Below are positions 1 through 59,100 of a stretch of DNA of 59,100 nt, piece by piece. The stretch comes from an uncultured bacterium. Its GTDB lineage: Bacteria; Verrucomicrobiota; Kiritimatiellia; CAIVKH01. Each line of letters opens with the position of its first letter. Position 1 is the stretch's first letter. Both the position numbers and the translations under genes were made by a program. A model generated the notes under the pieces. The model had not been told where the DNA came from and ran no database searches. It saw only the letters and a list, made by a program, of their open reading frames with translations. The stretch covers positions 1 to 59,100 of the forward strand of contig CAIVKH010000366.1 in the NCBI GenBank assembly GCA_903906425.1. Reading direction: 5' to 3'.

Positions 1-847
1 AGTTCCACCCTACAAGGCCGCCAATCTCGTCCTGGTACAGGCCTCCCTGCCCCGTCACTGTGCCCGTCGCGTAGCAGTCGCTCACCGGGCCACTATTGCG
101 ACCCATGAGGCCTCCAACATAGCTCCAATACCCCGTCACCGAACCCGTGGCGTGGCACGCGTTCACCTTGGCACTGCCCCACCCTATGAGACCGCCAACA
201 TAGTAAAACCCCGTCACAGGGCCTGTCGCGTATGAGTTGCTCACAGTGCCGCCCCAACTCTCCCCCACGAGGCCGCCAGCATAGTCGCCGGTCCCCGTCA
301 CTGGTCCCGTCGCGTAGCATCCACTCACCGTGCCGGCCCAGTTCTGCCCCACGAGGCTGCCAACCAAGTTGCTTCCCGTCACCGAGCACCCCGTGAGTCC
401 AAGATTCTTCACCACAGCATTAGTGCCCACACATCCAAAGAAACCCACGCTCTTCTGGCCCGGGCGATGGACAGTCAGGCTGCTGATCACCTTTCCATTG
501 CCATCGAAAATGCCTAAGAACGGGGAGATGGCATGCTCCTGCGCGGTAACCCCCATCCCGATCGGAGCAAATCCAGCCCCGCTGTTCCAGTTCGTGGTGT
601 CGGACGCATCAATGTCGTTCTGCACGGTGTAATACATGCCACTGGAAGAACCGACATTCTCGCCCATCCACACCAGATGACCGAGCTGGCTGATCAGATA
701 GGGACTCGCCGCCGTTCCAGCCCCCGGTGGGACGGCCGACGTCTGCGCCTGTACCGAACCCGTCACCGCCATGGCCGCAATGAGCGCAATGCCGCCAAAA
801 GCGAAACTGCGCACCAACCGATTCAGACCCGACATGATTCTATTCAT
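1..847 (-). CDS. GLUG-repeat exported surface protein, 3' end cut by window edge
   Basis: The reading frame starts at an ATG at 847 behind a strong AAAGGAGG site and stays open to the window edge, so the C-terminus is missing. The N-terminus MNRIMSGLNRLVRSFAFG is followed by a hydrophobic stretch and SVQAQT, a plausible signal peptide. From about residue 175 there are roughly 30-residue repeats of the form (V/C)xxCYATGxVTG...GGLVG (GGLVGE, GGLIGW, GGLMGR, GGLVGW), which is the GLUG motif of bacterial surface/adhesin-like proteins. The repeats are also visible at DNA level. It is probably secreted or surface attached; ligand and full length are unknown. Confidence 0.8.
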   Translation of the reverse strand, partial: MNRIMSGLNRLVRSFAFGGIALIAAMAVTGSVQAQTSAVPPGAGTAASPYLISQLGHLVWMGENVGSSSGMYYTVQNDIDASDTTNWNSGAGFAPIGMGVTAQEHAISPFLGIFDGNGKVISSLTVHRPGQKSVGFFGCVGTNAVVKNLGLTGCSVTGSNLVGSLVGQNWAGTVSGCYATGPVTGTGDYAGGLVGESWGGTVSNSYATGPVTGFYYVGGLIGWGSAKVNACHATGSVTGYWSYVGGLMGRNSGPVSDCYATGTVTGQGGLYQDEIGGLVGWN

Positions 848-993
848 AACTTCCTCCTTTGATCCTGCACAACGTTGTCCTGCGCCAGCGTAATGAAACA
901 ACATTCACTGATCGTCCTGACAACTTCACTTTCCTTGCTGCGTCTTTTCCATCTTCCAACTAAATCATTTGAGCATGTCTTCATAACCGCTGT

Positions 994-1040
994 TTCCAAT
1001 GATTGGAAATGTGCGCAGCGATAGGTTCCAATGATTGGAA
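994..1040. repeat. Paired 15-bp palindrome, locus 1 (centres G/G)
   Basis: TTCCAATGATTGGAA at 994-1008 and 1026-1040, 32 bp start to start, with a 17-bp spacer. It lies between two minus-strand genes, about 370 bp beyond the 3' end of the 1410-2105 gene. Confidence 0.95.
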
Positions 1041-1057
1041 TGTCTCCGGGCGGCGTT

Positions 1058-1344
1058 TGGACTGCGGAAGCGAATTCGGATGAGCTTCTGCTTTTCTTCT
1101 GCGAAGCGATTCGGAGAGCTTCGCAGGTTCGGAATGTAACCGGGGTCGGCGACCCCGGCCACAGAAGAAGGGAAGCTCGCGGATTCGCTTCCTGACGAAA
1201 AGCGGGAGCTCGAAGCCGTCGCTTCCGCAGTCCAAACGAAACCTCGCGGATTCGCTTCCTGACGAAAAGCAGAAGCTCGAAGCATCGCTTCCGCAGTCCA
1301 TACAGGGCGGTGTCGCGCGGCGTGCGCAGACGGGCCGTCTGCGC
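1058..1344. repeat. Noncoding repeat block: 59-bp direct repeats, inverted copy, GC palindromes
   Basis: A roughly 59-bp unit starting CTCGCGGATTCGCTTCC occurs at 1176-1234 and 1243-1300 with few differences. A partial inverted copy (GGACTGCGGAAGCG...) is at 1058-1096, so the block can fold into a long hairpin. It also holds the palindrome CCGGGGTCGGCGACCCCGG at 1140-1158 and GCGCAGACGG/CCGTCTGCGC arms at 1324-1344. The latter element recurs at 3123-3143 inside a coding region. No credible gene is seen between 848 and 1409. Confidence 0.7.
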
Positions 1345-1409
1345 CACCGGCGCGGGTGGTACCGCGCCCTCCATGCGTGAGATTTGATCTTGCAGATTTC
1401 AGATGCGGC

Positions 1410-2105
1410 TCATGCTGCCGGCGGCGGGGTCGGGTTGTTTTTCTTTTTGCGGCTGCGGCCGCCGAAGTTGACGATGATGCGGGCGTTTTTGTAGGCGCCG
1501 AGGAAGTCGGGGTTGGTCCTGGCGAAAACTTCCATGCGCAGGTCGAGAACTTCTTTGAGGAAGTGGTCGGTGTCGTCGAGGGCGGTTTCCACTTCGTCGG
1601 TGACTTCTTTGTTCGCGGCTATGCCGGCGCGCGGGGCGGGGATGCTCGCGATGAAGGTGCCAACAAGGCGGTTGAATTCCATGATCTGTTCCTGCGTGAT
1701 GCCGCCGTCGGTCATGGCTTTCGGATTGGCGGTGATGGCGTCGCTGACGTTCTGGGCGTCGGCCTTGAGTCCCTGGTCGCCCTCGGTTTTGAGTTTGGAT
1801 GGCACGAAGTGCATCTTGGTGGCGAGCTCGCCATTGCCCTGTTCGTTGGCCCAGGCTTCGATGGCCTTGGCGATGGGCAGCAGGGCCTTGATAAGTTTCG
1901 CGATGGTGGCGTCCTTGTCTTTCGCGATGCCCTTGCGGTCGGGCTTCTGTTTGTTGATGAGGCCGTCCTCGGTGGCGATCTTCGTCTTGAACGTGGCGGC
2001 GGCGCGGGCGACGCCGGGATTGGCGGTCCACACGCCCGCGTTGTCGTCCATGATCTTGTCAGTTGCCTTGTGCATGGCTACCCGCGGTTTCTGGTCTTTG
2101 TTCAC
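1410..2105 (-). CDS. Helical protein of unknown function (231 aa)
   Basis: Starts with GTG at 2105 preceded by AAGGAGAG, a good ribosome binding site; an internal ATG (MHKATDK) is a second option. The product is rich in Ala, Lys, Asp and Glu, has no signal peptide, and looks largely alpha-helical. A hydrophilic Lys/Pro-rich tail (SRKKKNNPTPPPAA) follows the conserved-looking segment NPDFLGAYKNARIIV near the C-terminus. I do not recognise the family. The overlapping plus-strand frames are low-complexity shadows. No operon partner is evident: the flanks are repeat-rich noncoding DNA. Confidence 0.75.
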   Translation of the reverse strand: MNKDQKPRVAMHKATDKIMDDNAGVWTANPGVARAAATFKTKIATEDGLINKQKPDRKGIAKDKDATIAKLIKALLPIAKAIEAWANEQGNGELATKMHFVPSKLKTEGDQGLKADAQNVSDAITANPKAMTDGGITQEQIMEFNRLVGTFIASIPAPRAGIAANKEVTDEVETALDDTDHFLKEVLDLRMEVFARTNPDFLGAYKNARIIVNFGGRSRKKKNNPTPPPAA

Positions 2106-2174
2106 GTTTCTCTCCTTAATTAGAGGCGGCGCTGGCCGCCGGTGGGTTTATTGTTTCAAATTCTCTTTGCACAG

Positions 2175-2244
2175 GGAGCGGAGTCGTCCCGCCGCCCTCA
2201 GACGTGAAGGCACTGGCATACCGGCGGCTGGACGACGCCGCTCC
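2175..2244. repeat. Imperfect inverted repeat (stem-loop)
   Basis: GGAGCGGAGTCGTCCCGCCGCC at 2175-2196 is matched by GGCGGCTGGACGACGCCGCTCC at about 2223-2244, giving a stem of roughly 20 bp with one or two mismatches and a 26-bp loop. It lies 5' of the GTG-start gene at 2105 and may form in its leader RNA. Confidence 0.6.
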
Positions 2245-2313
2245 ATACGCAACTGCTTCATAAATATTGCCTTGCTGGCTTCGCAGGATGCCATTCCGGC
2301 CGGCCGGGGCGTC

Positions 2314-2565
2314 GTGCTGGGTGTGTCGCGCGCCGTGCTGGGTGTGTTGCGCGGTCTGCTGGGTGTACGGGGTCTCGTGCTGGGTGTGTCGCGCGCCGTT
2401 CTGGGTGCACTGAGCCTCGTGCTGGGTGTGTCGCACAATCTGCTGGGTGTGCTGAGCCTTGTGCTGGCCGTGTTGTGCGGCGTACTGGGTGTGTCGCGTG
2501 ATCTGCTGGGTGTGCTGAGTCTCGTGCCCGATGTGTCGCGCGTCGCGCCCGACATACCGGGTGAG
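2314..2565. repeat. 21-bp tandem repeat, about 12 units
   Basis: Units of the form GTGCTGGGTGTGTCGCGCGCC follow each other at exact 21-bp steps from 2314; the last two units are diverged. Because 21 is a multiple of three and stops are absent, several frames stay open (plus: VLGVSRA heptads; minus: RHTQHEA/QHTQQIV heptads). No frame has convincing coding flanks or a start site. I treat this as a noncoding minisatellite, with a small chance that a minus-strand heptad-repeat protein is real. The rest of 2106-2988 shows no supported gene. Confidence 0.85.
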
Positions 2566-2988
2566 AGGCCGGTCGTGACTGCCGGAATTCCGGGCGCGTC
2601 GCGCGGACGGGCGGCCGTCCCGCGATTCAGTCCGCGGTTGCGCCGGGTTCGTCCGGGCGCGGCTAACGGCGATTCGGGCGCAGGCAGCGAAAGATGGATG
2701 AGACGGAGACGAACAAGCACAGGGCGCGACTGCGTGATGACCGTTTCCGGCCAGCCAGCCAGGATTCAGAACAAACTTTGATGCACCCGCATTCACAAAC
2801 CACCTCGCCACCCACCAAGACGCAAACCACTTGTGATGGCGCGACAGTTTCGCGATCCATGGCCGCGCGCAAGGGCCAAATGAAAAAACAGACAGGTTAA
2901 GGGTATCCCTGATGACGGAGCGAGAAGTGAGGACAGACTTCAGCGATCAGAGGTCAGTGGACAGAAGTCAGCGGACAGGGAACGGAGG

Positions 2989-3003
2989 TGCCAATCATTG
3001 GCA
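2989..3003. repeat. Solitary degenerate palindrome TGCCAATCATTGGCA
   Basis: Shares the 11-bp core CCAATCATTGG with the paired family, and both outer arm bases have changed symmetrically (TT/AA to TG/CA). No partner lies 32 bp away. It is 65 bp upstream of the DUF3857 gene start. Confidence 0.5.
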
Positions 3004-3067
3004 GTTTGGTCTTGAACGCAGACGCGCGGTGGGCTGTCTTTGCTTGCTTTCATCGGGAGAACCCAAA

Positions 3068-6000
3068 ATGCGCCGTCTGATTTTATCGCTGTTGATTTGC
3101 CTGCCGTTCGCCTGCGCCGGTGGCGCAGACGGCCCGTCTGCGCGTTCAAACGCTATGGTGGCAGATGCGCAGACGGGGCCGTCCGCACCACCGATGCTCG
3201 ACCGTGCCGCCGCGCTGAAATCCGCCGCCGATGTTTCTCTGAAGAAATTTCCCGATGCCGACACAGTCCTCGTTGATGACTTCACGCGCGTCACCTATCA
3301 GGCCGACGGAACCGATGTGGCGTGGGATGATGCGTACACAAAAATTCTGACGGAAAAGGGCCGGCAGGAGCAGCAGGCCGTCACGCTGAATTACAATTTG
3401 TTTTACGACACCGCCACGGTCGTTCGCGTCGAGGTCATCAAGCCGGATGGAAAGGCGCAGGACGTGGACATCGCGGCGCAGAGCCAGACGATGGTGGATC
3501 GCGGGCAGATGCAGATGAACATTTATGATCCGAATGACCGCGTTGTTCAGGTCGGAATTCCCGATGTGGACATAGGTGATGTCGTTCATGCGATCACGGT
3601 TCATCGGACGAAGAAGACGCGGATGCCGGACACGTGGAACGATTTCCAGGTCTTCGAAAGCATGGCGCCGATCAAGCGCTACACCTACGAAGTCAACGCG
3701 CCGACCGCGCGTCCGCTCTCGCGAATCGAGTTGAAAGACGCCGTGCCCGGGACCGTTTCGTCGGCCGTCAGCACGAACGGCGACCGTATTGTTTATCGCT
3801 GGGATGTTCGCGATGTGCCGCGGATTTTCGAGGAGCCGAACATGCCGGAATATTATTCGTGCGTGCAGCGGTTGCTCGTCAGCACGATTCCCGACTGGCA
3901 GACGGTGTCGAAATGGTACTGGGGAATTTCGGAAAAACATTACGAGGCGACCACGCCCGACTTGATCGCAAAAGTCCATGAACTGACCGACGGCGTGAAG
4001 GACGAGCGCGAAAAAATCCAGCGGCTGTTCACGTTCGTCTCGCAGCAAATCCGCTACATGGGCATCACGACCGAAAAAGAGGCGCCCGGCTACGAGCCGC
4101 ACGATGTCAGCATCACCTTCGGCCAGAAATATGGCGTCTGTCGCGACAAGGCCGCGCTGCTCGTTGCGATGTTGCGCGTCGCGGGCTTGAAAGCATTCCC
4201 GACGCTCATTCACGTCGGCCCGAAAAAGGACACGGAAGTTCCGATGCCGTGGTTCAACCACGCGATCGTTTCGTCGCAGACTTCTGACGGCGAGTACGTG
4301 CTGATGGATCCCACCGACGAAAACACGTCCGACCTCATGCCGTCGTATTTGTGCGACAAGAGCTATCTCGTCGCGCGCCCCGAAGGCGAAGGACTGCGGA
4401 CCGCGCCGATTGTTCCGGCCTCGAACAACCTGCTTCGCGTCGCGACGCGCGGAAAGCTCGACGAGCACGGAACACTCAAACTCGAAAGCTCGATGGTTTT
4501 CGAAGGCATCAACGACAACTCCTATCGCGGCTATTTTGCGACGATCAGCCCCGACGAGCGCCGGAGATTTTTCGACTCGCGACTCGGCCAGCTTCTGCCC
4601 GGCGCGAAACTCACCGATCTCGCCATCGAGCCGAAAAATCTGCGCGATACGACCCTGCCGATGAAGGTGACGCTTGCGTGCGAGGTGCCGGACTTTGAAG
4701 TTCAAAGCTCATCGCATCGCATGATCGCGCTGCCGTGGCTCGGCCATGCGTTCGGCGTCGTCAATCACATCCTCGGCCAGACGGGACTTGAAAAGCGCCG
4801 TTTCCCGCTGCGGACGGAAATCGCGTGCGGCGTCGAGGAGACCATTGATCTTGAACTCGGCGACAGCGCCGCGCCGCTCGCCGTTCCGCATGTCCCGGAA
4901 ATTTCGCGCGACGATCTGGAATTTCGTCAGGATGTTTCGATTTCCGGAAATCATGTCAGCGGAAAGGCCGCGTTCCTTTTGAAGAAGGTCGAATTTCCAC
5001 CGGCGCGATATGCCGCGCTCAAGCAGTCGCTGCGCGACATCGAATTTGCGCACCGCCAGCGCATCGTCCTGCCGCAGGTCATCGCCGGCGCGACGAATCC
5101 CGACGCGGAAGTTTTGAAACGCACGATCAATATTGTCGTGAAGGACAATCACGAATGGACGACGACCGATGAACACGCGCTGAAAATCCTGAGCTACGCC
5201 GGCAAGAAGCGGCTTTCTGAATTGAAGCTCGATTACAATCCGATCTGGGAGGAATTGACCGTCACGAACGTCACCGTCACAGGCAAGGATGGGAAAATCC
5301 ACACGCTCGCCACGCAGGAAATCAACGTGATGGATGCCGAATGGGTTGCCAGCGCGCCGCGATATCCGGCCGCCAAGACGCTCGTCGCAAGCCTGCCCGG
5401 CGTCGAAGTCGGCAGCGAGATTCACTACACGATTGTTCACCACCGCCGCGATCAGCCGTTCTTTTCCGCGATGGCTACGTTCCGCGATTTCGATCCGGTT
5501 GATTCGATGTCGCTGACCGTCACCGCACCGAAATCGCTCGCAATCAAACAGGCGATCAATGGCGACGGGTTCGTTTCGAGCATCGTGACGAATGGCGACG
5601 CCGTCACGCGTTCGTGGACAAATTCAAATCAGCCCGCACTGGTTCGCGAGGATCATCTGCCGCCGCTGTGGAGTTTCGTGCCGAGCGTGCGGCTCTCGGC
5701 GGGCGATTGGAAAACGTATGCTCCGTCCATCATCGAGCCGATGGAAAAAATCGCGAAGGCCGATGACGCGATCAAAAAAGCAGTCAAAGAAGCGTTGAAA
5801 GGCAAGCACGGCGATTTCGACCAGGCCACCGCGATTCGCGATTACGTCGCGATCAACGTGCGCCTCGCCGGTCCATCGCTCGACCAGCTACCGACCGGCA
5901 TTCTCACGCCGCCATCGCAAACGCTGAAGGAAGGCTACGGCAACACCCGCGACCGCGCGCTGCTCTACTTCGCCATGCTCAAGCAGGCGGGCTTCAAGCC

Positions 6001-6877
6001 GGATTTCATCCTCGCCGCTTCGCACGATCCGCTCGTACGGAGATTGCAAAATGATTGGCTCGCGAATCCGCAGCGAAGCGCATTCGACACTGTGATGGTT
6101 GCCGCTGAAGTCGGCAAAAAATGCGACGGGTTCTTCAATGACACGGACCAATATGCGCACCTCGGAAGTACGCCGCACCTTTTCCACGCCGTGCTGAAGG
6201 CGGACGGCGGCATGGATTCCATCACCGGCGAATCGAACAGCGAAGAAACGCATGAGTCCTTTCGTCTCGATGAAAATGGGGACGCCGTCATCAACATCGA
6301 GACCAAATTCACCGACATGAAGGCGGCGGACTTTCATCGCGAGATGGCACAGCAAACGCCGGAAGAACGCCGCCGTTACGCGCAGGAACTCATCGCGGGC
6401 ATATCGCAGGCGGCGACGCTGGATGGCGAATTCAAAGTGGACGACTCCGAGTATCCGGCCCGGCTGTCGTTTTCGGTTCGGGTACGGAAGTTCGCCGTCC
6501 GGGAGCGCGGCGTGCTGTATTTCACCCTTCCAAATTATCCTCAATTCCAGATGCCGGGCGCATCTTCGGCCCGCGTCAATCCGCTTTATCTTCAGGAGCG
6601 GGACAAGGTCTCCATCTATTTTGAACCACATTTTCCCAAAGGAGCGGCGCTAGTTTCCCCGTCCCTTTTTTATGCCGGCCTGCCCGATGACATGGGGAAC
6701 CTGGGCTTAACCGAACTGCATTCAAGGTCCGACGGAAAACCGGAAACTGGGCTTTTTGAATATCTCGTTTTGAAACCCGCCGTCGTGCAGCCGGATCACA
6801 ATGACGAACTTCACGAACTCAACGGCCGGCTGCGCAACGCGGCGAGCCGGACGTTTCTGCTGAAGCTGGCGGAGTGA
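3068..6877 (+). CDS. Exported tandem DUF3857/transglutaminase-like protein (1269 aa)
   Basis: I place the start at ATG 3068 (upstream GGGAGA) because MRRLILSLLICLPFACAGG is a clear signal peptide; the 52 upstream codons look noncoding. Two copies of a DUF3857 beta domain plus transglutaminase-like domain follow. The first copy has an intact Cys-His-Asp triad: Cys358 in YGVCRDKA, His398 in WFNHA, Asp414 in LMDPTD. In the second copy the equivalent of Cys is Thr960 (YGNTRDRA) and the His position is not conserved, so it should be inactive. The usual family size is about 600-700 residues, so this is an in-frame duplication. Substrate is unknown; periplasmic peptide or isopeptide chemistry is a guess. 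A palindromic pair begins 2 bp after the stop. Confidence 0.85.
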   Translation: MRRLILSLLICLPFACAGGADGPSARSNAMVADAQTGPSAPPMLDRAAALKSAADVSLKKFPDADTVLVDDFTRVTYQADGTDVAWDDAYTKILTEKGRQEQQAVTLNYNLFYDTATVVRVEVIKPDGKAQDVDIAAQSQTMVDRGQMQMNIYDPNDRVVQVGIPDVDIGDVVHAITVHRTKKTRMPDTWNDFQVFESMAPIKRYTYEVNAPTARPLSRIELKDAVPGTVSSAVSTNGDRIVYRWDVRDVPRIFEEPNMPEYYSCVQRLLVSTIPDWQTVSKWYWGISEKHYEATTPDLIAKVHELTDGVKDEREKIQRLFTFVSQQIRYMGITTEKEAPGYEPHDVSITFGQKYGVCRDKAALLVAMLRVAGLKAFPTLIHVGPKKDTEVPMPWFNHAIVSSQTSDGEYVLMDPTDENTSDLMPSYLCDKSYLVARPEGEGLRTAPIVPASNNLLRVATRGKLDEHGTLKLESSMVFEGINDNSYRGYFATISPDERRRFFDSRLGQLLPGAKLTDLAIEPKNLRDTTLPMKVTLACEVPDFEVQSSSHRMIALPWLGHAFGVVNHILGQTGLEKRRFPLRTEIACGVEETIDLELGDSAAPLAVPHVPEISRDDLEFRQDVSISGNHVSGKAAFLLKKVEFPPARYAALKQSLRDIEFAHRQRIVLPQVIAGATNPDAEVLKRTINIVVKDNHEWTTTDEHALKILSYAGKKRLSELKLDYNPIWEELTVTNVTVTGKDGKIHTLATQEINVMDAEWVASAPRYPAAKTLVASLPGVEVGSEIHYTIVHHRRDQPFFSAMATFRDFDPVDSMSLTVTAPKSLAIKQAINGDGFVSSIVTNGDAVTRSWTNSNQPALVREDHLPPLWSFVPSVRLSAGDWKTYAPSIIEPMEKIAKADDAIKKAVKEALKGKHGDFDQATAIRDYVAINVRLAGPSLDQLPTGILTPPSQTLKEGYGNTRDRALLYFAMLKQAGFKPDFILAASHDPLVRRLQNDWLANPQRSAFDTVMVAAEVGKKCDGFFNDTDQYAHLGSTPHLFHAVLKADGGMDSITGESNSEETHESFRLDENGDAVINIETKFTDMKAADFHREMAQQTPEERRRYAQELIAGISQAATLDGEFKVDDSEYPARLSFSVRVRKFAVRERGVLYFTLPNYPQFQMPGASSARVNPLYLQERDKVSIYFEPHFPKGAALVSPSLFYAGLPDDMGNLGLTELHSRSDGKPETGLFEYLVLKPAVVQPDHNDELHELNGRLRNAASRTFLLKLAE
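3123..3188. repeat. GC palindrome inserted in signal-peptide-proximal coding sequence
   Basis: GCGCAGACGG/CCGTCTGCGC arms at 3123-3143 match the noncoding element at 1324-1344 exactly apart from the centre base. A second, decayed copy follows at 3167-3188. They encode the Ala/Ser/Pro-rich linker right after the signal peptide (ADGPSARSNAM...AQTGPSAPP). Confidence 0.65.
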
Positions 6878-6878
6878 T

Positions 6879-6925
6879 TTCCAATCGTTGGAAATTCCGC
6901 GCGCGTATTCTTCCAACCATTGGAA
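6879..6925. repeat. Paired 15-bp palindrome, locus 2 (covarying variant)
   Basis: TTCCAATCGTTGGAA at 6879-6893 and TTCCAACCATTGGAA at 6911-6925, 32 bp apart, starting 2 bp after the stop of the upstream gene. Each copy is an imperfect palindrome by itself. The two are reverse complements of each other except for the central base, because a change in the 3' arm of copy 1 is matched in the 5' arm of copy 2. Confidence 0.9.
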
Positions 6926-6997
6926 AATATGGGGTTTTCCATGCGATTGATCGCTCATCGCTCTCGCGGTTCGATATCGGATTTGATCACAATAATT

Positions 6998-7138
6998 ATC
7001 CGCTTATGCGGATTGTTATTGGACAGCCAGACTGTCGAATTGGATATGAAAAATGGCCCGTCGTACGGCAGGAAAGTCGCGTCGCGGGGGTTGCATGGAT
7101 GATCGGATGCGGTATAAATAAGCTTCCGCATACGCGGA
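6998..7138. promoter_or_regulatory. Two CCGC-N4-GCGG inverted repeats, possible operators
   Basis: ATCCGCTTATGCGGAT (6998-7013, perfect apart from the centre) and TCCGCATACGCGGA (7125-7138) share the CCGCNTANGCGG pattern. They lie in the 300-bp gene-free region upstream of the 7220 gene, next to an AT-rich TATAAATA. This looks like a two-site operator, but no regulator is identified. Confidence 0.35.
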
Positions 7139-7219
7139 TATTTAATTGAAGCCGGGCCCGTTCACGCCGTCGAGCGTGCAGACGAGGCCCCTGCGGTCGC
7201 GATGTAGGAGTGAAGGAAC

Positions 7220-7606
7220 ATGGGCGGGCTAGTTGACAAAAGAATCCGGCCGGGTGTGCTGCGGAATGATGCGAAGGTGCTCGCGGCGGTGGCGGACATC
7301 GCGGGATATGCACCGGGCGATCCGGCGTTCACGGTCGCGGCGGTGGAGTCGCTTTCGGAAAAGATGACGGCGGCGCGGGCGCGGGAGGCGCAGGCGAATG
7401 CGGCGGCGGCGGCGGCGCGCGACAACGCGGAGAGGGCCGAGCGCGATTTCCACGGCGCGGTGCTCCGCATGAAGGCGTGCGTGACGGCTCAGTTCGGCGA
7501 CAATTCGAACGAGCATCAGGCGATCGGGCTGAAGAAGAAATCGGAGCGCAAGAATCCGGGACCAAAGCCCGGATGGAAGAAAGTTGCGGCGAAGACGGCC
7601 GCTTGA
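7220..7606 (+). CDS. Small Ala-rich coiled-coil protein (128 aa)
   Basis: ATG at 7220 follows AGGAGTGAAGGAAC, a good ribosome binding site. The middle (about residues 45-80) is an Ala/Glu/Arg-rich segment predicted to be a coiled coil. The C-terminus is basic (KKKSERKNPGPKPGWKK), resembling nucleic-acid-binding tails. There is no signal peptide or membrane segment. I do not recognise the family. The basic tail recalls that of the 1410-2105 protein, but I see no clear homology. Confidence 0.75.
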   Translation: MGGLVDKRIRPGVLRNDAKVLAAVADIAGYAPGDPAFTVAAVESLSEKMTAARAREAQANAAAAAARDNAERAERDFHGAVLRMKACVTAQFGDNSNEHQAIGLKKKSERKNPGPKPGWKKVAAKTAA

Positions 7607-7639
7607 CCGCGATACGCCGCCGCCTTAGCGTCGCGATTC

Positions 7640-9670
7640 ATGCCAACAGTGATTTTATCCGCAATGTTCGCCGCCGTGATGGCGGTTTCGTGGCTGGCGC
7701 TGCTGCTGGCTGAACTTGGCAAATTTTCTGCGTGGCCGTGCGTCGGGTTCGGCGTTGCTGTTGCAATGGTTGTTTTTCTTTTCGCCGCGTCGCCGCGCCG
7801 CGGTGTTCCCCAGACGCTCTCCCCGGCACCAAGGCGATTTCGCATTGTGGATTTTCTCGCGCCGGCATCTGTCGTGCTCATCGTGGCGGCGACAGTATTT
7901 TTCACGCGGCATCCGGGCGAATTGATTCTCGGCGGCTGGGACCCCGGGGTCTATGCGCAGACGGCGGCGCATATTTCGCGGACGGGCGAGCTGCTGATTC
8001 GTGAGGCCGATTTGAACAGGCTGACGCCGGATGAACTGACGATTCTCACGCGCACGACGTCGGGAATCGTCGGGCCATTTTCGGGAATGTGGATGCTGCC
8101 GGACGGAAGATTATCGCCGCAGTTTCATCATCTGTATCCATCGCTGATGGCAGTGGCGTATTCGTTCGGCGGGATCCGCGCGGCGCTGCTGGTGAATCCG
8201 CTGCTGAACGCCGGCTGCATCATCGCGATGTTTGCGCTGGCGCGGCGGTTCGTACGCGCGCCGTTCGCGGTCGCTGCGGCGGCGATGATGGCGCTGAATC
8301 CGGCGCAAATCTGGCAGGCGAAATTTTGCACGGCGGAAATGCTGGGACAATTTCTGCTGCTCGGCGGTGCGTCGTTTTTTCTGGATGCGATGGCCGGAGC
8401 CGGGCAGCCATCGGCCCGTCCCGACGGTGCGAGGCCACGCCGTCTCCACGCCGTGCTGGCGGGCGCGGCGTTCGGGTTGGCGCTGCTTGCTCGATATGAT
8501 TCGATCATTTTTCTCGCGCCGCTTTTTGCGATGACGATCGCGGTGTGGGCGTGGCTGCCGAACCGGCGGAATGCGGTCATCGTGATGGCGAGTTTCGTGC
8601 CGTTTCTCGTGCATCACGTGATTCATCATCATTTCTTCGCGCCGTATTATCAGCCGATGGGTGGGCCGGTTTTGATCGCGATTGCGATTTGCGTGGCGGG
8701 GGCGTTTGCGTTTTCGCTCGCGATGCGAAGCGACGCGCTGCGAAAAGCGGCGGAGCGAAAATCGAAATGGCTTCGCGTCCTCGCATCGCTGGCGGTTCTG
8801 GCGTGGTGGGGTTTCGTCTGGGTGCGCCCGCATTTTCCGAAGGCGGCGGTGTTGGGCGGGCTGGATTCCGGAAATATCTTTTTCATCGCGGCGATTTTCG
8901 GACCACTGGTTGCGCTGTTCGCGGCATCGCTCATCGCATGGATTTTTTCGGAGAAGAATGTGGTGCGTGCGGTCTGGCTTTATGCATCGAGCGCGACGCT
9001 GATGGTCGTGACGACGAGCGTTTTCAACGATCATTTCCTGATGTGGGTTTCGCGGCGCTTCATTCCGATTGTCGTGCCGCTGCTGATTCTCGGTTTCGTC
9101 AAGCTGCTGGATGCGATCGCGCGGCGGCGCTCGAAGATTCTCGAAGACGAGGCGACGGCTCCGCGATTGCTGGCCGCGCGAAAACGTATCATCGCGAAAC
9201 GCGAGGCGGTCGCGGTGGCGTTGTTGTTCGCGGTGATTGCGATGAATCTCCAGGCGACGCGCGCGATGGCGCGGCTGCGCGAGTGGCCGGGGCTGGCGGA
9301 TTGGATGTCGCGCGTCGCGGCGGCGGTTCCGGCGGATGCGCGTATGTTTTGCGACCAGACCGGTTTTGCCGCGCCGCTGCGGTTTTTGTTCGGGAAGCAG
9401 GCGTACGAATTACAGCTTTCGGAGCGCGATCCGAAGCGGCGCGAGGCGTTGGCGGCGGTGATGTCGGCGGCGGCGAAGCGCGGCGAAAAAGTTTTTCTGC
9501 TAACGATGAGCGGGCCGATCAGCGGCGCGGAAGCCGCGGCTTCCAGCCTTCTGGAGCGCGGTAAATTCCCACTGCAGTCGCGTCGGATGGAGACTTCGAA
9601 GCGCGAGGTCCCGCAAACTTCGAAGGCGGCGGGCGGCGATTTTGTTTTGTACGAAATCCGCAGGCGGTGA
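7640..9670 (+). CDS. Polytopic membrane protein, GT39/PMT-like glycosyltransferase (676 aa)
   Basis: About 10-12 hydrophobic segments are spread over the protein. After the second segment comes GGWDPGVYAQTAAHI. An acidic residue in this first large periplasmic loop is typical of GT-C (PMT/ArnT-type) enzymes, which move sugars from polyprenyl-phosphate donors in the inner membrane. LNPAQIWQAKFCTAEMLGQF is the usual conserved helix region. The ATG at 7640 has no strong ribosome binding site; it is 33 bp after the preceding stop, so translation may be coupled. A Pro/Arg-rich cytoplasmic insert (about residues 255-270) looks repeat-derived. Donor and acceptor are unknown. Confidence 0.7.
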   Translation: MPTVILSAMFAAVMAVSWLALLLAELGKFSAWPCVGFGVAVAMVVFLFAASPRRGVPQTLSPAPRRFRIVDFLAPASVVLIVAATVFFTRHPGELILGGWDPGVYAQTAAHISRTGELLIREADLNRLTPDELTILTRTTSGIVGPFSGMWMLPDGRLSPQFHHLYPSLMAVAYSFGGIRAALLVNPLLNAGCIIAMFALARRFVRAPFAVAAAAMMALNPAQIWQAKFCTAEMLGQFLLLGGASFFLDAMAGAGQPSARPDGARPRRLHAVLAGAAFGLALLARYDSIIFLAPLFAMTIAVWAWLPNRRNAVIVMASFVPFLVHHVIHHHFFAPYYQPMGGPVLIAIAICVAGAFAFSLAMRSDALRKAAERKSKWLRVLASLAVLAWWGFVWVRPHFPKAAVLGGLDSGNIFFIAAIFGPLVALFAASLIAWIFSEKNVVRAVWLYASSATLMVVTTSVFNDHFLMWVSRRFIPIVVPLLILGFVKLLDAIARRRSKILEDEATAPRLLAARKRIIAKREAVAVALLFAVIAMNLQATRAMARLREWPGLADWMSRVAAAVPADARMFCDQTGFAAPLRFLFGKQAYELQLSERDPKRREALAAVMSAAAKRGEKVFLLTMSGPISGAEAAASSLLERGKFPLQSRRMETSKREVPQTSKAAGGDFVLYEIRRR

Positions 9671-9684
9671 CATTTCCCACTGGT

Positions 9685-9731
9685 TTCCAATGATTGGAAA
9701 CTTGGGCTGCGGAAATTTCCAATCATTGGAA
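9685..9731. repeat. Paired 15-bp palindrome, locus 3 (G/C)
   Basis: TTCCAATGATTGGAA at 9685-9699 and its reverse complement TTCCAATCATTGGAA at 9717-9731, 32 bp apart, 15 bp after the stop at 9670. Confidence 0.95.
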
Positions 9732-9807
9732 ATGCCGCGCGCGGCGTGCGGAAGTTGTCACCGGGGGCGCGGTGAATTATGGTTAGCGCAGATTGAGGAG
9801 AGTTCGA

Positions 9808-10776
9808 ATGAAGAAATTCTTTGTGATGGCGTTGCTGCTGGTTGCAGGTGCCGCGATGGCCGCGCCGGTGAGTTTTACGGACGACTTGAACAAGCTGCTG
9901 AGCAGGCTGCAGGTGATGGGCGGCGGTTCGTATTCGCAGGCGGACTGGAAGGAAGTGGACCGCCAGATTGACGGCATCGAGAGCCGCGCGAAGGCGGGCG
10001 AGGCGTGGGATGCGCTGGTGCAGGTGCGCGTGATCCGCGCGATGGTGCTGGGCGACATGCAGAAGAATTACCGCGGCGCGATTGATCTGCTGCAGGAGAC
10101 GCGGCGCGAACTGCGCGGCAAAAATGTGCCGGAGATGCGGCGGGTTTTCGTGAGCCTGGCGGGCATGTATGGCAAGGCCGGCGACGAGGACGCGGTCAAC
10201 CGCACGATGGAGGAATTCCGCGCCAGTCCATATTACGACCCGGAACAATATCAGTTCACCGGCGGCAACGGCCCGAAGGACCCGCTGCTGGTGGTGCGCC
10301 CGGGCTCGGCCGGCAATGGATCGATTTCGGAGACGGCAATGAAGGTCGCGCAGACGCAGGCGCGTTTCGGCGCGGGCGCGGAGTTTCCCGATTTCGATCT
10401 GACCGATTCGCGGGGCGTCAGCGTCACGCGGCAGTCGTTTTCCGGCAAGGTGGTGCTCTACGATTTCTGGAACCGCAACTGGACGGCGTGGAAGAATGAC
10501 CTGCCGAACCTGTCGGGCGTTTATTCGCGCCACAAGAAGCAGGGATTTGAAGTTGTCGGGATCAGCCTTGATCCGAATGCGAGCGATGTCGCGGCGTTCT
10601 GCCAGGCGAACAACATGGCGTGGACGCTGATCATGGACGGAAAAGGCTTGCCGAAGCAGCTTGGAATTTTTGGCGACTGCCAGAATTTCCTCGTGGACAA
10701 AAACGGAGCGATCATCGGGCGCAATCTGCATGGCGCGGATTTGATCGAGGCGGTGAAGCGGGCGCTAGCCAAGTGA
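9808..10776 (+). CDS. Exported thioredoxin-fold (TlpA/AhpC-like) protein lacking CXXC (322 aa)
   Basis: ATG 9808 follows GAGGAG and opens the signal peptide MKKFFVMALLLVAGAAMAAP. Residues about 25-170 are helical and TPR-like. Residues about 190-322 have the TlpA/AhpC layout: FPDFDLTDSRG, then GKVVLYDFWNRNW, then FEVVGISLDPN, then FLVDKNGAIIGRNLHG. Where relatives have WCxxC, this protein has WTAW (Trp225 and Trp228), so both redox cysteines are replaced by Trp. Two other Cys are present (FCQANN, GDCQNF), but not at the active site. It is probably periplasmic and not a classical disulfide reductase; a binding or scaffold role is possible. Confidence 0.8.
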   Translation: MKKFFVMALLLVAGAAMAAPVSFTDDLNKLLSRLQVMGGGSYSQADWKEVDRQIDGIESRAKAGEAWDALVQVRVIRAMVLGDMQKNYRGAIDLLQETRRELRGKNVPEMRRVFVSLAGMYGKAGDEDAVNRTMEEFRASPYYDPEQYQFTGGNGPKDPLLVVRPGSAGNGSISETAMKVAQTQARFGAGAEFPDFDLTDSRGVSVTRQSFSGKVVLYDFWNRNWTAWKNDLPNLSGVYSRHKKQGFEVVGISLDPNASDVAAFCQANNMAWTLIMDGKGLPKQLGIFGDCQNFLVDKNGAIIGRNLHGADLIEAVKRALAK

Positions 10777-10826
10777 TGTCGCGATTTGTGATTTGCGATT
10801 TGCGGTCGTGACGGCGCGGAGACGCG

Positions 10827-11399
10827 ATGCCATCTCCCGTCGGTCATTCACTCGTCGGCATTGCGCTTGGCGCGGCGTGGCTGCTGCCGCGCCGAAAATA
10901 TTCCGAGATTGCGCGAGCCGCATGGCATGTGCGGTGGCCGATGGCCGGCTGCGTGGTGCTGGCGAATTTGCCCGACATTGATTATCTGCCCGGAATTTTT
11001 TCGGGCGATTTGAATGCGTACCATCATTTTTATACGCACACACCGGGCTGGTGTGCGCTGGTTGCCGCCGGAATCTGGTGCGCGTTGCGGGGGATTCGCG
11101 GCGCGGCATCAGCGGGCGATTTCGCGTGGATCCTCGCGCTGCTGATGAGCCACCTCGCTGCGGATTGGGCGACGGAGGATTTCCGGCCGCCGATCGGGAT
11201 TATGGCGCTGTGGCCGTTTGACGCGGGCTTTCACATTTCGCCAGTGACGATTTTTCTGCATTTGAAAAAGGATTCATTCGGCGATTTTGCGCAGTGGCAC
11301 AACGTGAAGGCGGCGCTGGTTGAAGCCGCGTGGTGTGGGCCGCTGGTCGTTCTCGCGATCGGATGGAAATTACGCGGCGTCGATTCCAAAGAAGATTGA
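10827..11399 (+). CDS. YdjM/DUF457-type membrane-bound putative metal-dependent hydrolase (190 aa)
   Basis: Starts MPSPVGHSLVGIALG and contains NLPDIDYLPG, HHFYTHT, HLAADW and PFDAGFHISP. The His and Asp residues set among hydrophobic helices are the hallmark of the DUF457/YdjM family. About four membrane segments are visible. The biochemical role of the family is poorly established. A GGAGACGCG stretch before the ATG can serve as ribosome binding site. A short iteration of GATTTG units lies at 10787-10807 between this gene and the previous one. Confidence 0.75.
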   Translation: MPSPVGHSLVGIALGAAWLLPRRKYSEIARAAWHVRWPMAGCVVLANLPDIDYLPGIFSGDLNAYHHFYTHTPGWCALVAAGIWCALRGIRGAASAGDFAWILALLMSHLAADWATEDFRPPIGIMALWPFDAGFHISPVTIFLHLKKDSFGDFAQWHNVKAALVEAAWCGPLVVLAIGWKLRGVDSKED

Positions 11400-11460
11400 G
11401 CCTTTTTGCAGGCAGTGATAAATTCTTGTCGGAACGAAGGTCAGGTGGAAGGAGCTTGCG

Positions 11461-11904
11461 ATGAAAAATATTCTGGTTCCGGTTGATTTCTCCGACGTCA
11501 CGGGTGCCATCATCGAGGAAGCGGCGCGCATGGCGAAGATGACGGGCGCGGTGGTGACGCTGATTCACATCGCCCCTCCGAATCCGGATTTCGTCGGCTA
11601 TGAACCAGGGCCGGTCACGGTTCGCAATGCCGTCGCGGGGCATCTGCGCGACGAGCACCGCCAGTTGCAGGCGATCGAAAAGGATCTGGCCGGTCGGGGT
11701 TTCAAGGTCGTCTCGCTGCTGATCCAGGGCTACACATCGGAAAAGATTCTGGGCGAGGCCGCGCGCATCCAGGCGGAGCTGATCGTGATGGGCTCACACG
11801 GCCACGGGCTGTTGCGGCACCTGGTTGTTGGCAGCGTGACCGAAGGCGTCCTGCGCAAAACAACATGCCCGGTGCTGATCGTGCCCGCGCTGAAACACGA
11901 ATAG
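11461..11904 (+). CDS. Universal stress protein, UspA family (147 aa)
   Basis: Single Usp domain: MKNILVPVDFSDVT at the N-terminus and the ATP-binding signature G-x2-G-x9-G-S (Gly111, Gly114, Gly124-Ser125) near the C-terminus, ending in CPVLIVPA. Full family length. The ribosome binding site GGAAGGAG lies upstream of the ATG. The intact nucleotide motif suggests an ATP-binding (MJ0577-like) rather than a non-binding UspA form. Cytoplasmic; no obvious functional link to its neighbours. Confidence 0.92.
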   Translation: MKNILVPVDFSDVTGAIIEEAARMAKMTGAVVTLIHIAPPNPDFVGYEPGPVTVRNAVAGHLRDEHRQLQAIEKDLAGRGFKVVSLLIQGYTSEKILGEAARIQAELIVMGSHGHGLLRHLVVGSVTEGVLRKTTCPVLIVPALKHE

Positions 11905-11954
11905 CCACCGACTCGCCGCATCCTGTTTTCAAGTGGGAATAGATTGCTCGAAAT

Positions 11955-14696
11955 ATGAAAACAACTCACCCGCTTCGATTCATCCCCATCGCAATTCTTG
12001 TCTGGTTCGGCGCGACAGTCGCGGCATGCGCCGGCGAGGTCGTCCTGTACATTGCGACGAATGGAGCCGATGCTTGGTCCGGACGGCTTGCGGCACCCAC
12101 CGCGGATCACCGCGACGGTCCGTTCGCGTCACTGACGCGAGCCCGCGACGAGGTCCGGAAATTGAAGGCGACGAATGCGGTGACGGTGTGCTTGCGCGGA
12201 GGCGTCTATCGTTTACAGGAGCCGTTCGAGATCGGGCCGCAGGATTCGGGAACCGCCGCGTCGCCGATCGTGTACGAAGCAATCCCCGGCGAGCGGCCAG
12301 TGCTGAGCGGCGGACGAGCGATCACGGGATTTCTCGCGAATGGGCCGCTGTGGGAAACGGAGATTCCGGAAGTGAAGGCGGGGCGTTGGTACTTCCGGCA
12401 GTTGTTCGTGAACGGTCAGCGTCGTGCCCGGGCGCGGTCGCCGAATGACGGGTATTTCCGGACGGCGGGATTTTTCCCGGGGCCGAAAATTGGCGAGGGA
12501 ACGGCGTACGCGCGCGACCGGTTCAAGTTTGCGCCGGGCGATTTGAGGCCGTGGGATCGGTTCGCCGACGTGAATCTCGTGCTCATGTATTCGTGGGAAA
12601 CTTCAATTCATCCGCTGAAATCCGTGGACGTCGCATCGAACGTCGTGACGCTGGCCGCGCCGATGAAGGAATGGTGGGGGCTTGGTTACTGGGAGAAGAA
12701 ACAGCGCTACTATGTTGAGAACGCGCGGGAGTTTCTCGATCAGCCGGGCGAGTGGTATCTGAACCGCGAGACGGGCGTGTTGAGCTATTGGCCGATGCCC
12801 GGCGAAAAGATCGAAACGGCGGAAATTGTCGCGCCGCAACTGACCGAGCTTCTGCGGATCGCCGGCGATGCGGACAAAGGTCAGTTCGTCGAACACGTCA
12901 CATTTCGTGGCCTCGCGTTTCATCACGCGGACTGGATTCTCGATCCGAAGGGAAACAGCAGCACGCAGGCAGCCGTCGAAGTTCCCGCGCCGGTGATCGC
13001 CGATGGCGCGCTGAATTGCGTGATCGAGAAGTGCGAGGTCGCGCATGTGGGCACATACGGCGTCTGGTTCCGCCGCGGGTGCAAGGATTGCCGCATCCAG
13101 CAGAACCGGCTGTTCGATCTTGGCGCAGGCGGCATCCGTGTCGGCGAGGATCGCATGGCACAGGCAGACGTCGCGGAGTCGAGCCGCGTGCTCGTGGACA
13201 ACAACCACATTTTCGATGGCGGCCACGTCTATGCCGCGGGCGTCGGCATCTGGGTAGCGCAAAGCAGCCACGACACGATTTCGCACAACGACATTCACGA
13301 CTTGCTGTATTCAGGCATGAGCATCGGATGGAATTGGGGCCTCGAAACGAATCGCACGCACCACAACGTCATCGAACAGAATCACGTTCACGATCTCGTT
13401 CACGGCGTGCTCAGCGACGCAGGACTGATCTACTGCCTCGGCGTCTCGCCCGGCAGTGTCATCCGCAACAATGTGTTTCACGACATCTGGCCGTATGACA
13501 AACCGGAGATCGCGTGGGGCATCTACCTCGACGCCCAGTGCGGTTGCTACCTCGTCGAAAGCAACCTCGTCTTCAACACGCGCAGCGGCGGTATCATGTT
13601 CAACAACGGCGGCCACGAGCACGTCATTCGGAACAACATCTTCGCGCTGTCAGCGAACGAGGCGCTCTGGCCGTATTCCGAAAAACGGCCGAGCGCATTC
13701 CGCCGCAACATCACTTTTCTGACGCAGGGCAGGCTGTTCATTCCATGGGCTGATCGCTCGCTCAATGAAAGAATCGCCGCGAAGGAATCGCCCGGCGACT
13801 GGGACGAGAACATCTACTGGCACACCGGCGGCGCGGACAAACTTCTCTTCTACAAACGCACCTTCGCACAATGGCAATCGCTCGGCCTCGACCAGCATTC
13901 AATGATTGCTGATCCACAATTCGCCGATGTCTCGCACAACGATTTCCGTTTTGCAGTCAACGCACCTGCGGCGAAACTCGGCATCCAGCCCATCGACATC
14001 AGCCACGTCGGCCTCTACGGCGAATCCGCGTGGGCCGCCGAAGCGCGCCACGAAAAATGTCCCGCCCGCCCGCTGCCTCCACCGCCACCACCGCCCGCGC
14101 CGATCGAGATCAATGATGATTTCGAAACGACCGCCATCGGCGAGCCGCCGGCTAACGCGATCGTCAGCGGCGAGGAATCCGGCGCATCGATCCGCGTCAG
14201 CAACGAACGCGCAGCGGGCGGAAAACAAAGCATCAAGATCACCGACTCGAAGGACACGAAGCCCTCGTGGCAGCCGCATTTTTATTACGAGCCGAACATC
14301 ACCAACGGAATCGTCCGGCAGAGCTTCGATATCTGGCTGGTGCCCGACGCCAACGTCTTCACCGAGTGGCGCGACAAGGTGGACGAATATCCGCAGTGCA
14401 ACGGACCGAGTGTCGGATTCGACGGCAAGGGACATGTCCACACCGCTGGAAAATTCCTGGCCACGATGCCCGCCGGCTCGTGGTTCCACGTTGAAATTGA
14501 AGCGGGCGTCGGCGAAAGAGCCGCACGCACGTTCAAACTCACGCTCAACGCGCCCGGCTCGGCGCCACAAATCTTCGGCGACCTTCCGATCAGCGGATCG
14601 GCCTTCCGCGAACTCCACTGGCTGGGTTTCAGCAGCATCGCTGCCGCCGATACCGCCTGCTTCCTCGACAACCTCCGGATCGTTCGCGCGCCATGA
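11955..14696 (+). CDS. Secreted right-handed beta-helix protein, GH141-like, with C-terminal LamG-type domain (913 aa)
   Basis: An N-terminal signal peptide (LRFIPIAILVWFGATVAACAGE) is followed by LYIATNGADAWSG and GPFASLTRARDEVRKL, the typical opening of parallel beta-helix polysaccharide-active enzymes. Then come RGGVYRLQEPFEIGPQDSG and many short helix rungs (about residues 290-560) with N/H-rich turns such as NNHIFDGGHVYAAGVGIW. A Pro-rich linker (about residues 696-705) leads to a beta-sandwich of about 200 residues resembling laminin-G/concanavalin-like domains. The organisation best matches GH141-type enzymes, but the catalytic residues cannot be assigned by eye. It is followed by a GH10-like lipoprotein, suggesting shared glycan work. 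Confidence 0.75.
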   Translation: MKTTHPLRFIPIAILVWFGATVAACAGEVVLYIATNGADAWSGRLAAPTADHRDGPFASLTRARDEVRKLKATNAVTVCLRGGVYRLQEPFEIGPQDSGTAASPIVYEAIPGERPVLSGGRAITGFLANGPLWETEIPEVKAGRWYFRQLFVNGQRRARARSPNDGYFRTAGFFPGPKIGEGTAYARDRFKFAPGDLRPWDRFADVNLVLMYSWETSIHPLKSVDVASNVVTLAAPMKEWWGLGYWEKKQRYYVENAREFLDQPGEWYLNRETGVLSYWPMPGEKIETAEIVAPQLTELLRIAGDADKGQFVEHVTFRGLAFHHADWILDPKGNSSTQAAVEVPAPVIADGALNCVIEKCEVAHVGTYGVWFRRGCKDCRIQQNRLFDLGAGGIRVGEDRMAQADVAESSRVLVDNNHIFDGGHVYAAGVGIWVAQSSHDTISHNDIHDLLYSGMSIGWNWGLETNRTHHNVIEQNHVHDLVHGVLSDAGLIYCLGVSPGSVIRNNVFHDIWPYDKPEIAWGIYLDAQCGCYLVESNLVFNTRSGGIMFNNGGHEHVIRNNIFALSANEALWPYSEKRPSAFRRNITFLTQGRLFIPWADRSLNERIAAKESPGDWDENIYWHTGGADKLLFYKRTFAQWQSLGLDQHSMIADPQFADVSHNDFRFAVNAPAAKLGIQPIDISHVGLYGESAWAAEARHEKCPARPLPPPPPPPAPIEINDDFETTAIGEPPANAIVSGEESGASIRVSNERAAGGKQSIKITDSKDTKPSWQPHFYYEPNITNGIVRQSFDIWLVPDANVFTEWRDKVDEYPQCNGPSVGFDGKGHVHTAGKFLATMPAGSWFHVEIEAGVGERAARTFKLTLNAPGSAPQIFGDLPISGSAFRELHWLGFSSIAAADTACFLDNLRIVRAP

Positions 14697-14700
14697 AATT

Positions 14701-14748
14701 TTCCAATCATTGGAAAAGATCGGGTGCGATAGTTTCCAATCATTGGAA
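14701..14748. repeat. Paired 15-bp palindrome, locus 4 (C/C, 33-bp phase)
   Basis: TTCCAATCATTGGAA at 14701-14715 and 14734-14748, 33 bp apart, 5 bp after the stop at 14696. The 3' arm of copy 2 runs into GGAAGAGG, the likely ribosome binding site of the gene starting at 14760. Confidence 0.95.
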
Positions 14749-14759
14749 GAGGCGCTCGC

Positions 14760-16394
14760 ATGATTGATCGCCGCCAGTTTATCGGAATCGCCGCCGGTTC
14801 GGCCCTGCTCGCCGGCTGTGGAAAGTTTTCGTCAGCGCAATCGCCGCGACGGAAAGCGCCGTTTCGGGTGCTCTACAGCAACGACACGACGAACATCCTT
14901 TCGTGCACCAGCCCGTGGCACAAAAGGGGCGAGGCGTTCCGGCCGGAGATGCTCGAAGCGACGGTTGATGAAGTCGCGGGAACTGGCGTTGATGCACATC
15001 TCTTGCAGCCGGGCCTCGGCTGGGTTCCGTGGTGGCAGAGCAAAGTCTATCCGCCCGCCGAGCATTATCGCTGGCTGAAGGAAACCTACGGCGTCAAACC
15101 CGACGGCTTCGGCCAGTACGTTCTCGCCGGCGGCGATCTCGTCCAGCTTTTCATCGACCGCTGCCGCAAGCGCGGGCAGGTGCCGTTCATTTCGTTCCGC
15201 CTCAACGACGGGCATCACAAGGAATGGGTGAACAGCAAACCCGGCGACAAAATCTCCGGCGGAGCGGGGCAGGGACTCTGCAAATTTTACGCCGCGCATC
15301 CCGACTATCGAATCGGTCCCGATCTGAAAGATTGGAGCCAGCGCGTGCAGAACTGGACGATTCCCGAAGTGCGCGCCTACAAATTCTCGCTCATCCGCGA
15401 ACTCTGCGAGAACTACGACCTCGACGGCCTCGAACTCGATTTCCTCCGCATGTTCAGTTTCTTCCAGCTCGACAAAACCAGCGCGCAGCAGCGATGCGAA
15501 ATCATGACCGGATTTGTCCGCGATGTTCGCGCGCTGCTCGACCGCACGTCGCGCGGCGGCAAGCATCGCTGGCTCTGCGCGCGGATTCCTTGCTACGTCG
15601 CCGCGCTCGATCCGCTCGGCCTCGACCCGCGCGCGCTTTCTGACGCGGGCCTCGACATGCTCAACGTCTCGACGAACTATTTCACCGTCCAGCAGACCGA
15701 TTTCGCCGCGATCCGACGCATGGCCCCGAATGCTTCGGCATATCTCGAATTGTGCCACACGACGTGGAACGGAAAATCGCCGCGGCCCGGCTATGACCAG
15801 TTCCCATTCCGGCGTGCGACACCGGAGCAGATGCAGACCGCCGCTCATCTCGTGTATTCGCGCGGTGGCGACGGGATGAGCGCGTTCAATTTCGTTTACT
15901 ACCGCGAATCCGGCGGTCCCGAACGCGGTCCGTTCAACGAGCCGCCGTTCCACGTCTTCAATCACCTCGGCGATCCGGCGTGGCTTGCGCGCCAGCCGCA
16001 GCACTGGTTCATCGCATCCGGCTGGAAATGTCCGTTCGTGAAGGAACAAATTCTGCCGCGCAAAATCGCGCCCCAACAGGACGAGGCTTTCGCTATCAAC
16101 CTCGCGCCGCCGACGGGCGGCTGGCAGTACGGCGGACGCCTTCGCATCCAAACCGAATCATCGCTTGGCGACAGCCGGTTCAGCGCGCGATTGAACGGCG
16201 TCGAATTGAAATCCACGGAAGATATTTCCGAACCGTATCCGAATCCGTATCCGCCGCTGCTGGGCGACAAGGACAACCTGCGCGCGTGGCTCGTGCCGGC
16301 CGCGCTGCCGCGCGATGGCGAGAACCGCATCGCGGTTACGCTCGAAACCGGAACGGCAATCCGCCTGGTTTTCCTTGATCTCGCCCTATCGTGA
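14760..16394 (+). CDS. Tat-exported GH10-like (GHL) lipoprotein (544 aa)
   Basis: The N-terminus MIDRRQFIGIAAGSALLAGC combines a twin-arginine-like RRQF motif with a lipobox (LLAGC), so it is probably an envelope lipoprotein. The body resembles a glycoside-hydrolase-like TIM barrel: an early loop LLQPGLGWVPWW and, later, ENYDLDGLELDFLRM, the usual strand-4 acidic motif of GHL/GH10-like proteins. The last 120 residues (from GWQYGGRLRIQTESS) look like a beta-sandwich. The substrate is unknown. The ATG is 11 bp after a palindromic pair that contributes part of the ribosome binding site. It is cotranscribable with the beta-helix gene upstream. Confidence 0.75.
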   Translation: MIDRRQFIGIAAGSALLAGCGKFSSAQSPRRKAPFRVLYSNDTTNILSCTSPWHKRGEAFRPEMLEATVDEVAGTGVDAHLLQPGLGWVPWWQSKVYPPAEHYRWLKETYGVKPDGFGQYVLAGGDLVQLFIDRCRKRGQVPFISFRLNDGHHKEWVNSKPGDKISGGAGQGLCKFYAAHPDYRIGPDLKDWSQRVQNWTIPEVRAYKFSLIRELCENYDLDGLELDFLRMFSFFQLDKTSAQQRCEIMTGFVRDVRALLDRTSRGGKHRWLCARIPCYVAALDPLGLDPRALSDAGLDMLNVSTNYFTVQQTDFAAIRRMAPNASAYLELCHTTWNGKSPRPGYDQFPFRRATPEQMQTAAHLVYSRGGDGMSAFNFVYYRESGGPERGPFNEPPFHVFNHLGDPAWLARQPQHWFIASGWKCPFVKEQILPRKIAPQQDEAFAINLAPPTGGWQYGGRLRIQTESSLGDSRFSARLNGVELKSTEDISEPYPNPYPPLLGDKDNLRAWLVPAALPRDGENRIAVTLETGTAIRLVFLDLALS

Positions 16395-16480
16395 TCGCCG
16401 CCGCGGATTCTTCGCGATTGGATGGGCCGAAACGGCCGCGGTTGCCGGGCAGAACTCTTGATTCAGAGGCGGGCCGAGGA

Positions 16481-17269
16481 TCAGAGCTTGTTCACGACAT
16501 TTTCGATTTGCCGGTCAACGTCGCTGTCGGATTTCTTCCGCTCCGCCGGCCGCGGTTGCGAAAATTCCTTGATGCCCAGAAGATCGCCGATGGCAATCTG
16601 GCTTTGCAGCTGCTCCGCAATGTCCATGACGTTGGTGACGTTCTTGAACGTCTGGTCGAAATTGATCTGGGCAGGCACGACCATCGGCTCGGCGCCAAGC
16701 GAATAATCGTAATAATCGAGCTTGTCCACTTTGATGCGCAGCTTGTCTATGCGCATCGGCGGCATCTGGAATTCGCGGCGGGCGGTCGGGCGATGCGTCG
16801 CGACGGGCGGAACATTCGCGGGCGGAATGACAGCAGGCGCTGGCGCCGGCGCAGGCGTTGCCTTCGCGACGGATGGCTGCGGCGCCTCGATCTCGGCCAG
16901 CCGCTCGAGGTTCACGTTCCCATCCTTTTGGCGGATCATCACGACGCGGGCCAGATCAATGTCAATCTCCGGCACATGCCCGCGGCTGCCGAATAGCGCG
17001 GCCCGGTCATAGCGGACGAAAAGCCGGTTGATCTCGACGGCCTCGCTGATCGGAAAATTGGTCGGGTTGAGAATTTTTACGCCGGAAATTTCGAACGTCG
17101 GAAACAGCATTCCGACGCGCAGCCTGTCAATCGTGATGTCAAAACCGGCCGCGCTGCGGACCGCCTTCACGATGAGATTGCGGACGATCGTGTCCTTGAA
17201 AAGACTCCCGGCCACCGCGAGTGCGCCCGCGACCGCCAGAACACATAAAAAGATTTTGCGCGTTGACAT
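16481..17269 (-). CDS. AsmA/DUF748-like membrane-anchored protein (262 aa)
   Basis: The start is set at ATG 17269 (MSTRKIFLCVLAVAGALAVAG, an N-terminal membrane anchor); the 29 codons upstream in frame look noncoding. The next region, VRSAAGFDITIDRLRVGMLFPTFEISGVKILNP, has the strand pattern of AsmA-type periplasmic proteins involved in envelope lipid transport or assembly. An Ala/Pro-rich linker lies at about residues 138-165. Convergent with the GH10-like gene (86-bp gap holding only a short GGCCG/CGGCC hairpin). Confidence 0.65.
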   Translation of the reverse strand: MSTRKIFLCVLAVAGALAVAGSLFKDTIVRNLIVKAVRSAAGFDITIDRLRVGMLFPTFEISGVKILNPTNFPISEAVEINRLFVRYDRAALFGSRGHVPEIDIDLARVVMIRQKDGNVNLERLAEIEAPQPSVAKATPAPAPAPAVIPPANVPPVATHRPTARREFQMPPMRIDKLRIKVDKLDYYDYSLGAEPMVVPAQINFDQTFKNVTNVMDIAEQLQSQIAIGDLLGIKEFSQPRPAERKKSDSDVDRQIENVVNKL

Positions 17270-17387
17270 GAAAACCACTTCAATCCGCGGCAAGCTACAA
17301 CGCCGCGGCGCCGTCAACAACCCATAACGGACCTTCCGCGAGACGGCGTTTGCCAAAGCCTCTCCTGCCTTTTATACTCGTCCGCCC

Positions 17388-18599
17388 ATGCCCGACACAG
17401 AAAACAGAACACCGGAAAACGGACAAGGCGGATCGGCGGGGCCCAATTTGTACAACAAAGGCGCGCGCTCGTCGTCGCGGATGCGCCTGTTGGACGAACA
17501 GCCGAAGAAGAAGATGATTTCCGTCGAGATCGGAGGTGCGCCGCGAAAACGCCAGTCGTCGCGGCACAGCCCGTTCCAGCACATCCTCATGGCGCATGTC
17601 AAAAAGCTCGCCGCCGTGACCGGCCTGATGGTGTTGCTGCTGGTCGCCGCGTGGAAGCTCGTGGATCTGTTCGGCACCAAGCGGGACAAGACCGCTGCGT
17701 CCACCAAGATTGAACAGCAGCAGAAAAAGACGACCCAGCAACCGCCCGTGGCGATCCCGCCGAACGTTTCGTCGAATCCCGCGCCGCTCGCGCCGGCCAT
17801 TGACCCGGCGGTGTTCAAGAAGGCCGCCTACCTGGCCAAGAAAGCCAGGGCCTACGAGGATACCGGCGAACTCGACAAGGCCATCCAGAGCTATCGCGAA
17901 GCCCTCGACGTGCTGCCGAACACGCCCACCGTCTGGATGCAGCTCGGCCGCGTTTATCTCAAGCAAAAGGACTACTGGCACGCGCAGGTCTCGCTCGAAA
18001 AAGCCGTCGAGAGCAATCCCAGCGCCGACGTCCTCAACGACCTTGGCGTCGCCTACCTCTGGCAGGAAGGCAAACTCGATCGCGCGCTCAACATGTTCCA
18101 GACCGCCACCGAGGTTGATCCAAACTACGCGCCGACCTACTTCAACAAAGCCCTCGCCCTGCTCGCCAAAAACGAGAACGCGCGCGCGCGCGAATCCCTC
18201 GACCAATATCTGCGCATGAAAGCCGACGACCCCCGCGGCCTGCGCGAAGTCGCCTGCATGAAAGCCCGCGACGGCCACCGCGAAGAGGCGCTCCAGGATC
18301 TCGAAAAAGCCATTGCGCAGGCGCCGGACTGGCCTCTGCTCTATCTGGACAAGGCCGCCATCGAGGCGCTCCAGGGACAGTGCGACAACGCGATCCGCAG
18401 CCTCGAAAAGGCGATCCCGCTGGCCGGCTACGCCGCCGTTTTCAAAGTCTGGCAGGAGCCCGCCTTTCGCGAATGCCGCCTCGCCGAGCTTGGAAAAGTC
18501 TTCGAAAAAGAAATCGCCGACGGCGTCCGCGGAGAAATAACCAAGAAAGAACACCCCGTCTCGACCACCAGCGAACCGATCATCTCATCGCCCAAATAG
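17388..18599 (+). CDS. Membrane-anchored TPR protein (403 aa)
   Basis: A basic cytoplasmic N-terminus of about 75 residues precedes one transmembrane helix (KLAAVTGLMVLLLVAAWKLV). After a Gln/Pro-rich linker come about five TPR units (e.g. AYEDTGELDKAIQSYREAL, WMQLGRVYLKQKDYWHAQV, LNDLGVAYLWQEGKLDRAL). TPR domains are protein-protein scaffolds; the partner is not evident. The next gene encodes a SEDS cell-wall polymerase, and a role in cell-envelope assembly is possible but inferred from position only. Confidence 0.85.
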   Translation: MPDTENRTPENGQGGSAGPNLYNKGARSSSRMRLLDEQPKKKMISVEIGGAPRKRQSSRHSPFQHILMAHVKKLAAVTGLMVLLLVAAWKLVDLFGTKRDKTAASTKIEQQQKKTTQQPPVAIPPNVSSNPAPLAPAIDPAVFKKAAYLAKKARAYEDTGELDKAIQSYREALDVLPNTPTVWMQLGRVYLKQKDYWHAQVSLEKAVESNPSADVLNDLGVAYLWQEGKLDRALNMFQTATEVDPNYAPTYFNKALALLAKNENARARESLDQYLRMKADDPRGLREVACMKARDGHREEALQDLEKAIAQAPDWPLLYLDKAAIEALQGQCDNAIRSLEKAIPLAGYAAVFKVWQEPAFRECRLAELGKVFEKEIADGVRGEITKKEHPVSTTSEPIISSPK

Positions 18600-18650
18600 A
18601 ATCGTCCTCGTCCTCGAAAATCCACCCGCGAATTCCGCGCCCGCGCAAGT

Positions 18651-18697
18651 TTCCAATCATTGGAAAAAACACGACCGGACTTTTCCAATCATTGGAA
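18651..18697. repeat. Paired 15-bp palindrome, locus 5 (C/C)
   Basis: TTCCAATCATTGGAA at 18651-18665 and 18683-18697, 32 bp apart, 51 bp after the stop at 18599 and 64 bp before the SEDS gene start. Confidence 0.95.
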
Positions 18698-18761
18698 GTT
18701 TCCGTCCCGCGCCCGCGATCTGGTTTCACAGCCCGCGCACTTCTGCTATGGAAGCAGCCGC

Positions 18762-20102
18762 ATGGCGAAGGCGAAAGGCATTTTCAGTTTCTGGAGCGGA
18801 CGGCGGCGCGAGCGTTGGCTGCTGGCGCTGGCATTTCTTGCCGTGACGGCGGGCTACGCGGCGGTCCTGCTCGTTCATTTCGGCGAGGCCGGCGAATTTC
18901 GCCGCGCCGATTTCGCGCCGCTGATCGCGTTCGGCGCCTCGCTGCTCGCCGTGCATTTCGTTTTCGCGGTCGCGAATTTTCGCGGCGATCCGGTGCTGCT
19001 GACCGCAGCGCTGCTACTGGCGGGCCTCGGCATCCTCGAGCAATTCCGGCTCGGCACGCTCGCGGTCGCGAATGCCGGCGACTGGTCTACGCTTGCATTC
19101 CCGATTGGCGCGGCGGCGATGACGTTCATCGCGCTTAGCCTCGCCGGCGGACGCTGGCGCGTGCTGGAGAAATTTTCGACGGTCAGCGGCATCGCGGCGA
19201 TTGCGGTGATCGCGCTCACCGTCGCCACCGGCCATAAATTTCGCGGCGCGACCTTCGCGGCCGGCAACATGACGCCAACGGAAATCATCAAGGTCCTGCT
19301 GCCGGTTTTTCTCGCTGGTTTTTTTGCGGCCTATCGCAGCGACCTCGCGCAGATGGGACTGCCCGGCATTCCGGCGCCATCAACGCCGACGGTGCTCGCG
19401 CTTGGATTTTTTTGGGGCGCGCCGATGGCGCTGCTTTTTTGGCAGCACGACCTCGGCATGATCCTGCTTCTGAACGCGGTCTTCCTCGTGCTGCTGAGCC
19501 TCGCGTCGCGGCGCTCCGGCTATTTGTTCGCCGGCATTTTGCTGGCGGTGACCGCGGCGTTTGCGGCGCTGCGTTTCGTGCCGCATGTGCAGTCGCGGAT
19601 CGAAACGTGGGCACAGCCGTTTCACGACACGTCGGGGAAGAGTTTTCAAATCATGCACGCGCTGACCGCGCTGAACAGCGGAGGCGTCTGGGGTTCGGGC
19701 CTCGGCGCGGGAAATCCGCAGACGATTCCGATTGCCTCGTCCGATTTCGTCTATGCGGCACTTGGCGAGGAAATCGGTTACGCCGGCTGCGGCCTGGTCG
19801 TTGTGCTTTATCTGATTTTTTTCTACCGGGGGTTTCGAGTCGCCGACAGCCAGAAGGATCCGTTCGCACAATTTCTCGCGGCGGGTCTGATTTCCGTCTT
19901 CGCATTTCAGACGCTACTGAATATCGGCGGCGTGACGAAGGCGCTGCCGTTGACGGGAATCACACTGCCGTTTGTGAGCCACGGCGGCAGCAGCCTCCTG
20001 ACGAGTTTCATCGCGCTGGGACTCCTGCTCGCGCTTTCCGAAGGCGGGCGGGACGCCGGACGCGGCGGCAGGACGGCGAAAAAGAAAAACGCCGCGGACT
20101 GA
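18762..20102 (+). CDS. SEDS-family peptidoglycan glycosyltransferase (FtsW/RodA-like, 446 aa)
   Basis: The start is taken at ATG 18762 (MAKAKGIFSFW) because the upstream in-frame codons run through the palindromic repeat. About ten transmembrane helices are visible. The signatures are QHDLGMILLL, then SFQIMHALTALNSGGVWGSG, then SSDFVYAALGEEIGYAG, then the C-terminal LPLTGITLPFVSHGGSSLL, all typical of SEDS polymerases that extend glycan strands from lipid II. Whether it serves division (FtsW) or elongation (RodA) cannot be told, and no adjacent class-B PBP or mur genes are present to decide. Its last codons overlap the terminator of the convergent gene. Confidence 0.9.
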   Translation: MAKAKGIFSFWSGRRRERWLLALAFLAVTAGYAAVLLVHFGEAGEFRRADFAPLIAFGASLLAVHFVFAVANFRGDPVLLTAALLLAGLGILEQFRLGTLAVANAGDWSTLAFPIGAAAMTFIALSLAGGRWRVLEKFSTVSGIAAIAVIALTVATGHKFRGATFAAGNMTPTEIIKVLLPVFLAGFFAAYRSDLAQMGLPGIPAPSTPTVLALGFFWGAPMALLFWQHDLGMILLLNAVFLVLLSLASRRSGYLFAGILLAVTAAFAALRFVPHVQSRIETWAQPFHDTSGKSFQIMHALTALNSGGVWGSGLGAGNPQTIPIASSDFVYAALGEEIGYAGCGLVVVLYLIFFYRGFRVADSQKDPFAQFLAAGLISVFAFQTLLNIGGVTKALPLTGITLPFVSHGGSSLLTSFIALGLLLALSEGGRDAGRGGRTAKKKNAAD

Positions 20103-20111
20103 TCCGCGGCG
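20079..20111 (-). terminator. Rho-independent terminator of the outer-membrane protein gene
   Basis: Read on the minus strand, CGCCGCGGA and TCCGCGGCG form a 9-bp stem with a 4-nt loop (20111-20090), followed at once by TTTTTCTTTTT. It lies 27 bp beyond the stop at 20138 and overlaps the last codons of the convergent SEDS gene. Confidence 0.85.
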
Positions 20112-20137
20112 TCTCGTTCCGGCGAAAATATGTTCGC

Positions 20138-20695
20138 TCAGAATTCGGAAAAGCGGGCAAACACGCTCATGTTCCAGCTCTGGAAATCCTTCTCGTCATA
20201 TCCGCCAACATTGACGCCACCAGTGAAGCGATAGCTGGCGCCAATGCCGATTTCCACCCAGTCCCAGACGTTCACGGCCACGTTCACGCCAGGCTCCACC
20301 ACGAGCATGTTGTCCTGGTTGACATCCTTCACCTTGACCTCGCCGCCACCGACGAGGACGGACGCCGACGCGTGAACCAGCTTGTAGGATTGGATGGTGT
20401 ATTCGGCGCGAAGACCGGCATACCAGATGCCATAGCTGGCAATGTCGCCCTGCTTCGTGTCGTCGATCGCGCTCAGCGAAGTCGTCGCGGACGGGCCGAG
20501 CGAGAGCTTGTCGTTGAGCATCCATCCGACGCTGAGGCTTCCCATCGTGGTCTTGTGGCCTCCGATGTCGGTGAGGGAAAGTTCCGGCCGCGTGTACATC
20601 TTCCAGGTGTCCGTCTCGTCAACCAACGTATCGTTCTTCGCGATTGCCGCCATCGCCGCCAGGCTCACCAACAAACCGATAAACAGTTTCTTCAT
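20138..20695 (-). CDS. Outer-membrane beta-barrel protein (185 aa)
   Basis: ATG 20695 follows GGAAGGAG and begins a clear signal peptide (MKKLFIGLLVSLAAMAAIA). The mature part alternates hydrophobic and polar residues in strands (GSLSVGWML, YGIWYAGLRAEYTI, WVEIGIGASYRFTGGVNVGG) and ends in SVFARFSEF; a C-terminal Phe is the Bam-recognition signature. The size fits an 8-strand barrel of OmpX/OmpW type. No substrate is assignable. It has its own terminator, so it is probably monocistronic. Confidence 0.82.
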   Translation of the reverse strand: MKKLFIGLLVSLAAMAAIAKNDTLVDETDTWKMYTRPELSLTDIGGHKTTMGSLSVGWMLNDKLSLGPSATTSLSAIDDTKQGDIASYGIWYAGLRAEYTIQSYKLVHASASVLVGGGEVKVKDVNQDNMLVVEPGVNVAVNVWDWVEIGIGASYRFTGGVNVGGYDEKDFQSWNMSVFARFSEF

Positions 20696-20798
20696 CGAAG
20701 CGCTCCTTCCAAATTGTCTGCGTTCAACTGGGACGAACCTATACCAAAGCCGCGTGCCGCGTGAAATGGTTTCTTGCATAAAACTAACGATTGAAAAA

Positions 20799-21770
20799 TC
20801 ACGCCTTGTCAGGGGTGCAGGACCGGATAGCGGCGAGCACCGCTTCGTGGAGCTTTCCGTTCGTCGCAACGACACCCCGATTTGCGGCGAGCGTGCGGCC
20901 TCGCGAAAAGTCGAGCGGCTTGCCATGGATGTCGGTCACGCGGCCGCCGGCTGTTTCGACCAGCAGCGCGCCGGCGGCGTGATCCCAGATTTTTTCCTCG
21001 TAGCCCTTTTTCGTGGGCAGCCGCAGATAGACATCGCCCTCGCCCGTCGCGACGACCGCGTATTTGGCCTGGCTGTCGAGGCGGCGCGGCGTGGCTATGC
21101 TGCCGAGCGCCTGCGTGACACGCGCCGAAACATCGTGCGCGGAATGGCCGGACTCGAACGACTCGCAGAAGACGGCCTGCGCAGGCAGAGCGCGCGCTGA
21201 GACCGCAATGGATGTTTCGTGCCGGCCGCGTAGATCATATTGAAATGCGCCGCCCCCGCAGACGGCGGAAAAAATTACGCCGCCGTTCAGGCGCGGGCAA
21301 CCGAGAACGCCGAGCACCGTTTTTCCATTTTCGATCAGCGCCAGCGCGATGGCATATTGATCGCCGCGCAGAAATCCTTTCGTTCCATCCACCGGATCGA
21401 GTGTCCAGAAACGGTCGCCGTTTCCACCGGCGTGATGACCGAGATCAATCAGGCGCAGAACGTCATCGTTTGAATGCGCCGACAAAATGCGACGGACGTG
21501 ATCGCCGACGAGCGAGAGAAGCGCGGCATTTTCCGGTTTCGAAAGTTCGCCGCTTTCCTCCTCTGCGACGATGGGATCATTCGGAAATGACCTGCGAAGA
21601 TGTTCGTGAACCACGGCCTGTACGCCGAAGTCCGCGACGGTCACGGGCGACTTGTCTTCCTTCTCGGCCTGACCCTCGCGCGTTAGTTCGCGGCCGACGG
21701 AGTCGGCCAGCCGGCACGCATCGGCGACGGCGGCCATCGCAACTTCCAGTTCTTTCTCGAAAGAATTCAT
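20799..21770 (-). CDS. 3'(2'),5'-bisphosphate nucleotidase, HAL2-like inositol-monophosphatase family (323 aa)
   Basis: Hydrolyses PAP/PAPS-type 3',5'-bisphosphate nucleotides with Mg2+, removing an inhibitor of sulfotransfer and RNA turnover. Metal-binding motifs: Glu70-Glu72 (AEEES), Asp125-Pro-Val-Asp128-Gly-Thr (WTLDPVDGTKGFLRG) and WDHAAG near residue 256. The length and the GFLRGDQYAIALALIE segment are closer to eukaryote-like HAL2/SAL1 than to short CysQ. Start set at ATG 21770 (MNSFEKEL), the first that leaves a normal N-terminus. Divergent from the exonuclease gene with a 79-bp gap. Confidence 0.88.
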   Translation of the reverse strand: MNSFEKELEVAMAAVADACRLADSVGRELTREGQAEKEDKSPVTVADFGVQAVVHEHLRRSFPNDPIVAEEESGELSKPENAALLSLVGDHVRRILSAHSNDDVLRLIDLGHHAGGNGDRFWTLDPVDGTKGFLRGDQYAIALALIENGKTVLGVLGCPRLNGGVIFSAVCGGGAFQYDLRGRHETSIAVSARALPAQAVFCESFESGHSAHDVSARVTQALGSIATPRRLDSQAKYAVVATGEGDVYLRLPTKKGYEEKIWDHAAGALLVETAGGRVTDIHGKPLDFSRGRTLAANRGVVATNGKLHEAVLAAIRSCTPDKA

Positions 21771-21849
21771 GGCGCGCAGCATTCCGGCGCGACTTTCCCG
21801 CGGCAATCATTTTCTTGCGCGGCAATGCGAAATCAGTTGTGGTCGCGTG

Positions 21850-22476
21850 ATGCTCGCTCGCGAAGCAACTTTGTCCGTGTTCGATTTCGAGACCACCGGT
21901 GTCGTCGAAGATTTCGCCGCGGAACCCTGGCAATTCGGCATCGTGGAAATGCGCGGAGGGATAATCGTGGCGGAAAGCCAGTCGGCGGGTTTCATGCGCG
22001 TCGGCGAACGCCCGTTCAGCCCGCACGCACCGGGAACGTGGATGCAGCACCTCGATGAAATTGCCGCGGCTCCGTCTCGGGTTGATTGGTGGCCGCATTT
22101 TGAACAGCGTCTTCATTGCGATGCGATCGTGGCGCACAGCGTTGGCACCGAGAAGAAAATCCTCCGACATATCGCGCCGTTGCACCGCCATGGCCCGTGG
22201 ATAGACACGTTGAAGCTTTCACGGCTCGCCTTCCCCGACTGGAAGTCGCACGCGCTGGAAGATGCGATCCCGAAGCTCGGATTGCTCGCGAGCGTCCGTG
22301 AAATATGCCCCGGCCGCGCGCCGCACGATGCGCTCTTCGATGCGGTGGCAGCGGCCGTGTTGCTTGAACATCTGCTGACGCTGGACGGCTGGCACGACGC
22401 AACGGTCGAGGCGCTCGCCGCCGCAAGACCACGCGCCTATCACGCGCAAAGAAGAATCGGGCGCGCGAGATTGTGA
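21850..22476 (+). CDS. DEDDh 3'-5' exonuclease (DnaQ/epsilon-like, 208 aa)
   Basis: The ExoI motif FDFETTG (Asp12, Glu14) opens the protein. AHSVGTEKKIL with WIDTLKL (Asp119) corresponds to ExoII, and HDALFD (His159, Asp164) to ExoIII, so all catalytic residues of a DEDDh nuclease are present. It is a stand-alone domain of about 200 residues with no polymerase or ligase fusion, so a repair/proofreading or DNA/RNA trimming role is likely. ATG 21850 is preferred to the upstream in-frame ATG because the latter overlaps the divergent gene start. Confidence 0.85.
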   Translation: MLAREATLSVFDFETTGVVEDFAAEPWQFGIVEMRGGIIVAESQSAGFMRVGERPFSPHAPGTWMQHLDEIAAAPSRVDWWPHFEQRLHCDAIVAHSVGTEKKILRHIAPLHRHGPWIDTLKLSRLAFPDWKSHALEDAIPKLGLLASVREICPGRAPHDALFDAVAAAVLLEHLLTLDGWHDATVEALAAARPRAYHAQRRIGRARL

Positions 22477-22497
22477 ACGGCGAGGCGAATTTTTTGC

Positions 22498-23928
22498 ATG
22501 AACAACAATCCAATCACTCGTCGTCATTTCATTTATTCGAGCGCGCTGGCTGCCGGTGCCCTCTCCATCAACGGTTGCGCCTCACCCCGCGGACCGAGGC
22601 CAATTTCGGCAAACGACAAGCTCAATATCGGCATCATCGGCTGCGGCGGCAAGGGCTGGACTGATTTGACGGAAGTGGCGGCTTGCGGCGAGAACATCGT
22701 CGCGCTGTGCGATGTGGACGAAAACACGCTCAATCATGCGGCGAAGAAATTTCCCGGCGCGAAGCTTTATCGCGACTACCGCAAGATGCTCGACGCGGAA
22801 AAATCGCTCGACGCCTTTACCATCAGCACGCCGGATCATCATCACGCGCCAGCGGCGATGCGGGCGATCACGCGCGGGTTGCACGTCTATGTTCAAAAAC
22901 CGCTCACGCACAACATCTGGGAGGCGCGCCAGCTCACGCTTGCCGCGCAGCGCCATCGCGTCGCGACGCAAATGGGCAACCAAGGGGCGAGCGGCGCGTG
23001 GATTCGCGAGGTGTGCGAGTTGATCTGGTCGGGTGCGATTGGCGACGTCACGGAGGTTCACATCTGGACGGACCGGCCGATCTGGCCGCAGGGCAAGGAC
23101 CGTCCGGCCGGCGATGACCCCGTTCCGAAAACGCTCGATTGGGACACGTGGCTGGGCCCGGCGCCCGTGCGTCCGTTCAAGCAGAAATATCCCGATGTGA
23201 ATCGCGATGTGTACCATCCGTTTTGCTGGCGTGGCTGGTGGGATTTCGGAACCGGCGCGCTCGGCGACATCGCCTGCCACGCCATGAACGCGCCGATGTG
23301 GGCACTCAATCTCGGTGCGCCGCTCAGTGCCGAAGCCGTCCAGACCGACGAGGTGAAGAAGGAAAGTTTTCCGAACTGGTCCATCATCCGCTGGGATTTT
23401 CCGGCGCGTCATGCCGCAAGCGAAGGCGCGAGGATTTATGCGCCGGGCCAGGCGACCGCCGCGGAGTTGCGCGCCGCGAACGTGGCCACAACGTCAGTGC
23501 TGCCACCAGTGAAAATGTTCTGGTACGACGGCGGCAAACTTCCGCCGCTGCCGCCGGAGATGGAGCGCCGCCAGTGGGACGACAACGGCACGCTCTACGT
23601 CGGCACGAAAGGCAAAATGTACAAAGGCCGCCTCCTGCCGGATTCGCTGATGACAGATTTCAAACGGTCCGCGTCTTCGATCCCGCGCGTGCCCGGCGAG
23701 AACCATTATCAGCAGTGGATCGCTGCCTGCAAAGGCGGCCGGCCCGGCTGTTCGAACTTCGATTTCGCCGGCCCGCTCACCGAAACCGTGCTGCTCGGCA
23801 ACGTCGCGCTCCGCCTCGGCAAGAAAGTCGCGTGGGACTCGAAACAACTCCGCGCTCCCGGGTGTCCCGAGGCTGATGCAGTGATCCACCGGCAATATCG
23901 CAAGGGCTGGGAAGTCGAGCCGACATAA
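22498..23928 (+). CDS. Tat-exported Gfo/Idh/MocA-family oxidoreductase, paralogue 1 (476 aa)
   Basis: The N-terminus NPITRRHFIYSSALAAGAL with SINGC is a twin-arginine leader plus probable lipobox. The Rossmann motif KLNIGIIGCGGKGW binds NAD(P). The conserved EKP element is QKP here (VYVQKPLTH), a variant shared with paralogue 2. The C-terminal part has WRGWWDFGTGALGDIACH, the substrate-domain motif of the exported PVC-type members. Probably a periplasmic or lipid-anchored sugar dehydrogenase or related enzyme with tightly bound cofactor; the substrate is unknown. It starts 21 bp after the exonuclease stop. Confidence 0.9.
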   Translation: MNNNPITRRHFIYSSALAAGALSINGCASPRGPRPISANDKLNIGIIGCGGKGWTDLTEVAACGENIVALCDVDENTLNHAAKKFPGAKLYRDYRKMLDAEKSLDAFTISTPDHHHAPAAMRAITRGLHVYVQKPLTHNIWEARQLTLAAQRHRVATQMGNQGASGAWIREVCELIWSGAIGDVTEVHIWTDRPIWPQGKDRPAGDDPVPKTLDWDTWLGPAPVRPFKQKYPDVNRDVYHPFCWRGWWDFGTGALGDIACHAMNAPMWALNLGAPLSAEAVQTDEVKKESFPNWSIIRWDFPARHAASEGARIYAPGQATAAELRAANVATTSVLPPVKMFWYDGGKLPPLPPEMERRQWDDNGTLYVGTKGKMYKGRLLPDSLMTDFKRSASSIPRVPGENHYQQWIAACKGGRPGCSNFDFAGPLTETVLLGNVALRLGKKVAWDSKQLRAPGCPEADAVIHRQYRKGWEVEPT

Positions 23929-23986
23929 AGAAGATAGTCGGCATTTCCTGCTGATTTGAGGCAGAACGACTCCGCCGTCACGCATC

Positions 23987-24470
23987 ATGAACGCATGTGC
24001 GAAACGACAAACAGTCCTCGCAAACATGCCGTATGCGATCATGGCGCTGCTGGGCGCGGCGACGATAGCGTTTGGATCCGACTTCGCGCCCCGCGCGCGC
24101 TGGCGGGCGCGGCCGGCTATGTCGCCTACGCGATTGTCGGGAGCGTCTGGACGATGATTTTCGTTTGTCCCTACTGCGCCTTCTACGCCGCGCGCCAATG
24201 CCGTGCGGCTACGGGACTCTTTCGGCCAGACTGGTGCCGAAAGGTGACAAGAATTGCTTTGCGGAAAAATTCCGACGGCACGTCCCCGTTCTCGTTCCGC
24301 TCTGGCTGATGCCCGTTCTTTTTGCGGTGCCGTTGCGCTCTGGCATTCGTGGTCATGGCTTCCGCTTATCCGCATCGCCGCGTTTGCGCTGAACTCATAC
24401 GTCATCCTGCCACTGCTATCCCGAAAGCACAGCTGCACCGAATGCCCGTAAAAAAGACGGCTGCCCCTGA
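23987..24470 (+). pseudogene. Frameshifted small integral-membrane Cys-motif protein
   Basis: Coherent membrane-protein sequence is split over all three plus frames. The N-terminal part runs MNACAKRQTVLANMPYAIM...GSDFAPR. After a shift near 24090 comes LAGAAGYVAYAIVGSVWTMIF and VCPYCAFYAARQC. After a one-base loss near 24202 comes PCGYGTLSARLVPKG and FRRHVPVLVPLWLMPVLF. After another shift near 24330 comes ALWHSWSWLPLIRIAAFALN and VILPLLSRKHSCTECP, and a further shift gives KKDGCP. The pieces concatenate into one 4-helix protein with CPYC, CPCGYG and CxxCPxxxxCP metal- or redox-type motifs. At least three frameshifts make it a pseudogene, unless the assembly is faulty here. 24471-24674 shows no gene. 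Confidence 0.7.
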
Positions 24471-24674
24471 TTGGCAAAATCGTGTTCCGCCAGAAGCGAT
24501 CAGCCGGCATGACGCCGGCGCAGTCAGCGAAATCTCGAAGTACGTCCGCGAAACCCACCATCTAATTCACGACGCCGGGGGCGTGTTCAAAGGAGGCCCG
24601 CTGCGGCGGTAGTTCAAGTGAGCACAGACGGTGTTGCATGCTCCGCCAAGATTTCTTCGTCGGGAGATTTGGGA

Positions 24675-25925
24675 TCAGCGCGCCGGCGCGAGAAAATCGG
24701 CCAGCGCCCGCGCGAGATCGCGGCCGAGTGCGCGCGCCGTGGAGGCGTTCACTTCGACGCCGAGCGCATCGGCATAGGCGATCTCGATGCCGGTCACGAG
24801 GCGGGCGTCGGCAAACGTGTCGCGCGCCCAGCCCGTGCAACTGCGGCCCTGCGAAAAATTGTTTGTCGTATTCCACGCCGTTCCGAAGGCGAGGCAATCC
24901 TTCGGGCGGAACCGGACCGGTCCCTGTTGCACACGCTCCCAGATTTCGGCGAATGATTTTTGATTCTGCCAGCAACCCGTGTCGGAGGAGCCGACGATAT
25001 AGACGCGGTCGTTCCACTCGCCGCGGATGAACGGACAATGCAGGTCCAGCGACGCTATCACGCGGCTGCGCTGCTTCTCGCCGAGCGCCATCAGCGCCGC
25101 AACCTCGGGATAAATCGGATTCGCGTTGTAATCACGATTGTGATCGTGCGGCGTGCGGTTTTTTCCCTGGTCGCCATCTTCGACGCCATCCTTGTCCATG
25201 AAAGGAATCGCGATGATTTCCCAGTTCTCGCGCCATCGCCGGCCCGTGTCGTCATCGGCGAGCGCCGCATCGAGCAGGCCTTCCATCGCATAGGTGGCCA
25301 TCGTTTCGCAGCAGTGGTGCCGCGACGTGAGCAGGACGATGCCTTTGGATTTCGCCGGATCGAGGCAGCCGGCGCGCAGCATTTCGACGCCGCGACCTTT
25401 CCTGCTTTTGCAAAGTTCTTCGACCCGCAAAGCCGGGTCGCCGCGGCGGCGGGCCAGCCAGGATTCGAGATGGCTTTGCAGATATTGCGGGCAAAAGGCA
25501 AAGCGCGCTTCCGCGGCGCCGGCGGGCACACCTGCTTCAAACGACCACGCGTGGCTGCCGTTCGCGTTCGTTTGTCTCACCGAATTCGCGCCGAGCCACC
25601 GCCACGTCTCGCCACCGTCAAAGCTCGCCGCGGGCCCGCGCACGCCGATGGGATCTTTTCCGGTGAAGACGATTTCGAAAGGAGTATCGCCGGCGGGCTT
25701 CAGCCGGAAATTCCAGTAGAACCACCACTGGCCTTTCTGGGTGTCGCGCAGATCGGGAGCGACAAAAACCCGGTGGCCTTCGACGCGTTGAACGACAATG
25801 TTTCCGCCGGGAAACCCGGCATTTGCCGGCAAAACTGCGTTTGACTGCGAGAGAAGAAGGCCTGCTGGAAATGTCAGTGCGCCCAGAAACGCGGCAATTT
25901 TTCTCACAGGCCAGATTCCGGGCAC
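24675..25925 (-). CDS. M14-family zinc carboxypeptidase-like protein, AGBL/CCP type (416 aa)
   Basis: Residues about 40-150 form a beta-sandwich (WWFYWNFRLKPAG... pattern) as found before the peptidase domain in cytosolic carboxypeptidase (CCP/AGBL) relatives. Zinc ligands: His204-x-x-Glu207 in SRHHCCE and His296 in SLDLHCPF; the catalytic Glu is probably Glu381 in TGIEIAYAD. The GTG start at 25925 is 7 bp after the preceding stop; a GTG at 25907 (VRKIAAFLGAL...) would give a neat signal peptide. Likely envelope or secreted; cleaves C-terminal residues or modifies peptides. Directly downstream of the discoidin-domain gene, probably one operon. Confidence 0.78.
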   Translation of the reverse strand: MPGIWPVRKIAAFLGALTFPAGLLLSQSNAVLPANAGFPGGNIVVQRVEGHRVFVAPDLRDTQKGQWWFYWNFRLKPAGDTPFEIVFTGKDPIGVRGPAASFDGGETWRWLGANSVRQTNANGSHAWSFEAGVPAGAAEARFAFCPQYLQSHLESWLARRRGDPALRVEELCKSRKGRGVEMLRAGCLDPAKSKGIVLLTSRHHCCETMATYAMEGLLDAALADDDTGRRWRENWEIIAIPFMDKDGVEDGDQGKNRTPHDHNRDYNANPIYPEVAALMALGEKQRSRVIASLDLHCPFIRGEWNDRVYIVGSSDTGCWQNQKSFAEIWERVQQGPVRFRPKDCLAFGTAWNTTNNFSQGRSCTGWARDTFADARLVTGIEIAYADALGVEVNASTARALGRDLARALADFLAPAR

Positions 25926-25932
25926 GTGTCCG

Positions 25933-26877
25933 CTATTCGGCAGGAACGATTCCGATTTCCGCGGCGGACGTCCACGCCTCGCCGTTCACCTCGGAAAGGG
26001 CTTTCAGCTTGATGAAGCCGCATGCCTTCGCATCAAACGTGACCGTTTTCTTGTCCGTATTATTCTCCCAGGTTCCCTTCGCAACGGGCGCGCCAAAATC
26101 TTTGCCGTCGGCACTGACATAAAACTCGAAGTCCTTGATCCGGCCGTTCTCTCCATCCTGGCGCGGCAGATAGGTGAAGCCTTTGATGCTGCCCGGCGGA
26201 TTCAACTCCATGATGATCTCATGCGGGCACGCGGGGCTGGCGTCCTGCCATTGCGTGTGCCAGAACGTTTCGGCCTTTCCATCCACCGCGTTCGAAGCAT
26301 GGCCATCTTCGCCGGCTGTTTCCTCGCTGTCCGCTTTCACGACCTTGAGCGACGGCTTGGCCGCAACTTTTTCGCCTTCCTGCACGACGCCAATTTCGGC
26401 CGCCGATGTCCACGCCTGATCGTTGACTTCCGATTTGGCGACCAGCTTGATGAAGCCGCATTGCTTCGCTTCGAACAGTGCAAACTGCTTGTCATGGCTG
26501 TGCTCGAAGGCGCCCGATTTTACCGGCTGGCCGAAATCCTTGCCGTCGGCGCTCACATAAATTTCGTAATCCTTGATCATGCCGTTATCGGTCTCGCCCT
26601 GCCGTGGCAGATACGTCAGCCCCTTGATTTTGCAGGCCGGCTCGAACTGGATCACGATCTCGTGCGGGCACGCAGGATTGGCGTCCTGCCACTGCGTGTG
26701 CCAGATCGTTTCGGGATTTCCGTCCACCGCATTCGCGCCTTTGCCGTCCTCGCCGGCCGTTTCCTCGCTGTCAACCTTGACCACCTTCAGCGTGAGATTC
26801 TCCACCGCGCGCGCCGGTGCGCTGAGGAATCCCGCCACGGCCGAAGCCACCACAAGAGTCGTCCAGAATTTTTTCAT
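25933..26877 (-). CDS. Exported protein with two F5/8-type C (discoidin/CBM32) domains (314 aa)
   Basis: A signal peptide (MKKFWTTLVVASAVAGF...APARA) is followed by two near-identical domains of about 140 residues. Each starts LKVVK(V/A)DSEETAGEDG and contains AVDG, HTQWQDA, CPHEI, YLPRQ, YVSADGKDFG and ends EVN...AWTSAAEIG. This is the galactose-binding-like F5/8C fold that binds glycans. No enzymatic domain is present, so it is a pure binding protein. The close similarity of the two halves points to a recent internal duplication. ATG 26877 follows AAAGGAATG. Likely cotranscribed with the downstream carboxypeptidase-like gene. Confidence 0.85.
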   Translation of the reverse strand: MKKFWTTLVVASAVAGFLSAPARAVENLTLKVVKVDSEETAGEDGKGANAVDGNPETIWHTQWQDANPACPHEIVIQFEPACKIKGLTYLPRQGETDNGMIKDYEIYVSADGKDFGQPVKSGAFEHSHDKQFALFEAKQCGFIKLVAKSEVNDQAWTSAAEIGVVQEGEKVAAKPSLKVVKADSEETAGEDGHASNAVDGKAETFWHTQWQDASPACPHEIIMELNPPGSIKGFTYLPRQDGENGRIKDFEFYVSADGKDFGAPVAKGTWENNTDKKTVTFDAKACGFIKLKALSEVNGEAWTSAAEIGIVPAE

Positions 26878-26982
26878 CGAAGGCATTCCTTTCATCAAAA
26901 TTCGATTGTCATGATCGCTGCAAGATAGACAGTGCAGCGACTATCGTTCATCCGCGCACGCAGCGCAAGCCCGCCGGGAATT

Positions 26983-27906
26983 TCAGACAACGCGCGACAT
27001 TTCGCGGAACCGTGCTGCCCGCGTTTCGATTTCGCGGAGCGTAAGTTTCTTCAGGCGGTCGAGGCTGAAATCTTCGCATCCGAAGCTCGCAATGATGCTG
27101 CCATAAACCATCGCCTTGCGGATCGCGATCTCCGAGACTTGTCCGCCCGCTGCGAGCGCGCCGAGAAACGCGCCGGCAAACGTGTCGCCTGCACCGGTGG
27201 GATCGGTGACGGTTTCGAGCGGAAACGCAGGCACGAGCGAGATTCCATCTTTTGTGAAAAGCATCGAACCATTTTCGCCGCGTTTGATGCAGACGAATTT
27301 CGGGCCGTGCTTGAGAAGTTTTTTCGCGGCCTTGATGAGCGTGTGCTCTCCGGTGTAATGCCGCGCCTCGGATTCGTTGACGGTGATCATCGTGACGCGG
27401 CGCATCACGTCGGTCAGCGCGTCGCGCGCGGTGTTGATCCACAAATCCATCGTGTCGAGTAAAACGAATTTCGGTTTCTTCGTCTGCGCGAGGACGTGGA
27501 GTTGGAGCGCCGGATGGATGTTCGCGAGGAAAACGTACGGGCTTGCGCGATAGGCCTCGGGCAGTTCGGGCGAAAAATTTGCGAAGACACCAAGCTCGGT
27601 GCTGAGCGTGCGGCGGTGATCCATGTTTTGTTCGTACACTCCGGACCAGCGGAATGTTTCTCCGGGCACGACTTGCAGGCCGTCAATGTTGACGCCGCGC
27701 TTGCGGAACAAATCGCTGTAGGCCTTCGGAAAATCCGTGCCGACGACGCCGACCATTCCGACTTTCGTGAAGAACGACGCGGCGACGCACGCATAGCTGG
27801 CGGAGCCGCCGAGGATGCCGACGCGCCGGTCGGTCGGTGTTTCAATCGTGTCAATGCCGACGGAGCCGACGATGACAAGTGGAAGATTTGATTTTGTTTT
27901 TTTCAT
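26983..27906 (-). CDS. PfkB-family sugar kinase (307 aa)
   Basis: Ribokinase-fold kinase: an N-terminal GSVGIDTIETP with a Gly-rich segment (GILGGSASYACVAASFF) and the C-terminal signature DPTGAGDTFAGAFLGAL with the catalytic Asp. It is adjacent and cotranscribed (40-bp gap) with gmhA, so it could phosphorylate a heptose phosphate in ADP-heptose synthesis. However, its sequence looks more like generic adenosine/ribokinase-type PfkB members than HldE, and no nucleotidyltransferase domain is attached. Substrate uncertain. Confidence 0.85.
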   Translation of the reverse strand: MKKTKSNLPLVIVGSVGIDTIETPTDRRVGILGGSASYACVAASFFTKVGMVGVVGTDFPKAYSDLFRKRGVNIDGLQVVPGETFRWSGVYEQNMDHRRTLSTELGVFANFSPELPEAYRASPYVFLANIHPALQLHVLAQTKKPKFVLLDTMDLWINTARDALTDVMRRVTMITVNESEARHYTGEHTLIKAAKKLLKHGPKFVCIKRGENGSMLFTKDGISLVPAFPLETVTDPTGAGDTFAGAFLGALAAGGQVSEIAIRKAMVYGSIIASFGCEDFSLDRLKKLTLREIETRAARFREMSRVV

Positions 27907-27946
27907 GTGCTGTCCGTGTGTTGGATTCGAAACCTGAAACCTGGGT

Positions 27947-28513
27947 TCAAGATTCCATGATCTCTTCGATCAATTGGCAGAAGAGATGGAACGTGAGTTC
28001 GTGGCCTTCCTGAATTCGCGGCGTGTGTTTCAAGCAGGAGATCGCGAGAACGCGGTCGGCGAGGGGAGCGAGTTTGCCGCCGGTGCCGCCCGTCATCGCA
28101 ACGGTCTTGATTCCAAGTTCTGTTGCGGCCTGGAATGCGCGGCAGACGTTCGCGGCGTTTCCGCTCGTCGAAATGCCGAGCAAGATATCGCCATTCCTTC
28201 CGAGCGCGCGGAGCTGCTTTTCGAAAACCTGTTCGAAGCTGTAGTCGTTGCCGACGGCGGTCATCGAGGAGGTGTCGGTCGAGAGCGCGATGGCGGCGTA
28301 GGGTTTTCGTTCGAGCAAAAACCGGTTGATGAATTCGCCGGCGATGTGCTGCGCGTCGGCAGCGCTGCCGCCGTTGCCGCAGATCATGACTTTATTTCCG
28401 GCGCGCAGCGCGGCGACAACCTCGCGGGCGAATGCTTCGATTTCGGGCCGAAGCCTTCCGAAAACTTCGGCGATGACGGCCTGGTGGTCTCTTTGGATTT
28501 GCTTCCAGTTCAT
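27947..28513 (-). CDS. gmhA: Sedoheptulose-7-phosphate isomerase, SIS domain
   Basis: Single SIS domain of standard GmhA length (188 aa). Diagnostic segments are MICGNGGSAADAQHIAGEF, STDTSSMTAVGNDYSFEQVF, GISTSGNAANV and, near the C-terminus, RIQEGHELTFHLFCQLIE, which carries the metal and catalytic Glu/His residues. It converts sedoheptulose 7-phosphate to heptose 7-phosphate, the first step to the ADP-heptose of LPS core. The gene is followed by a PfkB kinase, a natural partner for the next phosphorylation. A palindrome triplet separates it from the amaP-like gene upstream. Confidence 0.88.
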   Translation of the reverse strand: MNWKQIQRDHQAVIAEVFGRLRPEIEAFAREVVAALRAGNKVMICGNGGSAADAQHIAGEFINRFLLERKPYAAIALSTDTSSMTAVGNDYSFEQVFEKQLRALGRNGDILLGISTSGNAANVCRAFQAATELGIKTVAMTGGTGGKLAPLADRVLAISCLKHTPRIQEGHELTFHLFCQLIEEIMES

Positions 28514-28542
28514 AGAATCAAGTTACCGTTCCATTCCGCAGT

Positions 28543-28621
28543 TTCCAATGATTGGAAGTTTGCGTTGCGGGTTTTTCCAATCATTGGAAGTTTGCGCGGC
28601 CGGATTTTCCAATGATTGGAA
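28543..28621. repeat. Tripled 15-bp palindrome, locus 6 (G/C/G)
   Basis: Copies at 28543-28557, 28575-28589 and 28607-28621, each step exactly 32 bp, with centres alternating G, C, G. It lies 1 bp beyond the stop of the amaP-like gene (minus strand) and 29 bp upstream of gmhA. The only triplet in the window. Confidence 0.95.
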
Positions 28622-28622
28622 A

Positions 28623-29204
28623 TCATCCGAAGACCGGCGGCTTGCCGGTGCCGTGCTCGGTGGTGCCGGCGGATTTTCCGATCGGCTGCGGGACGACGAT
28701 TTCCTGAACGCGGACGCGGACTTCGCGGATGTCGGAGATGCCGACTTTGTCGCGCAACGTATTTCGCGCGGCTTCCTGGAGCATTTTGCACAGCTCGGGA
28801 ATTTGCGCGCCGGCCTTGACCTTGATGTCGAGCTGGACGTCGAGCTGGTTGACGATGAGGCGCAGCGTGGGCTGAAGCGCCACGACGGAGGCGAATTCGT
28901 TGGAGAGGCGCGCGAGAAATCCTTCGACGGCCTTGAGGCTGATGCTGACCGCGCCGCCTTCGTTGTCGTAAGCGAGGTAGCGGACTTTGCCGGGGACATT
29001 CAGGCCGGTCAGGACATAGAGGATCAACAGGAAGATGACGCCGAAGCACGCGCCGGCCACCGTCAAATGGTGCGACTTGACCCACATGTCAACCCATTCG
29101 CCCCATGCCGCGCCCTCCTGCAACGCACCGACGAGAACAGTTCCGGCGGCGCCGGCCAGAATGATGAAGAGGAATACGCCGAGTGTGATGTGGAACGCTT
29201 TCAT
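28623..29204 (-). CDS. AmaP-like alkaline-shock membrane anchor (193 aa)
   Basis: Two transmembrane helices (about residues 5-28 and 48-70) are followed by an Asp23-like cytoplasmic domain (VSISLKAVEGFLARL... VNQLDVQLDIKVKAG), the layout of AmaP, which in Gram-positives tethers Asp23 to the membrane. The ATG overlaps the stop of the asp23-like gene by 4 bp, so the pair is translationally coupled and the products probably interact. The C-terminal 25 residues are Gly/Pro/Thr-rich and disordered. Confidence 0.82.
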   Translation of the reverse strand: MKAFHITLGVFLFIILAGAAGTVLVGALQEGAAWGEWVDMWVKSHHLTVAGACFGVIFLLILYVLTGLNVPGKVRYLAYDNEGGAVSISLKAVEGFLARLSNEFASVVALQPTLRLIVNQLDVQLDIKVKAGAQIPELCKMLQEAARNTLRDKVGISDIREVRVRVQEIVVPQPIGKSAGTTEHGTGKPPVFG

Positions 29205-29659
29205 GCGCGCTCCTCCGGTTGGGTTGGTTGGTGGTTGGTGGGGAGTTTTACGCCCTGCACAAGAACTTTTATGTCGCGCACAGTCTTGCCGGTCATCTGC
29301 TCGACGGCGCGGCGGACTTCGTTTTGAACCTGCCAGGCGACGGTCGGAATGCGAACGCCATAGTTCACGATCAGGTGGACTTCAATCGCGACGGTCTCGC
29401 CGTCAATGTTGACACGGATGCCGCGCTCCATTGATTTTCTTGTCCCGAGAGCCGTGGCGATGCCCTCGACGAAGCCACTGGAAAGCTCGTTGACGCCGAC
29501 AACGCCGAGTGCCGCGATCCGCGCGATGCCGGCGATGACGGAGTTGTGGATCTGCACCGTGCCGAGTTCGCCGCCGGATTCGTAGATCTCGTCGCTGATC
29601 ACCTCGGTATCAACGACGATCTGCTTCGGGAGCTTCGCTTTTTCTTCGGTTTTCGACAT
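29201..29659 (-). CDS. Asp23/Gls24-family envelope stress protein (152 aa)
   Basis: The core GTVQIHNSVIAGIARIAALGVVGVNEL, then VNIDGETVAIEVHLIVNYGVRIPTVAWQVQNEV and MTGKTVRDIKVLVQGV, is classic Asp23/Gls24 (YqhY-like). It lies 33 bp after accC, matching the accB-accC-yqhY order known in Firmicutes. The family is linked to envelope stress and, for YqhY, to control of acetyl-CoA carboxylase activity. Coupled by a 4-bp overlap to the membrane-anchor gene. Confidence 0.9.
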   Translation of the reverse strand: MSKTEEKAKLPKQIVVDTEVISDEIYESGGELGTVQIHNSVIAGIARIAALGVVGVNELSSGFVEGIATALGTRKSMERGIRVNIDGETVAIEVHLIVNYGVRIPTVAWQVQNEVRRAVEQMTGKTVRDIKVLVQGVKLPTNHQPTQPEERA

Positions 29660-29692
29660 TCGATTTGCCGTAAAGTTACTCTGTCAGACGAT

Positions 29693-31057
29693 TCATGCCT
29701 GGCCCAACGGCCCTTCCTTCATGAAGTTTTCGAGGAACGTGGTCGTGTATTCGCCCTGGCCGAACCGCGCGTCTTGCAACAGCGCGAGGCCGACGGGAAC
29801 GGTTGTGTGCGGACCTTCGATGGTGAATTCGTGCAGCGCCCGCTGCATTCTGGTGATTGCCTCGGCGCGTGTTTTCGCGTGGACGACGATCTTGCCGATC
29901 ATGCTGTCGTAATGCGGCGAGATGTCGTAGCCTGTATAAACATGCGAATCCACGCGGACGCCGGGGCCGCCGGGGAAATGCACGAAGTTGACGTGGCCCG
30001 GCGACGGCGCGAATTCACGGACGGGATTTTCCGCGTTGATGCGGAACTCAATCGCGTGACCGCGGACTTCAAGGTCCTTCTGCGTGAACGAAAGCTTCTC
30101 GCCGGCCGCGACACGAATCTGCTCCTTCACGAGATCAACGCCGGTGATCATCTCCGTGACCGGATGCTCGACCTGGATGCGCGTGTTCATCTCCATGAAA
30201 TAAAAATGCTGCGCCTCCGCGTCGTAAAGAAATTCGATCGTCCCGGCATTGCGATAATTCACCGCCTCGATGGCCTTGACCGCCGCCTTCTGAAGTTTCT
30301 TGCGAATGTCTTCGGTGAGCACTGGCGAGGGACCTTCCTCCAGCAGCTTCTGGTGCCGCCGCTGGATCGAACAATCGCGTTCGAAAAGATGGCAATAATT
30401 TCCGTGCGTGTCGGCGATGACCTGCATTTCGATGTGCCGCGCCCGGTCGATATATTTTTCGATATAAACTTCCGGATTCGAAAACGCGCGCTCCGCTTCC
30501 GAGCTGGCCATCATGAACGCCTGCACGAGGCTCACGTCGTTTCGCGCCACGCGCATTCCCTTGCCGCCGCCGCCGGCGACCGCCTTGATCAGGACCGGAA
30601 AGCCGATCTCTTTGGCAACCTTCAGCGCCTCTTCCTTCGTCTTGATGATGCCTTCGCTGCCGGGCGTCACCGGCACGCCGGCCTTGCGCATCGTTTCGCG
30701 TGCGACGGACTTGTTGCCCATCATCTTGATGTTGTCCGGCGTCGGCCCGATGAATGTGATGTTGCAGTTCGCGCAGATTTCCGCGAAGTGCGCGTTCTCC
30801 GAAAGAAAGCCGTAGCCCGGATGAATCGCGTCCACATCGGCGACTTCCGCCGCGCTGATGATGTTGGCGATTTTCAGGTAACTGTCTTTCGCGGCCGGCG
30901 GCCCGATGCAGACTGCATCGTCGGCCATCTGCACATGCAGCGACTTCGCGTCCGCCGTCGAATATACCGCCACCGTCTTGACGCCGAGTTCGCGGCACGC
31001 GCGGATGACGCGCAGTGCGATCTCGCCCCGATTTGCAATGAGTACTCGTTCAAACAT
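29693..31057 (-). CDS. accC: Acetyl-CoA carboxylase, biotin carboxylase subunit
   Basis: Full-length biotin carboxylase (454 aa): N-terminal [25 protein letters not shown], an ATP-grasp domain with [14 protein letters not shown], the metal and catalytic region [12 protein letters not shown] and [18 protein letters not shown], and a C-terminal lid domain. It carboxylates biotin on AccB with ATP and bicarbonate in the first step of fatty-acid synthesis. The start at 31057 is chosen because it lies 2 bp after the accB stop and matches the family N-terminus. No accA/accD in the window. Confidence 0.97.
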
Positions 31058-31059
31058 GA

Positions 31060-31518
31060 TCAGTTCGGCTCGACGAGGAAAAGAGGCTTGCCAAACTCGA
31101 CCGACGTGGCGTTCTCCACGCAAACTTTGCGGATGACGCCCTTGGTCTCGGCCTTGATCTCATTCATGACCTTCATCGCCTCGATAATGCAGACGACCGT
31201 TTCCGGCTCGACTTCCTTGCCCACCGCAATGAACGGTTCCGCATCCGGCGACGGCGAGCGATAAAATGTTCCCACCATCGGCGACTTGATCTCGGCGAGT
31301 TTCGAAACTGCCGGCGCGGGCGCAGCGGCAACAACCGGCGCGGCCACGGGCGCATGAACCGGCGCGGGTGCGAAGAGCGGCACCTGCTGCGCCACCACGA
31401 CATCCCCGCCTGTCTTCCGTTTGATCGCGATCCTAAAACCTTCTTCGCTCAGCTCGAACTCCGTCAGGTCATTTTCCTTCGCCAGTTCGATGATACGTTT
31501 GATGTCCTTGATTTCCAT
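31060..31518 (-). CDS. accB: Biotin carboxyl carrier protein of acetyl-CoA carboxylase
   Basis: ATG 31518 after GGAGGATG. The N-terminal helical part ([17 protein letters not shown]) is followed by an Ala/Pro linker (about residues 48-72) and the biotinyl domain. The biotinylated Lys is Lys116 in EAMKVMNE; the usual AMKM is AMKV here, a mild variant. Standard length of 152 aa. First gene of accB-accC-asp23-amaP, all tightly spaced. Regulation is not visible; about 300 bp of upstream sequence contains a palindromic pair but no clear promoter. Confidence 0.97.
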
Positions 31519-31728
31519 CCGACATCCTCCAGTTGCCGGCCAGGCCGGCGTTCGTGTGACTTCATCCGCCCACACACGCGGGCAAAAAGACGGCGCACAC
31601 CATAGCAACCTCCCGCTCGCGATGTCCACGCCGAGTTTTTTCTCTACGAAAAAATCTGCGCCCCGCCACCGCCCGCGCAGACGCGGCGAACCGGCGCAAA
31701 CTCCAGCGCCCGTAAAAATTTCCGCCAT

Positions 31729-31775
31729 TTCCAATCATTGGAAAACTTCGCGTGGCAAATTTCCAATGATTGGAA
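31729..31775. repeat. Paired 15-bp palindrome, locus 7 (C/G)
   Basis: TTCCAATCATTGGAA at 31729-31743 and TTCCAATGATTGGAA at 31761-31775, 32 bp apart, 41 bp beyond the stop of the efflux permease (minus strand) and 210 bp upstream of accB. Confidence 0.95.
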
Positions 31776-31816
31776 TATGCGGACCGGGGATTTGCGGCGG
31801 CCGCCAGCCGCAAGTC

Positions 31817-33043
31817 CTATTCGTACCGCAGGCTGTCAATCGGATTGAGACGCGAGGCGCGCAGGGCGGGGAAAAATCCGAAGCAGATGCCGACGCCGGC
31901 GGATACGCCGAGCGCCAGGACGACTGATTCGACCGAGATCAGAACAGGCCAGTGGTTCATGTTTCCGACGATCCGTGCGGCGAGCACTCCGAGGCCGAGC
32001 CCGATAATTCCGCCGACGGCGGAAAGCACGACGGCTTCGACAAGAAATTGCAGGAGGATGTCGCGGCCGCGCGCGCCGACGGCCATGCGCAGGCCGATCT
32101 CGCGCGTCCGTTCCGTCACCGAAACCAGCATGATGTTCATGATGCCGATGCCGCCGACGACCAGCGAGATCGAGGCGATCGCGGTCAGCAGGACGGTCAT
32201 GAGCCGTGAAACGGAGGTGATCGTTTGCGTGACTTCAGCCATGTCGGTGATCGTGAAATCATCGTCCGCGCCGGGAGCGAGATGATGCCGCTGGCGAAGG
32301 ATCGCGGCGATTTCCTTCTCGGTGCTGTCCTGATCTTCAATCGAGCGCAGGCTGATCAAGAGTTGGTTGACGTTGTTGAAAATCGATTTTTGAAGGACGC
32401 GGCACGCGGTGTTCCACGGAAGGATGATCGTGTCGTCCTGATCCTGTCCCCACGCCGTGCTGCCCTTGCGCTGCAGCACGCCGAGCACGCGAAAAACCAT
32501 ATTTTTGATGCGGATCACTTTTCCGACGGGTTCTTCGCCGGCGAAAAGATTGTCCGCAACCGTCGCGCCCAATACGCACACACGGGACGCACTGCGGATG
32601 TCGGAGTCGGTGAAGAATGCGCCGCTGGTCATGTCCCAGTTGCGCACGACCGGATAGCTTGCGGAGACGCCTTGCAGTGACGTTTGCCAGTTGTTTTCCT
32701 TGAACATGACCTGCCCGTAGCTGCGCACGAGCGGGCTGACGGCGACGACGGCGGAGGAACATTCGCGCATGATCGCCTCGCTGTCCTCGGCCGTGAGCGT
32801 CTGGATGGTTCCCATGCCGCCGTGAAATCCGCCGGTGCGCGTGCTGCCGGGAAAAACCAGCACGAGGTTGTTGCCCATGCTGTTGATCTGCGACTTCATC
32901 ATGACCGTCGCGCCCTGCCCGACCGAAACGACGGCGATCACAGCGGCGATGCCGATGATGATGCCCAGCGCCGTGAGCAGCGAACGCGTCTTGTTGCGTC
33001 GCAGCGCGCGCAGGGCGATGGCGATGATGACGTACCAGTTCAT
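31817..33043 (-). CDS. MacB-type ABC transporter permease (408 aa)
   Basis: An N-terminal helix in ALRALRRNKTRSLLTALGIIIG, a large periplasmic MacB_PCD domain (about residues 45-280), then three C-terminal FtsX-type helices with NIMLVSVTERTREIGLRMAVGA and LGVLAARIVG. This is the membrane half of a split MacB-like mechanotransmission exporter; the ATPase is the neighbouring gene, 16 bp upstream. Together with the HlyD/MacA-like and TolC-like proteins of the same operon it forms a tripartite pump across both membranes. The cargo (antibiotic, lipid or peptide) cannot be inferred. Confidence 0.92.
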   Translation of the reverse strand: MNWYVIIAIALRALRRNKTRSLLTALGIIIGIAAVIAVVSVGQGATVMMKSQINSMGNNLVLVFPGSTRTGGFHGGMGTIQTLTAEDSEAIMRECSSAVVAVSPLVRSYGQVMFKENNWQTSLQGVSASYPVVRNWDMTSGAFFTDSDIRSASRVCVLGATVADNLFAGEEPVGKVIRIKNMVFRVLGVLQRKGSTAWGQDQDDTIILPWNTACRVLQKSIFNNVNQLLISLRSIEDQDSTEKEIAAILRQRHHLAPGADDDFTITDMAEVTQTITSVSRLMTVLLTAIASISLVVGGIGIMNIMLVSVTERTREIGLRMAVGARGRDILLQFLVEAVVLSAVGGIIGLGLGVLAARIVGNMNHWPVLISVESVVLALGVSAGVGICFGFFPALRASRLNPIDSLRYE

Positions 33044-33059
33044 TCAGGTGCCAGGTTTC

Positions 33060-33725
33060 TCATACGACCTTGCCGTCCTTCATGTGGATCTGTCGCTTCG
33101 CGCGCTGGGCGACGTCCGGCTCGTGCGTGACCATGATGACGGTGATGCCGTCGTTGTTCAGATCATTGAGAATCTTCATGATTTCATCGCTGGATTTCGA
33201 ATCGAGGTTTCCGGTCGGCTCGTCGGCGAGGATCAGCGGCGGCTCGTTGATGAGCGCGCGGGCGATCGCGACGCGCTGCTGCTGGCCGCCGGAAAGCTGG
33301 CTGGGGAAATGGTGCGTGCGGTCGCCGAGGCCGACGCGCGCGAGCAGTTTCATGGCGCGCTCGTGCTTGACCGCGCGGGTGGTGTGCTGCGCGTACATCA
33401 ACGGAAGCTGCACGTTTTCCAGCGCCGAGGTCCGCGGCAGCAGGTTGAAGCTCTGAAACACAAAGCCGATTTTCCGGTTGCGAATCCGCGCCAGCGCATC
33501 GCGACCGAGTTTGCTCACGTCCTCGCCCTCGATGAAATATTCGCCGCTGGTCGGCTGGTCCAGGCAGCCGAGGATGTTCAGCATCGTGCTCTTGCCGGAG
33601 CCGGACGCGCCCATGATCGCGACGAAATCGCCGCGGTCAATCGAGACGTTCACGCCGTTGAGCGCGGGCACCTCGACCTCGCCGAGCTGGTAGATTTTCT
33701 TGATCTCGCGCAGTTCGATCAGCAT
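33060..33725 (-). CDS. MacB/LolD-type ABC transporter ATPase (221 aa)
   Basis: Complete nucleotide-binding domain: Walker A GASGSGKST (39-47), Q-loop in FVFQSFNLLP, signature LSGGQQQR (144-151), Walker B LILADEP (164-170), switch His in VTHEPD. Start at ATG 33725 (MLIELREIKKIYQLG); upstream in-frame codons lie in the palindromic repeat. It powers the permease encoded 16 bp downstream. Confidence 0.95.
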   Translation of the reverse strand: MLIELREIKKIYQLGEVEVPALNGVNVSIDRGDFVAIMGASGSGKSTMLNILGCLDQPTSGEYFIEGEDVSKLGRDALARIRNRKIGFVFQSFNLLPRTSALENVQLPLMYAQHTTRAVKHERAMKLLARVGLGDRTHHFPSQLSGGQQQRVAIARALINEPPLILADEPTGNLDSKSSDEIMKILNDLNNDGITVIMVTHEPDVAQRAKRQIHMKDGKVV

Positions 33726-33739
33726 GGCGCCACCCAAAC

Positions 33740-33786
33740 TTCCAATGATTGGAAACGACCGCGCCGCAATTTTCCAATGATTGGAA
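33740..33786. repeat. Paired 15-bp palindrome, locus 8 (G/G)
   Basis: TTCCAATGATTGGAA at 33740-33754 and 33772-33786, 32 bp apart. It sits inside an operon, 30 bp after the adaptor stop and 14 bp before the ATPase start (minus strand), which argues against it being a full transcription terminator. Confidence 0.95.
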
Positions 33787-33816
33787 ACCACGAAAAGTTT
33801 TTGCCGGGCGTTTTCA

Positions 33817-35109
33817 TCAGCGCGGCCTCGGACCGCCCATTTTCGGCGCGAAGGGGTTGACCGTCTGGCCGCCGTTCTGAGCGGCGCCTTCGGTGGCGTA
33901 GCCGGTGATGATATCGGCGCCTTCTTCGAGTTTGGAGGGTTCCTTGACTTCGGTGTAGGCGCCGTCGTTCAGGCCGACGCGGACGAAAACGGCGCGCGGC
34001 TGCTGGTTGGTCGCGTCGAGAACCCAGATGGTATTTTTCGGCTTGCCGGCGTGCGAGCCGCCTTCTCCGCCGCCGCGCGACCCGCCGCTGCGCTGGCCGC
34101 CGCCGAAGCTGCTGGCCGGAGCCATGCCACCGCCATCCTTTTCGCTCACCGCGACAAGCCCCTCCGGCTTGAATCGCAGCGCCGCGTTGGGCACGCGCAG
34201 CGAGTTTTCGTGCCGGCCGACTTCGCAGGAAATATTCGCGGTCATGCCGGGGAAAAGTTTTTCCGCCGGATTCTCGGCGCTGATGATGACCGGGTAGGTG
34301 ACGACGTTTTGGACCGTCGAAGCCGCGAGGCGGATTTGCGCGACGGCGCCGGTGAATTCCTGTTCGAAGGCGTCCACGTTGAAGACGACGGGCTGGTTGG
34401 TGTGAACCATGCCGATGTCCGCCTCGGGAATGCTGGCGAGCACCTGCATGTGCCGCAGATCGGTTCCGATCTGGAAGAGCGTCTGGGCGGTCATGCTGGC
34501 CACGACGGTCTGGCCTTCGTCCACGTTGCGCGCGATAATCACGCCGTCCACCGGCGAGTTGATGGTGGTGTAGCTCAGATTGGCTTGCGAAAGTTGCAGC
34601 GATGCCTTCGCCTGCGCCACGTTCGCCTGCGCCACGTTCAGGCCCGCGGCCAGCGCATCGCGGGTGGCCACCGCCGCATCGAGATCGGACTGCGAAAGCA
34701 GTTCGCGCTTGGCGAGCTCCTTGTCGCGCGTGAGTTCCTGGTTGGCCTGGAGCAGCTTTGCGGTGGCCTCGTCAACCGCCGCCATGTTCTGCAGCAGATT
34801 GGCCTGGTCCTGCGCGAGGTGGGCTTGATAAACGACCGGATCAATTTGCGCGACGACCTGTCCGTTGGTGACGTGGTCGTTGTAATCCACATAAAGTTTT
34901 TTCACCGGGCCGTTGACCTGCGTTCCAACCTGGATGGTGAGCACCGGTTGGAGAATGCCCGTGGCCTTCACCGTCTGCACGACCAGCCCGCGCTCGGCCT
35001 TGACGGTTTTGTAGCTGCGCTGGGTTTCCTTGTGCTGCTGCGACCACCAGTACCAGCCGCCACCGCCGGCCAGCGCCAGCAAAATCAAAATGACAATCAC
35101 GGTTCTCAT
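33817..35109 (-). CDS. Periplasmic adaptor, HlyD/MacA family (430 aa)
   Basis: One N-terminal membrane anchor (TVIVILILLALAGGGGWYWW), then a split lipoyl domain (GTQVNGPVKKLYVDYNDHVTNGQVVAQIDP ... INSPVDGVIIARNVDEGQTV), with the alpha-helical hairpin between them (about residues 95-185), a beta-barrel domain, and a C-terminal membrane-proximal domain with a Gly/Ser-rich loop insertion. This is the MacA-type adaptor that links the inner-membrane ABC exporter to the TolC-like channel. Lies 21 bp after the TolC-like gene. Confidence 0.92.
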   Translation of the reverse strand: MRTVIVILILLALAGGGGWYWWSQQHKETQRSYKTVKAERGLVVQTVKATGILQPVLTIQVGTQVNGPVKKLYVDYNDHVTNGQVVAQIDPVVYQAHLAQDQANLLQNMAAVDEATAKLLQANQELTRDKELAKRELLSQSDLDAAVATRDALAAGLNVAQANVAQAKASLQLSQANLSYTTINSPVDGVIIARNVDEGQTVVASMTAQTLFQIGTDLRHMQVLASIPEADIGMVHTNQPVVFNVDAFEQEFTGAVAQIRLAASTVQNVVTYPVIISAENPAEKLFPGMTANISCEVGRHENSLRVPNAALRFKPEGLVAVSEKDGGGMAPASSFGGGQRSGGSRGGGEGGSHAGKPKNTIWVLDATNQQPRAVFVRVGLNDGAYTEVKEPSKLEEGADIITGYATEGAAQNGGQTVNPFAPKMGGPRPR

Positions 35110-35130
35110 CTGAAGCTCCTCGTAAACATT

Positions 35131-36465
35131 CTATTCGCCGACGGTGTGCCTGATCGCCGCCATCTGGTTGAGCACGTCGTAGCGCGCCTGCACCTGCTGC
35201 GAGCGCGCCGTCGCCAGCGCGGCCTGCGCGTCGGCCTGGTCCACCGCCGTCGCCAGACCCAGACGGTATCGCTCGCTGGCCAGATCGAGGCTTTCGCGCG
35301 CCTGCCGGACAATCAGCTCTGTGAGCGTCAGCCGCTGCTTCGCGCCGTCGAGCTTTGTGACCGCCTGGCTCAGGTCCGAATAAATCTGCTGCTCGTTGGC
35401 CGCCTGCCGTGCGCGCGCCGCGCGAAGCTGCGCGGCCGCCTCGGTGATTTTTCCATAGTGCGTGCCGCCGTCAAAAACCGACATCGCCGCGTCCGCCGCG
35501 GCCGACCAGTTCCACATGAGGGGAAAATGTCCGCCGCTCCAGCCGAAGGATCCCTGCAGACTGAAAGACGGATACAGGTCGGCAATCGCCACATCAACCG
35601 CCGCGGAAGCCGCGTTCACCTGTTGCTGCAGCGCGTGCAACTGCGGCTGGTGTTCGCGCGCCGACCGCATCAGCGTCGCCAGATCGGTGACCGCCTCCTC
35701 GTGCGGGCTTTCGCCGAGCCGGTAGCCGGGGTCCTCGGCAAGCCCCATCGATAGATTCAGCACCGCGCGCGCCGTCGTCACCGAATTGCTCGCGTTGATC
35801 AGCGCCAGTTCCGCGTTGCCGAGATCAACCTGCGCCTTCGTGATGTCATATTTGATCCGCTTGCCGACCTCAAAAAGACCCTGGACCTGCGTCAGGTGAA
35901 CGCCGTACTGCCGCACGGTCTCCTCCGCCACCTGCATGAGTTCGGCATTCTGCGACAGCGTAAAAAACGCCACGCGGACATTGAACTCCGTGTCAATCTG
36001 CGCCGCCCGCAATTCCTCCTGCGCGGCCAGCTTCTGCGCAAGCGCCCCGCGGATGAGCGCGGGCGTCTTGCCAAAATCGAACAGCAGCAGATCGGCGGTC
36101 AGGGCCGCGTTGTACGCATTCTTCGACTTGCTGCTCGCGGGCGCGCCCGCAGCGTTTGCCGTGGCCCGCTGATAGCCGGCATTCGCGCCAACACTCGGCT
36201 GGCGGCCGGCGCGCGCCTCGACAAGCTGTGCGGTCGCGATTTCCAGATTCTGGTTCGCCTCGACGATGGTCGGATGAAACCGCTCCGCGATGTTCAGCGC
36301 GCGCGCCAGCGTCAGAACCGAATTGGTCCCGAGGCCCGCCTCCGCGGCCGTCACCGTCCGCTCGCCCGGCGGAACATTGGTTGGGTTCTGCGCTTCGCGG
36401 GCCTTGCGCACCGTCGTGCAAGCGGCAAGCGAAATGACCGCAATGATCAAAAACAGCTTCTTCAT
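35131..36465 (-). CDS. TolC-family outer-membrane efflux lipoprotein (444 aa)
   Basis: The signal MKKLFLIIAVISLAAC has a lipobox Cys (LAAC), so it is a lipid-anchored outer-membrane factor. Two long coiled-coil repeats are typical of TolC proteins: ALNIAERFHPTIVEANQNL in the first half and LYPSFSLQGSFGWSGG with AVDVAIADLYPS in the second. It provides the outer-membrane exit duct for the pump encoded downstream. The ATG overlaps the MarR stop by 4 bp (ATGA), so it is translationally coupled to its probable regulator. Confidence 0.92.
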   Translation of the reverse strand: MKKLFLIIAVISLAACTTVRKAREAQNPTNVPPGERTVTAAEAGLGTNSVLTLARALNIAERFHPTIVEANQNLEIATAQLVEARAGRQPSVGANAGYQRATANAAGAPASSKSKNAYNAALTADLLLFDFGKTPALIRGALAQKLAAQEELRAAQIDTEFNVRVAFFTLSQNAELMQVAEETVRQYGVHLTQVQGLFEVGKRIKYDITKAQVDLGNAELALINASNSVTTARAVLNLSMGLAEDPGYRLGESPHEEAVTDLATLMRSAREHQPQLHALQQQVNAASAAVDVAIADLYPSFSLQGSFGWSGGHFPLMWNWSAAADAAMSVFDGGTHYGKITEAAAQLRAARARQAANEQQIYSDLSQAVTKLDGAKQRLTLTELIVRQARESLDLASERYRLGLATAVDQADAQAALATARSQQVQARYDVLNQMAAIRHTVGE

Positions 36466-36947
36466 GTCAGCCGCACTTTCGCCGCAGGCCGCGCGGCCCT
36501 TTCACCGGATGTGACGCTGCGGCCGATTTTCTTCATGAGCCCGAGAAAATTCTCCTGCTCGTCAACGCTGAGCGAGCCGAGCATCGCGCGCGCCATCCGC
36601 ATCCTGCGCCGGCCGCGCTCCGAGCGGACCTTGCGGCCCGCCGCCGTCAGCCGCACCCATACGATCCGCCGGTCTTCGTCCGAGCGGCCCCGCTCGACAA
36701 GTTTCTTGGTCACCAGCTTGTCCACGACGGCCGTCAGCCCGCTGAACGTCAGCGAAACGGCGTCCGCCAGCGCGCCCATCGTGAAATCGCGCCGGCCCTC
36801 CAGCGCTTCGATGACGGCCGTCTCCAGCCGCGTGAGCGTGCCGTCGGCGGCCGGCTCGCGGTATTGGTGGATGAACCGGCGCGCCAGCAGATGAAGCTGG
36901 CCCATCAGTTCCGCCGAGTTCCTGTCAAAGCTGCCTTCACGTTTCAT
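36462..36947 (-). CDS. MarR-family transcriptional regulator (161 aa)
   Basis: Winged-helix pattern: MGALADAVSLTFSGLTAVVDKLVTKKLVERGRSDEDRRIVWVRLTAAGRKV, i.e. recognition helix plus wing, within a helical dimerisation scaffold. First gene of the five-gene pump operon and translationally coupled to the TolC-like gene, so it most likely represses its own operon and responds to a pump substrate. I could not pick out a clear operator; the only palindrome upstream is the family repeat at 37056, about 110 bp away. Confidence 0.88.
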   Translation of the reverse strand: MKREGSFDRNSAELMGQLHLLARRFIHQYREPAADGTLTRLETAVIEALEGRRDFTMGALADAVSLTFSGLTAVVDKLVTKKLVERGRSDEDRRIVWVRLTAAGRKVRSERGRRRMRMARAMLGSLSVDEQENFLGLMKKIGRSVTSGERAARPAAKVRLT

Positions 36948-37055
36948 GGTGCGAATACTTCATAAAATGAACGGTTCGTGTTCGCAATGATTGTGCGGCT
37001 TCGCGGAATTCTGCCGGACTTGTTTTTTTCCGGCCCGGAATCCGGCCGCGATGGC

Positions 37056-37102
37056 TTCCAATGATTGGAAGTTTCCGCCCCGGTCTTTTCCAATGATTGG
37101 AA
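37056..37102. repeat. Paired 15-bp palindrome, locus 9 (G/G), divergent intergenic
   Basis: TTCCAATGATTGGAA at 37056-37070 and 37088-37102, 32 bp apart, between the divergent MarR gene (start 36947) and the oxidoreductase gene (start 37348). The remaining 400-bp gap is GC-rich with an AT-rich patch TTTAAGTTTTGTTAATAA at about 37232-37250 that could hold the promoter of the oxidoreductase. Confidence 0.95.
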
Positions 37103-37347
37103 GCCGGCGGCGGCGGGCGCAGGCGCGGCGGAAAGTTTGCGTGGGAGAAGCGTGTGCGGGCGGCAAAAGATGACCGGTGCAGCCGTCCGCGAGTGCGGGC
37201 GGAGGCGCGCGGAGGGCTGGCGCGCGCGGTTCTTTAAGTTTTGTTAATAATTCGCCTTGCTTCACGGGCGCGTTGGAACTATCACCATCGGCTCAAATTT
37301 TGGCGGAGTGTTCCGCTGGCAACAAGCGAAAGTCTGGAGAGAAAATC

Positions 37348-38772
37348 ATGTCATCGCGTTCGTATTTTTTCGGTCCTGTTTCCCGTCGTAGTTTTCTGCG
37401 CACATCCGCGCTGGCGGCGGGGGCGCTCACCATCGGTGGCCGCACGCTGGCTGCCGGCACGGCAAAATTAAAAGGGGCGGGCAACAAGCTGAACATCGCC
37501 TGCATCGGCGGTGGCGGCGGCAAGGGCAGCGGCGACTGTGATGAGTTTGTGAAGCTGGGCGAGAACATTGTCGCGATCGTGGACGTGGATCTGGAGCGCG
37601 CGAACAAGAAAGCGGCGTCGCTGAAAGAGAAGTTCCCGGACATCAAGGTCTATTCCGACTACCGGAAGTGCCTTGAGGAAATGGGCGAGAAGATTGACGC
37701 CTGCACCGTCTCGACGCCCGACCACATGCACGCGCCGATCAGCATGGCGGCGATGAGCATGGGCAAGCATGTCTACACGCAGAAGCCGCTGACGTGGTGC
37801 GTGGGCGAATCGCGCGCGATGAAAGCGATGGCGAAGGAAAAGGGCGTCATCACCCAGATGGGCAACCAGGGCAGCGGTCACGACAGCCTGCGCCGCGGCG
37901 TGGAAATCGTACAGGCCGGCATCATCGGTGAGGTGAAGGAAATTCAGGCGTGGACAAACCGCCCGGTTTGGCCGACGCAGGGCAAGCCGCGCGCGGAAGG
38001 CGAAGACCCGATTCCCGAATCGCTCAAGTGGGATCTGTGGCTTGGCGTTGCGCCGGCGCGCCCCTACAAGGCGAAGATTTATCACAGCTTCAATTGGCGC
38101 GGGTTCAAAGATTTTGGCGGCGGCGCTCTCGCCGACATGGCGTGCCATCTTTGGAATTTCTACTTCCGCGCACTCAAGCTCGGCTATCCGAGTTCCTGCA
38201 TGGCGGAAAACAGCGACAACTTCGAAGACACCTTCCCGGCGAACGGCAAGGTCACGTTCGAATTTCCTGCGCGCGAAGGTCTGCCGCCGGTCAAGCTCGT
38301 CTGGCGCGAAGGCGGACAGAAGCCGAACGATGACGAAGTTCCCGACGTCAAGAAGTTCCAGCTTGAGCGGGCGAAGGAAAACAAGCTGCCGAACAACGGC
38401 GTGGTACTGATCGGCTCAAAGGGCGTCATCTACCAAAGGGACGACTACGGTGGGGAGCTCTTCCTCAAGTTGAAAGGCGAAGAGAACCTCGTGTCGATCT
38501 CCAAGCACGAAGCGTGCTCCGAGAAGATCATCCCGATCACGATCCCGCGCACGAAGAATCACTATGGCGAATGGTCCGAAGCCTGCAAGACGGGCGCCGA
38601 GACCTATTCGCGCTTCGAAATCGCCGGCTTCCTCACCGAGACGATCCTCGTCGGCACGCTCGCGCAGCGCTTCGACAAGCAGAAGATCGAGTGGGACGGC
38701 CCGAACGCGAAGTGCCTGAATATCGCGGCGGTCAATGATCATGTGAGCCGCAAGTATCGGACGGGCTGGTAA
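37348..38772 (+). CDS. Tat-exported Gfo/Idh/MocA-family oxidoreductase, paralogue 2 (474 aa)
   Basis: ATG 37348 follows GGAGAG; the leader SRRSFLRTSALAAGALTIGG carries the twin-arginine motif. NAD(P)-binding motif IACIGGGGGKGSGDC. The substrate-site element is QKP (VYTQKPLTW), as in paralogue 1 at 22498; other shared blocks are ITQMGNQGSG, WTNRPVWP, YHSFNWRGFKDFGGGALADMACH. Expected to be periplasmic, acting on sugars or sugar acids. It heads a plus-strand run with a permease, a third oxidoreductase, a ThuA-domain and a HEAT-repeat protein. Confidence 0.92.
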   Translation: MSSRSYFFGPVSRRSFLRTSALAAGALTIGGRTLAAGTAKLKGAGNKLNIACIGGGGGKGSGDCDEFVKLGENIVAIVDVDLERANKKAASLKEKFPDIKVYSDYRKCLEEMGEKIDACTVSTPDHMHAPISMAAMSMGKHVYTQKPLTWCVGESRAMKAMAKEKGVITQMGNQGSGHDSLRRGVEIVQAGIIGEVKEIQAWTNRPVWPTQGKPRAEGEDPIPESLKWDLWLGVAPARPYKAKIYHSFNWRGFKDFGGGALADMACHLWNFYFRALKLGYPSSCMAENSDNFEDTFPANGKVTFEFPAREGLPPVKLVWREGGQKPNDDEVPDVKKFQLERAKENKLPNNGVVLIGSKGVIYQRDDYGGELFLKLKGEENLVSISKHEACSEKIIPITIPRTKNHYGEWSEACKTGAETYSRFEIAGFLTETILVGTLAQRFDKQKIEWDGPNAKCLNIAAVNDHVSRKYRTGW

Positions 38773-38988
38773 GCGTCCTGCGAACTGCCGGGCCGAGGCG
38801 TTCAGATCCGGTCCGGTGGTTCACTGTTCTTGGGGAAGTTTATGGGGCCGCCGCGCCTGTCGCGTGGCGGATGTTTTTGGAAGAAGTCGTTGGGTTTTGT
38901 TTTCGCCTGCGCCCGGAAAACGCGACGTGCGTGAATTGACGGGCGGAGGCGTTCATATAGGAAAATAGTAAAGAGGAGAAATGTGGTC

Positions 38989-40458
38989 ATGAGCGAGCAG
39001 ACAAGTCAGTTGCCTTCGTATATCACCAGTGCCACCCCGAATCCGGCCGGAAACCGGGCTCCGTGGTACAAGAACACGGCGCCGACATACGCCGGAATAT
39101 TCCTGTGGTTTGTGTTCTGGCAGGATGCTGCCAACGCGTCGGCCATGGGCGGATTGCTTTCTCATGGCATCGGCTGGGCGCTGATCAGCCTGGTGATCTC
39201 CGCGGCCATCTGCCATTTCCTTTTCTATCTGGTCCCCGGAATGCTCGGCATGAAGACCGGTCTGCCGCTCTACATCGTCGGCACCTCGACCTTCGGCGCG
39301 CAGGGCGGTTTCATCTTGCCCGGTTTTCTGATGGGCGTGCTGCAATTCGGCTGGCTTGGCGTCAACGTGTATTTCTCGTCGCTGGCCATTAACGCGATGA
39401 TCCCGAGCATTCCTGCGAATGTCATCATGGTGATATGGGGCGTGCTGGCCGCTTTCGTCGGATTGAAAGGCATCAAGTATGTCGGCATGGTCGCCACCTA
39501 CCTGCCGCTGATTCCGCTCGTCGTGCTCCTCCTGCTGGTCGCAAAGACCGCTGGTGGCATCGGCTCGTTTGACCCGCAGAAGTTCGTTGAGTTGCACAAA
39601 GCAACCGTCCCGGCGGCGCCTGCCGCGCTCAGCACCTTCGGCGTGCTCGCGTTCATGATGACCTTCGTCGTTGGCTTCTTCGCCACCGCCGGCGCAGCCG
39701 GTGTGGACTTCGGCACCAACAGCCGCGACAAGAAAGACGTCTCGATGGGCGGCATCATCGGCATCCTCGTCGCGATCGTCGTCACGGGCGGCCTGGCCAT
39801 CCTCGCGGTGGCCGGAGCGTACGGCTCGCCGGAAATCTGCAAGCAGACGGTCGAAGCCGGCAAGGGCAGCATCATCCTGCAGGCCCCCGGCCTCATCCCC
39901 GTGCTATTCGGCGCGAAGTCCGGCCTCATCATGTTCCTGCTGGCCATCGCGGCCTTCCCGCCGGCGTGCTTCTCCTCGTTCATCGCGGCCAACAGCTTCA
40001 GGACCACGCTGCCGAAAGTGAACCCCTTCATTTCCGTCGGCATCGGCGCGGCCGTCAGCATCGCGCTGGCGATCACCGGCATGGCCGGCAAGGCCATTGT
40101 CGTATTCCAGATCATCGGCGCATCCTTCGGTCCGGTCTGCGGTGCCATGATGGTTGATTACATCCTCAGCAAAGGCAAATGGACCGGCCCGCGCGCCGGC
40201 TTCAATCCCGCCGGCTGGATCGCTTGGTTTTTGGGGTTCATCGTTGGAATTCTTCCTATCGGCGCCGTCCCCGATTTAATCCGTCCGAATGTTCCATTTG
40301 GTTTCGTTACCACGTTCTTTGGAATCGAACGATTTTGGTCTTACCTTTGTACTTCGTGCGCACCCGTTGCAGCGTTCATTGTGGGCGCAACTGTATATCT
40401 TATCTGCTCCAAGCTTGGATGGCGATCGGCCGTCATTCCGATCCCGGCGAAGAAATAA
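38989..40458 (+). CDS. NCS1-type (cytosine/purine-permease-like) transporter (489 aa)
   Basis: About 12 transmembrane helices. The N-terminal NRAPWYKNTAPTYAGIFLWFVFWQ and the helices around GFFATAGAAGVDFGTNSRDKKDVSMGG and FGPVCGAMMVDYIL fit the nucleobase/cation symporter-1 fold. The substrate may be a nucleobase or a related small solute. ATG 38989 is chosen over the GTG at 38983 because AGGAGA is better spaced. The last 70 codons (from about 40235) are visibly richer in A/T and use different codons from the rest. Followed by a palindromic pair and then a canonical terminator. Confidence 0.85.
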   Translation: MSEQTSQLPSYITSATPNPAGNRAPWYKNTAPTYAGIFLWFVFWQDAANASAMGGLLSHGIGWALISLVISAAICHFLFYLVPGMLGMKTGLPLYIVGTSTFGAQGGFILPGFLMGVLQFGWLGVNVYFSSLAINAMIPSIPANVIMVIWGVLAAFVGLKGIKYVGMVATYLPLIPLVVLLLLVAKTAGGIGSFDPQKFVELHKATVPAAPAALSTFGVLAFMMTFVVGFFATAGAAGVDFGTNSRDKKDVSMGGIIGILVAIVVTGGLAILAVAGAYGSPEICKQTVEAGKGSIILQAPGLIPVLFGAKSGLIMFLLAIAAFPPACFSSFIAANSFRTTLPKVNPFISVGIGAAVSIALAITGMAGKAIVVFQIIGASFGPVCGAMMVDYILSKGKWTGPRAGFNPAGWIAWFLGFIVGILPIGAVPDLIRPNVPFGFVTTFFGIERFWSYLCTSCAPVAAFIVGATVYLICSKLGWRSAVIPIPAKK

Positions 40459-40479
40459 CCGGTCGTCCCCGACCGCAAC

Positions 40480-40526
40480 TTCCAATCATTGGAAACTGCG
40501 CACGCGCAAACTTCCAATGATTGGAA
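40480..40526. repeat. Paired 15-bp palindrome, locus 10 (C/G)
   Basis: TTCCAATCATTGGAA at 40480-40494 and TTCCAATGATTGGAA at 40512-40526, 32 bp apart, 21 bp after the permease stop and 8 bp before a separate intrinsic terminator. Confidence 0.95.
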
Positions 40527-40534
40527 AAAATGGA

Positions 40535-40561
40535 AACGCCCCGGACAACCGGGGCGTTTTT
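40535..40561 (+). terminator. Intrinsic terminator of the permease gene
   Basis: AACGCCCCGG-ACAA-CCGGGGCGTT forms a 10-bp stem with a tetraloop, followed by TTTTTC. It lies 76 bp beyond the permease stop, immediately after a palindromic pair. Confidence 0.92.
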
Positions 40562-40630
40562 CATTTCAGCCAGCGAAAGATTTTTTCTCAAAAGACCGGA
40601 ATGCCGGCGAATAATGGTGCGACTCAACCT

Positions 40631-41935
40631 ATGAAAAACAAAATACAAATTTCACGTCGTGGCTTTTTGAAAACCGCCGCTGCCACCGCGGGTATCGCGG
40701 CTTTTCCGACCATCGTTCCCGCTTCGGTTTTCGGCCCGAATGCGCCGAGCAAAAAACTGAACATGGGCGCGATCGGTCTCGGCGGGATGGGCAACGGCAA
40801 CCTCGGCGCGTTCCTCAACATCGACAACGTCCGCGTCGTCGCCATCTGCGATGTCGATCAGAAACACGCCGAGGGCGCGCGCGACCGCGTCAACAAGCAG
40901 TACAAAGACACCGGTTGCAAAACCTACAAGGACTTCCGCGAAATGCTCGGCCGCGGCGACATCGACCTGTGCTCCATCGCCGTGCCCGACCACTGGCACG
41001 CCCTGCTCTACGTCGCCTCCATGAAGGCCGGCTGCGATGTCTATGGCGAAAAGCCGCTCGCCCGCTCCATCAAGGAAGGCCGCGCCATCGTCAACGCGCA
41101 GCAGCGTTATGGCCGCGTCTGGCAGACCGGAAGCTGGCAGCGCTCCACCGCGAATTTCTATCAGGCCTGCATGCTGGTCCGGAACGGTCGCATCGGGAAA
41201 GTCGCCCGCGTTGAAGTCGGCCTGCCCACGGGCCGCGGTGCCGGCCTCTTCACCCCCGGCGAACCGCCGGCCGGCCTCGACTGGAATTTCTGGCTCGGCC
41301 CCGCGCCGTGGCGGCCCTTCGCAAAATTCGACAACCGCGCCCCGCATTGGTCGTGGCGATGGATTCTGGATTTCTCCGGCGGCCAGCTCACCGACTGGTG
41401 CGGCCACCACGTTGACATTGCCCACTGGGGACTCGGCTACGACCGCACCGGCCCGGTCGCGATTGAGGGCAAGGGCGAATATCCGCCCGACGGCTACTAT
41501 GACGTTCCGGTCAAATACGATTTCACCTGCACCTACGCGGCCGGCGTGAAGATCAATGTCACCGACGCCAGCAAAAACAAGATGGGCACAAAATGGATTG
41601 GCGAGGATGGCCGCTGGATTTACGTCACCCGCGGCGGACTCGAAGCCAGCGATCCGAAAATTTTGAAGGAAGAAATCGGCGCGGAGGAAATCCAGCTCAT
41701 CAAAAGTCCCGAGCACCACCGCAACTTCATCGAGTGCGTCAAGACGCGCCGCGAAACGATCACGCCGTCGGAAATCGCGTACCGTTCCATCAGCGTCGGC
41801 CTCCTCGGCGAAATCGCGATGCTCACCGGCCGCAAAATCAAATGGGATTCGGACAAGGAAGAAATCCTCGACGACCCCGCCGCCAGCGCGCTACTCATGC
41901 GCCCCTACCGCGAGCCGTGGAAGCTCGAAGTCTGA
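40631..41935 (+). CDS. Tat-exported Gfo/Idh/MocA-family oxidoreductase, paralogue 3 (434 aa)
   Basis: ATG 40631 opens MKNKIQISRRGFLKTAAATAG, a twin-arginine leader. Cofactor motif MGAIGLGGMGNGNLG. Unlike paralogues 1 and 2 it keeps the canonical EKP (VYGEKPLAR). The C-terminal half has WSWRWILDFSGGQLTDWCGHHVDIAHWGLG and YNAV-like sugar-binding features. Probably periplasmic; substrate unknown. It is separated from the permease by a terminator, so it has its own promoter in the 170-bp gap. Followed after 80 bp by a ThuA-domain gene. Confidence 0.92.
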   Translation: MKNKIQISRRGFLKTAAATAGIAAFPTIVPASVFGPNAPSKKLNMGAIGLGGMGNGNLGAFLNIDNVRVVAICDVDQKHAEGARDRVNKQYKDTGCKTYKDFREMLGRGDIDLCSIAVPDHWHALLYVASMKAGCDVYGEKPLARSIKEGRAIVNAQQRYGRVWQTGSWQRSTANFYQACMLVRNGRIGKVARVEVGLPTGRGAGLFTPGEPPAGLDWNFWLGPAPWRPFAKFDNRAPHWSWRWILDFSGGQLTDWCGHHVDIAHWGLGYDRTGPVAIEGKGEYPPDGYYDVPVKYDFTCTYAAGVKINVTDASKNKMGTKWIGEDGRWIYVTRGGLEASDPKILKEEIGAEEIQLIKSPEHHRNFIECVKTRRETITPSEIAYRSISVGLLGEIAMLTGRKIKWDSDKEEILDDPAASALLMRPYREPWKLEV

Positions 41936-41942
41936 AATGGAG

Positions 41943-41962
41943 GGCGCGGTTACACCCGCGCC
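41943..41962. repeat. GC-rich intergenic hairpin
   Basis: GGCGCGG-TTACAC-CCGCGCC, 7-bp stem, 7 bp after the oxidoreductase stop and without a T tract. It may attenuate or stabilise transcript between this gene and the ThuA gene. Confidence 0.45.
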
Positions 41963-42015
41963 GACCCCGAAGAAATTTGAATCGCAGCAAAACAAACAAT
42001 CAGGAGAAACAAGAA

Positions 42016-42918
42016 ATGACAAATCGTAAGCTTGGGATTCGGAGTACGGCCTTCAGCCTTCTCGTCGCGCTCGTCGCGATGAACGCCTCGGCCATCAAGA
42101 TGAGTGAACTGAAGGAGCCCACCGCCGAGCAGCTCGCCAAGATCCAGGCCGCCACGCCGGAGAAATGCGAACCGCCCGCCAAGGCCCGCAAACTCTTTGT
42201 GTTCTATCTGGCCGAAGGCTTCGTCCATTCCTCGATTCCGTTCGGCAACCAGTGCCTCAAGCTCATGGGCGAAAAGACCGGCGCGTTCACCGCCACCTTC
42301 AGCACCAACAAGGCCGATTTCACCGCCGACAACCTCGCGCACTACGACGGCATAATGTTCAACAACACCACCAGCCTCAAACTCGATGACGCGCAGCGCA
42401 AGGCGATCATTGATTTTGTCAACGGCGGCAAGGGTATCATGGGCATCCACGCCGCGTCCGACAACTTCGGCTGCTGCAAGGAACTTTCCGACATGATCGG
42501 CGGCCAGTTCGACGGTCATCCCTGGGGCGGCGGCGGAACGTGGGCCTTCAAGCTCGACGACCCCACGCATCCCGTCAACCGCGCCTTCGGCGGCAAGGGC
42601 TTCATCCTCAGCGACGAAATCTATCAGATCAAGGGCGCCTACTCGCACGACACCGCCCGCGAACTTGTCAGCCTCGACATGTCCAACGCGATGAACATGA
42701 AGGTCAACACCAACGGCATTCACCGCAAGGACGGCGACTTCCCCGTGGCCTGGCTCAAGAAGATCGGCGGCGGCCGCGTCTTCTACTGCTCGATGGGCCA
42801 CCGCGAAGACATCTATTTCAACAAGGCCGTCGTCCAGCACTACCTCGACGGCATCCAGTACGCCCTCGGCGATTTCAAGGTGGATGACCGCCCCAGCGCC
42901 GAAGCGCAAAAGAAATAA
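42016..42918 (+). CDS. Exported ThuA-domain protein (300 aa)
   Basis: ATG 42016 follows CAGGAGAAAC. Signal peptide FSLLVALVAMNASAIK. The ThuA (glutamine-amidotransferase-like) fold is recognised by KLFVFYLAEGFVHSSIPFG, YDGIMFNNTTSLKLDD, FVNGGKGIMGIHAASDNF, GGQFDGHPW and GGGRVFYCSMGHREDIY. The family is linked to trehalose/disaccharide utilisation and often occurs, as here, beside exported Gfo/Idh/MocA enzymes. Probably takes part in the same periplasmic sugar modification. Confidence 0.92.
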   Translation: MTNRKLGIRSTAFSLLVALVAMNASAIKMSELKEPTAEQLAKIQAATPEKCEPPAKARKLFVFYLAEGFVHSSIPFGNQCLKLMGEKTGAFTATFSTNKADFTADNLAHYDGIMFNNTTSLKLDDAQRKAIIDFVNGGKGIMGIHAASDNFGCCKELSDMIGGQFDGHPWGGGGTWAFKLDDPTHPVNRAFGGKGFILSDEIYQIKGAYSHDTARELVSLDMSNAMNMKVNTNGIHRKDGDFPVAWLKKIGGGRVFYCSMGHREDIYFNKAVVQHYLDGIQYALGDFKVDDRPSAEAQKK

Positions 42919-42941
42919 CCTCCGGCGATGCGAATCGGAAT

Positions 42942-42988
42942 TTCCAATGATTGGAAGAAAGCGGAAGCGCAACTTCCAATCATTGGAA
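42942..42988. repeat. Paired 15-bp palindrome, locus 11 (G/C)
   Basis: TTCCAATGATTGGAA at 42942-42956 and TTCCAATCATTGGAA at 42974-42988, 32 bp apart, 23 bp after the ThuA stop. An AT-rich iteration of TTTCGNNTTTCG type follows at about 43036-43065. Confidence 0.95.
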
Positions 42989-43085
42989 ACTCATTAAAGG
43001 ATTCAGACTGTTTTAGATTTTCTTCGTTTCAAATTTGTTTCGGATTTCGAGTTTCGAATTTCGGATTTGTCCAAAGGAGTTCACC

Positions 43086-45089
43086 ATGAACCGCGCATCA
43101 CTCAGCATCGTCATCGCGCTCGCCGCTTTCGCGACCAGCCGCCTTGCCGCCCTCGACACCAACCTCACGCACTACACGTGGAGTTCGAGTCGCGCCGCAT
43201 TCACCGCGCTCGAAGAACAATCGCGCGACGCCTCGAAGCGCATGGAAGTCGAGACGACCATGATCGCGGTGCTCGGCGATGCAACGAGCACGCCCGAGGC
43301 CAAGGAATATGCCTGCCGCATCCTCCGCGTCATCGGCACCGACGCCTCCGTTCCCGCAGTCGCGCCGCTCCTCACCGACGAAAAACTTTCCCACTACGCC
43401 CGCTTTGCGCTGCAAGGCAACACCAGCTCTGCCGCGGGCGATGCGCTCCGTGCCGCGCTCGAAAAAGTTTCAGGCCCGCTGAAAGTCGGAATGATCAATT
43501 CGCTCGGCGTCCGCCGCGACGAAAAATCCGTCGCGCTGATCGCGCCGTTTGCCAGCGACGCCAACGCCGACACCGCCACCGCCGCAATGGACGCGCTGGG
43601 CCGGATCGCCAGCAAAGACGCGGCAAAGGCGTTGCAGGCCGCGAAGCCCGCCGACGCGCTGCTGCGCAACAAAAATAACTCGCTGGTCGAATGCGCCGAC
43701 CGCCTCGCCAACGAAGGCGACAAATCCACCGCGAAAGAAATCTTCGCCGGACTCGCCGACAATGGCTCTTCCCCGCTGCTCAAACTCTCCGGCGTCCGCG
43801 GGCTGACAAAAGTTTCGCCCGACGAAGGCGCAAAGAAAGTTCTCGATCTTCTTTCCGGAAGCGATGCCGATTTGCAGGCGGGCGCAGCGCAACTCGTCGG
43901 CGAATTGCCGTCAGCTTCCGATGCCGAAGCCGCTGCCATGAAAATTTCCTCGCTGCCGCCCGCCTTGCAGGCTGCAGTCATCACTGGTTTGAGCCGCCGC
44001 ACCGACAAGGCCGGCGCGAAAGAAATATCCGCCATGCTCGCCAGCAACGACGCGACAGTCAAACAGGCCGCGATTGAAGCGATCGGCATCGTCGGCTCCG
44101 CCGGCGATGTTCCCGCGCTGCTGAAAATCGCCGCGGGAAGTGACGACTTTGGAAAAGCCGCGGTGGCCGCGCTCGGTGTTTTGCACGGCACGGAAGTATC
44201 GAAAGAAATCGCGAAGGCTACCGCCGCCGGACTTCCCGCCGCGCAGCGCGCGCAGGCCGCAGAAATTCTCGGCGCGCGCCAGGCGAAGAGCGAAGTCGAA
44301 ACGCTCATCACACTGCTCGACGACAAGGAAGATTCCGTCCGCGCCGCCGCCGCCAAATCGCTCCGCAGCATCGCCGGCGCAAAGGAAATCAAGCCGCTCG
44401 TCGCGCGCCTGGCGGCAACGACTGACGCCGCAAGCGCAAATCGCCTGCAACAAATTTTGATGGGCGCGGCGGATCGTTCGGGCGACACGAGCTCCATCGC
44501 AAAAGAACTGATGCCCGCGCTAAAAGGAACCGATGCGGCGAAAGAGGCCGTTCTTCCCATCTTTGCGCGGGTCGGTGGTTCGGCGGCGCTGGCCGCGGTC
44601 CGCGAACAAATCAACGCCGGTGGCCCGCTGCACAAGGACGCCGTCCGTGCGCTGGCCGACTGGCGCAACGATGACGCGCTCGAACCGCTGATCGAAGTCG
44701 CGAAAGCCGACAAGGACGACAGCGCGAAGATTCTCGCGCTGCGCGGCTACATCCGCATCGTCGCCGACAAGAAAGAACGCAACGTGAAAGATGCCGCGGC
44801 GCTCATCGGCAAGGCGCTTGACGCAGCTTCACGAGATGAAGAACGCACCGCGGCGCTCGGCGGACTCGGCGCGGTCAGCGGCGTAGAGCCGGTGAAAATT
44901 GCCGCAACTTATCTCGACAAGCCCGCGCTCGCGGCGGCTGCCGCAAACGCCATTGCGCAGAGTGCGAAAGATCTGAATCCCAAAATGGGGAAACAGATCG
45001 AAGCGCAATTAAAGAAAGCCCGCGAAGCGACGACGGACGCGAACGTCCAGAAACAGCTCGACGCTCTGATCAAGAAATTCGCCAAGTAA
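43086..45089 (+). CDS. Exported HEAT-repeat protein (667 aa)
   Basis: ATG 43086 follows AAGGAG. Signal peptide MNRASLSIVIALAAFATSRLAA. The rest is a long array of about 31-37-residue alpha-helical repeats with Ala-rich helices and conserved Asp/Arg turns (e.g. VETLITLLDDKEDSVRAAAAKSLRSI, AAIEAIGIVGSAGDVPALLKIA), i.e. HEAT/PBS-lyase-like repeats. No catalytic domain. Such solenoids are periplasmic protein scaffolds; in PVC genomes they are common next to ThuA and exported oxidoreductases, as here. Confidence 0.88.
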   Translation: MNRASLSIVIALAAFATSRLAALDTNLTHYTWSSSRAAFTALEEQSRDASKRMEVETTMIAVLGDATSTPEAKEYACRILRVIGTDASVPAVAPLLTDEKLSHYARFALQGNTSSAAGDALRAALEKVSGPLKVGMINSLGVRRDEKSVALIAPFASDANADTATAAMDALGRIASKDAAKALQAAKPADALLRNKNNSLVECADRLANEGDKSTAKEIFAGLADNGSSPLLKLSGVRGLTKVSPDEGAKKVLDLLSGSDADLQAGAAQLVGELPSASDAEAAAMKISSLPPALQAAVITGLSRRTDKAGAKEISAMLASNDATVKQAAIEAIGIVGSAGDVPALLKIAAGSDDFGKAAVAALGVLHGTEVSKEIAKATAAGLPAAQRAQAAEILGARQAKSEVETLITLLDDKEDSVRAAAAKSLRSIAGAKEIKPLVARLAATTDAASANRLQQILMGAADRSGDTSSIAKELMPALKGTDAAKEAVLPIFARVGGSAALAAVREQINAGGPLHKDAVRALADWRNDDALEPLIEVAKADKDDSAKILALRGYIRIVADKKERNVKDAAALIGKALDAASRDEERTAALGGLGAVSGVEPVKIAATYLDKPALAAAAANAIAQSAKDLNPKMGKQIEAQLKKAREATTDANVQKQLDALIKKFAK

Positions 45090-45120
45090 TTTTGCCGCTG
45101 CCGTTGCGGCGGGATGTTGA

Positions 45121-46767
45121 TCAAGCCTGTTGCTGCATCACCGGCAGCGACACCATGGACGTTCGCATGACGCGCAGAATCTCCTTGCGCAAAATGTCGT
45201 GCGAGGCATCCGACATGGATGCCACTGCATTTCCCATCGCCCGCTGCACATCGGTGTGAAGCGCGCGGAGCACCACCGGTCTTGCCAGCGTGGCGGCGAT
45301 CCGCGGAGATGTGATTTTGCCGGCCTCAAAACGTTCCGTCTCGCCAACGATGAGGATGACCGGCGGGGCGGGATCCATTCCCGCCAGTGAATCGAGAAGT
45401 TTCCGCGTCGTGTCGTGACGGATGGGCATGTCAATCAGGACGGCTACCGGATTGTGGCGGCGGGCCTGGGTGACGGCATCGTCCCAGCCGCGGCCGAGGC
45501 AGACGTGGTAGCCGGCCTGCTTTTGCAGCGATGAGCCGAGCGCGATCAGCTGGCTGATGTCGTCGCTGGCCACGAGCAGCCCGTTTGCGGGCGATTGTTT
45601 GACGGTGGAACTGCCGCTGCGTCCACGCAGGATGAGCCGCGTCACGGACGCGAGCAGGGTTTCCGGCCGCACCGGCTTGGGTAAAACTTCGCGTGCGCCA
45701 TTGGCCAGCGCGCGCTGGCCGAGTTCTTCATTCTCGGCGAGAAAGATGATTGGCGTGCGCCGGCGCGCCAGCGCGCTTCGCAAAGCGGAGAGCGTGGTCG
45801 GCAATTCTTTCTCGCCATCCTCGACGATGACGGCATGAACTTTGTGAATTGCGAACGGCAACATCCGTCCGTTGCCGTGATTGCCGGCATGCACGACGGC
45901 ATAGCCGGCTCGTTCCAGAATGCCGGCAATGACGGCGGCGGTTGTATCGTTGCGCACCGCCACGCCCACGCGGCGCACAGTGCCGCCCATCGGCCTCGGC
46001 GGCTTGATGGAATGAGCGCCAGCGGCCTGCGAAGTCGCCGCCGTCTGCTCCGTTGCGTGAGCCACGCCGTCCAAATTAAAACCGCTGGTTACAATCGCGA
46101 TCGCGGCGGTCCGGCCGTCGGGAAATTTGAACGGCGTGCCAGCCATGGCGGTTTCGATTCTGGACAACGCGGTCTGAAGTCCGTCGTGATCCTCGGTCGG
46201 CAGCAGGATGGCAAATTCCAGCGTTCCCATGCGTGCAATGAAATCCTCGCTGCGCAGATGACCCGACAGCACGTTGCCGACGTGCGCATCCAATTTCTCT
46301 GAAATATCGCCTCCATATGGCCGCACCAATTCGTCACGGTCGGTGACGCGGATGGCGGCCACCGCCGCCTGCGCCCCATCGCCGCTCTCGATGCTGGCAA
46401 GCCGCCGCACAAAGCCGTCCGCGTTGAGCAGGCCCGTCACGCGGTCTTCCTCGGCGGGCGATCGCAGGCGGGTCCGTCCGACGTGCGCGGCTTTTCGCAG
46501 CAGGGCGATGAGGCCTTCGACGCCCATGCGAATGTCGAGCACGCCGGCTTCGAGCGAGTGTTCGGCCGCGTTGGCCAGCGCCGCCAGATCGAGTTGCCTG
46601 GCTTTCTGAAGCACGATTCCGACCTGCCTGCGCAGGGCGATCAGGCTTTCGAGATCTCGCGCCGAAAAGCTGTTGAGCGCGGCTTCGAGCGCGTCAATAC
46701 ACGTGCCCGCATCGTCGCGCAGCCATTCAAGTTTTTCCCGCTCGTTTGCCAACTTCGTTCCGTCCAT
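45121..46767 (-). CDS. Degenerate GGDEF plus two receiver-like domains (548 aa)
   Basis: Start at ATG 46767 (MDGTKLANEREKLEW). A helical segment (about residues 1-105) precedes a diguanylate-cyclase-like domain (EEDRVTGLLNADGFVRRL); its active-site loop reads MGTLEFAILLP instead of GG(D/E)EF, so cyclase activity is unlikely. Residues about 300-415 are a receiver-like domain (VHAVIVEDGE and LPKPVRPE), and about 430-540 a second one with Asp in VLIDMPIR. No DNA-binding or kinase domain. Probably a c-di-GMP-related or phosphorelay scaffold. Convergent with the HEAT gene; a GCCGC/GCGGC hairpin lies in the 31-bp gap. Confidence 0.75.
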   Translation of the reverse strand: MDGTKLANEREKLEWLRDDAGTCIDALEAALNSFSARDLESLIALRRQVGIVLQKARQLDLAALANAAEHSLEAGVLDIRMGVEGLIALLRKAAHVGRTRLRSPAEEDRVTGLLNADGFVRRLASIESGDGAQAAVAAIRVTDRDELVRPYGGDISEKLDAHVGNVLSGHLRSEDFIARMGTLEFAILLPTEDHDGLQTALSRIETAMAGTPFKFPDGRTAAIAIVTSGFNLDGVAHATEQTAATSQAAGAHSIKPPRPMGGTVRRVGVAVRNDTTAAVIAGILERAGYAVVHAGNHGNGRMLPFAIHKVHAVIVEDGEKELPTTLSALRSALARRRTPIIFLAENEELGQRALANGAREVLPKPVRPETLLASVTRLILRGRSGSSTVKQSPANGLLVASDDISQLIALGSSLQKQAGYHVCLGRGWDDAVTQARRHNPVAVLIDMPIRHDTTRKLLDSLAGMDPAPPVILIVGETERFEAGKITSPRIAATLARPVVLRALHTDVQRAMGNAVASMSDASHDILRKEILRVMRTSMVSLPVMQQQA

Positions 46768-47027
46768 GAAAAATCCCGCCGCCGCCGGCGCATTTTGATT
46801 GCGGCACGATAACGCACATCCGGAAAAATGCGAAATATCAGACCCGTTACGAAGCCCTGCCGGTTCTTTGAACTCAAGTCCGCCCTGCCGGAAACAGCAC
46901 CTTGAATCGCCCGGCGCATTTGCCATTTGCGGTGCCGAGGATTTGCGGACTTTGCAAAAAAATCTTTTCGGCGTTCCGGGCTAATTGCATGTTTGCGGGA
47001 AATTGGTGTAATTTGCGCACACGTTTT

Positions 47028-47747
47028 ATGAGCACTCATCCGAAAATCAGGATTCTCGCAACCGCGGCCCGCGGTTTCACGCTGATCGAAATGCTGGTGG
47101 TCATCGCGATCATCGCGCTGCTGGCCTCGCTGCTGGTGCCCGGCATCGGCCGCGCGCTGCGCAAGTCGTATCAGGGCGCATGTGCATCCAACATGAAGCA
47201 GACCACCGCAGCATTGACCATGTTCGTTGACGACAATGATCAATGGCTGCCGCCGGCCCCGGCATCGCCCGTGGGACTTCTTTGCGGGCAGGGGGCTTGG
47301 TACAACACCGGGTCCAAGGACTTTCTGATTTATTACATCGCAAAGCATCTGGGAATGTCCGGGCCAAGTTCCGGCACGCAGATTGCGAAAGTTTTTTTCT
47401 GCCCCGGTTTCAAGCGTTACGGCCCTGCAGTCACGAGCGAAGTCAACCGGATTGACTACGGACTTTACACAACCGGAATGTCATGGACGAACATCGGCTT
47501 TCTTCCCTTCGGCTATCCCGTCGGTGTTGATGGCACCTCGGCGCAGCCCAACCACCGCATCACAGACGTCGCCTCGCCGGCGGAAATTTATGCCATGTCG
47601 GATGTGGACCAGCAGGTCGTGACCGATCCGGCCAACACCTGGCAGTCGCAACTGCCGGTCACTCCCGTCCACGTGATGACCCGCAATTTCATGTTTTTCG
47701 ACAGCCACATCGGCCAGCGCCCGATCAACGTTCCCAATAAACTGTAA
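47028..47747 (+). CDS. Type II secretion/pilin-like prepilin with N-terminal methylation motif (239 aa)
   Basis: Starts at ATG 47028; the upstream in-frame codons look noncoding. The prepilin peptidase site and helix ARGFTLIEMLVVIAIIALLASLLVPG with Glu5 are intact. The body (SNMKQTTAALTMFVDDNDQWLPP ... FMFFDSHIGQRP) matches the large DUF1559/H-x9-DG family of PVC pseudopilins, which occur in many copies per genome with unclear roles. The 260-bp divergent gap to the 46767 start shows no other feature. Confidence 0.9.
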   Translation: MSTHPKIRILATAARGFTLIEMLVVIAIIALLASLLVPGIGRALRKSYQGACASNMKQTTAALTMFVDDNDQWLPPAPASPVGLLCGQGAWYNTGSKDFLIYYIAKHLGMSGPSSGTQIAKVFFCPGFKRYGPAVTSEVNRIDYGLYTTGMSWTNIGFLPFGYPVGVDGTSAQPNHRITDVASPAEIYAMSDVDQQVVTDPANTWQSQLPVTPVHVMTRNFMFFDSHIGQRPINVPNKL

Positions 47748-47847
47748 TTCGTCCTCGCTCCGCAATCGCATCGAATATCACCGCCGGCGGGCGGCCCGTT
47801 CGTCGCACGATGCGCAACAAGATTTCATCGCGATCTTCGTCCGCCGA

Positions 47848-48291
47848 ATGGATATATTCTCCGCCATGAAGGCCGCCGCCCGATTTCGAATAACGCCTTT
47901 CCACCTCTTCGTGGTCGCAGGCGTCGCATTTCTGTTTTTCTCCGCATGTCATCGCTCGGGCCCGGAAAAACAAAACGCCGCAGTGGCCGTCGCGACAAAA
48001 TCGCCCGCACAAAATCTGTCCCACCCGATCATCGGCCGCTGGAGCTATCCGCTCGACGGCCGCGACGGATTCGTCCGCGAATTCCGCTCGAATGGCACGG
48101 CGATCGTCCTGTGGCCCGACCGCACCGTCGCCGCACAGGGAACATTTTTCATCGTGGATACCAACGCCATCGCCGTCGACTATCCGAACAAGGACACCGA
48201 CGTCGTCCATCTCCTCGACGCCAACACCATCCAGATTGACCACGTCGAATATGGCCGCTATCACCGCAAATTCTACGCCGAGCGCCAGTGA
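47848..48291 (+). CDS. Small putative lipoprotein (147 aa)
   Basis: The N-terminus has a hydrophobic stretch ending in a lipobox (FHLFVVAGVAFLFFSAC). The mature part starts IIGRWSYPLDGRDG and has short beta strands (FRSNGTAIVLW, GTFFIVDTNAI), a lipocalin-like or META-like small beta-barrel appearance, but I do not assign a family. ATG 47866 (MKAAARF) is an alternative start; neither has a strong ribosome binding site. Confidence 0.65.
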   Translation: MDIFSAMKAAARFRITPFHLFVVAGVAFLFFSACHRSGPEKQNAAVAVATKSPAQNLSHPIIGRWSYPLDGRDGFVREFRSNGTAIVLWPDRTVAAQGTFFIVDTNAIAVDYPNKDTDVVHLLDANTIQIDHVEYGRYHRKFYAERQ

Positions 48292-48303
48292 CCCCGCCGC
48301 ACT

Positions 48304-48350
48304 TTCCAATGATTGGAAACTTGCGCGCCCGCATTTTCCAATCATTGGAA
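48304..48350. repeat. Paired 15-bp palindrome, locus 12 (G/C)
   Basis: TTCCAATGATTGGAA at 48304-48318 and TTCCAATCATTGGAA at 48336-48350, 32 bp apart, 12 bp after the lipoprotein stop. Confidence 0.95.
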
Positions 48351-48418
48351 TTTGCGATTTCGGTGCGGCCGGCGCTTGCGTTTCCGCGGCGGCCATCCGA
48401 TGTTTCGCGCGCAATGCC

Positions 48419-48589
48419 ATGAGTTTTTTCTGTCCACATTTCGACCAGGCGACCGAGCAGTGCGTGAAGCTGAAATGCGAATGCATCCCGGGCCGCCCCG
48501 GCTGCGTCCTGCGCGGCAAGGTTGCCTTCATGGTGCCCGCCGAGGAGCGTGTCGCGAGGCGATCGCCGAAGAAAAAGACGAAGGTCTGA
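48419..48589 (+). CDS. 56-residue cysteine-rich protein
   Basis: ATG 48419 gives MSFFCPHFDQATEQC, then KCECIPGRPGCVLRG, with five Cys in the first 30 residues, followed by a basic tail RRSPKKKTKV. The CPxF...C...C.C.PGRPGCVL spacing is compact and looks like a small metal-binding (Zn or Fe-S) knuckle. Too short for reliable family assignment. It ends 2 bp from the convergent gene at 48592. Confidence 0.6.
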   Translation: MSFFCPHFDQATEQCVKLKCECIPGRPGCVLRGKVAFMVPAEERVARRSPKKKTKV

Positions 48590-48591
48590 TT

Positions 48592-48951
48592 CTATTTGCC
48601 GACCTTCTCAGCCGACCGTTTCTTGAGATCGACGGCGTAGCTTCGGCCGCGCTCATCGGAGACGATCAGCACGCCGTTGGTCATCTGGAGGCGGTTGATG
48701 TAGGCCCACTGGACGTCTTCCTCCAGCAGGGGATTGATGAAATTTCTGCGAATGGTCAGCTCCCAAACCTTGTTGGTCGTCGCGACATTCCATGCCTCGA
48801 TGTATTCGCGGCGGCCATCGTCATTCGGCGCGACATAGCGGACACCGGCATGGACGACGGGCGCGACATCGGGCGCGGGAATCCGCTTGGCGAACGATTC
48901 CGCCGCGAAAAAAAGCAAAGTGATGAGGGCGAAAGTTGATGTGATTTTCAT
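48592..48951 (-). CDS. Small exported protein of unknown function (119 aa)
   Basis: ATG 48951 starts a signal peptide (MKITSTFALITLLFFAAESFA). The mature part has PVVHAGVRYVAPNDDGRREYIEAWN and beta-strand-like segments (NKVWELTIRRN, GVLIVSDERGRSYAVDL) resembling one blade of a beta-propeller. No recognised family. Lies 31 bp downstream of the DUF4177-like gene on the same strand, so probably cotranscribed. Confidence 0.65.
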   Translation of the reverse strand: MKITSTFALITLLFFAAESFAKRIPAPDVAPVVHAGVRYVAPNDDGRREYIEAWNVATTNKVWELTIRRNFINPLLEEDVQWAYINRLQMTNGVLIVSDERGRSYAVDLKKRSAEKVGK

Positions 48952-48982
48952 TTTTTCGGCGGCCGGTTGAGTCTTCACCGTC

Positions 48983-49273
48983 TCACTGGCCGACCTGGCG
49001 CTTGAGGAAGAGAAGCTGGTACGGAACCTGATCGGCGGGTTTGAACAACGTCGCGCTGGCTTTCGGCGTCGCGATGGAGGAATCCACGGCGGAAACAAGT
49101 TCCCAGCCTTCCGAGCCGGCGCGCTGCAGATATTCCCAGACGGCGGGGCAGGACTCGATGATGTCGTCCTTTCGCTCTGATTCGGGGACGTCTTTTCCCT
49201 GCCAGGCTTCGTTGACGAAGGTGACGCGCTGGAAGTTGACGCGGCAGACCAGATATTCAAATTGCATGTTCAT
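48983..49273 (-). CDS. DUF4177-like small protein (96 aa)
   Basis: ATG 49273 follows AGGAGAAG. The pattern MQFEYLVCRVNFQRVTFV...YLQRAGSEGWELVSAV...YQLLFLKR is the DUF4177 layout (a beta strand, a Leu-x-x-x-Gly-x-x-Gly-Trp-Glu-Leu turn and a final (F/L)KR strand). Function of the family unknown. Cytoplasmic. Confidence 0.72.
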   Translation of the reverse strand: MNMQFEYLVCRVNFQRVTFVNEAWQGKDVPESERKDDIIESCPAVWEYLQRAGSEGWELVSAVDSSIATPKASATLFKPADQVPYQLLFLKRQVGQ

Positions 49274-49397
49274 CTTTCTTCTCCTGCCGGTGCTTTGGGA
49301 AAGCCCTTCGCCCGGCTGCAAGTTGGTTTTTCACCACAAAGCGTAGCGCCGGCTCGATCGGCCGGCAAGCCGCATGGGGTCTGGCGCCACCCGAATT

Positions 49398-49445
49398 TTC
49401 CAATGATTGGAAGAATGCGACGACGGAATTTTCCAATCATTGGAA
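49398..49445. repeat. Paired 15-bp palindrome, locus 13 (G/C, 33-bp phase), divergent intergenic
   Basis: TTCCAATGATTGGAA at 49398-49412 and TTCCAATCATTGGAA at 49431-49445, 33 bp apart, between the divergent DUF4177-like (49273) and YadA-head-like (49571) genes. Confidence 0.95.
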
Positions 49446-49570
49446 GTTGCGAGCAGCGTCTGCCGCGAGACCGGAGATCGTCCGACGCAAAACGCAGCGC
49501 AGCCTCTCGCGGCGCTTGTTTTCGGACGGATTTCCGACTACACGCAGCAAATACAAACGAGGCGGACGAT

Positions 49571-50674
49571 ATGAAGCGGTGTCTCACAGTTTTGATTTTT
49601 ACAATCGCGTGTTCGTTGCTGGCCGGCTGCGGCGGGCAGGAAGAATCGGGGGGCGCCGCGCCCGGCGCGCCGCCGGACGGCAAGGCCTGGATCGGCGCGA
49701 ATTCAAATTCCGTGGCGACGGGACTGTTTGCGACGGCGGAAGGCGACCACACCGTCGCGATGGGCTACGCGAGCCATGCAGAGGGAAATCTCACGTGGGC
49801 CGTCGGCGACGGCAGTCACGCCGAAGGCGTGTTCTCGGTCGCGACAGGCAAACACTCGCACGCCGAAGGACAGTCAACGGAGGCGATGGCAGTCAACGCG
49901 CACGCGGAAAATTATCGCGCGGTAGCAGGCGCGCGAAATTCGCACGCCGGCGGCATGTGGGCCGATGTATTGCCGGAGCACACGGCCTCATTCATCCATG
50001 CGTCGGGAAAAACCAACGAACACAAGCAGACGAAGTTCCCGGCGACAGCCCACTTCGACCGCATCCATCTTTTCGAACAGGCCAACGACGATCCGCATTC
50101 CGTGCTCGCGCGCTGGCAGAACGATCTTCGCTACGAAAAATTCGGCGGCGCGCCGGGCGGGCTGGCGAAAGGCGTCGGCAACAAAACGGTGACGAACACC
50201 GCGTTTGTCGGCGGCGGCTATTTCAACATCGCCGGAGGCTTCGGAACCTACATCGGCGGCGGCATGGAAAACATCGCCGATGGCGACGTCGCCTCGATCG
50301 CCGGCGGCTGGGCGAACCGCGTTCCGGGTTGGGGCGGCACCGTCGGTGGTGGCGGAACAAATCTGGTGTCGGGAAGTTTCGCGACGGTGCCCGGCGGCGA
50401 ATTCAACGTCGCCGCGGGCGATTTTAGTTTCGCGGCCGGCCAGCGCGCGAAGGCGCAGCACAACGGAACTTTCGTCTGGGCCGACCGGCAGGAAGATGAT
50501 TTCAGTTCAACGGCACAGGACCAGTTTCTTGTCCGTGCCGGCAACGGCGTCGGCATCAACACCGGCAAGCCGTCCGCGACGCTCGACGTGAACGGCGACG
50601 GATTTTTCGCGCGTGGAATCCGCTTCCCGCCGCAGGGCGATATTTCGATGGGCGGCTTCACGAACAAACCATGA
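49571..50674 (+). CDS. Lipoprotein with YadA-head/SHAEG-type repeats (367 aa)
   Basis: Lipobox leader MKRCLTVLIFTIACSLLAGC. Residues about 40-130 hold repeats such as YASHAEGN, GSHAEGVFSVATG and KHSHAEGQSTEAM, the left-handed beta-roll repeats of YadA-head/peptidase-G2-like tail proteins. A second block of Gly-rich repeats (FVGGGYFNIAGG, TYIGGGMENIADG, SIAGGWANRV, TVGGGGTNLVSG) follows, then GVGINTGKPSATLDVNGDGFF, typical of fibre tips with a chaperone-like end. Probably a surface fibre. The stop overlaps the next ATG by 4 bp. Confidence 0.78.
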   Translation: MKRCLTVLIFTIACSLLAGCGGQEESGGAAPGAPPDGKAWIGANSNSVATGLFATAEGDHTVAMGYASHAEGNLTWAVGDGSHAEGVFSVATGKHSHAEGQSTEAMAVNAHAENYRAVAGARNSHAGGMWADVLPEHTASFIHASGKTNEHKQTKFPATAHFDRIHLFEQANDDPHSVLARWQNDLRYEKFGGAPGGLAKGVGNKTVTNTAFVGGGYFNIAGGFGTYIGGGMENIADGDVASIAGGWANRVPGWGGTVGGGGTNLVSGSFATVPGGEFNVAAGDFSFAAGQRAKAQHNGTFVWADRQEDDFSSTAQDQFLVRAGNGVGINTGKPSATLDVNGDGFFARGIRFPPQGDISMGGFTNKP

Positions 50675-51099
50675 ACGCGTTTGCTCGAAGTTTCTTCCTC
50701 CTGATTTTCTGCGGCCAGATTTTCGCCGCCGAACCTTCGTGGTGGCGCGAGCGCGGCGTGTTGAATGGAAAACCTGCGGACGATTTTGCGGCGGTGAATG
50801 CGGGCCAGCTGAAAAATATCGCGGCCGCGGCCTGCCAGGAACTAGACGCAAAACTGCCCGGCGGCGCGGGCGCGGAAATCGCGCGGCTGGTCGGCAGCTT
50901 TGCCAATTCGAACAACTTCGCCGCGATCAATCTCGGCCAGCTCAAGGCAGTCGCGAAACCATTTTATGACCGGCTCATCGCCGAAAAATTCGTCGCGGAA
51001 TATCCGTGGAAACCCGGCGCGACCACCGACGATTCCGCCGCCGCGAACCTCGGCCAGTTGAAAAATGTCTTCAGCTTCGAAATTCCTCCGCGCAGGTGA
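50671..51099 (+). CDS. Exported NxGQLK-repeat protein (142 aa)
   Basis: A short signal peptide (ARSFFLLIFCGQIFA) is followed by WWRERGVL and three repeats: DFAAVNAGQLKNIA, NFAAINLGQLKAVA, DSAAANLGQLKNVF. This D-(F/Y)-A-x-x-N-x-GQLK repeat is common in secreted verrucomicrobial proteins, often as an N-terminal module of very large Rhs-like proteins; here it stands alone. Translationally coupled (ATGA overlap) to the YadA-head-like lipoprotein, so the two probably form one surface structure. Confidence 0.8.
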   Translation: MNAFARSFFLLIFCGQIFAAEPSWWRERGVLNGKPADDFAAVNAGQLKNIAAAACQELDAKLPGGAGAEIARLVGSFANSNNFAAINLGQLKAVAKPFYDRLIAEKFVAEYPWKPGATTDDSAAANLGQLKNVFSFEIPPRR

Positions 51100-54000
51100 T
51101 GAAATTTTTCGAGCACTCGAACAATGAAGTTTCCCTCGCGAAACAAAGGCGCAGATTTCCAATGATTGGAAATTTTCGTGGGCGGTCTTTTCCAATCATT
51201 GGAAACCATCGACCGGCGCGCCGGGCATTGCGACAACTTGTGACCGGTGCTCTGCTGGCGCTGGCGGCCACGGGAAAAGTTTGCGCGACGACGCTGCTGA
51301 TCGAGGCGGAAGATCTCGAAGCGACCGGCAGATGGCTGGTCGAGACCGGCCACAAGGACGTGCATAAATTCATCATCGCCAGCGCTGACGCCCGCAAAGC
51401 GCCGGCCGCGGGCGCAATCGAAATTCCGCACGCGGGAAACTGGCATCTCTGGGTGCGCAGCAAAGATTTTCCTGCTGATCGCCCCGGCATTCGGTTTTTT
51501 TCCGTCCGCATCGGCGGAGAAAAATCGAAGACGATTTTCGGGAAGCACGGCCGCCGCGAATCCGATGGCTGGGCGTGGGAAGATGGCGGCACGCTCGATC
51601 TGGCCGCCGGCCCGGTGCTCGTTGTCGTCGGCGAAGAAGTCGCGCCGTCGGCCCGCTGCGACGCGCTGCTGCTCACCGACAGTTCGTCGTACAAACCCGA
51701 CGACGAGCCGGCGAAACTCGGCAAGCAGCGCGCGAAATTTATTCCGCTCATCGTCAGCGAAGAATCCCGGCAGGCAATTTTGCCCGCGCCGGTCGGTGCG
51801 GTTGACGAAAACCCTGTCGCCGTTTTGGAGAACGATTCGCTGCGGCTGGCGTTTCATCTGGCGGCAACCGCATCCGGCACGGCGGTCGTCTTGCGCGCGG
51901 CCACACGCGCCGGCAGCGAATGGCGGACGCTTGGTGAAGATGCCAGCGCGGAGCATTACGATGTTCTGTTTCGTCCGAAGGAAAGCGACCCGAAGATCAA
52001 TTCCTCGCTGGTTCATCCGACGTGGGACATGAGTTTCCTTCCTATGTCCGAAGTCCGCGCCGGCACAAATTCCATTTTGACGCGCACCGAGCCGGCAACG
52101 GCGCCGTGGTTCGCGGGCCAGTGTTTTCCGCTCCGCCCCTCGGGCGCACGGCAACGGGACGCGCAAACCGTCGAGCTGACTTTTCCGCCGACTGCGGCCG
52201 GAAAACTTTCGGCCGTGTGGCATTTGCCGGACCGCCAGCCCGCCGCGGAAGTGTCGCTCGAATTCGCGCCGGACAAGCCGGGACATTTTTCGCTCGGCTA
52301 TCACGCGCCGCTCGCCGTGCCGCCAGCGGACACGGATTTCATGCTTCTGCCGTTCATGTATCACGGTCACCGTTTCCCGGAAAAGCCGGTCACTGTTCTG
52401 AGCGCGCTGACGCCGACTCCGATGACGCTGGTGAATCGTGGAGGCGTCTCGTGCGCGCTGGCAGCGGACCCGCGCGCGTTGCCGTTCGAGTGGCCCTCCG
52501 CGTCGAATTCGCGCTACGCATTTGCCCTCCGCAACGAATCGGGACTGGCGCAGCCGATCGTCTATTCGCCAGTCCTCGGCCAACCCGGAAGCGTCTCCGA
52601 TGGTTCCGCGATCCACGCTTCATTTCGTCTTTGGGTTCAGCGCGGCGATTGGTACGCGGCGTTTCGGCGCATCGCCGACGAAGTCTTCCATCTCGCTGAT
52701 TATCGCCGTCCCGTCTTCGCGTCGCTTTCTGACACGGCGCTGAATCTGCTCGACCTGTTGCGAAATGAAAGAGCATCCGGCTGGGATGCGCGGGCGAAAG
52801 GCCCGTGGAACATCGAGAGCCGCAACATCGTCACGCAATCGTCGCCGCTGACGTATTTGAGCTATTACCTTCTGACCGGCGACGAAGATTTCTACCGCCG
52901 TTTCGCGCTGCCGTCGCTGGAATTTCTGCTTTCGCGGCCCGGCCCGCATTTTGCCGCCGAGTGCGAAATCGGCGACGGATATTACAAGCACCAGCCGATG
53001 CGCGGGCCGGGTTCGTTTTATGGCGCGGGCGTCTTCGCATCCGCATTCGCGATGACTCAAGGCCGCAGCGCGGCATTCGGTTCGTTCTGTCTGAACGACG
53101 ACGGCTCGGTTCGCGCCGCGCACAGCGGGGGCCACGCGCAACCGTTCGAAGATTCGCTCGCGCTTTTCGAACTCACGGGAGAGCAGCGCTGGCTCGCAGA
53201 GGCGATTCAAGGCGCGGACAAATATATCGCGGAAAACATGGCGAAGCTTCCGTCGCGCGACATCGGGCCGTTGCCGTTCGTGAACGTAACGTTCATTCCC
53301 GATTGGGAAGGCTTGCTTCATCTTTACGACGCGACCGGTGAGCTGCGATTTCTCGACGCGGCATACGAAGGCGCGCGGTGGCTGATGACGACGCTGTGGA
53401 CGCAGCCGCCGTTCCCCGACGGAGACACGACGATCAATCCCGGCGGCGTTTTCGACAACGCGCGGCACGTCTGGGTGATGGGTGACAGACTTTTCCGGCG
53501 CGGCCTTTTCGACGGTCTGTTTTCGCCGGAGAACGTGAAGCTCCCGGCCGTGCAATTGCCGGAGCATCGCGTTCCTGCGTGGCAGGTGAGCAACATCGGC
53601 CTCGGCCTCGAACAGCCCTGCACCTACACGCGACGCGGCCCGCATGCGAACATCATGATGAGCACGTGGGCGCCGAATCTGTTGCGGCCGGCGAGCGCGA
53701 CGCACGACGACGCATTTCGGATCGCCGCGCGCAACGCGACCATCGGCCGCTTCGCAAATTATCCGGGCTACTACCTCGACGGCATGACCGACCAATGCCA
53801 GCGGCCTGATTATCCGCTCGCCGGCCCGGATGTGACGTGCCTCTACGTTCATCACATCGTTCCGTTTGCCGCGTATGTGCTCGACTATCTTTTCACCGAC
53901 GCCGAAACGCGCTCCGGCGGCGCGGTCGCGTTTCCGTCCACGCGCCAGTTCGGTTACGTCTGGTTCGACAGCCGGTTGTTCGGCCACGCGCCGGGAAAAG

Positions 54001-54659
54001 TTTATGGCCAGCCCTCGTGGCCGTGGCTGCATCGCACTGCCGCGACGGTTGACAGCATCAACGTTGATCGAGTGCTCGCACACGGCGACGGAAAATTCCA
54101 CGTCGTCCTGCTGAATCAAGTTCGCGAAGCGCAAACGGTGAACGTGAAATTCGACGAGAAAATTCTCGGACGCCCGCTCGCAAACGCGGCGGCGAAATTC
54201 TGGTTGAACAATCAGCCGGCGTCGCCGCTCGCCGTAAAAGATTCCGCCGCTCGCGTCGAACTCCCGCCGCTCGGCATCGCCGCGCTCACGCTCGATGGCG
54301 TGAACATTGATGTTCCGACACACCGCGCTGCGCCGCCGGAAAAATTTTCGCTGCCGAAAGAACCCGGCGTTCGTCGCGCGGCGATTCCCGGTTCCAAACT
54401 TGAAGCCATCGGCACGATCATCGAAGTGCCGCCGTTCGCGTGGCGCGATTTGTACGTCTATGTCACCGCCGGTCTCGACGATTGCCGATCGGCGAAACTT
54501 CGCTATCGCGTCGGCGATGGCCCCGAAAAGGAAGTCGCGGCCGGCCGATTCCCATGGGAATTTTCCGCCCGGATCGAGGACACGAAATCACCTGTCACGT
54601 GGCAGGTGGATGTCGAGCTGGCCGATGGCCGGAAAGTCACCGCCGCGCTCGCTAAATGA
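51099..54659 (+). CDS. Very large secreted protein, probable six-hairpin glycosidase-like CAZyme
   Basis: A beta-rich N-terminal region (IEAEDLEATGRWLVETG, GNWHLWVRSKDFP) looks like a carbohydrate-binding module. The middle (about 540-900) is alpha-helical with FRRIADEVFHLADY, YLSYYLLTGDEDFYRRF and FDNARHVWVMGDRLF, consistent with an (alpha/alpha)6 toroid. C-terminal beta domains follow. Start is uncertain: ATG 51099 overlaps the previous stop (TGATG) but would translate the palindromic pair as FPMIGN...FPIIGN; TTG 51228 or GTG 51240 would begin directly at the signal peptide QLVTGALLALAATGKVCA. Catalytic residues not assigned. Confidence 0.7.
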   Translation: MKFFEHSNNEVSLAKQRRRFPMIGNFRGRSFPIIGNHRPARRALRQLVTGALLALAATGKVCATTLLIEAEDLEATGRWLVETGHKDVHKFIIASADARKAPAAGAIEIPHAGNWHLWVRSKDFPADRPGIRFFSVRIGGEKSKTIFGKHGRRESDGWAWEDGGTLDLAAGPVLVVVGEEVAPSARCDALLLTDSSSYKPDDEPAKLGKQRAKFIPLIVSEESRQAILPAPVGAVDENPVAVLENDSLRLAFHLAATASGTAVVLRAATRAGSEWRTLGEDASAEHYDVLFRPKESDPKINSSLVHPTWDMSFLPMSEVRAGTNSILTRTEPATAPWFAGQCFPLRPSGARQRDAQTVELTFPPTAAGKLSAVWHLPDRQPAAEVSLEFAPDKPGHFSLGYHAPLAVPPADTDFMLLPFMYHGHRFPEKPVTVLSALTPTPMTLVNRGGVSCALAADPRALPFEWPSASNSRYAFALRNESGLAQPIVYSPVLGQPGSVSDGSAIHASFRLWVQRGDWYAAFRRIADEVFHLADYRRPVFASLSDTALNLLDLLRNERASGWDARAKGPWNIESRNIVTQSSPLTYLSYYLLTGDEDFYRRFALPSLEFLLSRPGPHFAAECEIGDGYYKHQPMRGPGSFYGAGVFASAFAMTQGRSAAFGSFCLNDDGSVRAAHSGGHAQPFEDSLALFELTGEQRWLAEAIQGADKYIAENMAKLPSRDIGPLPFVNVTFIPDWEGLLHLYDATGELRFLDAAYEGARWLMTTLWTQPPFPDGDTTINPGGVFDNARHVWVMGDRLFRRGLFDGLFSPENVKLPAVQLPEHRVPAWQVSNIGLGLEQPCTYTRRGPHANIMMSTWAPNLLRPASATHDDAFRIAARNATIGRFANYPGYYLDGMTDQCQRPDYPLAGPDVTCLYVHHIVPFAAYVLDYLFTDAETRSGGAVAFPSTRQFGYVWFDSRLFGHAPGKVYGQPSWPWLHRTAATVDSINVDRVLAHGDGKFHVVLLNQVREAQTVNVKFDEKILGRPLANAAAKFWLNNQPASPLAVKDSAARVELPPLGIAALTLDGVNIDVPTHRAAPPEKFSLPKEPGVRRAAIPGSKLEAIGTIIEVPPFAWRDLYVYVTAGLDDCRSAKLRYRVGDGPEKEVAAGRFPWEFSARIEDTKSPVTWQVDVELADGRKVTAALAK
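51157..51204. repeat. Paired 15-bp palindrome, locus 14 (G/C, 33-bp phase)
   Basis: TTCCAATGATTGGAA at 51157-51171 and TTCCAATCATTGGAA at 51190-51204, 33 bp apart, 57 bp after the stop at 51099 and either inside or just upstream of the next coding region depending on its true start. Confidence 0.95.
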
Positions 54660-54669
54660 AAATCGTCAT

Positions 54670-54716
54670 TTCCAATCATTGGAAGTTTTCGTGAGCGTAT
54701 TTTCCAATGATTGGAA
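54670..54716. repeat. Paired 15-bp palindrome, locus 15 (C/G)
   Basis: TTCCAATCATTGGAA at 54670-54684 and TTCCAATGATTGGAA at 54702-54716, 32 bp apart, 10 bp after the stop at 54659. Confidence 0.95.
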
Positions 54717-54777
54717 ATTGCGGTGATGTTTGCGGACGATGACGCAGCATCGCAAGCAAGTCGGATGGCGGATAAGA

Positions 54778-57189
54778 ATGGCGAACAACATGAACAAATT
54801 TTATTTCCTCGTTTTGCTGGCGCTGGCCTTGCCGTGCAGCGCGCTTACCGTCCGCGTTGATCCGGCTGGCGGCGCGCCGCGATGGGTCGTGAACGGCGAG
54901 CCAGTCCGCGCGAGAGTTTTCTGGGGCGCGCCGGGCGCGTCCAACGTCAGAATTTTTCCCGCGCCGCAGCAGGTCGAATTCGAATTTACCGCGGAAGAAA
55001 GCGCGGACACCGGCACGATGCATTTCCGGTTTGGCAGGACGCCGGGCGAAATTTTTCTCGATGACATCCGCGTCGAGGATCTCGACACGACGAATGACAT
55101 CATGCCGCGATGCGATTTTGAAAACGGGCAGGAAAGTTTTTTGCGCGACTGGACGTTCTGGCCGCCGGGCGCGGCGAATACCGTCGGCTCCATCGCGGTC
55201 GTGACGAACGCCGGCAACGGCGGATCGGCGGCGTTGCGCGTGACGCTGAAAGCGCCGCCGAACGGCGAATGGCCGGACTTCCACATTTATCATCACGCGA
55301 ATTTGAAGATCATCTCCGGCCATCGCTATCGCGCGAGCTTCTGGATTCGCGCCAGCTCGTCGCGCGCGCTGACGACGGCGTTTTACCGGCCGGGAAATCC
55401 GTACGTTTTTCTGGGTGGTCCGAAAGATTCGTTCGTGTCGGAAATCAAACTGGCCGCGGATGCGGGCGTGGATTTCGTCAGCTTCCCGATTGGAATGCCG
55501 TGGCCGAAGCCGGGACAAAACGAGGATTGGACCGGCGTGGACGCTTCGTGCAAACGCGTGCTCGATGCAAATTCGAAGGCGCTGCTCATTCCGCGAATTC
55601 CGATGGACCCGCCGGAGTGGTGGCGCGATGCGCATCCTGATGAAGTGATGCAATGGGAAAACGGACGGCGCGATCACGCCGTGCCTGCATCGCCGGTTTA
55701 TCGCCACGATGCGGCGGAGCGTCTCGCGGCACTCGTCGGACATCTCGAAGAAAAATTCGGCGATCACGTCGCTGGCTATCATCCGAACGGCCAGAACACC
55801 GGCGAGTGGTTTTATGAATCGTCGTGGGAAAAATTCCTGAACGGCTACGCGCCCGCCGATCTCGTCGGGTGGCGCGCGTGGCTAAAAACGAAATATCGGA
55901 GTGACGACGAATTGCGCCGCGCGTGGAATTCGACGAACGTCACGCTCGCTGCCGCGCTCGTTCCGACCGCCGCAGCGCGGCACGCGTCGCCGTTCGGAAT
56001 TCTTCGCGATCCCGAAAAAGAACGCGCGCTGATTGACTGGGCGGAATTCCAGCAGCAGGCGATGGCTGATTGCGTCTGCGAACTTGCACACGCGGCGCGG
56101 ACATCTTCGCACGGACGCAAACTCGTTCTGTTTTTTTACGGTTACGTTTTCGAGCTGTCCGGGCTGCACACCGGCGCGGGCGTGTCCGGCCATTTTGCGT
56201 TGCGCCGCGTGCTCGACTGCCCGGATATTGATGTTTTGTGCTCGCCGATTTCGTATTTTGACCGCGGCCTCGGCGGAAACGCGCCGTCAATGACCGCCGC
56301 GGAAAGCGTCTCGCTCGCCGGGAAAATGTGGCTGAACGAGGACGACACGCACACGTACCTCGCGACCGAGCAGCCGCCCGGATGGGATGCGCACGTCAAC
56401 ACCATAGAGGACACCAATCGCGAGCTGATTCGCAACGTCTCGCAGGAATCGCTGCGGAATTTTGGAACGTGGTGGATGGATCTTTGCGCGAGCGGATGGT
56501 TCAACGATTCGCGGATGTGGGATCAGATGGCGCGTTTGAAATCGCTCGATGACGCGATGCTGAAAACTCCGACGCCGTTCCGTCCCGATGTTGCCGCGGT
56601 GATTGACGAACGCGTGATGTTGCGCGTCGCGCCGAATGGCGCGCGCGTGACCTGGCCGGGAATTTACGAGGCCCGCCGCACGCTCGGCCGGATGGGCACG
56701 CCGTTCGGGCAATATTTGCTCGACGATGTTCTCGCCGGCCGCGTCCACGCGAAACTGTTCGTGTTTTTGAATCCGTGGGATTTGTCCGCCGCCGAGCGCG
56801 AAACCTTGTTGCGCGTCACGGCCGGCAGCGCCCGCGTTTGGTGTTGTTTGCCGGACCGTTTTGACGGCGACCATGTTTTGCCGGAAACGAAACAGCAATT
56901 CAGCAGCACAAACGGCGCGTCATTTTTCGTGCTCTCGCCCGGCCTGACCGCGGATTTGTTGCGAGCCGCCGCGCGTGAAGCCGGCGTGCATCTTTTCACG
57001 CAGACGAATTGCAACGTTTATGCGAACGGCCCGTTCGTCGCATTGCACGCGTCGCAGGAAGGTCCGATCGAAGTCGATACCGGCAGGCCCGGCGAAATCA
57101 CGGACGTGATAACGGGCGAAGTCGTCGGCCACGGCCCGAAGATTTCTCTGCCGATGAAGCGCGGTGATACGCGGGTGTTGAAATATTGA
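54778..57189 (+). CDS. Secreted GH42-like TIM-barrel glycoside hydrolase (803 aa)
   Basis: ATG 54778 follows GGCGGATAAG; MNKFYFLVLLALALPCSA is the signal peptide. An N-terminal beta domain (about residues 20-215, including DDIRVEDLDTTND and HRYRASFWIRASSS) resembles a carbohydrate-binding module. The barrel starts near IKLAADAGVDFVSFPIGMPWP. HPNGQNTGEWFYESSW holds the probable acid/base Glu, followed by FLNGYAPADLVGWRAWLKTKY, as in GH42-type beta-galactosidases. A flavodoxin-like trimerisation-type domain (from about 610, RPDVAAVIDERVMLR) and a short C-terminal beta domain complete the GH42 order. The substrate is likely a beta-linked galactoside or related glycan. Confidence 0.78.
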   Translation: MANNMNKFYFLVLLALALPCSALTVRVDPAGGAPRWVVNGEPVRARVFWGAPGASNVRIFPAPQQVEFEFTAEESADTGTMHFRFGRTPGEIFLDDIRVEDLDTTNDIMPRCDFENGQESFLRDWTFWPPGAANTVGSIAVVTNAGNGGSAALRVTLKAPPNGEWPDFHIYHHANLKIISGHRYRASFWIRASSSRALTTAFYRPGNPYVFLGGPKDSFVSEIKLAADAGVDFVSFPIGMPWPKPGQNEDWTGVDASCKRVLDANSKALLIPRIPMDPPEWWRDAHPDEVMQWENGRRDHAVPASPVYRHDAAERLAALVGHLEEKFGDHVAGYHPNGQNTGEWFYESSWEKFLNGYAPADLVGWRAWLKTKYRSDDELRRAWNSTNVTLAAALVPTAAARHASPFGILRDPEKERALIDWAEFQQQAMADCVCELAHAARTSSHGRKLVLFFYGYVFELSGLHTGAGVSGHFALRRVLDCPDIDVLCSPISYFDRGLGGNAPSMTAAESVSLAGKMWLNEDDTHTYLATEQPPGWDAHVNTIEDTNRELIRNVSQESLRNFGTWWMDLCASGWFNDSRMWDQMARLKSLDDAMLKTPTPFRPDVAAVIDERVMLRVAPNGARVTWPGIYEARRTLGRMGTPFGQYLLDDVLAGRVHAKLFVFLNPWDLSAAERETLLRVTAGSARVWCCLPDRFDGDHVLPETKQQFSSTNGASFFVLSPGLTADLLRAAAREAGVHLFTQTNCNVYANGPFVALHASQEGPIEVDTGRPGEITDVITGEVVGHGPKISLPMKRGDTRVLKY

Positions 57190-57194
57190 AAAAA

Positions 57195-57272
57195 TGGGGT
57201 GACCGACGGGATTTGAACCCGCGACGTCCAGGGCCACAACCTGGCGCTCTGCCGGACTGAGCTACGGCCACC
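57195..57272 (-). tRNA. tRNA-His (GTG), CCA encoded
   Basis: On the minus strand, an acceptor arm GTGGCCG/CGGTCAC with the extra G-1 opposite C73 that marks tRNA-His; D-arm TAGCTCAGTCCGGCAGAGC; anticodon stem CCAGG/CCTGG with loop TTGTGGC (anticodon GTG); T-arm GCGGGTTCAAATCCCGT. The 3' CCA is encoded (57195-57197). Convergent with the GH42-like gene, 5 bp beyond its stop. Confidence 0.97.
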
Positions 57273-57358
57273 ATCCAAGCCGGCGAAAAGTAGTGTCCGC
57301 GCGCAGGAAAGCAAAAGAAAAAAATCGCGGCGCGCGGCGCGCGTGCTACCGTTTGCCC

Positions 57359-57769
57359 ATGTTCAACGTTTCTCCGGAAAAAGAATCGGCGCTGATCAGC
57401 CGGATGGCGCAGCTCGGCATACGCGAGGCGGACATCGAGGAAAAGTTCGTCCGCGGCTCCGGCGCTGGCGGACAGAAGATCAACAAAACTTCATCGTGCG
57501 TCTATCTTCTGCACAAGCCGACCGGCATCGAAATCAAATGCCAGCGCGAGCGCTCGCAGACGCTCAACCGTTTCTTCGCGCGCCGCGAATTGTGTGACCG
57601 GATCGAAGAGGAGCGCGAAGGCGAACGCAGCGCGCGCCAGCAGGCCTTCGAGAAAATCCGCCGACAGAAACGCCGCCGCTCCCGCCGCCAGCGCCAGCGG
57701 ATGCTCGACGACAAACACAAACACTCCGAAAAGAAATCCGCGCGCCGCTGGCAAACCGGCCCGGACTGA
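57359..57769 (+). CDS. RF-1 domain peptidyl-tRNA hydrolase (ribosome-rescue, 136 aa)
   Basis: A stand-alone class-I release-factor catalytic domain: EKFVRGSGAGGQKINKTSS contains the GGQ (residues 37-39) that hydrolyses peptidyl-tRNA. There is no codon-recognition domain. The C-terminal third is extremely basic (KIRRQKRRRSRRQRQRM), like the rRNA-contacting tails of ArfB/YaeJ and the mitochondrial C12orf65 (MTRFR) type. Likely frees stalled ribosomes. ATG 57359 gives the family-like N-terminus. Confidence 0.92.
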   Translation: MFNVSPEKESALISRMAQLGIREADIEEKFVRGSGAGGQKINKTSSCVYLLHKPTGIEIKCQRERSQTLNRFFARRELCDRIEEEREGERSARQQAFEKIRRQKRRRSRRQRQRMLDDKHKHSEKKSARRWQTGPD

Positions 57770-57771
57770 GA

Positions 57772-58260
57772 TCAGAATCCGCGTAATTCGTTCCACCCCG
57801 CGTGCGTGATCTTGCGACGCGTGTTGATGAGATGCGGGATGGATTCTTCCTCCAGAAAATCCAGCGGGTTGTCGTCGATAAAGCCGCTGTCGGCGCGCAG
57901 GCCGCGGATGTGCATGTGGCCGGGTACATGTACGGGCGCAGCCTGAAATGGAGATTTCCAATGGTTGGAAACTTGCGCGGTGGGATTTTCCAATCATTGG
58001 AAAATGTGTTGCCGCCACTGCGTAACCGGCCGTGGGTGCCGAATTGGATCCCGGCGAGCAGGGTTGATGGCTCGGAGCATGGGGCGTCGCGGGTTGCAGT
58101 CCTTGGTGGTGCCGTACTGCCGTTCGAAGACCGTTGAGACCACCTTCAGCGCACGGCCCGCCGCGCTCGCCAAACAAGCCTTTGATGTGTGTGATCTGGA
58201 GACGCCGAAGAAATTCAGGGCCGTATCGGCACTTGGAAACGTCTCTGTCTGACGCCTCAT
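57772..58260 (-). pseudogene. Remnant of an IS1380-like DDE transposase split by a palindromic pair
   Basis: On the minus strand, 58260-58005 encodes RQTETFPSADTALNFFGVS and VVSTVFERQYGTTKDCNPRRP. The second stretch resembles the first catalytic-Asp region of IS1380-type transposases (DSTVFERYG...GYNPxxPGRPS), but the Asp is lost. After the palindromic pair (57956-58002) the same strand encodes MHIRGLRADSGFIDDNPLD with FLEEESIPHLI, resembling the second-Asp region (IRADSGFF...LDFLEE). The middle of the enzyme is missing and no complete terminal inverted repeats are seen. The alignment is from memory of the family, so moderate confidence. Confidence 0.45.
57956..58002. repeat. Paired 15-bp palindrome, locus 16 (variant G/C)
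   Basis: TTCCAATGGTTGGAA at 57956-57970 and TTCCAATCATTGGAA at 57988-58002, 32 bp apart. Copy 1 carries one arm change that leaves a G-T type wobble with copy 2. It lies within the transposase remnant. Confidence 0.9.
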
Positions 58261-58359
58261 GCATTGGAATTTCCGTGTTGAGTCGGCGCGGGTGGGGGGA
58301 GTAATGTTCAGCCCGATTGTAACGTTTCGAACGAACTTATTTCTTGCAGGAGTACAACC

Positions 58360-59100
58360 ATGAGAGCGAGGAAATTTGGACTGGTTCCGGCGATCATCTC
58401 GATGTGCTGTTTGATGACGGTGGCCCGGCCCGGCGACGGCGTCGCGGATGTGATGACGAACACAGATATTCCAGGATTTTCGTCGTTCACCAACGGGCTG
58501 AACTGGCTCAGCGGCGTGGCACCAACTTCCGGCGTGGCCTATTCGACGACGAACTTTTCGATTCGCACGCCGGACAGCGCTGTGTCGGCCACATTTCCCG
58601 GTGATTCGCTGTCTCTTGACGCCGGCGGGGGACTTGGCATGAAGGGAACCGCCTCCGGCGTGGTGACGATCACAAACCTGATTTTGAATGGCGGCACGGT
58701 CAATAATTCCGTCGGCCCCTCCGCGCAGAGGCTGGCAGGCCGGATTACCGTTGCGAGCAATTCGACATTGAACATCGGAAGCGATGCGATAACGGGATTC
58801 CGGCAATTGAACATCGCCGCACCAATTGGCGGAACTGCGGGCCTGACGGTGACTGACAACGCGGGGACGAATTTTGGCCAGATCGTTTTTGCTGCGAGCA
58901 ACAGCCTGGCCTCTTTTGTGAAGGTCAATGCGGGCACGCTGTCGCTGAGCAACGCCTTTGCGGTCGGCGGCGCGACGAATGTTGCCGCGACAAACGGCGC
59001 GGCGATCCAGGCGAACCTGAGCACAAATTATGCGCCCGTTCCGCTGACAATCATGGGCGCAGGGCCGGTTTCGACGCCGAATGGCGGCGCGCTGTTTTTC
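58360..59100 (+). CDS. Exported autotransporter-associated beta-strand-repeat protein, 3' end cut by window
   Basis: ATG 58360 follows GCAGGAG and the frame is open for all 247 codons to the window edge. The signal peptide is MRARKFGLVPAIISMCCLMTVA. The rest is Gly/Asn/Thr/Ser-rich with short alternating strands (GVVTITNLILNGGTVNNS, GRITVASNSTLNIGSDA, FVKVNAGTLSLSNAFAVGG), the pattern of autotransporter-associated beta-strand (PATR-like) repeats forming a beta-helical passenger. In PVC bacteria these giant proteins often end in a PEP-CTERM-like sorting tail; the end is not visible here. Confidence 0.85.
   Translation, partial: MRARKFGLVPAIISMCCLMTVARPGDGVADVMTNTDIPGFSSFTNGLNWLSGVAPTSGVAYSTTNFSIRTPDSAVSATFPGDSLSLDAGGGLGMKGTASGVVTITNLILNGGTVNNSVGPSAQRLAGRITVASNSTLNIGSDAITGFRQLNIAAPIGGTAGLTVTDNAGTNFGQIVFAASNSLASFVKVNAGTLSLSNAFAVGGATNVAATNGAAIQANLSTNYAPVPLTIMGAGPVSTPNGGALFF

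Follow-up and report, generated by a model that had tools for sequence, protein, structure and literature searches.

Helically phased palindrome arrays in one bacterial class: candidate landmark sites for a DNA-binding protein

Why should one 15-bp palindrome recur along a bacterial chromosome in closely set pairs, and what might read it? In the window, the whole 59,100-nt stretch of DNA analyzed here, TTCCAATSATTGGAA occurs as 30 exact and 3 one-mismatch copies, and these 33 sites fall into 16 loci, 15 of them pairs and one a triplet. Fourteen of the 17 intervals between neighboring sites measure 32 bp and the other three 33 bp. The recount agrees exactly with the copies, loci and distances given by an earlier sequence-only reading, and its judgment that the family is far from chance is borne out: the window holds 33 matches at up to one mismatch, while 100 dinucleotide shuffles gave a mean of 0 and a largest count of 0. 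A scan of the window against Rfam at gathering thresholds returned tRNA and no other match. The arrays are listed below; none is assigned a strand, and all come from the motif scan with shuffles except where gene calls are named.

994..1040, no strand: array 1, a pair 32 bp apart
6879..6925, no strand: array 2, a pair 32 bp apart, each copy with one mismatch; by gene calls, one base past the end of the predicted gene at 3194-6877
9685..9731, no strand: array 3, a pair 32 bp apart
14701..14748, no strand: array 4, a pair 33 bp apart, between two + strand genes (motif scan and gene calls)
18651..18697, no strand: array 5, a pair 32 bp apart
28543..28621, no strand: array 6, a triplet at 32 + 32 bp
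31729..31775, no strand: array 7, a pair 32 bp apart
33740..33786, no strand: array 8, a pair 32 bp apart
37056..37102, no strand: array 9, a pair 32 bp apart, lying between divergent genes (motif scan and gene calls)
40480..40526, no strand: array 10, a pair 32 bp apart
42942..42988, no strand: array 11, a pair 32 bp apart
48304..48350, no strand: array 12, a pair 32 bp apart
49398..49445, no strand: array 13, a pair 33 bp apart
51157..51204, no strand: array 14, a pair 33 bp apart
54670..54716, no strand: array 15, a pair 32 bp apart
57956..58002, no strand: array 16, a pair 32 bp apart, the first copy with one mismatch

A lone near-copy, TGCCAATCATTGGCA at 2989, carries two mismatches, has no partner and is left out of the count.

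The window's genome (6.66 Mb) contains 2,752 exact copies, and a reversed control pattern none. A subsample of 893,135 bases that includes the window (14,891 of them N; about 13% of the genome) yields, under our own filter, 243 arrays: 200 pairs, 24 triplets, 15 quadruplets and 4 single sites. The sequence-only reading held that the palindromes always come in pairs and would have given way to a genome of mostly unpaired or randomly spaced copies; the copies in this genome are paired at fixed spacing, and "always" is nearly right for it. It does not hold for every relative. Exact copies stand single in 20-kb pieces of two genomes of genus g43, and five lie within 1.9 kb in G244. Given these single and clustered sites, pairing does not hold throughout the class, and even spacing does not either.

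Across the class the core motif is TTCCAANNNTTGGAA, in which 12 of the 15 bases are fixed; conservation does not extend to the centre, whose bases are lineage-specific, with GSC and ACC/GGT variants. Absence from close relatives, the other ground on which the earlier reading would have fallen, was checked in family and class members, the sample containing no same-genus genome. By hand count, at least 50 core copies occur in 34 of 131 same-class rows, about one quarter of the sampled class members being motif-rich, and the other counted family members range from 0 to 170. None of the phylum's 256 other rows, also hand-counted, exceeds 5 core copies; within its phylum, motif abundance is limited to the window's class. 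The Pontiellaceae record B1224, which is not labeled as a MAG, bears an array. Core counts also swing within genera, from 1,177 down to 1 in g43 and from 151 down to 5 in g3. Degenerate 32-bp pairs in G002 escape the search pattern, and sequence drift explains part of these swings. The motif strings appear in no paper of the full-text collection searched, and titles and abstract openings of the Kiritimatiell, Lentisphaer and Verrucomicrobi literature on palindromes, repeats, uptake and competence contain nothing on the motif.

The arrangement follows the DNA helix. With the window's genome set aside, 182 loci supply 321 distinct neighboring pairs, and in 316 of these the distance deviates by no more than 0.15 turn from an integral number of helix turns (10.5 bp each), most often three and sometimes two. 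A pattern demanding 30-35 bp spacing fetched 31 of these 182 loci; the loci of G040 and G013, chosen by place, show the same whole-turn phasing. All 27 neighboring pairs in G005 are at 32 bp, and the commonest distances in the window's genome are 32 bp (230) and 33 bp (42). The spacers are distinct (146 of 146, and 233 of 234 in a larger sample) and share a symmetric AT-GC-AT preference without a common sequence, while 2.5% of spacer pairs reach at least 75% identity, against 0.5% under a column-wise null.

This constraint acts on DNA, not RNA. Mismatches that keep RNA pairing through wobble number 26, and those of the mirror class also 26; the centre base in transcript orientation is C 199 times and G 177 times. 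An intrinsic terminator or RNA hairpin is rejected, since substitutions do not favor RNA pairing. The RNA 3'-end element, one of three options offered by the sequence-only reading, fails for the same reason, and also because divergent gaps are occupied and spacing tracks the DNA helix. A long hairpin joining two copies is rejected as well, the centre bases showing no complementarity rule (GG + CC 70 versus GC + CG 74 in 32-bp pairs). Two-site arrays of the larger sample run G then C 73 times and C then G 35 times, an excess that we read as a weak preference within a composite dyad. On the locally G-richer strand the centre G is somewhat overrepresented (304 versus 226).

Alignments with homologous genes indicate that the arrays at several loci arose in place and not by copying. 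In the essential gene ffh the array lies over homologous codons and is not inserted: 21 orthologues lack just one codon of the aligned region, outside the array, and all 29 of 29 orthologues are without a site at up to 2 mismatches. The thiD array aligns without a gap, and in the 'IPMLG' stretch of G244 the site is rewritten in place. Compared with PDB chains, murC has 4 extra residues and the G029 nucleotidyltransferase 8. G005 and G002 share the position of one array, before a gene that we take to be kdsA, at about 70% nucleotide identity; between these two genomes, whose synteny is broken, one array junction is comparable, and the only long syntenic stretch in the available sequence, that of G040 and G013, offered no array to compare.

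Genes were placed with a home-made gene caller, and because start sites are uncertain an array is called clearly intragenic only where coding signal lies on both sides of it. This applies to 8 of 243, 9 of 76 and 4 of 47 arrays in three genomes. The arrays also stand in gaps of every orientation, occupying 83 of 157 co-directional, 25 of 46 divergent and 16 of 25 convergent gaps of at least 60 bp, and are nearly indifferent to gene direction. One array is present in 127 of the array-bearing gaps and two in 2. Co-directional gaps show a lean toward the upstream stop codon (0.38 ± 0.035), a hint of some gene link; distances to the start codon are broad, and in G029 no common function unites the 20 proteins that adjoin or overlap arrays.

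Along the chromosome, arrays recur about every 3.4 kb in the 0.89-Mb sample of the window's genome. Intervals shorter than 1 kb number 4 of 214, compared with about 55 expected at random (gamma shape 4.0); with gaps held fixed they make up 1.7% against 12.3 ± 2.0%, and 0 of 500 simulations is as low. For G040 (38 usable intervals) 8% of simulations match the gap-corrected CV, and for G013 (27) 3.4% do; at other cut-offs this share runs from 1.4% to 41%. The window's genome, about 13% of which was sampled, is the only one in which even spacing is strong.

The explanation that fits best, which we hold tentatively and at somewhat less than an even chance, is that the arrays are landmarks evolved in situ for a putative DNA-binding protein, dimeric or tetrameric, whose most likely role is to organize the chromosome. 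Among the three options of the sequence-only reading, it is the binding array for an architectural or regulatory dimer that fits. The arrays would be double-stranded DNA sites of one sequence-specific dimeric protein, and because the dyads, 2 and up to 11 of them, share a helix face three or two turns apart, neighboring dimers could touch or form a tetramer, making an oligomer contact as NrdR does on paired boxes. Sites would arise and persist by point mutation, without copying, wherever the sequence allows, ffh codons included, and about one array at most would be kept per gap. The job would be chromosome organization at regular intervals by a sequence-specific nucleoid-associated protein. 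We infer the protein, its oligomer state and this job; chromosome organization is preferred because sites of this form suit a cytoplasmic dimer or tetramer, and because the arrays depend very little on gene direction, are regularly spaced and are tied to no gene theme. A bolder form of the idea is a chromosome ruler written in sequence, its even, phased dyad arrays evolved in place, overriding ffh codons and read by a tetramer to give a periodic nucleoid; this we rate a shade more doubtful still. Several observations sit poorly with architecture. The copy swings within g43 and g3 are odd for a structural need, the single g43 sites and the G244 cluster depart from the pattern, even spacing is confined to one genome, and the arrays lean toward upstream stop codons. 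Drive of the uptake type would also yield in-place origin, dialects and a fairly even spread.

No binding protein for the arrays was found among the candidates RAYT, FUR and NrdR. A Fur box, suggested by the 7-1-7 dyad with AATNATT, is rejected, as FUR-family proteins have no match in motif-rich G013 (1,339 core sites), G040 (853), G041 (110), G045 (71) and G039 (58). NrdR is an unlikely reader: nrdR is present in 79 of 80 class genomes with or without the motif, and the protein's zinc ribbon does not visibly differ between 6 motif-rich and 2 motif-poor genomes. None of 8 inspected nrdR genes has an array within 250 bp upstream, and a consensus scan of the sampled loci, run without a positive control, gave no canonical NrdR box pair.

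The main rival is a DNA-uptake signal, possible in our view though probably not the answer. USS in Haemophilus and DUS in Neisseria are uptake signals that accumulate by molecular drive. Here competence machinery would prefer DNA bearing the motif, and biased uptake with recombination would accumulate sites in place. Array evolution resembles that of uptake sequences, as array geometry resembles that of NrdR boxes: the richest genomes have thousands of copies in lineage 'dialects', the spread is regular in the window's genome, few sites are clearly inside coding sequence, flanks are AT-rich, and quick gain and loss within a genus suits a dispensable drive. Sites evolve by point mutation, as excerpts of PMC7811141 report for USS, although the same excerpts term the spread of uptake sequences both 'uneven' and 'relatively even', and the known uptake sequences described in part of PMC1939737 are not palindromes. 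ComEC (77 of 80 class genomes) and DprA (76 of 80) are equally present in motif-free genomes; competence genes are nearly universal and do not discriminate. One site per fragment should presumably suffice, which leaves strict helical pairing and arrays of 5 to 11 copies unexplained, and no receptor is known.

The remaining alternatives are less probable. Operator pairs for a global transcription factor that controls a large share of operons are unlikely; NrdR shows, in excerpts of PMC12051234, that operators can consist of palindromes paired at three turns, and the array before the putative kdsA is kept in place, but occupancy of convergent gaps is no lower than that of divergent ones, start-codon distances are broad, some arrays lie well inside genes and G029 reveals no functional theme. 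A signal for recombination, repair or mismatch correction like Chi or HIP1, its sites made or read by a DNA enzyme, is very improbable. The motif is highly iterated, lineage-restricted, present in coding DNA and gained by point mutation, as is proposed for HIP1 in the available part of PMC4390886, but a methyltransferase seems unlikely, in our judgment, to make sites as long and as structured as helically paired 15-bp dyads. Least credible of all, and contradicted by these data, is a mobile repeat of REP/BIME or MITE type that a transposase such as RAYT would spread, another option of the sequence-only reading. High copy number, mostly intergenic paired palindromes, 3 Y1_Tnp matches in the window's genome and the excess of similar spacers, which may make a few arrays related copies, speak for it. 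Spacers are otherwise unrelated, however, and comparable in-gene copies overwrite homologous codons. RAYT is rejected as partner gene, its number not following the motif: no Y1_Tnp was found in G021, G039 and G050 (88, 96 and 91% complete) despite 111, 58 and 183 core sites, and G035 has 62 against 3 in G046 at similar exact-motif numbers.

The known genome-wide iterated oligomers are of few kinds, namely Chi, uptake sequences and HIP1 (as listed in an excerpt of PMC4390886). The form of this motif points to a cooperative DNA-binding protein, and the motif is strong enough to dictate ffh codons; the sharp copy differences between species of one genus provide natural comparisons, with motif-rich G184, G244 and G263 set against motif-poor G093 and G123, G004 against G006, and G005 against G002. 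If architectural, the arrays would amount to a bacterial chromatin addressed by sequence and spaced at regular intervals. If they are an uptake signal, they would show how sex barriers evolve.

To our knowledge, no bacterial chromatin or uptake system described so far joins such paired geometry with this copy number and regular spacing. Fur boxes have a 15-bp 7-1-7 dyad form, shared by the arrays with an AATNATT core in the window's genome, whereas the array centre varies in the class. REP/BIME elements are likewise numerous paired palindromes, mostly between genes, but the arrays have no shared spacer, an in-place origin and no RAYT correlation. HIP1 of cyanobacteria is, in the part of PMC4390886 available, a high-frequency palindrome, low in some relatives and unsettled in function; it is an 8-bp site, GCGATCGC, tied to DNA methyltransferases (GATC/CGATCG), and the arrays are not members of that family, differing in sequence, length and helix-turn pairing. 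USS of Pasteurellaceae and DUS of Neisseriaceae are also abundant lineage-specific motifs gained by point mutation genome-wide, with about 1,500-2,200 copies, fewer in constrained coding sequence, and lineage dialects (excerpts of PMC7811141, PMC1939737 and PMC3630211). Their 9-11 bp cores are non-palindromic, and the descriptions in excerpts of PMC7811141 and PMC1939737 mention no helically phased pairs; the window's class is unrelated to either family, and an uptake origin would be a third, independent one. The sequence-only reading knew of no named system with the array geometry, and there it was mistaken. NrdR boxes, in excerpts of PMC12051234, are two 16-bp palindromes, commonly 15-16 bp apart and three turns centre to centre, bound by a tetramer and best at whole turns. 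Their core sequence differs, and NrdR is an RNR-specific repressor rather than a reader of thousands of loci, but in both systems palindromes are paired whole turns apart, commonly three.

The window contains 33 copies of TTCCAATSATTGGAA or its one-mismatch variants at 16 loci, grouped as 15 pairs and one triplet with intervals of 32 bp (14 times) and 33 bp (three times), exactly as the sequence-only reading had described. Its claim that the family is far from chance agrees with dinucleotide shuffles of the window, which yield zero copies. A solitary palindrome at window positions 2989-3003, TGCCAATCATTGGCA, has two mismatches to the motif and no partner, and may be a chance occurrence or a decayed site. 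A whole-genome scan finds 2,752 exact copies per 6.66 Mb and zero copies of a reversed control pattern. In a sample of this genome (893,135 bases in 36 contigs, window included, 14,891 N), 243 arrays, or loci with such copies, comprise 200 pairs, 24 triplets, 15 quadruplets and 4 single sites; for this genome, constant pairing is thus nearly correct. Copies lie 32 bp apart in 230 cases and 33 bp in 42, with ten pairs at other distances from 15 to 130 bp. Sites with 0, 1, 2 and 3 mismatches against the 12 fixed bases number 427, 100, 32 and 236, which sets true sites apart from background.

The same geometry is found in other genomes. Among 182 loci outside the window's genome, 31 of which came via a pattern demanding 30-35 bp spacing, the distances within 321 distinct neighbouring pairs (range considered 15-130 bp) peak at 31-32 bp, with minor groups at 20-22 and 30 bp; stretches of genomes G040 and G013 chosen by place likewise give 31-32 bp. 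Measured in 10.5-bp turns, all but five pairs (316 of 321) deviate from a whole number by no more than 0.15 turn, the signature of proteins lined up along the same side of the double helix. All 27 intervals at loci of genome G005 are 32 bp, and an array in G021 reaches 11 copies when up to three mismatches are allowed. Several rumen-genome arrays step 22-30-22-30-31 or similar. In the rumen genome JAFXQI, loci L014, L015, L019, L025 and L026 share this compound order or one near it, two-turn and three-turn steps alternating. Spacers have a GC-rich middle and AT-rich ends, symmetric around the centre, and beyond that have little in common: all 146 are distinct in one sample and 233 of 234 in a second, where similar pairs are in small excess. 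The rarer 33-bp class carries a strong CG-NNNN-CG in its spacer (n = 47, window's genome), present in most such spacers with as much as 1.7 bits per position, as though a further contact compensated for the added base.

The arrays act as DNA, not RNA, elements. The RNA 3'-end element proposed earlier is not borne out: in transcript orientation, single mismatches that keep a wobble pair equal those of the mirror class (26 vs 26), the centre base is C in 199 cases and G in 177, and no rule of complementarity links the centre bases within a pair. When two-site arrays within genes are translated, the copies lie in different reading frames in 7 of 8, so the constraint acts on DNA.

A survey of intergenic gaps of at least 60 bp over 0.58 Mb places arrays in 83 of 157 gaps between co-directional genes, 25 of 46 between divergent and 16 of 25 between convergent ones, with one array in 127 gaps and two in 2. 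In co-directional gaps they are shifted towards the stop codon of the preceding gene, at a relative position that averages 0.38 ± 0.035 (n = 80). Clearly intragenic arrays number 8 of 243 in the window's genome, 9 of 76 in G040 and 4 of 47 in G013. In G040 (contig C66:96908-118366), 12 genes in a row, which we take by their look to be sulfatases, each start with a twin-arginine-type signal peptide and carry an array between it and the mature part. No common theme emerges among 20 proteins beside or overlapping arrays in genome G029, where one of the arrays is flanked by genes for HypD and an AIR-synthase-type protein. At the Rfam gathering threshold the window has a single match, a tRNA gene at 57198-57271 on the minus strand, about 700 bp from the array at 57956-58002.

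Array spacing along the chromosome of the window's genome is regular, yet with holes. Intervals in the window's genome average 3,385 bp (CV 0.56; gamma shape 4.0), and only 4 of 214 are below 1 kb against about 55 expected under random placement. A gap-corrected test, with the gap set fixed and occupied gaps drawn by length (173 intervals, 500 simulations), gives 1.7% below 1 kb against 12.3 ± 2.0% simulated and 8.1% below 1.5 kb against 22.2%, with 0 of 500 simulations as low in either case; the CV of 0.637 against 0.813 is matched by 0.2%. The raw CV is about 0.6 in G040 (74 intervals) and G013 (45), but after gap correction 8% and 3.4% of simulations reach as low a CV, a weak result from only 38 and 27 intervals. 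Even spacing is not universal, since genome G244 has five sites inside 1.9 kb. One hole is the 9.8 kb at window 18697-28542, where genes match FtsW/RodA, inositol phosphatase, GFO/IDH, pfkB and F5/8-domain families. The longest array-free stretch seen, 16.6 kb at C8:18520-35167 of the same genome (loci L072, L187), holds 21 predicted genes and 11 empty gaps, has a somewhat below-average coding score and is perhaps recently acquired DNA.

The general form of the motif is TTCCAANNNTTGGAA. Across 387 genomes of the phylum, at least 50 copies occur in 34 of 131 same-class rows (counted by hand, own genome included), and the 256 rows from elsewhere in the phylum all stay at 5 or fewer. Constant pairing does not extend to all relatives: in 20-kb pieces of two genomes of genus g43, exact sites are single (three in G184, two within genes; six in G244, five within genes). 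The class is inferred to be Kiritimatiellia from the labels of loci with paired copies among 31 matches listed (Kiritimatiellae 15, Pontiellaceae 1, Lentisphaerae 3); seven Spartobacteria matches, all from one assembly, and five further labels, including Firmicutes and Bacteroidales, complete the list, the odd labels probably reflecting misbinned or misnamed records. Among viral contigs, a paired array turned up only in L129, from IMG/VR. The middle three bases vary by lineage: TSA in the window's genome, GSC in G040 and G013, and frequently ACC/GGT in G005. Counts swing sharply within genera (1,177, 1,132, 640, 334, 82, 74, 31, 4, 3 and 1 in g43; 151 and 5 in g3; 170 and 2 in g5). This is due in part to sequence drift: in 42 kb of genome G002, read alongside a locus of one other genome, two degenerate G002 pairs escape the pattern yet keep a spacing of exactly 32 bp.

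Comparisons of individual sites show that they are written and eroded in place. In ffh (signal recognition particle protein) of the window's genome, an array covers codons 170-186, and alignment with 21 orthologues shows this stretch to be no longer than theirs, bar a single codon preceding the array, with VPMIGK...FQSLE in place of VPxIGR... and a variable helix. A site with at most two mismatches is absent from the gene at all 29 orthologous loci (30 fetched, the other being its own). An 'IPMLG' stretch of G244, presumably methyltransferase-like, carries a site whose differences from genome G093 are synonymous apart from one K/R replacement. Against PDB homologues, thiD aligns across its array without an insert, while murC has 4 and a nucleotidyltransferase 8 extra residues; one further query has no PDB match. 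The one intergenic array comparable between species, in G005 upstream of a presumed kdsA, has a degenerate counterpart in G002 at the same position with 32-bp spacing.

As candidate readers, two families fail. A RAYT-type gene, suggested earlier as co-conserved, does not track the motif, as no Y1_Tnp is found in G021, G039 and G050 despite 111, 58 and 183 core sites. For FUR, the search finds nothing in G013 or G040, which have 1,339 and 853 sites. The most Y1_Tnp matches of any genome searched for this family, 62, occur in G035, with a weak best score (1.7e-8). In 80 chosen class genomes, nearly all with motif counts, ComEC (77), DprA (76) and NrdR (79) are present whether the motif is or not, and the NrdR zinc ribbon looks the same whether the genome is motif-rich (6 compared) or motif-poor (2). 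The two-contig assembly G018 has three in-frame TAGs in ComEC (C1:1409676-1410500) and a DprA split across two frames (C1:1682927-1683545), through recoding, decay or sequencing error.

A palindrome would suit a dimer as putative binder, and two palindromes whole turns apart would allow contact between such dimers. By our judgement, the arrays are best read as sites of a putative architectural, chromosome-marking protein, a tentative choice put a little short of even; paired dyads and long arrays place it first. A DNA-uptake signal comes second, possible but somewhat less probable, for the rapid gain and loss of sites. Regulation of ordinary promoters is an unlikely third, because arrays also use convergent gaps and gene interiors.

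For the paired-dyad geometry of the arrays, NrdR is a solved precedent: the available text of PMC12051234 describes a tetramer on pairs of 16-bp palindromes, commonly with 15-16 bp spacers, three turns apart. Uptake sequences show the same genome-wide behaviour as the arrays, being described in the available portions of PMC7811141, PMC1939737 and PMC3630211 as present in many copies, arising by point mutation, differing in dialect and less frequent in constrained coding sequence.
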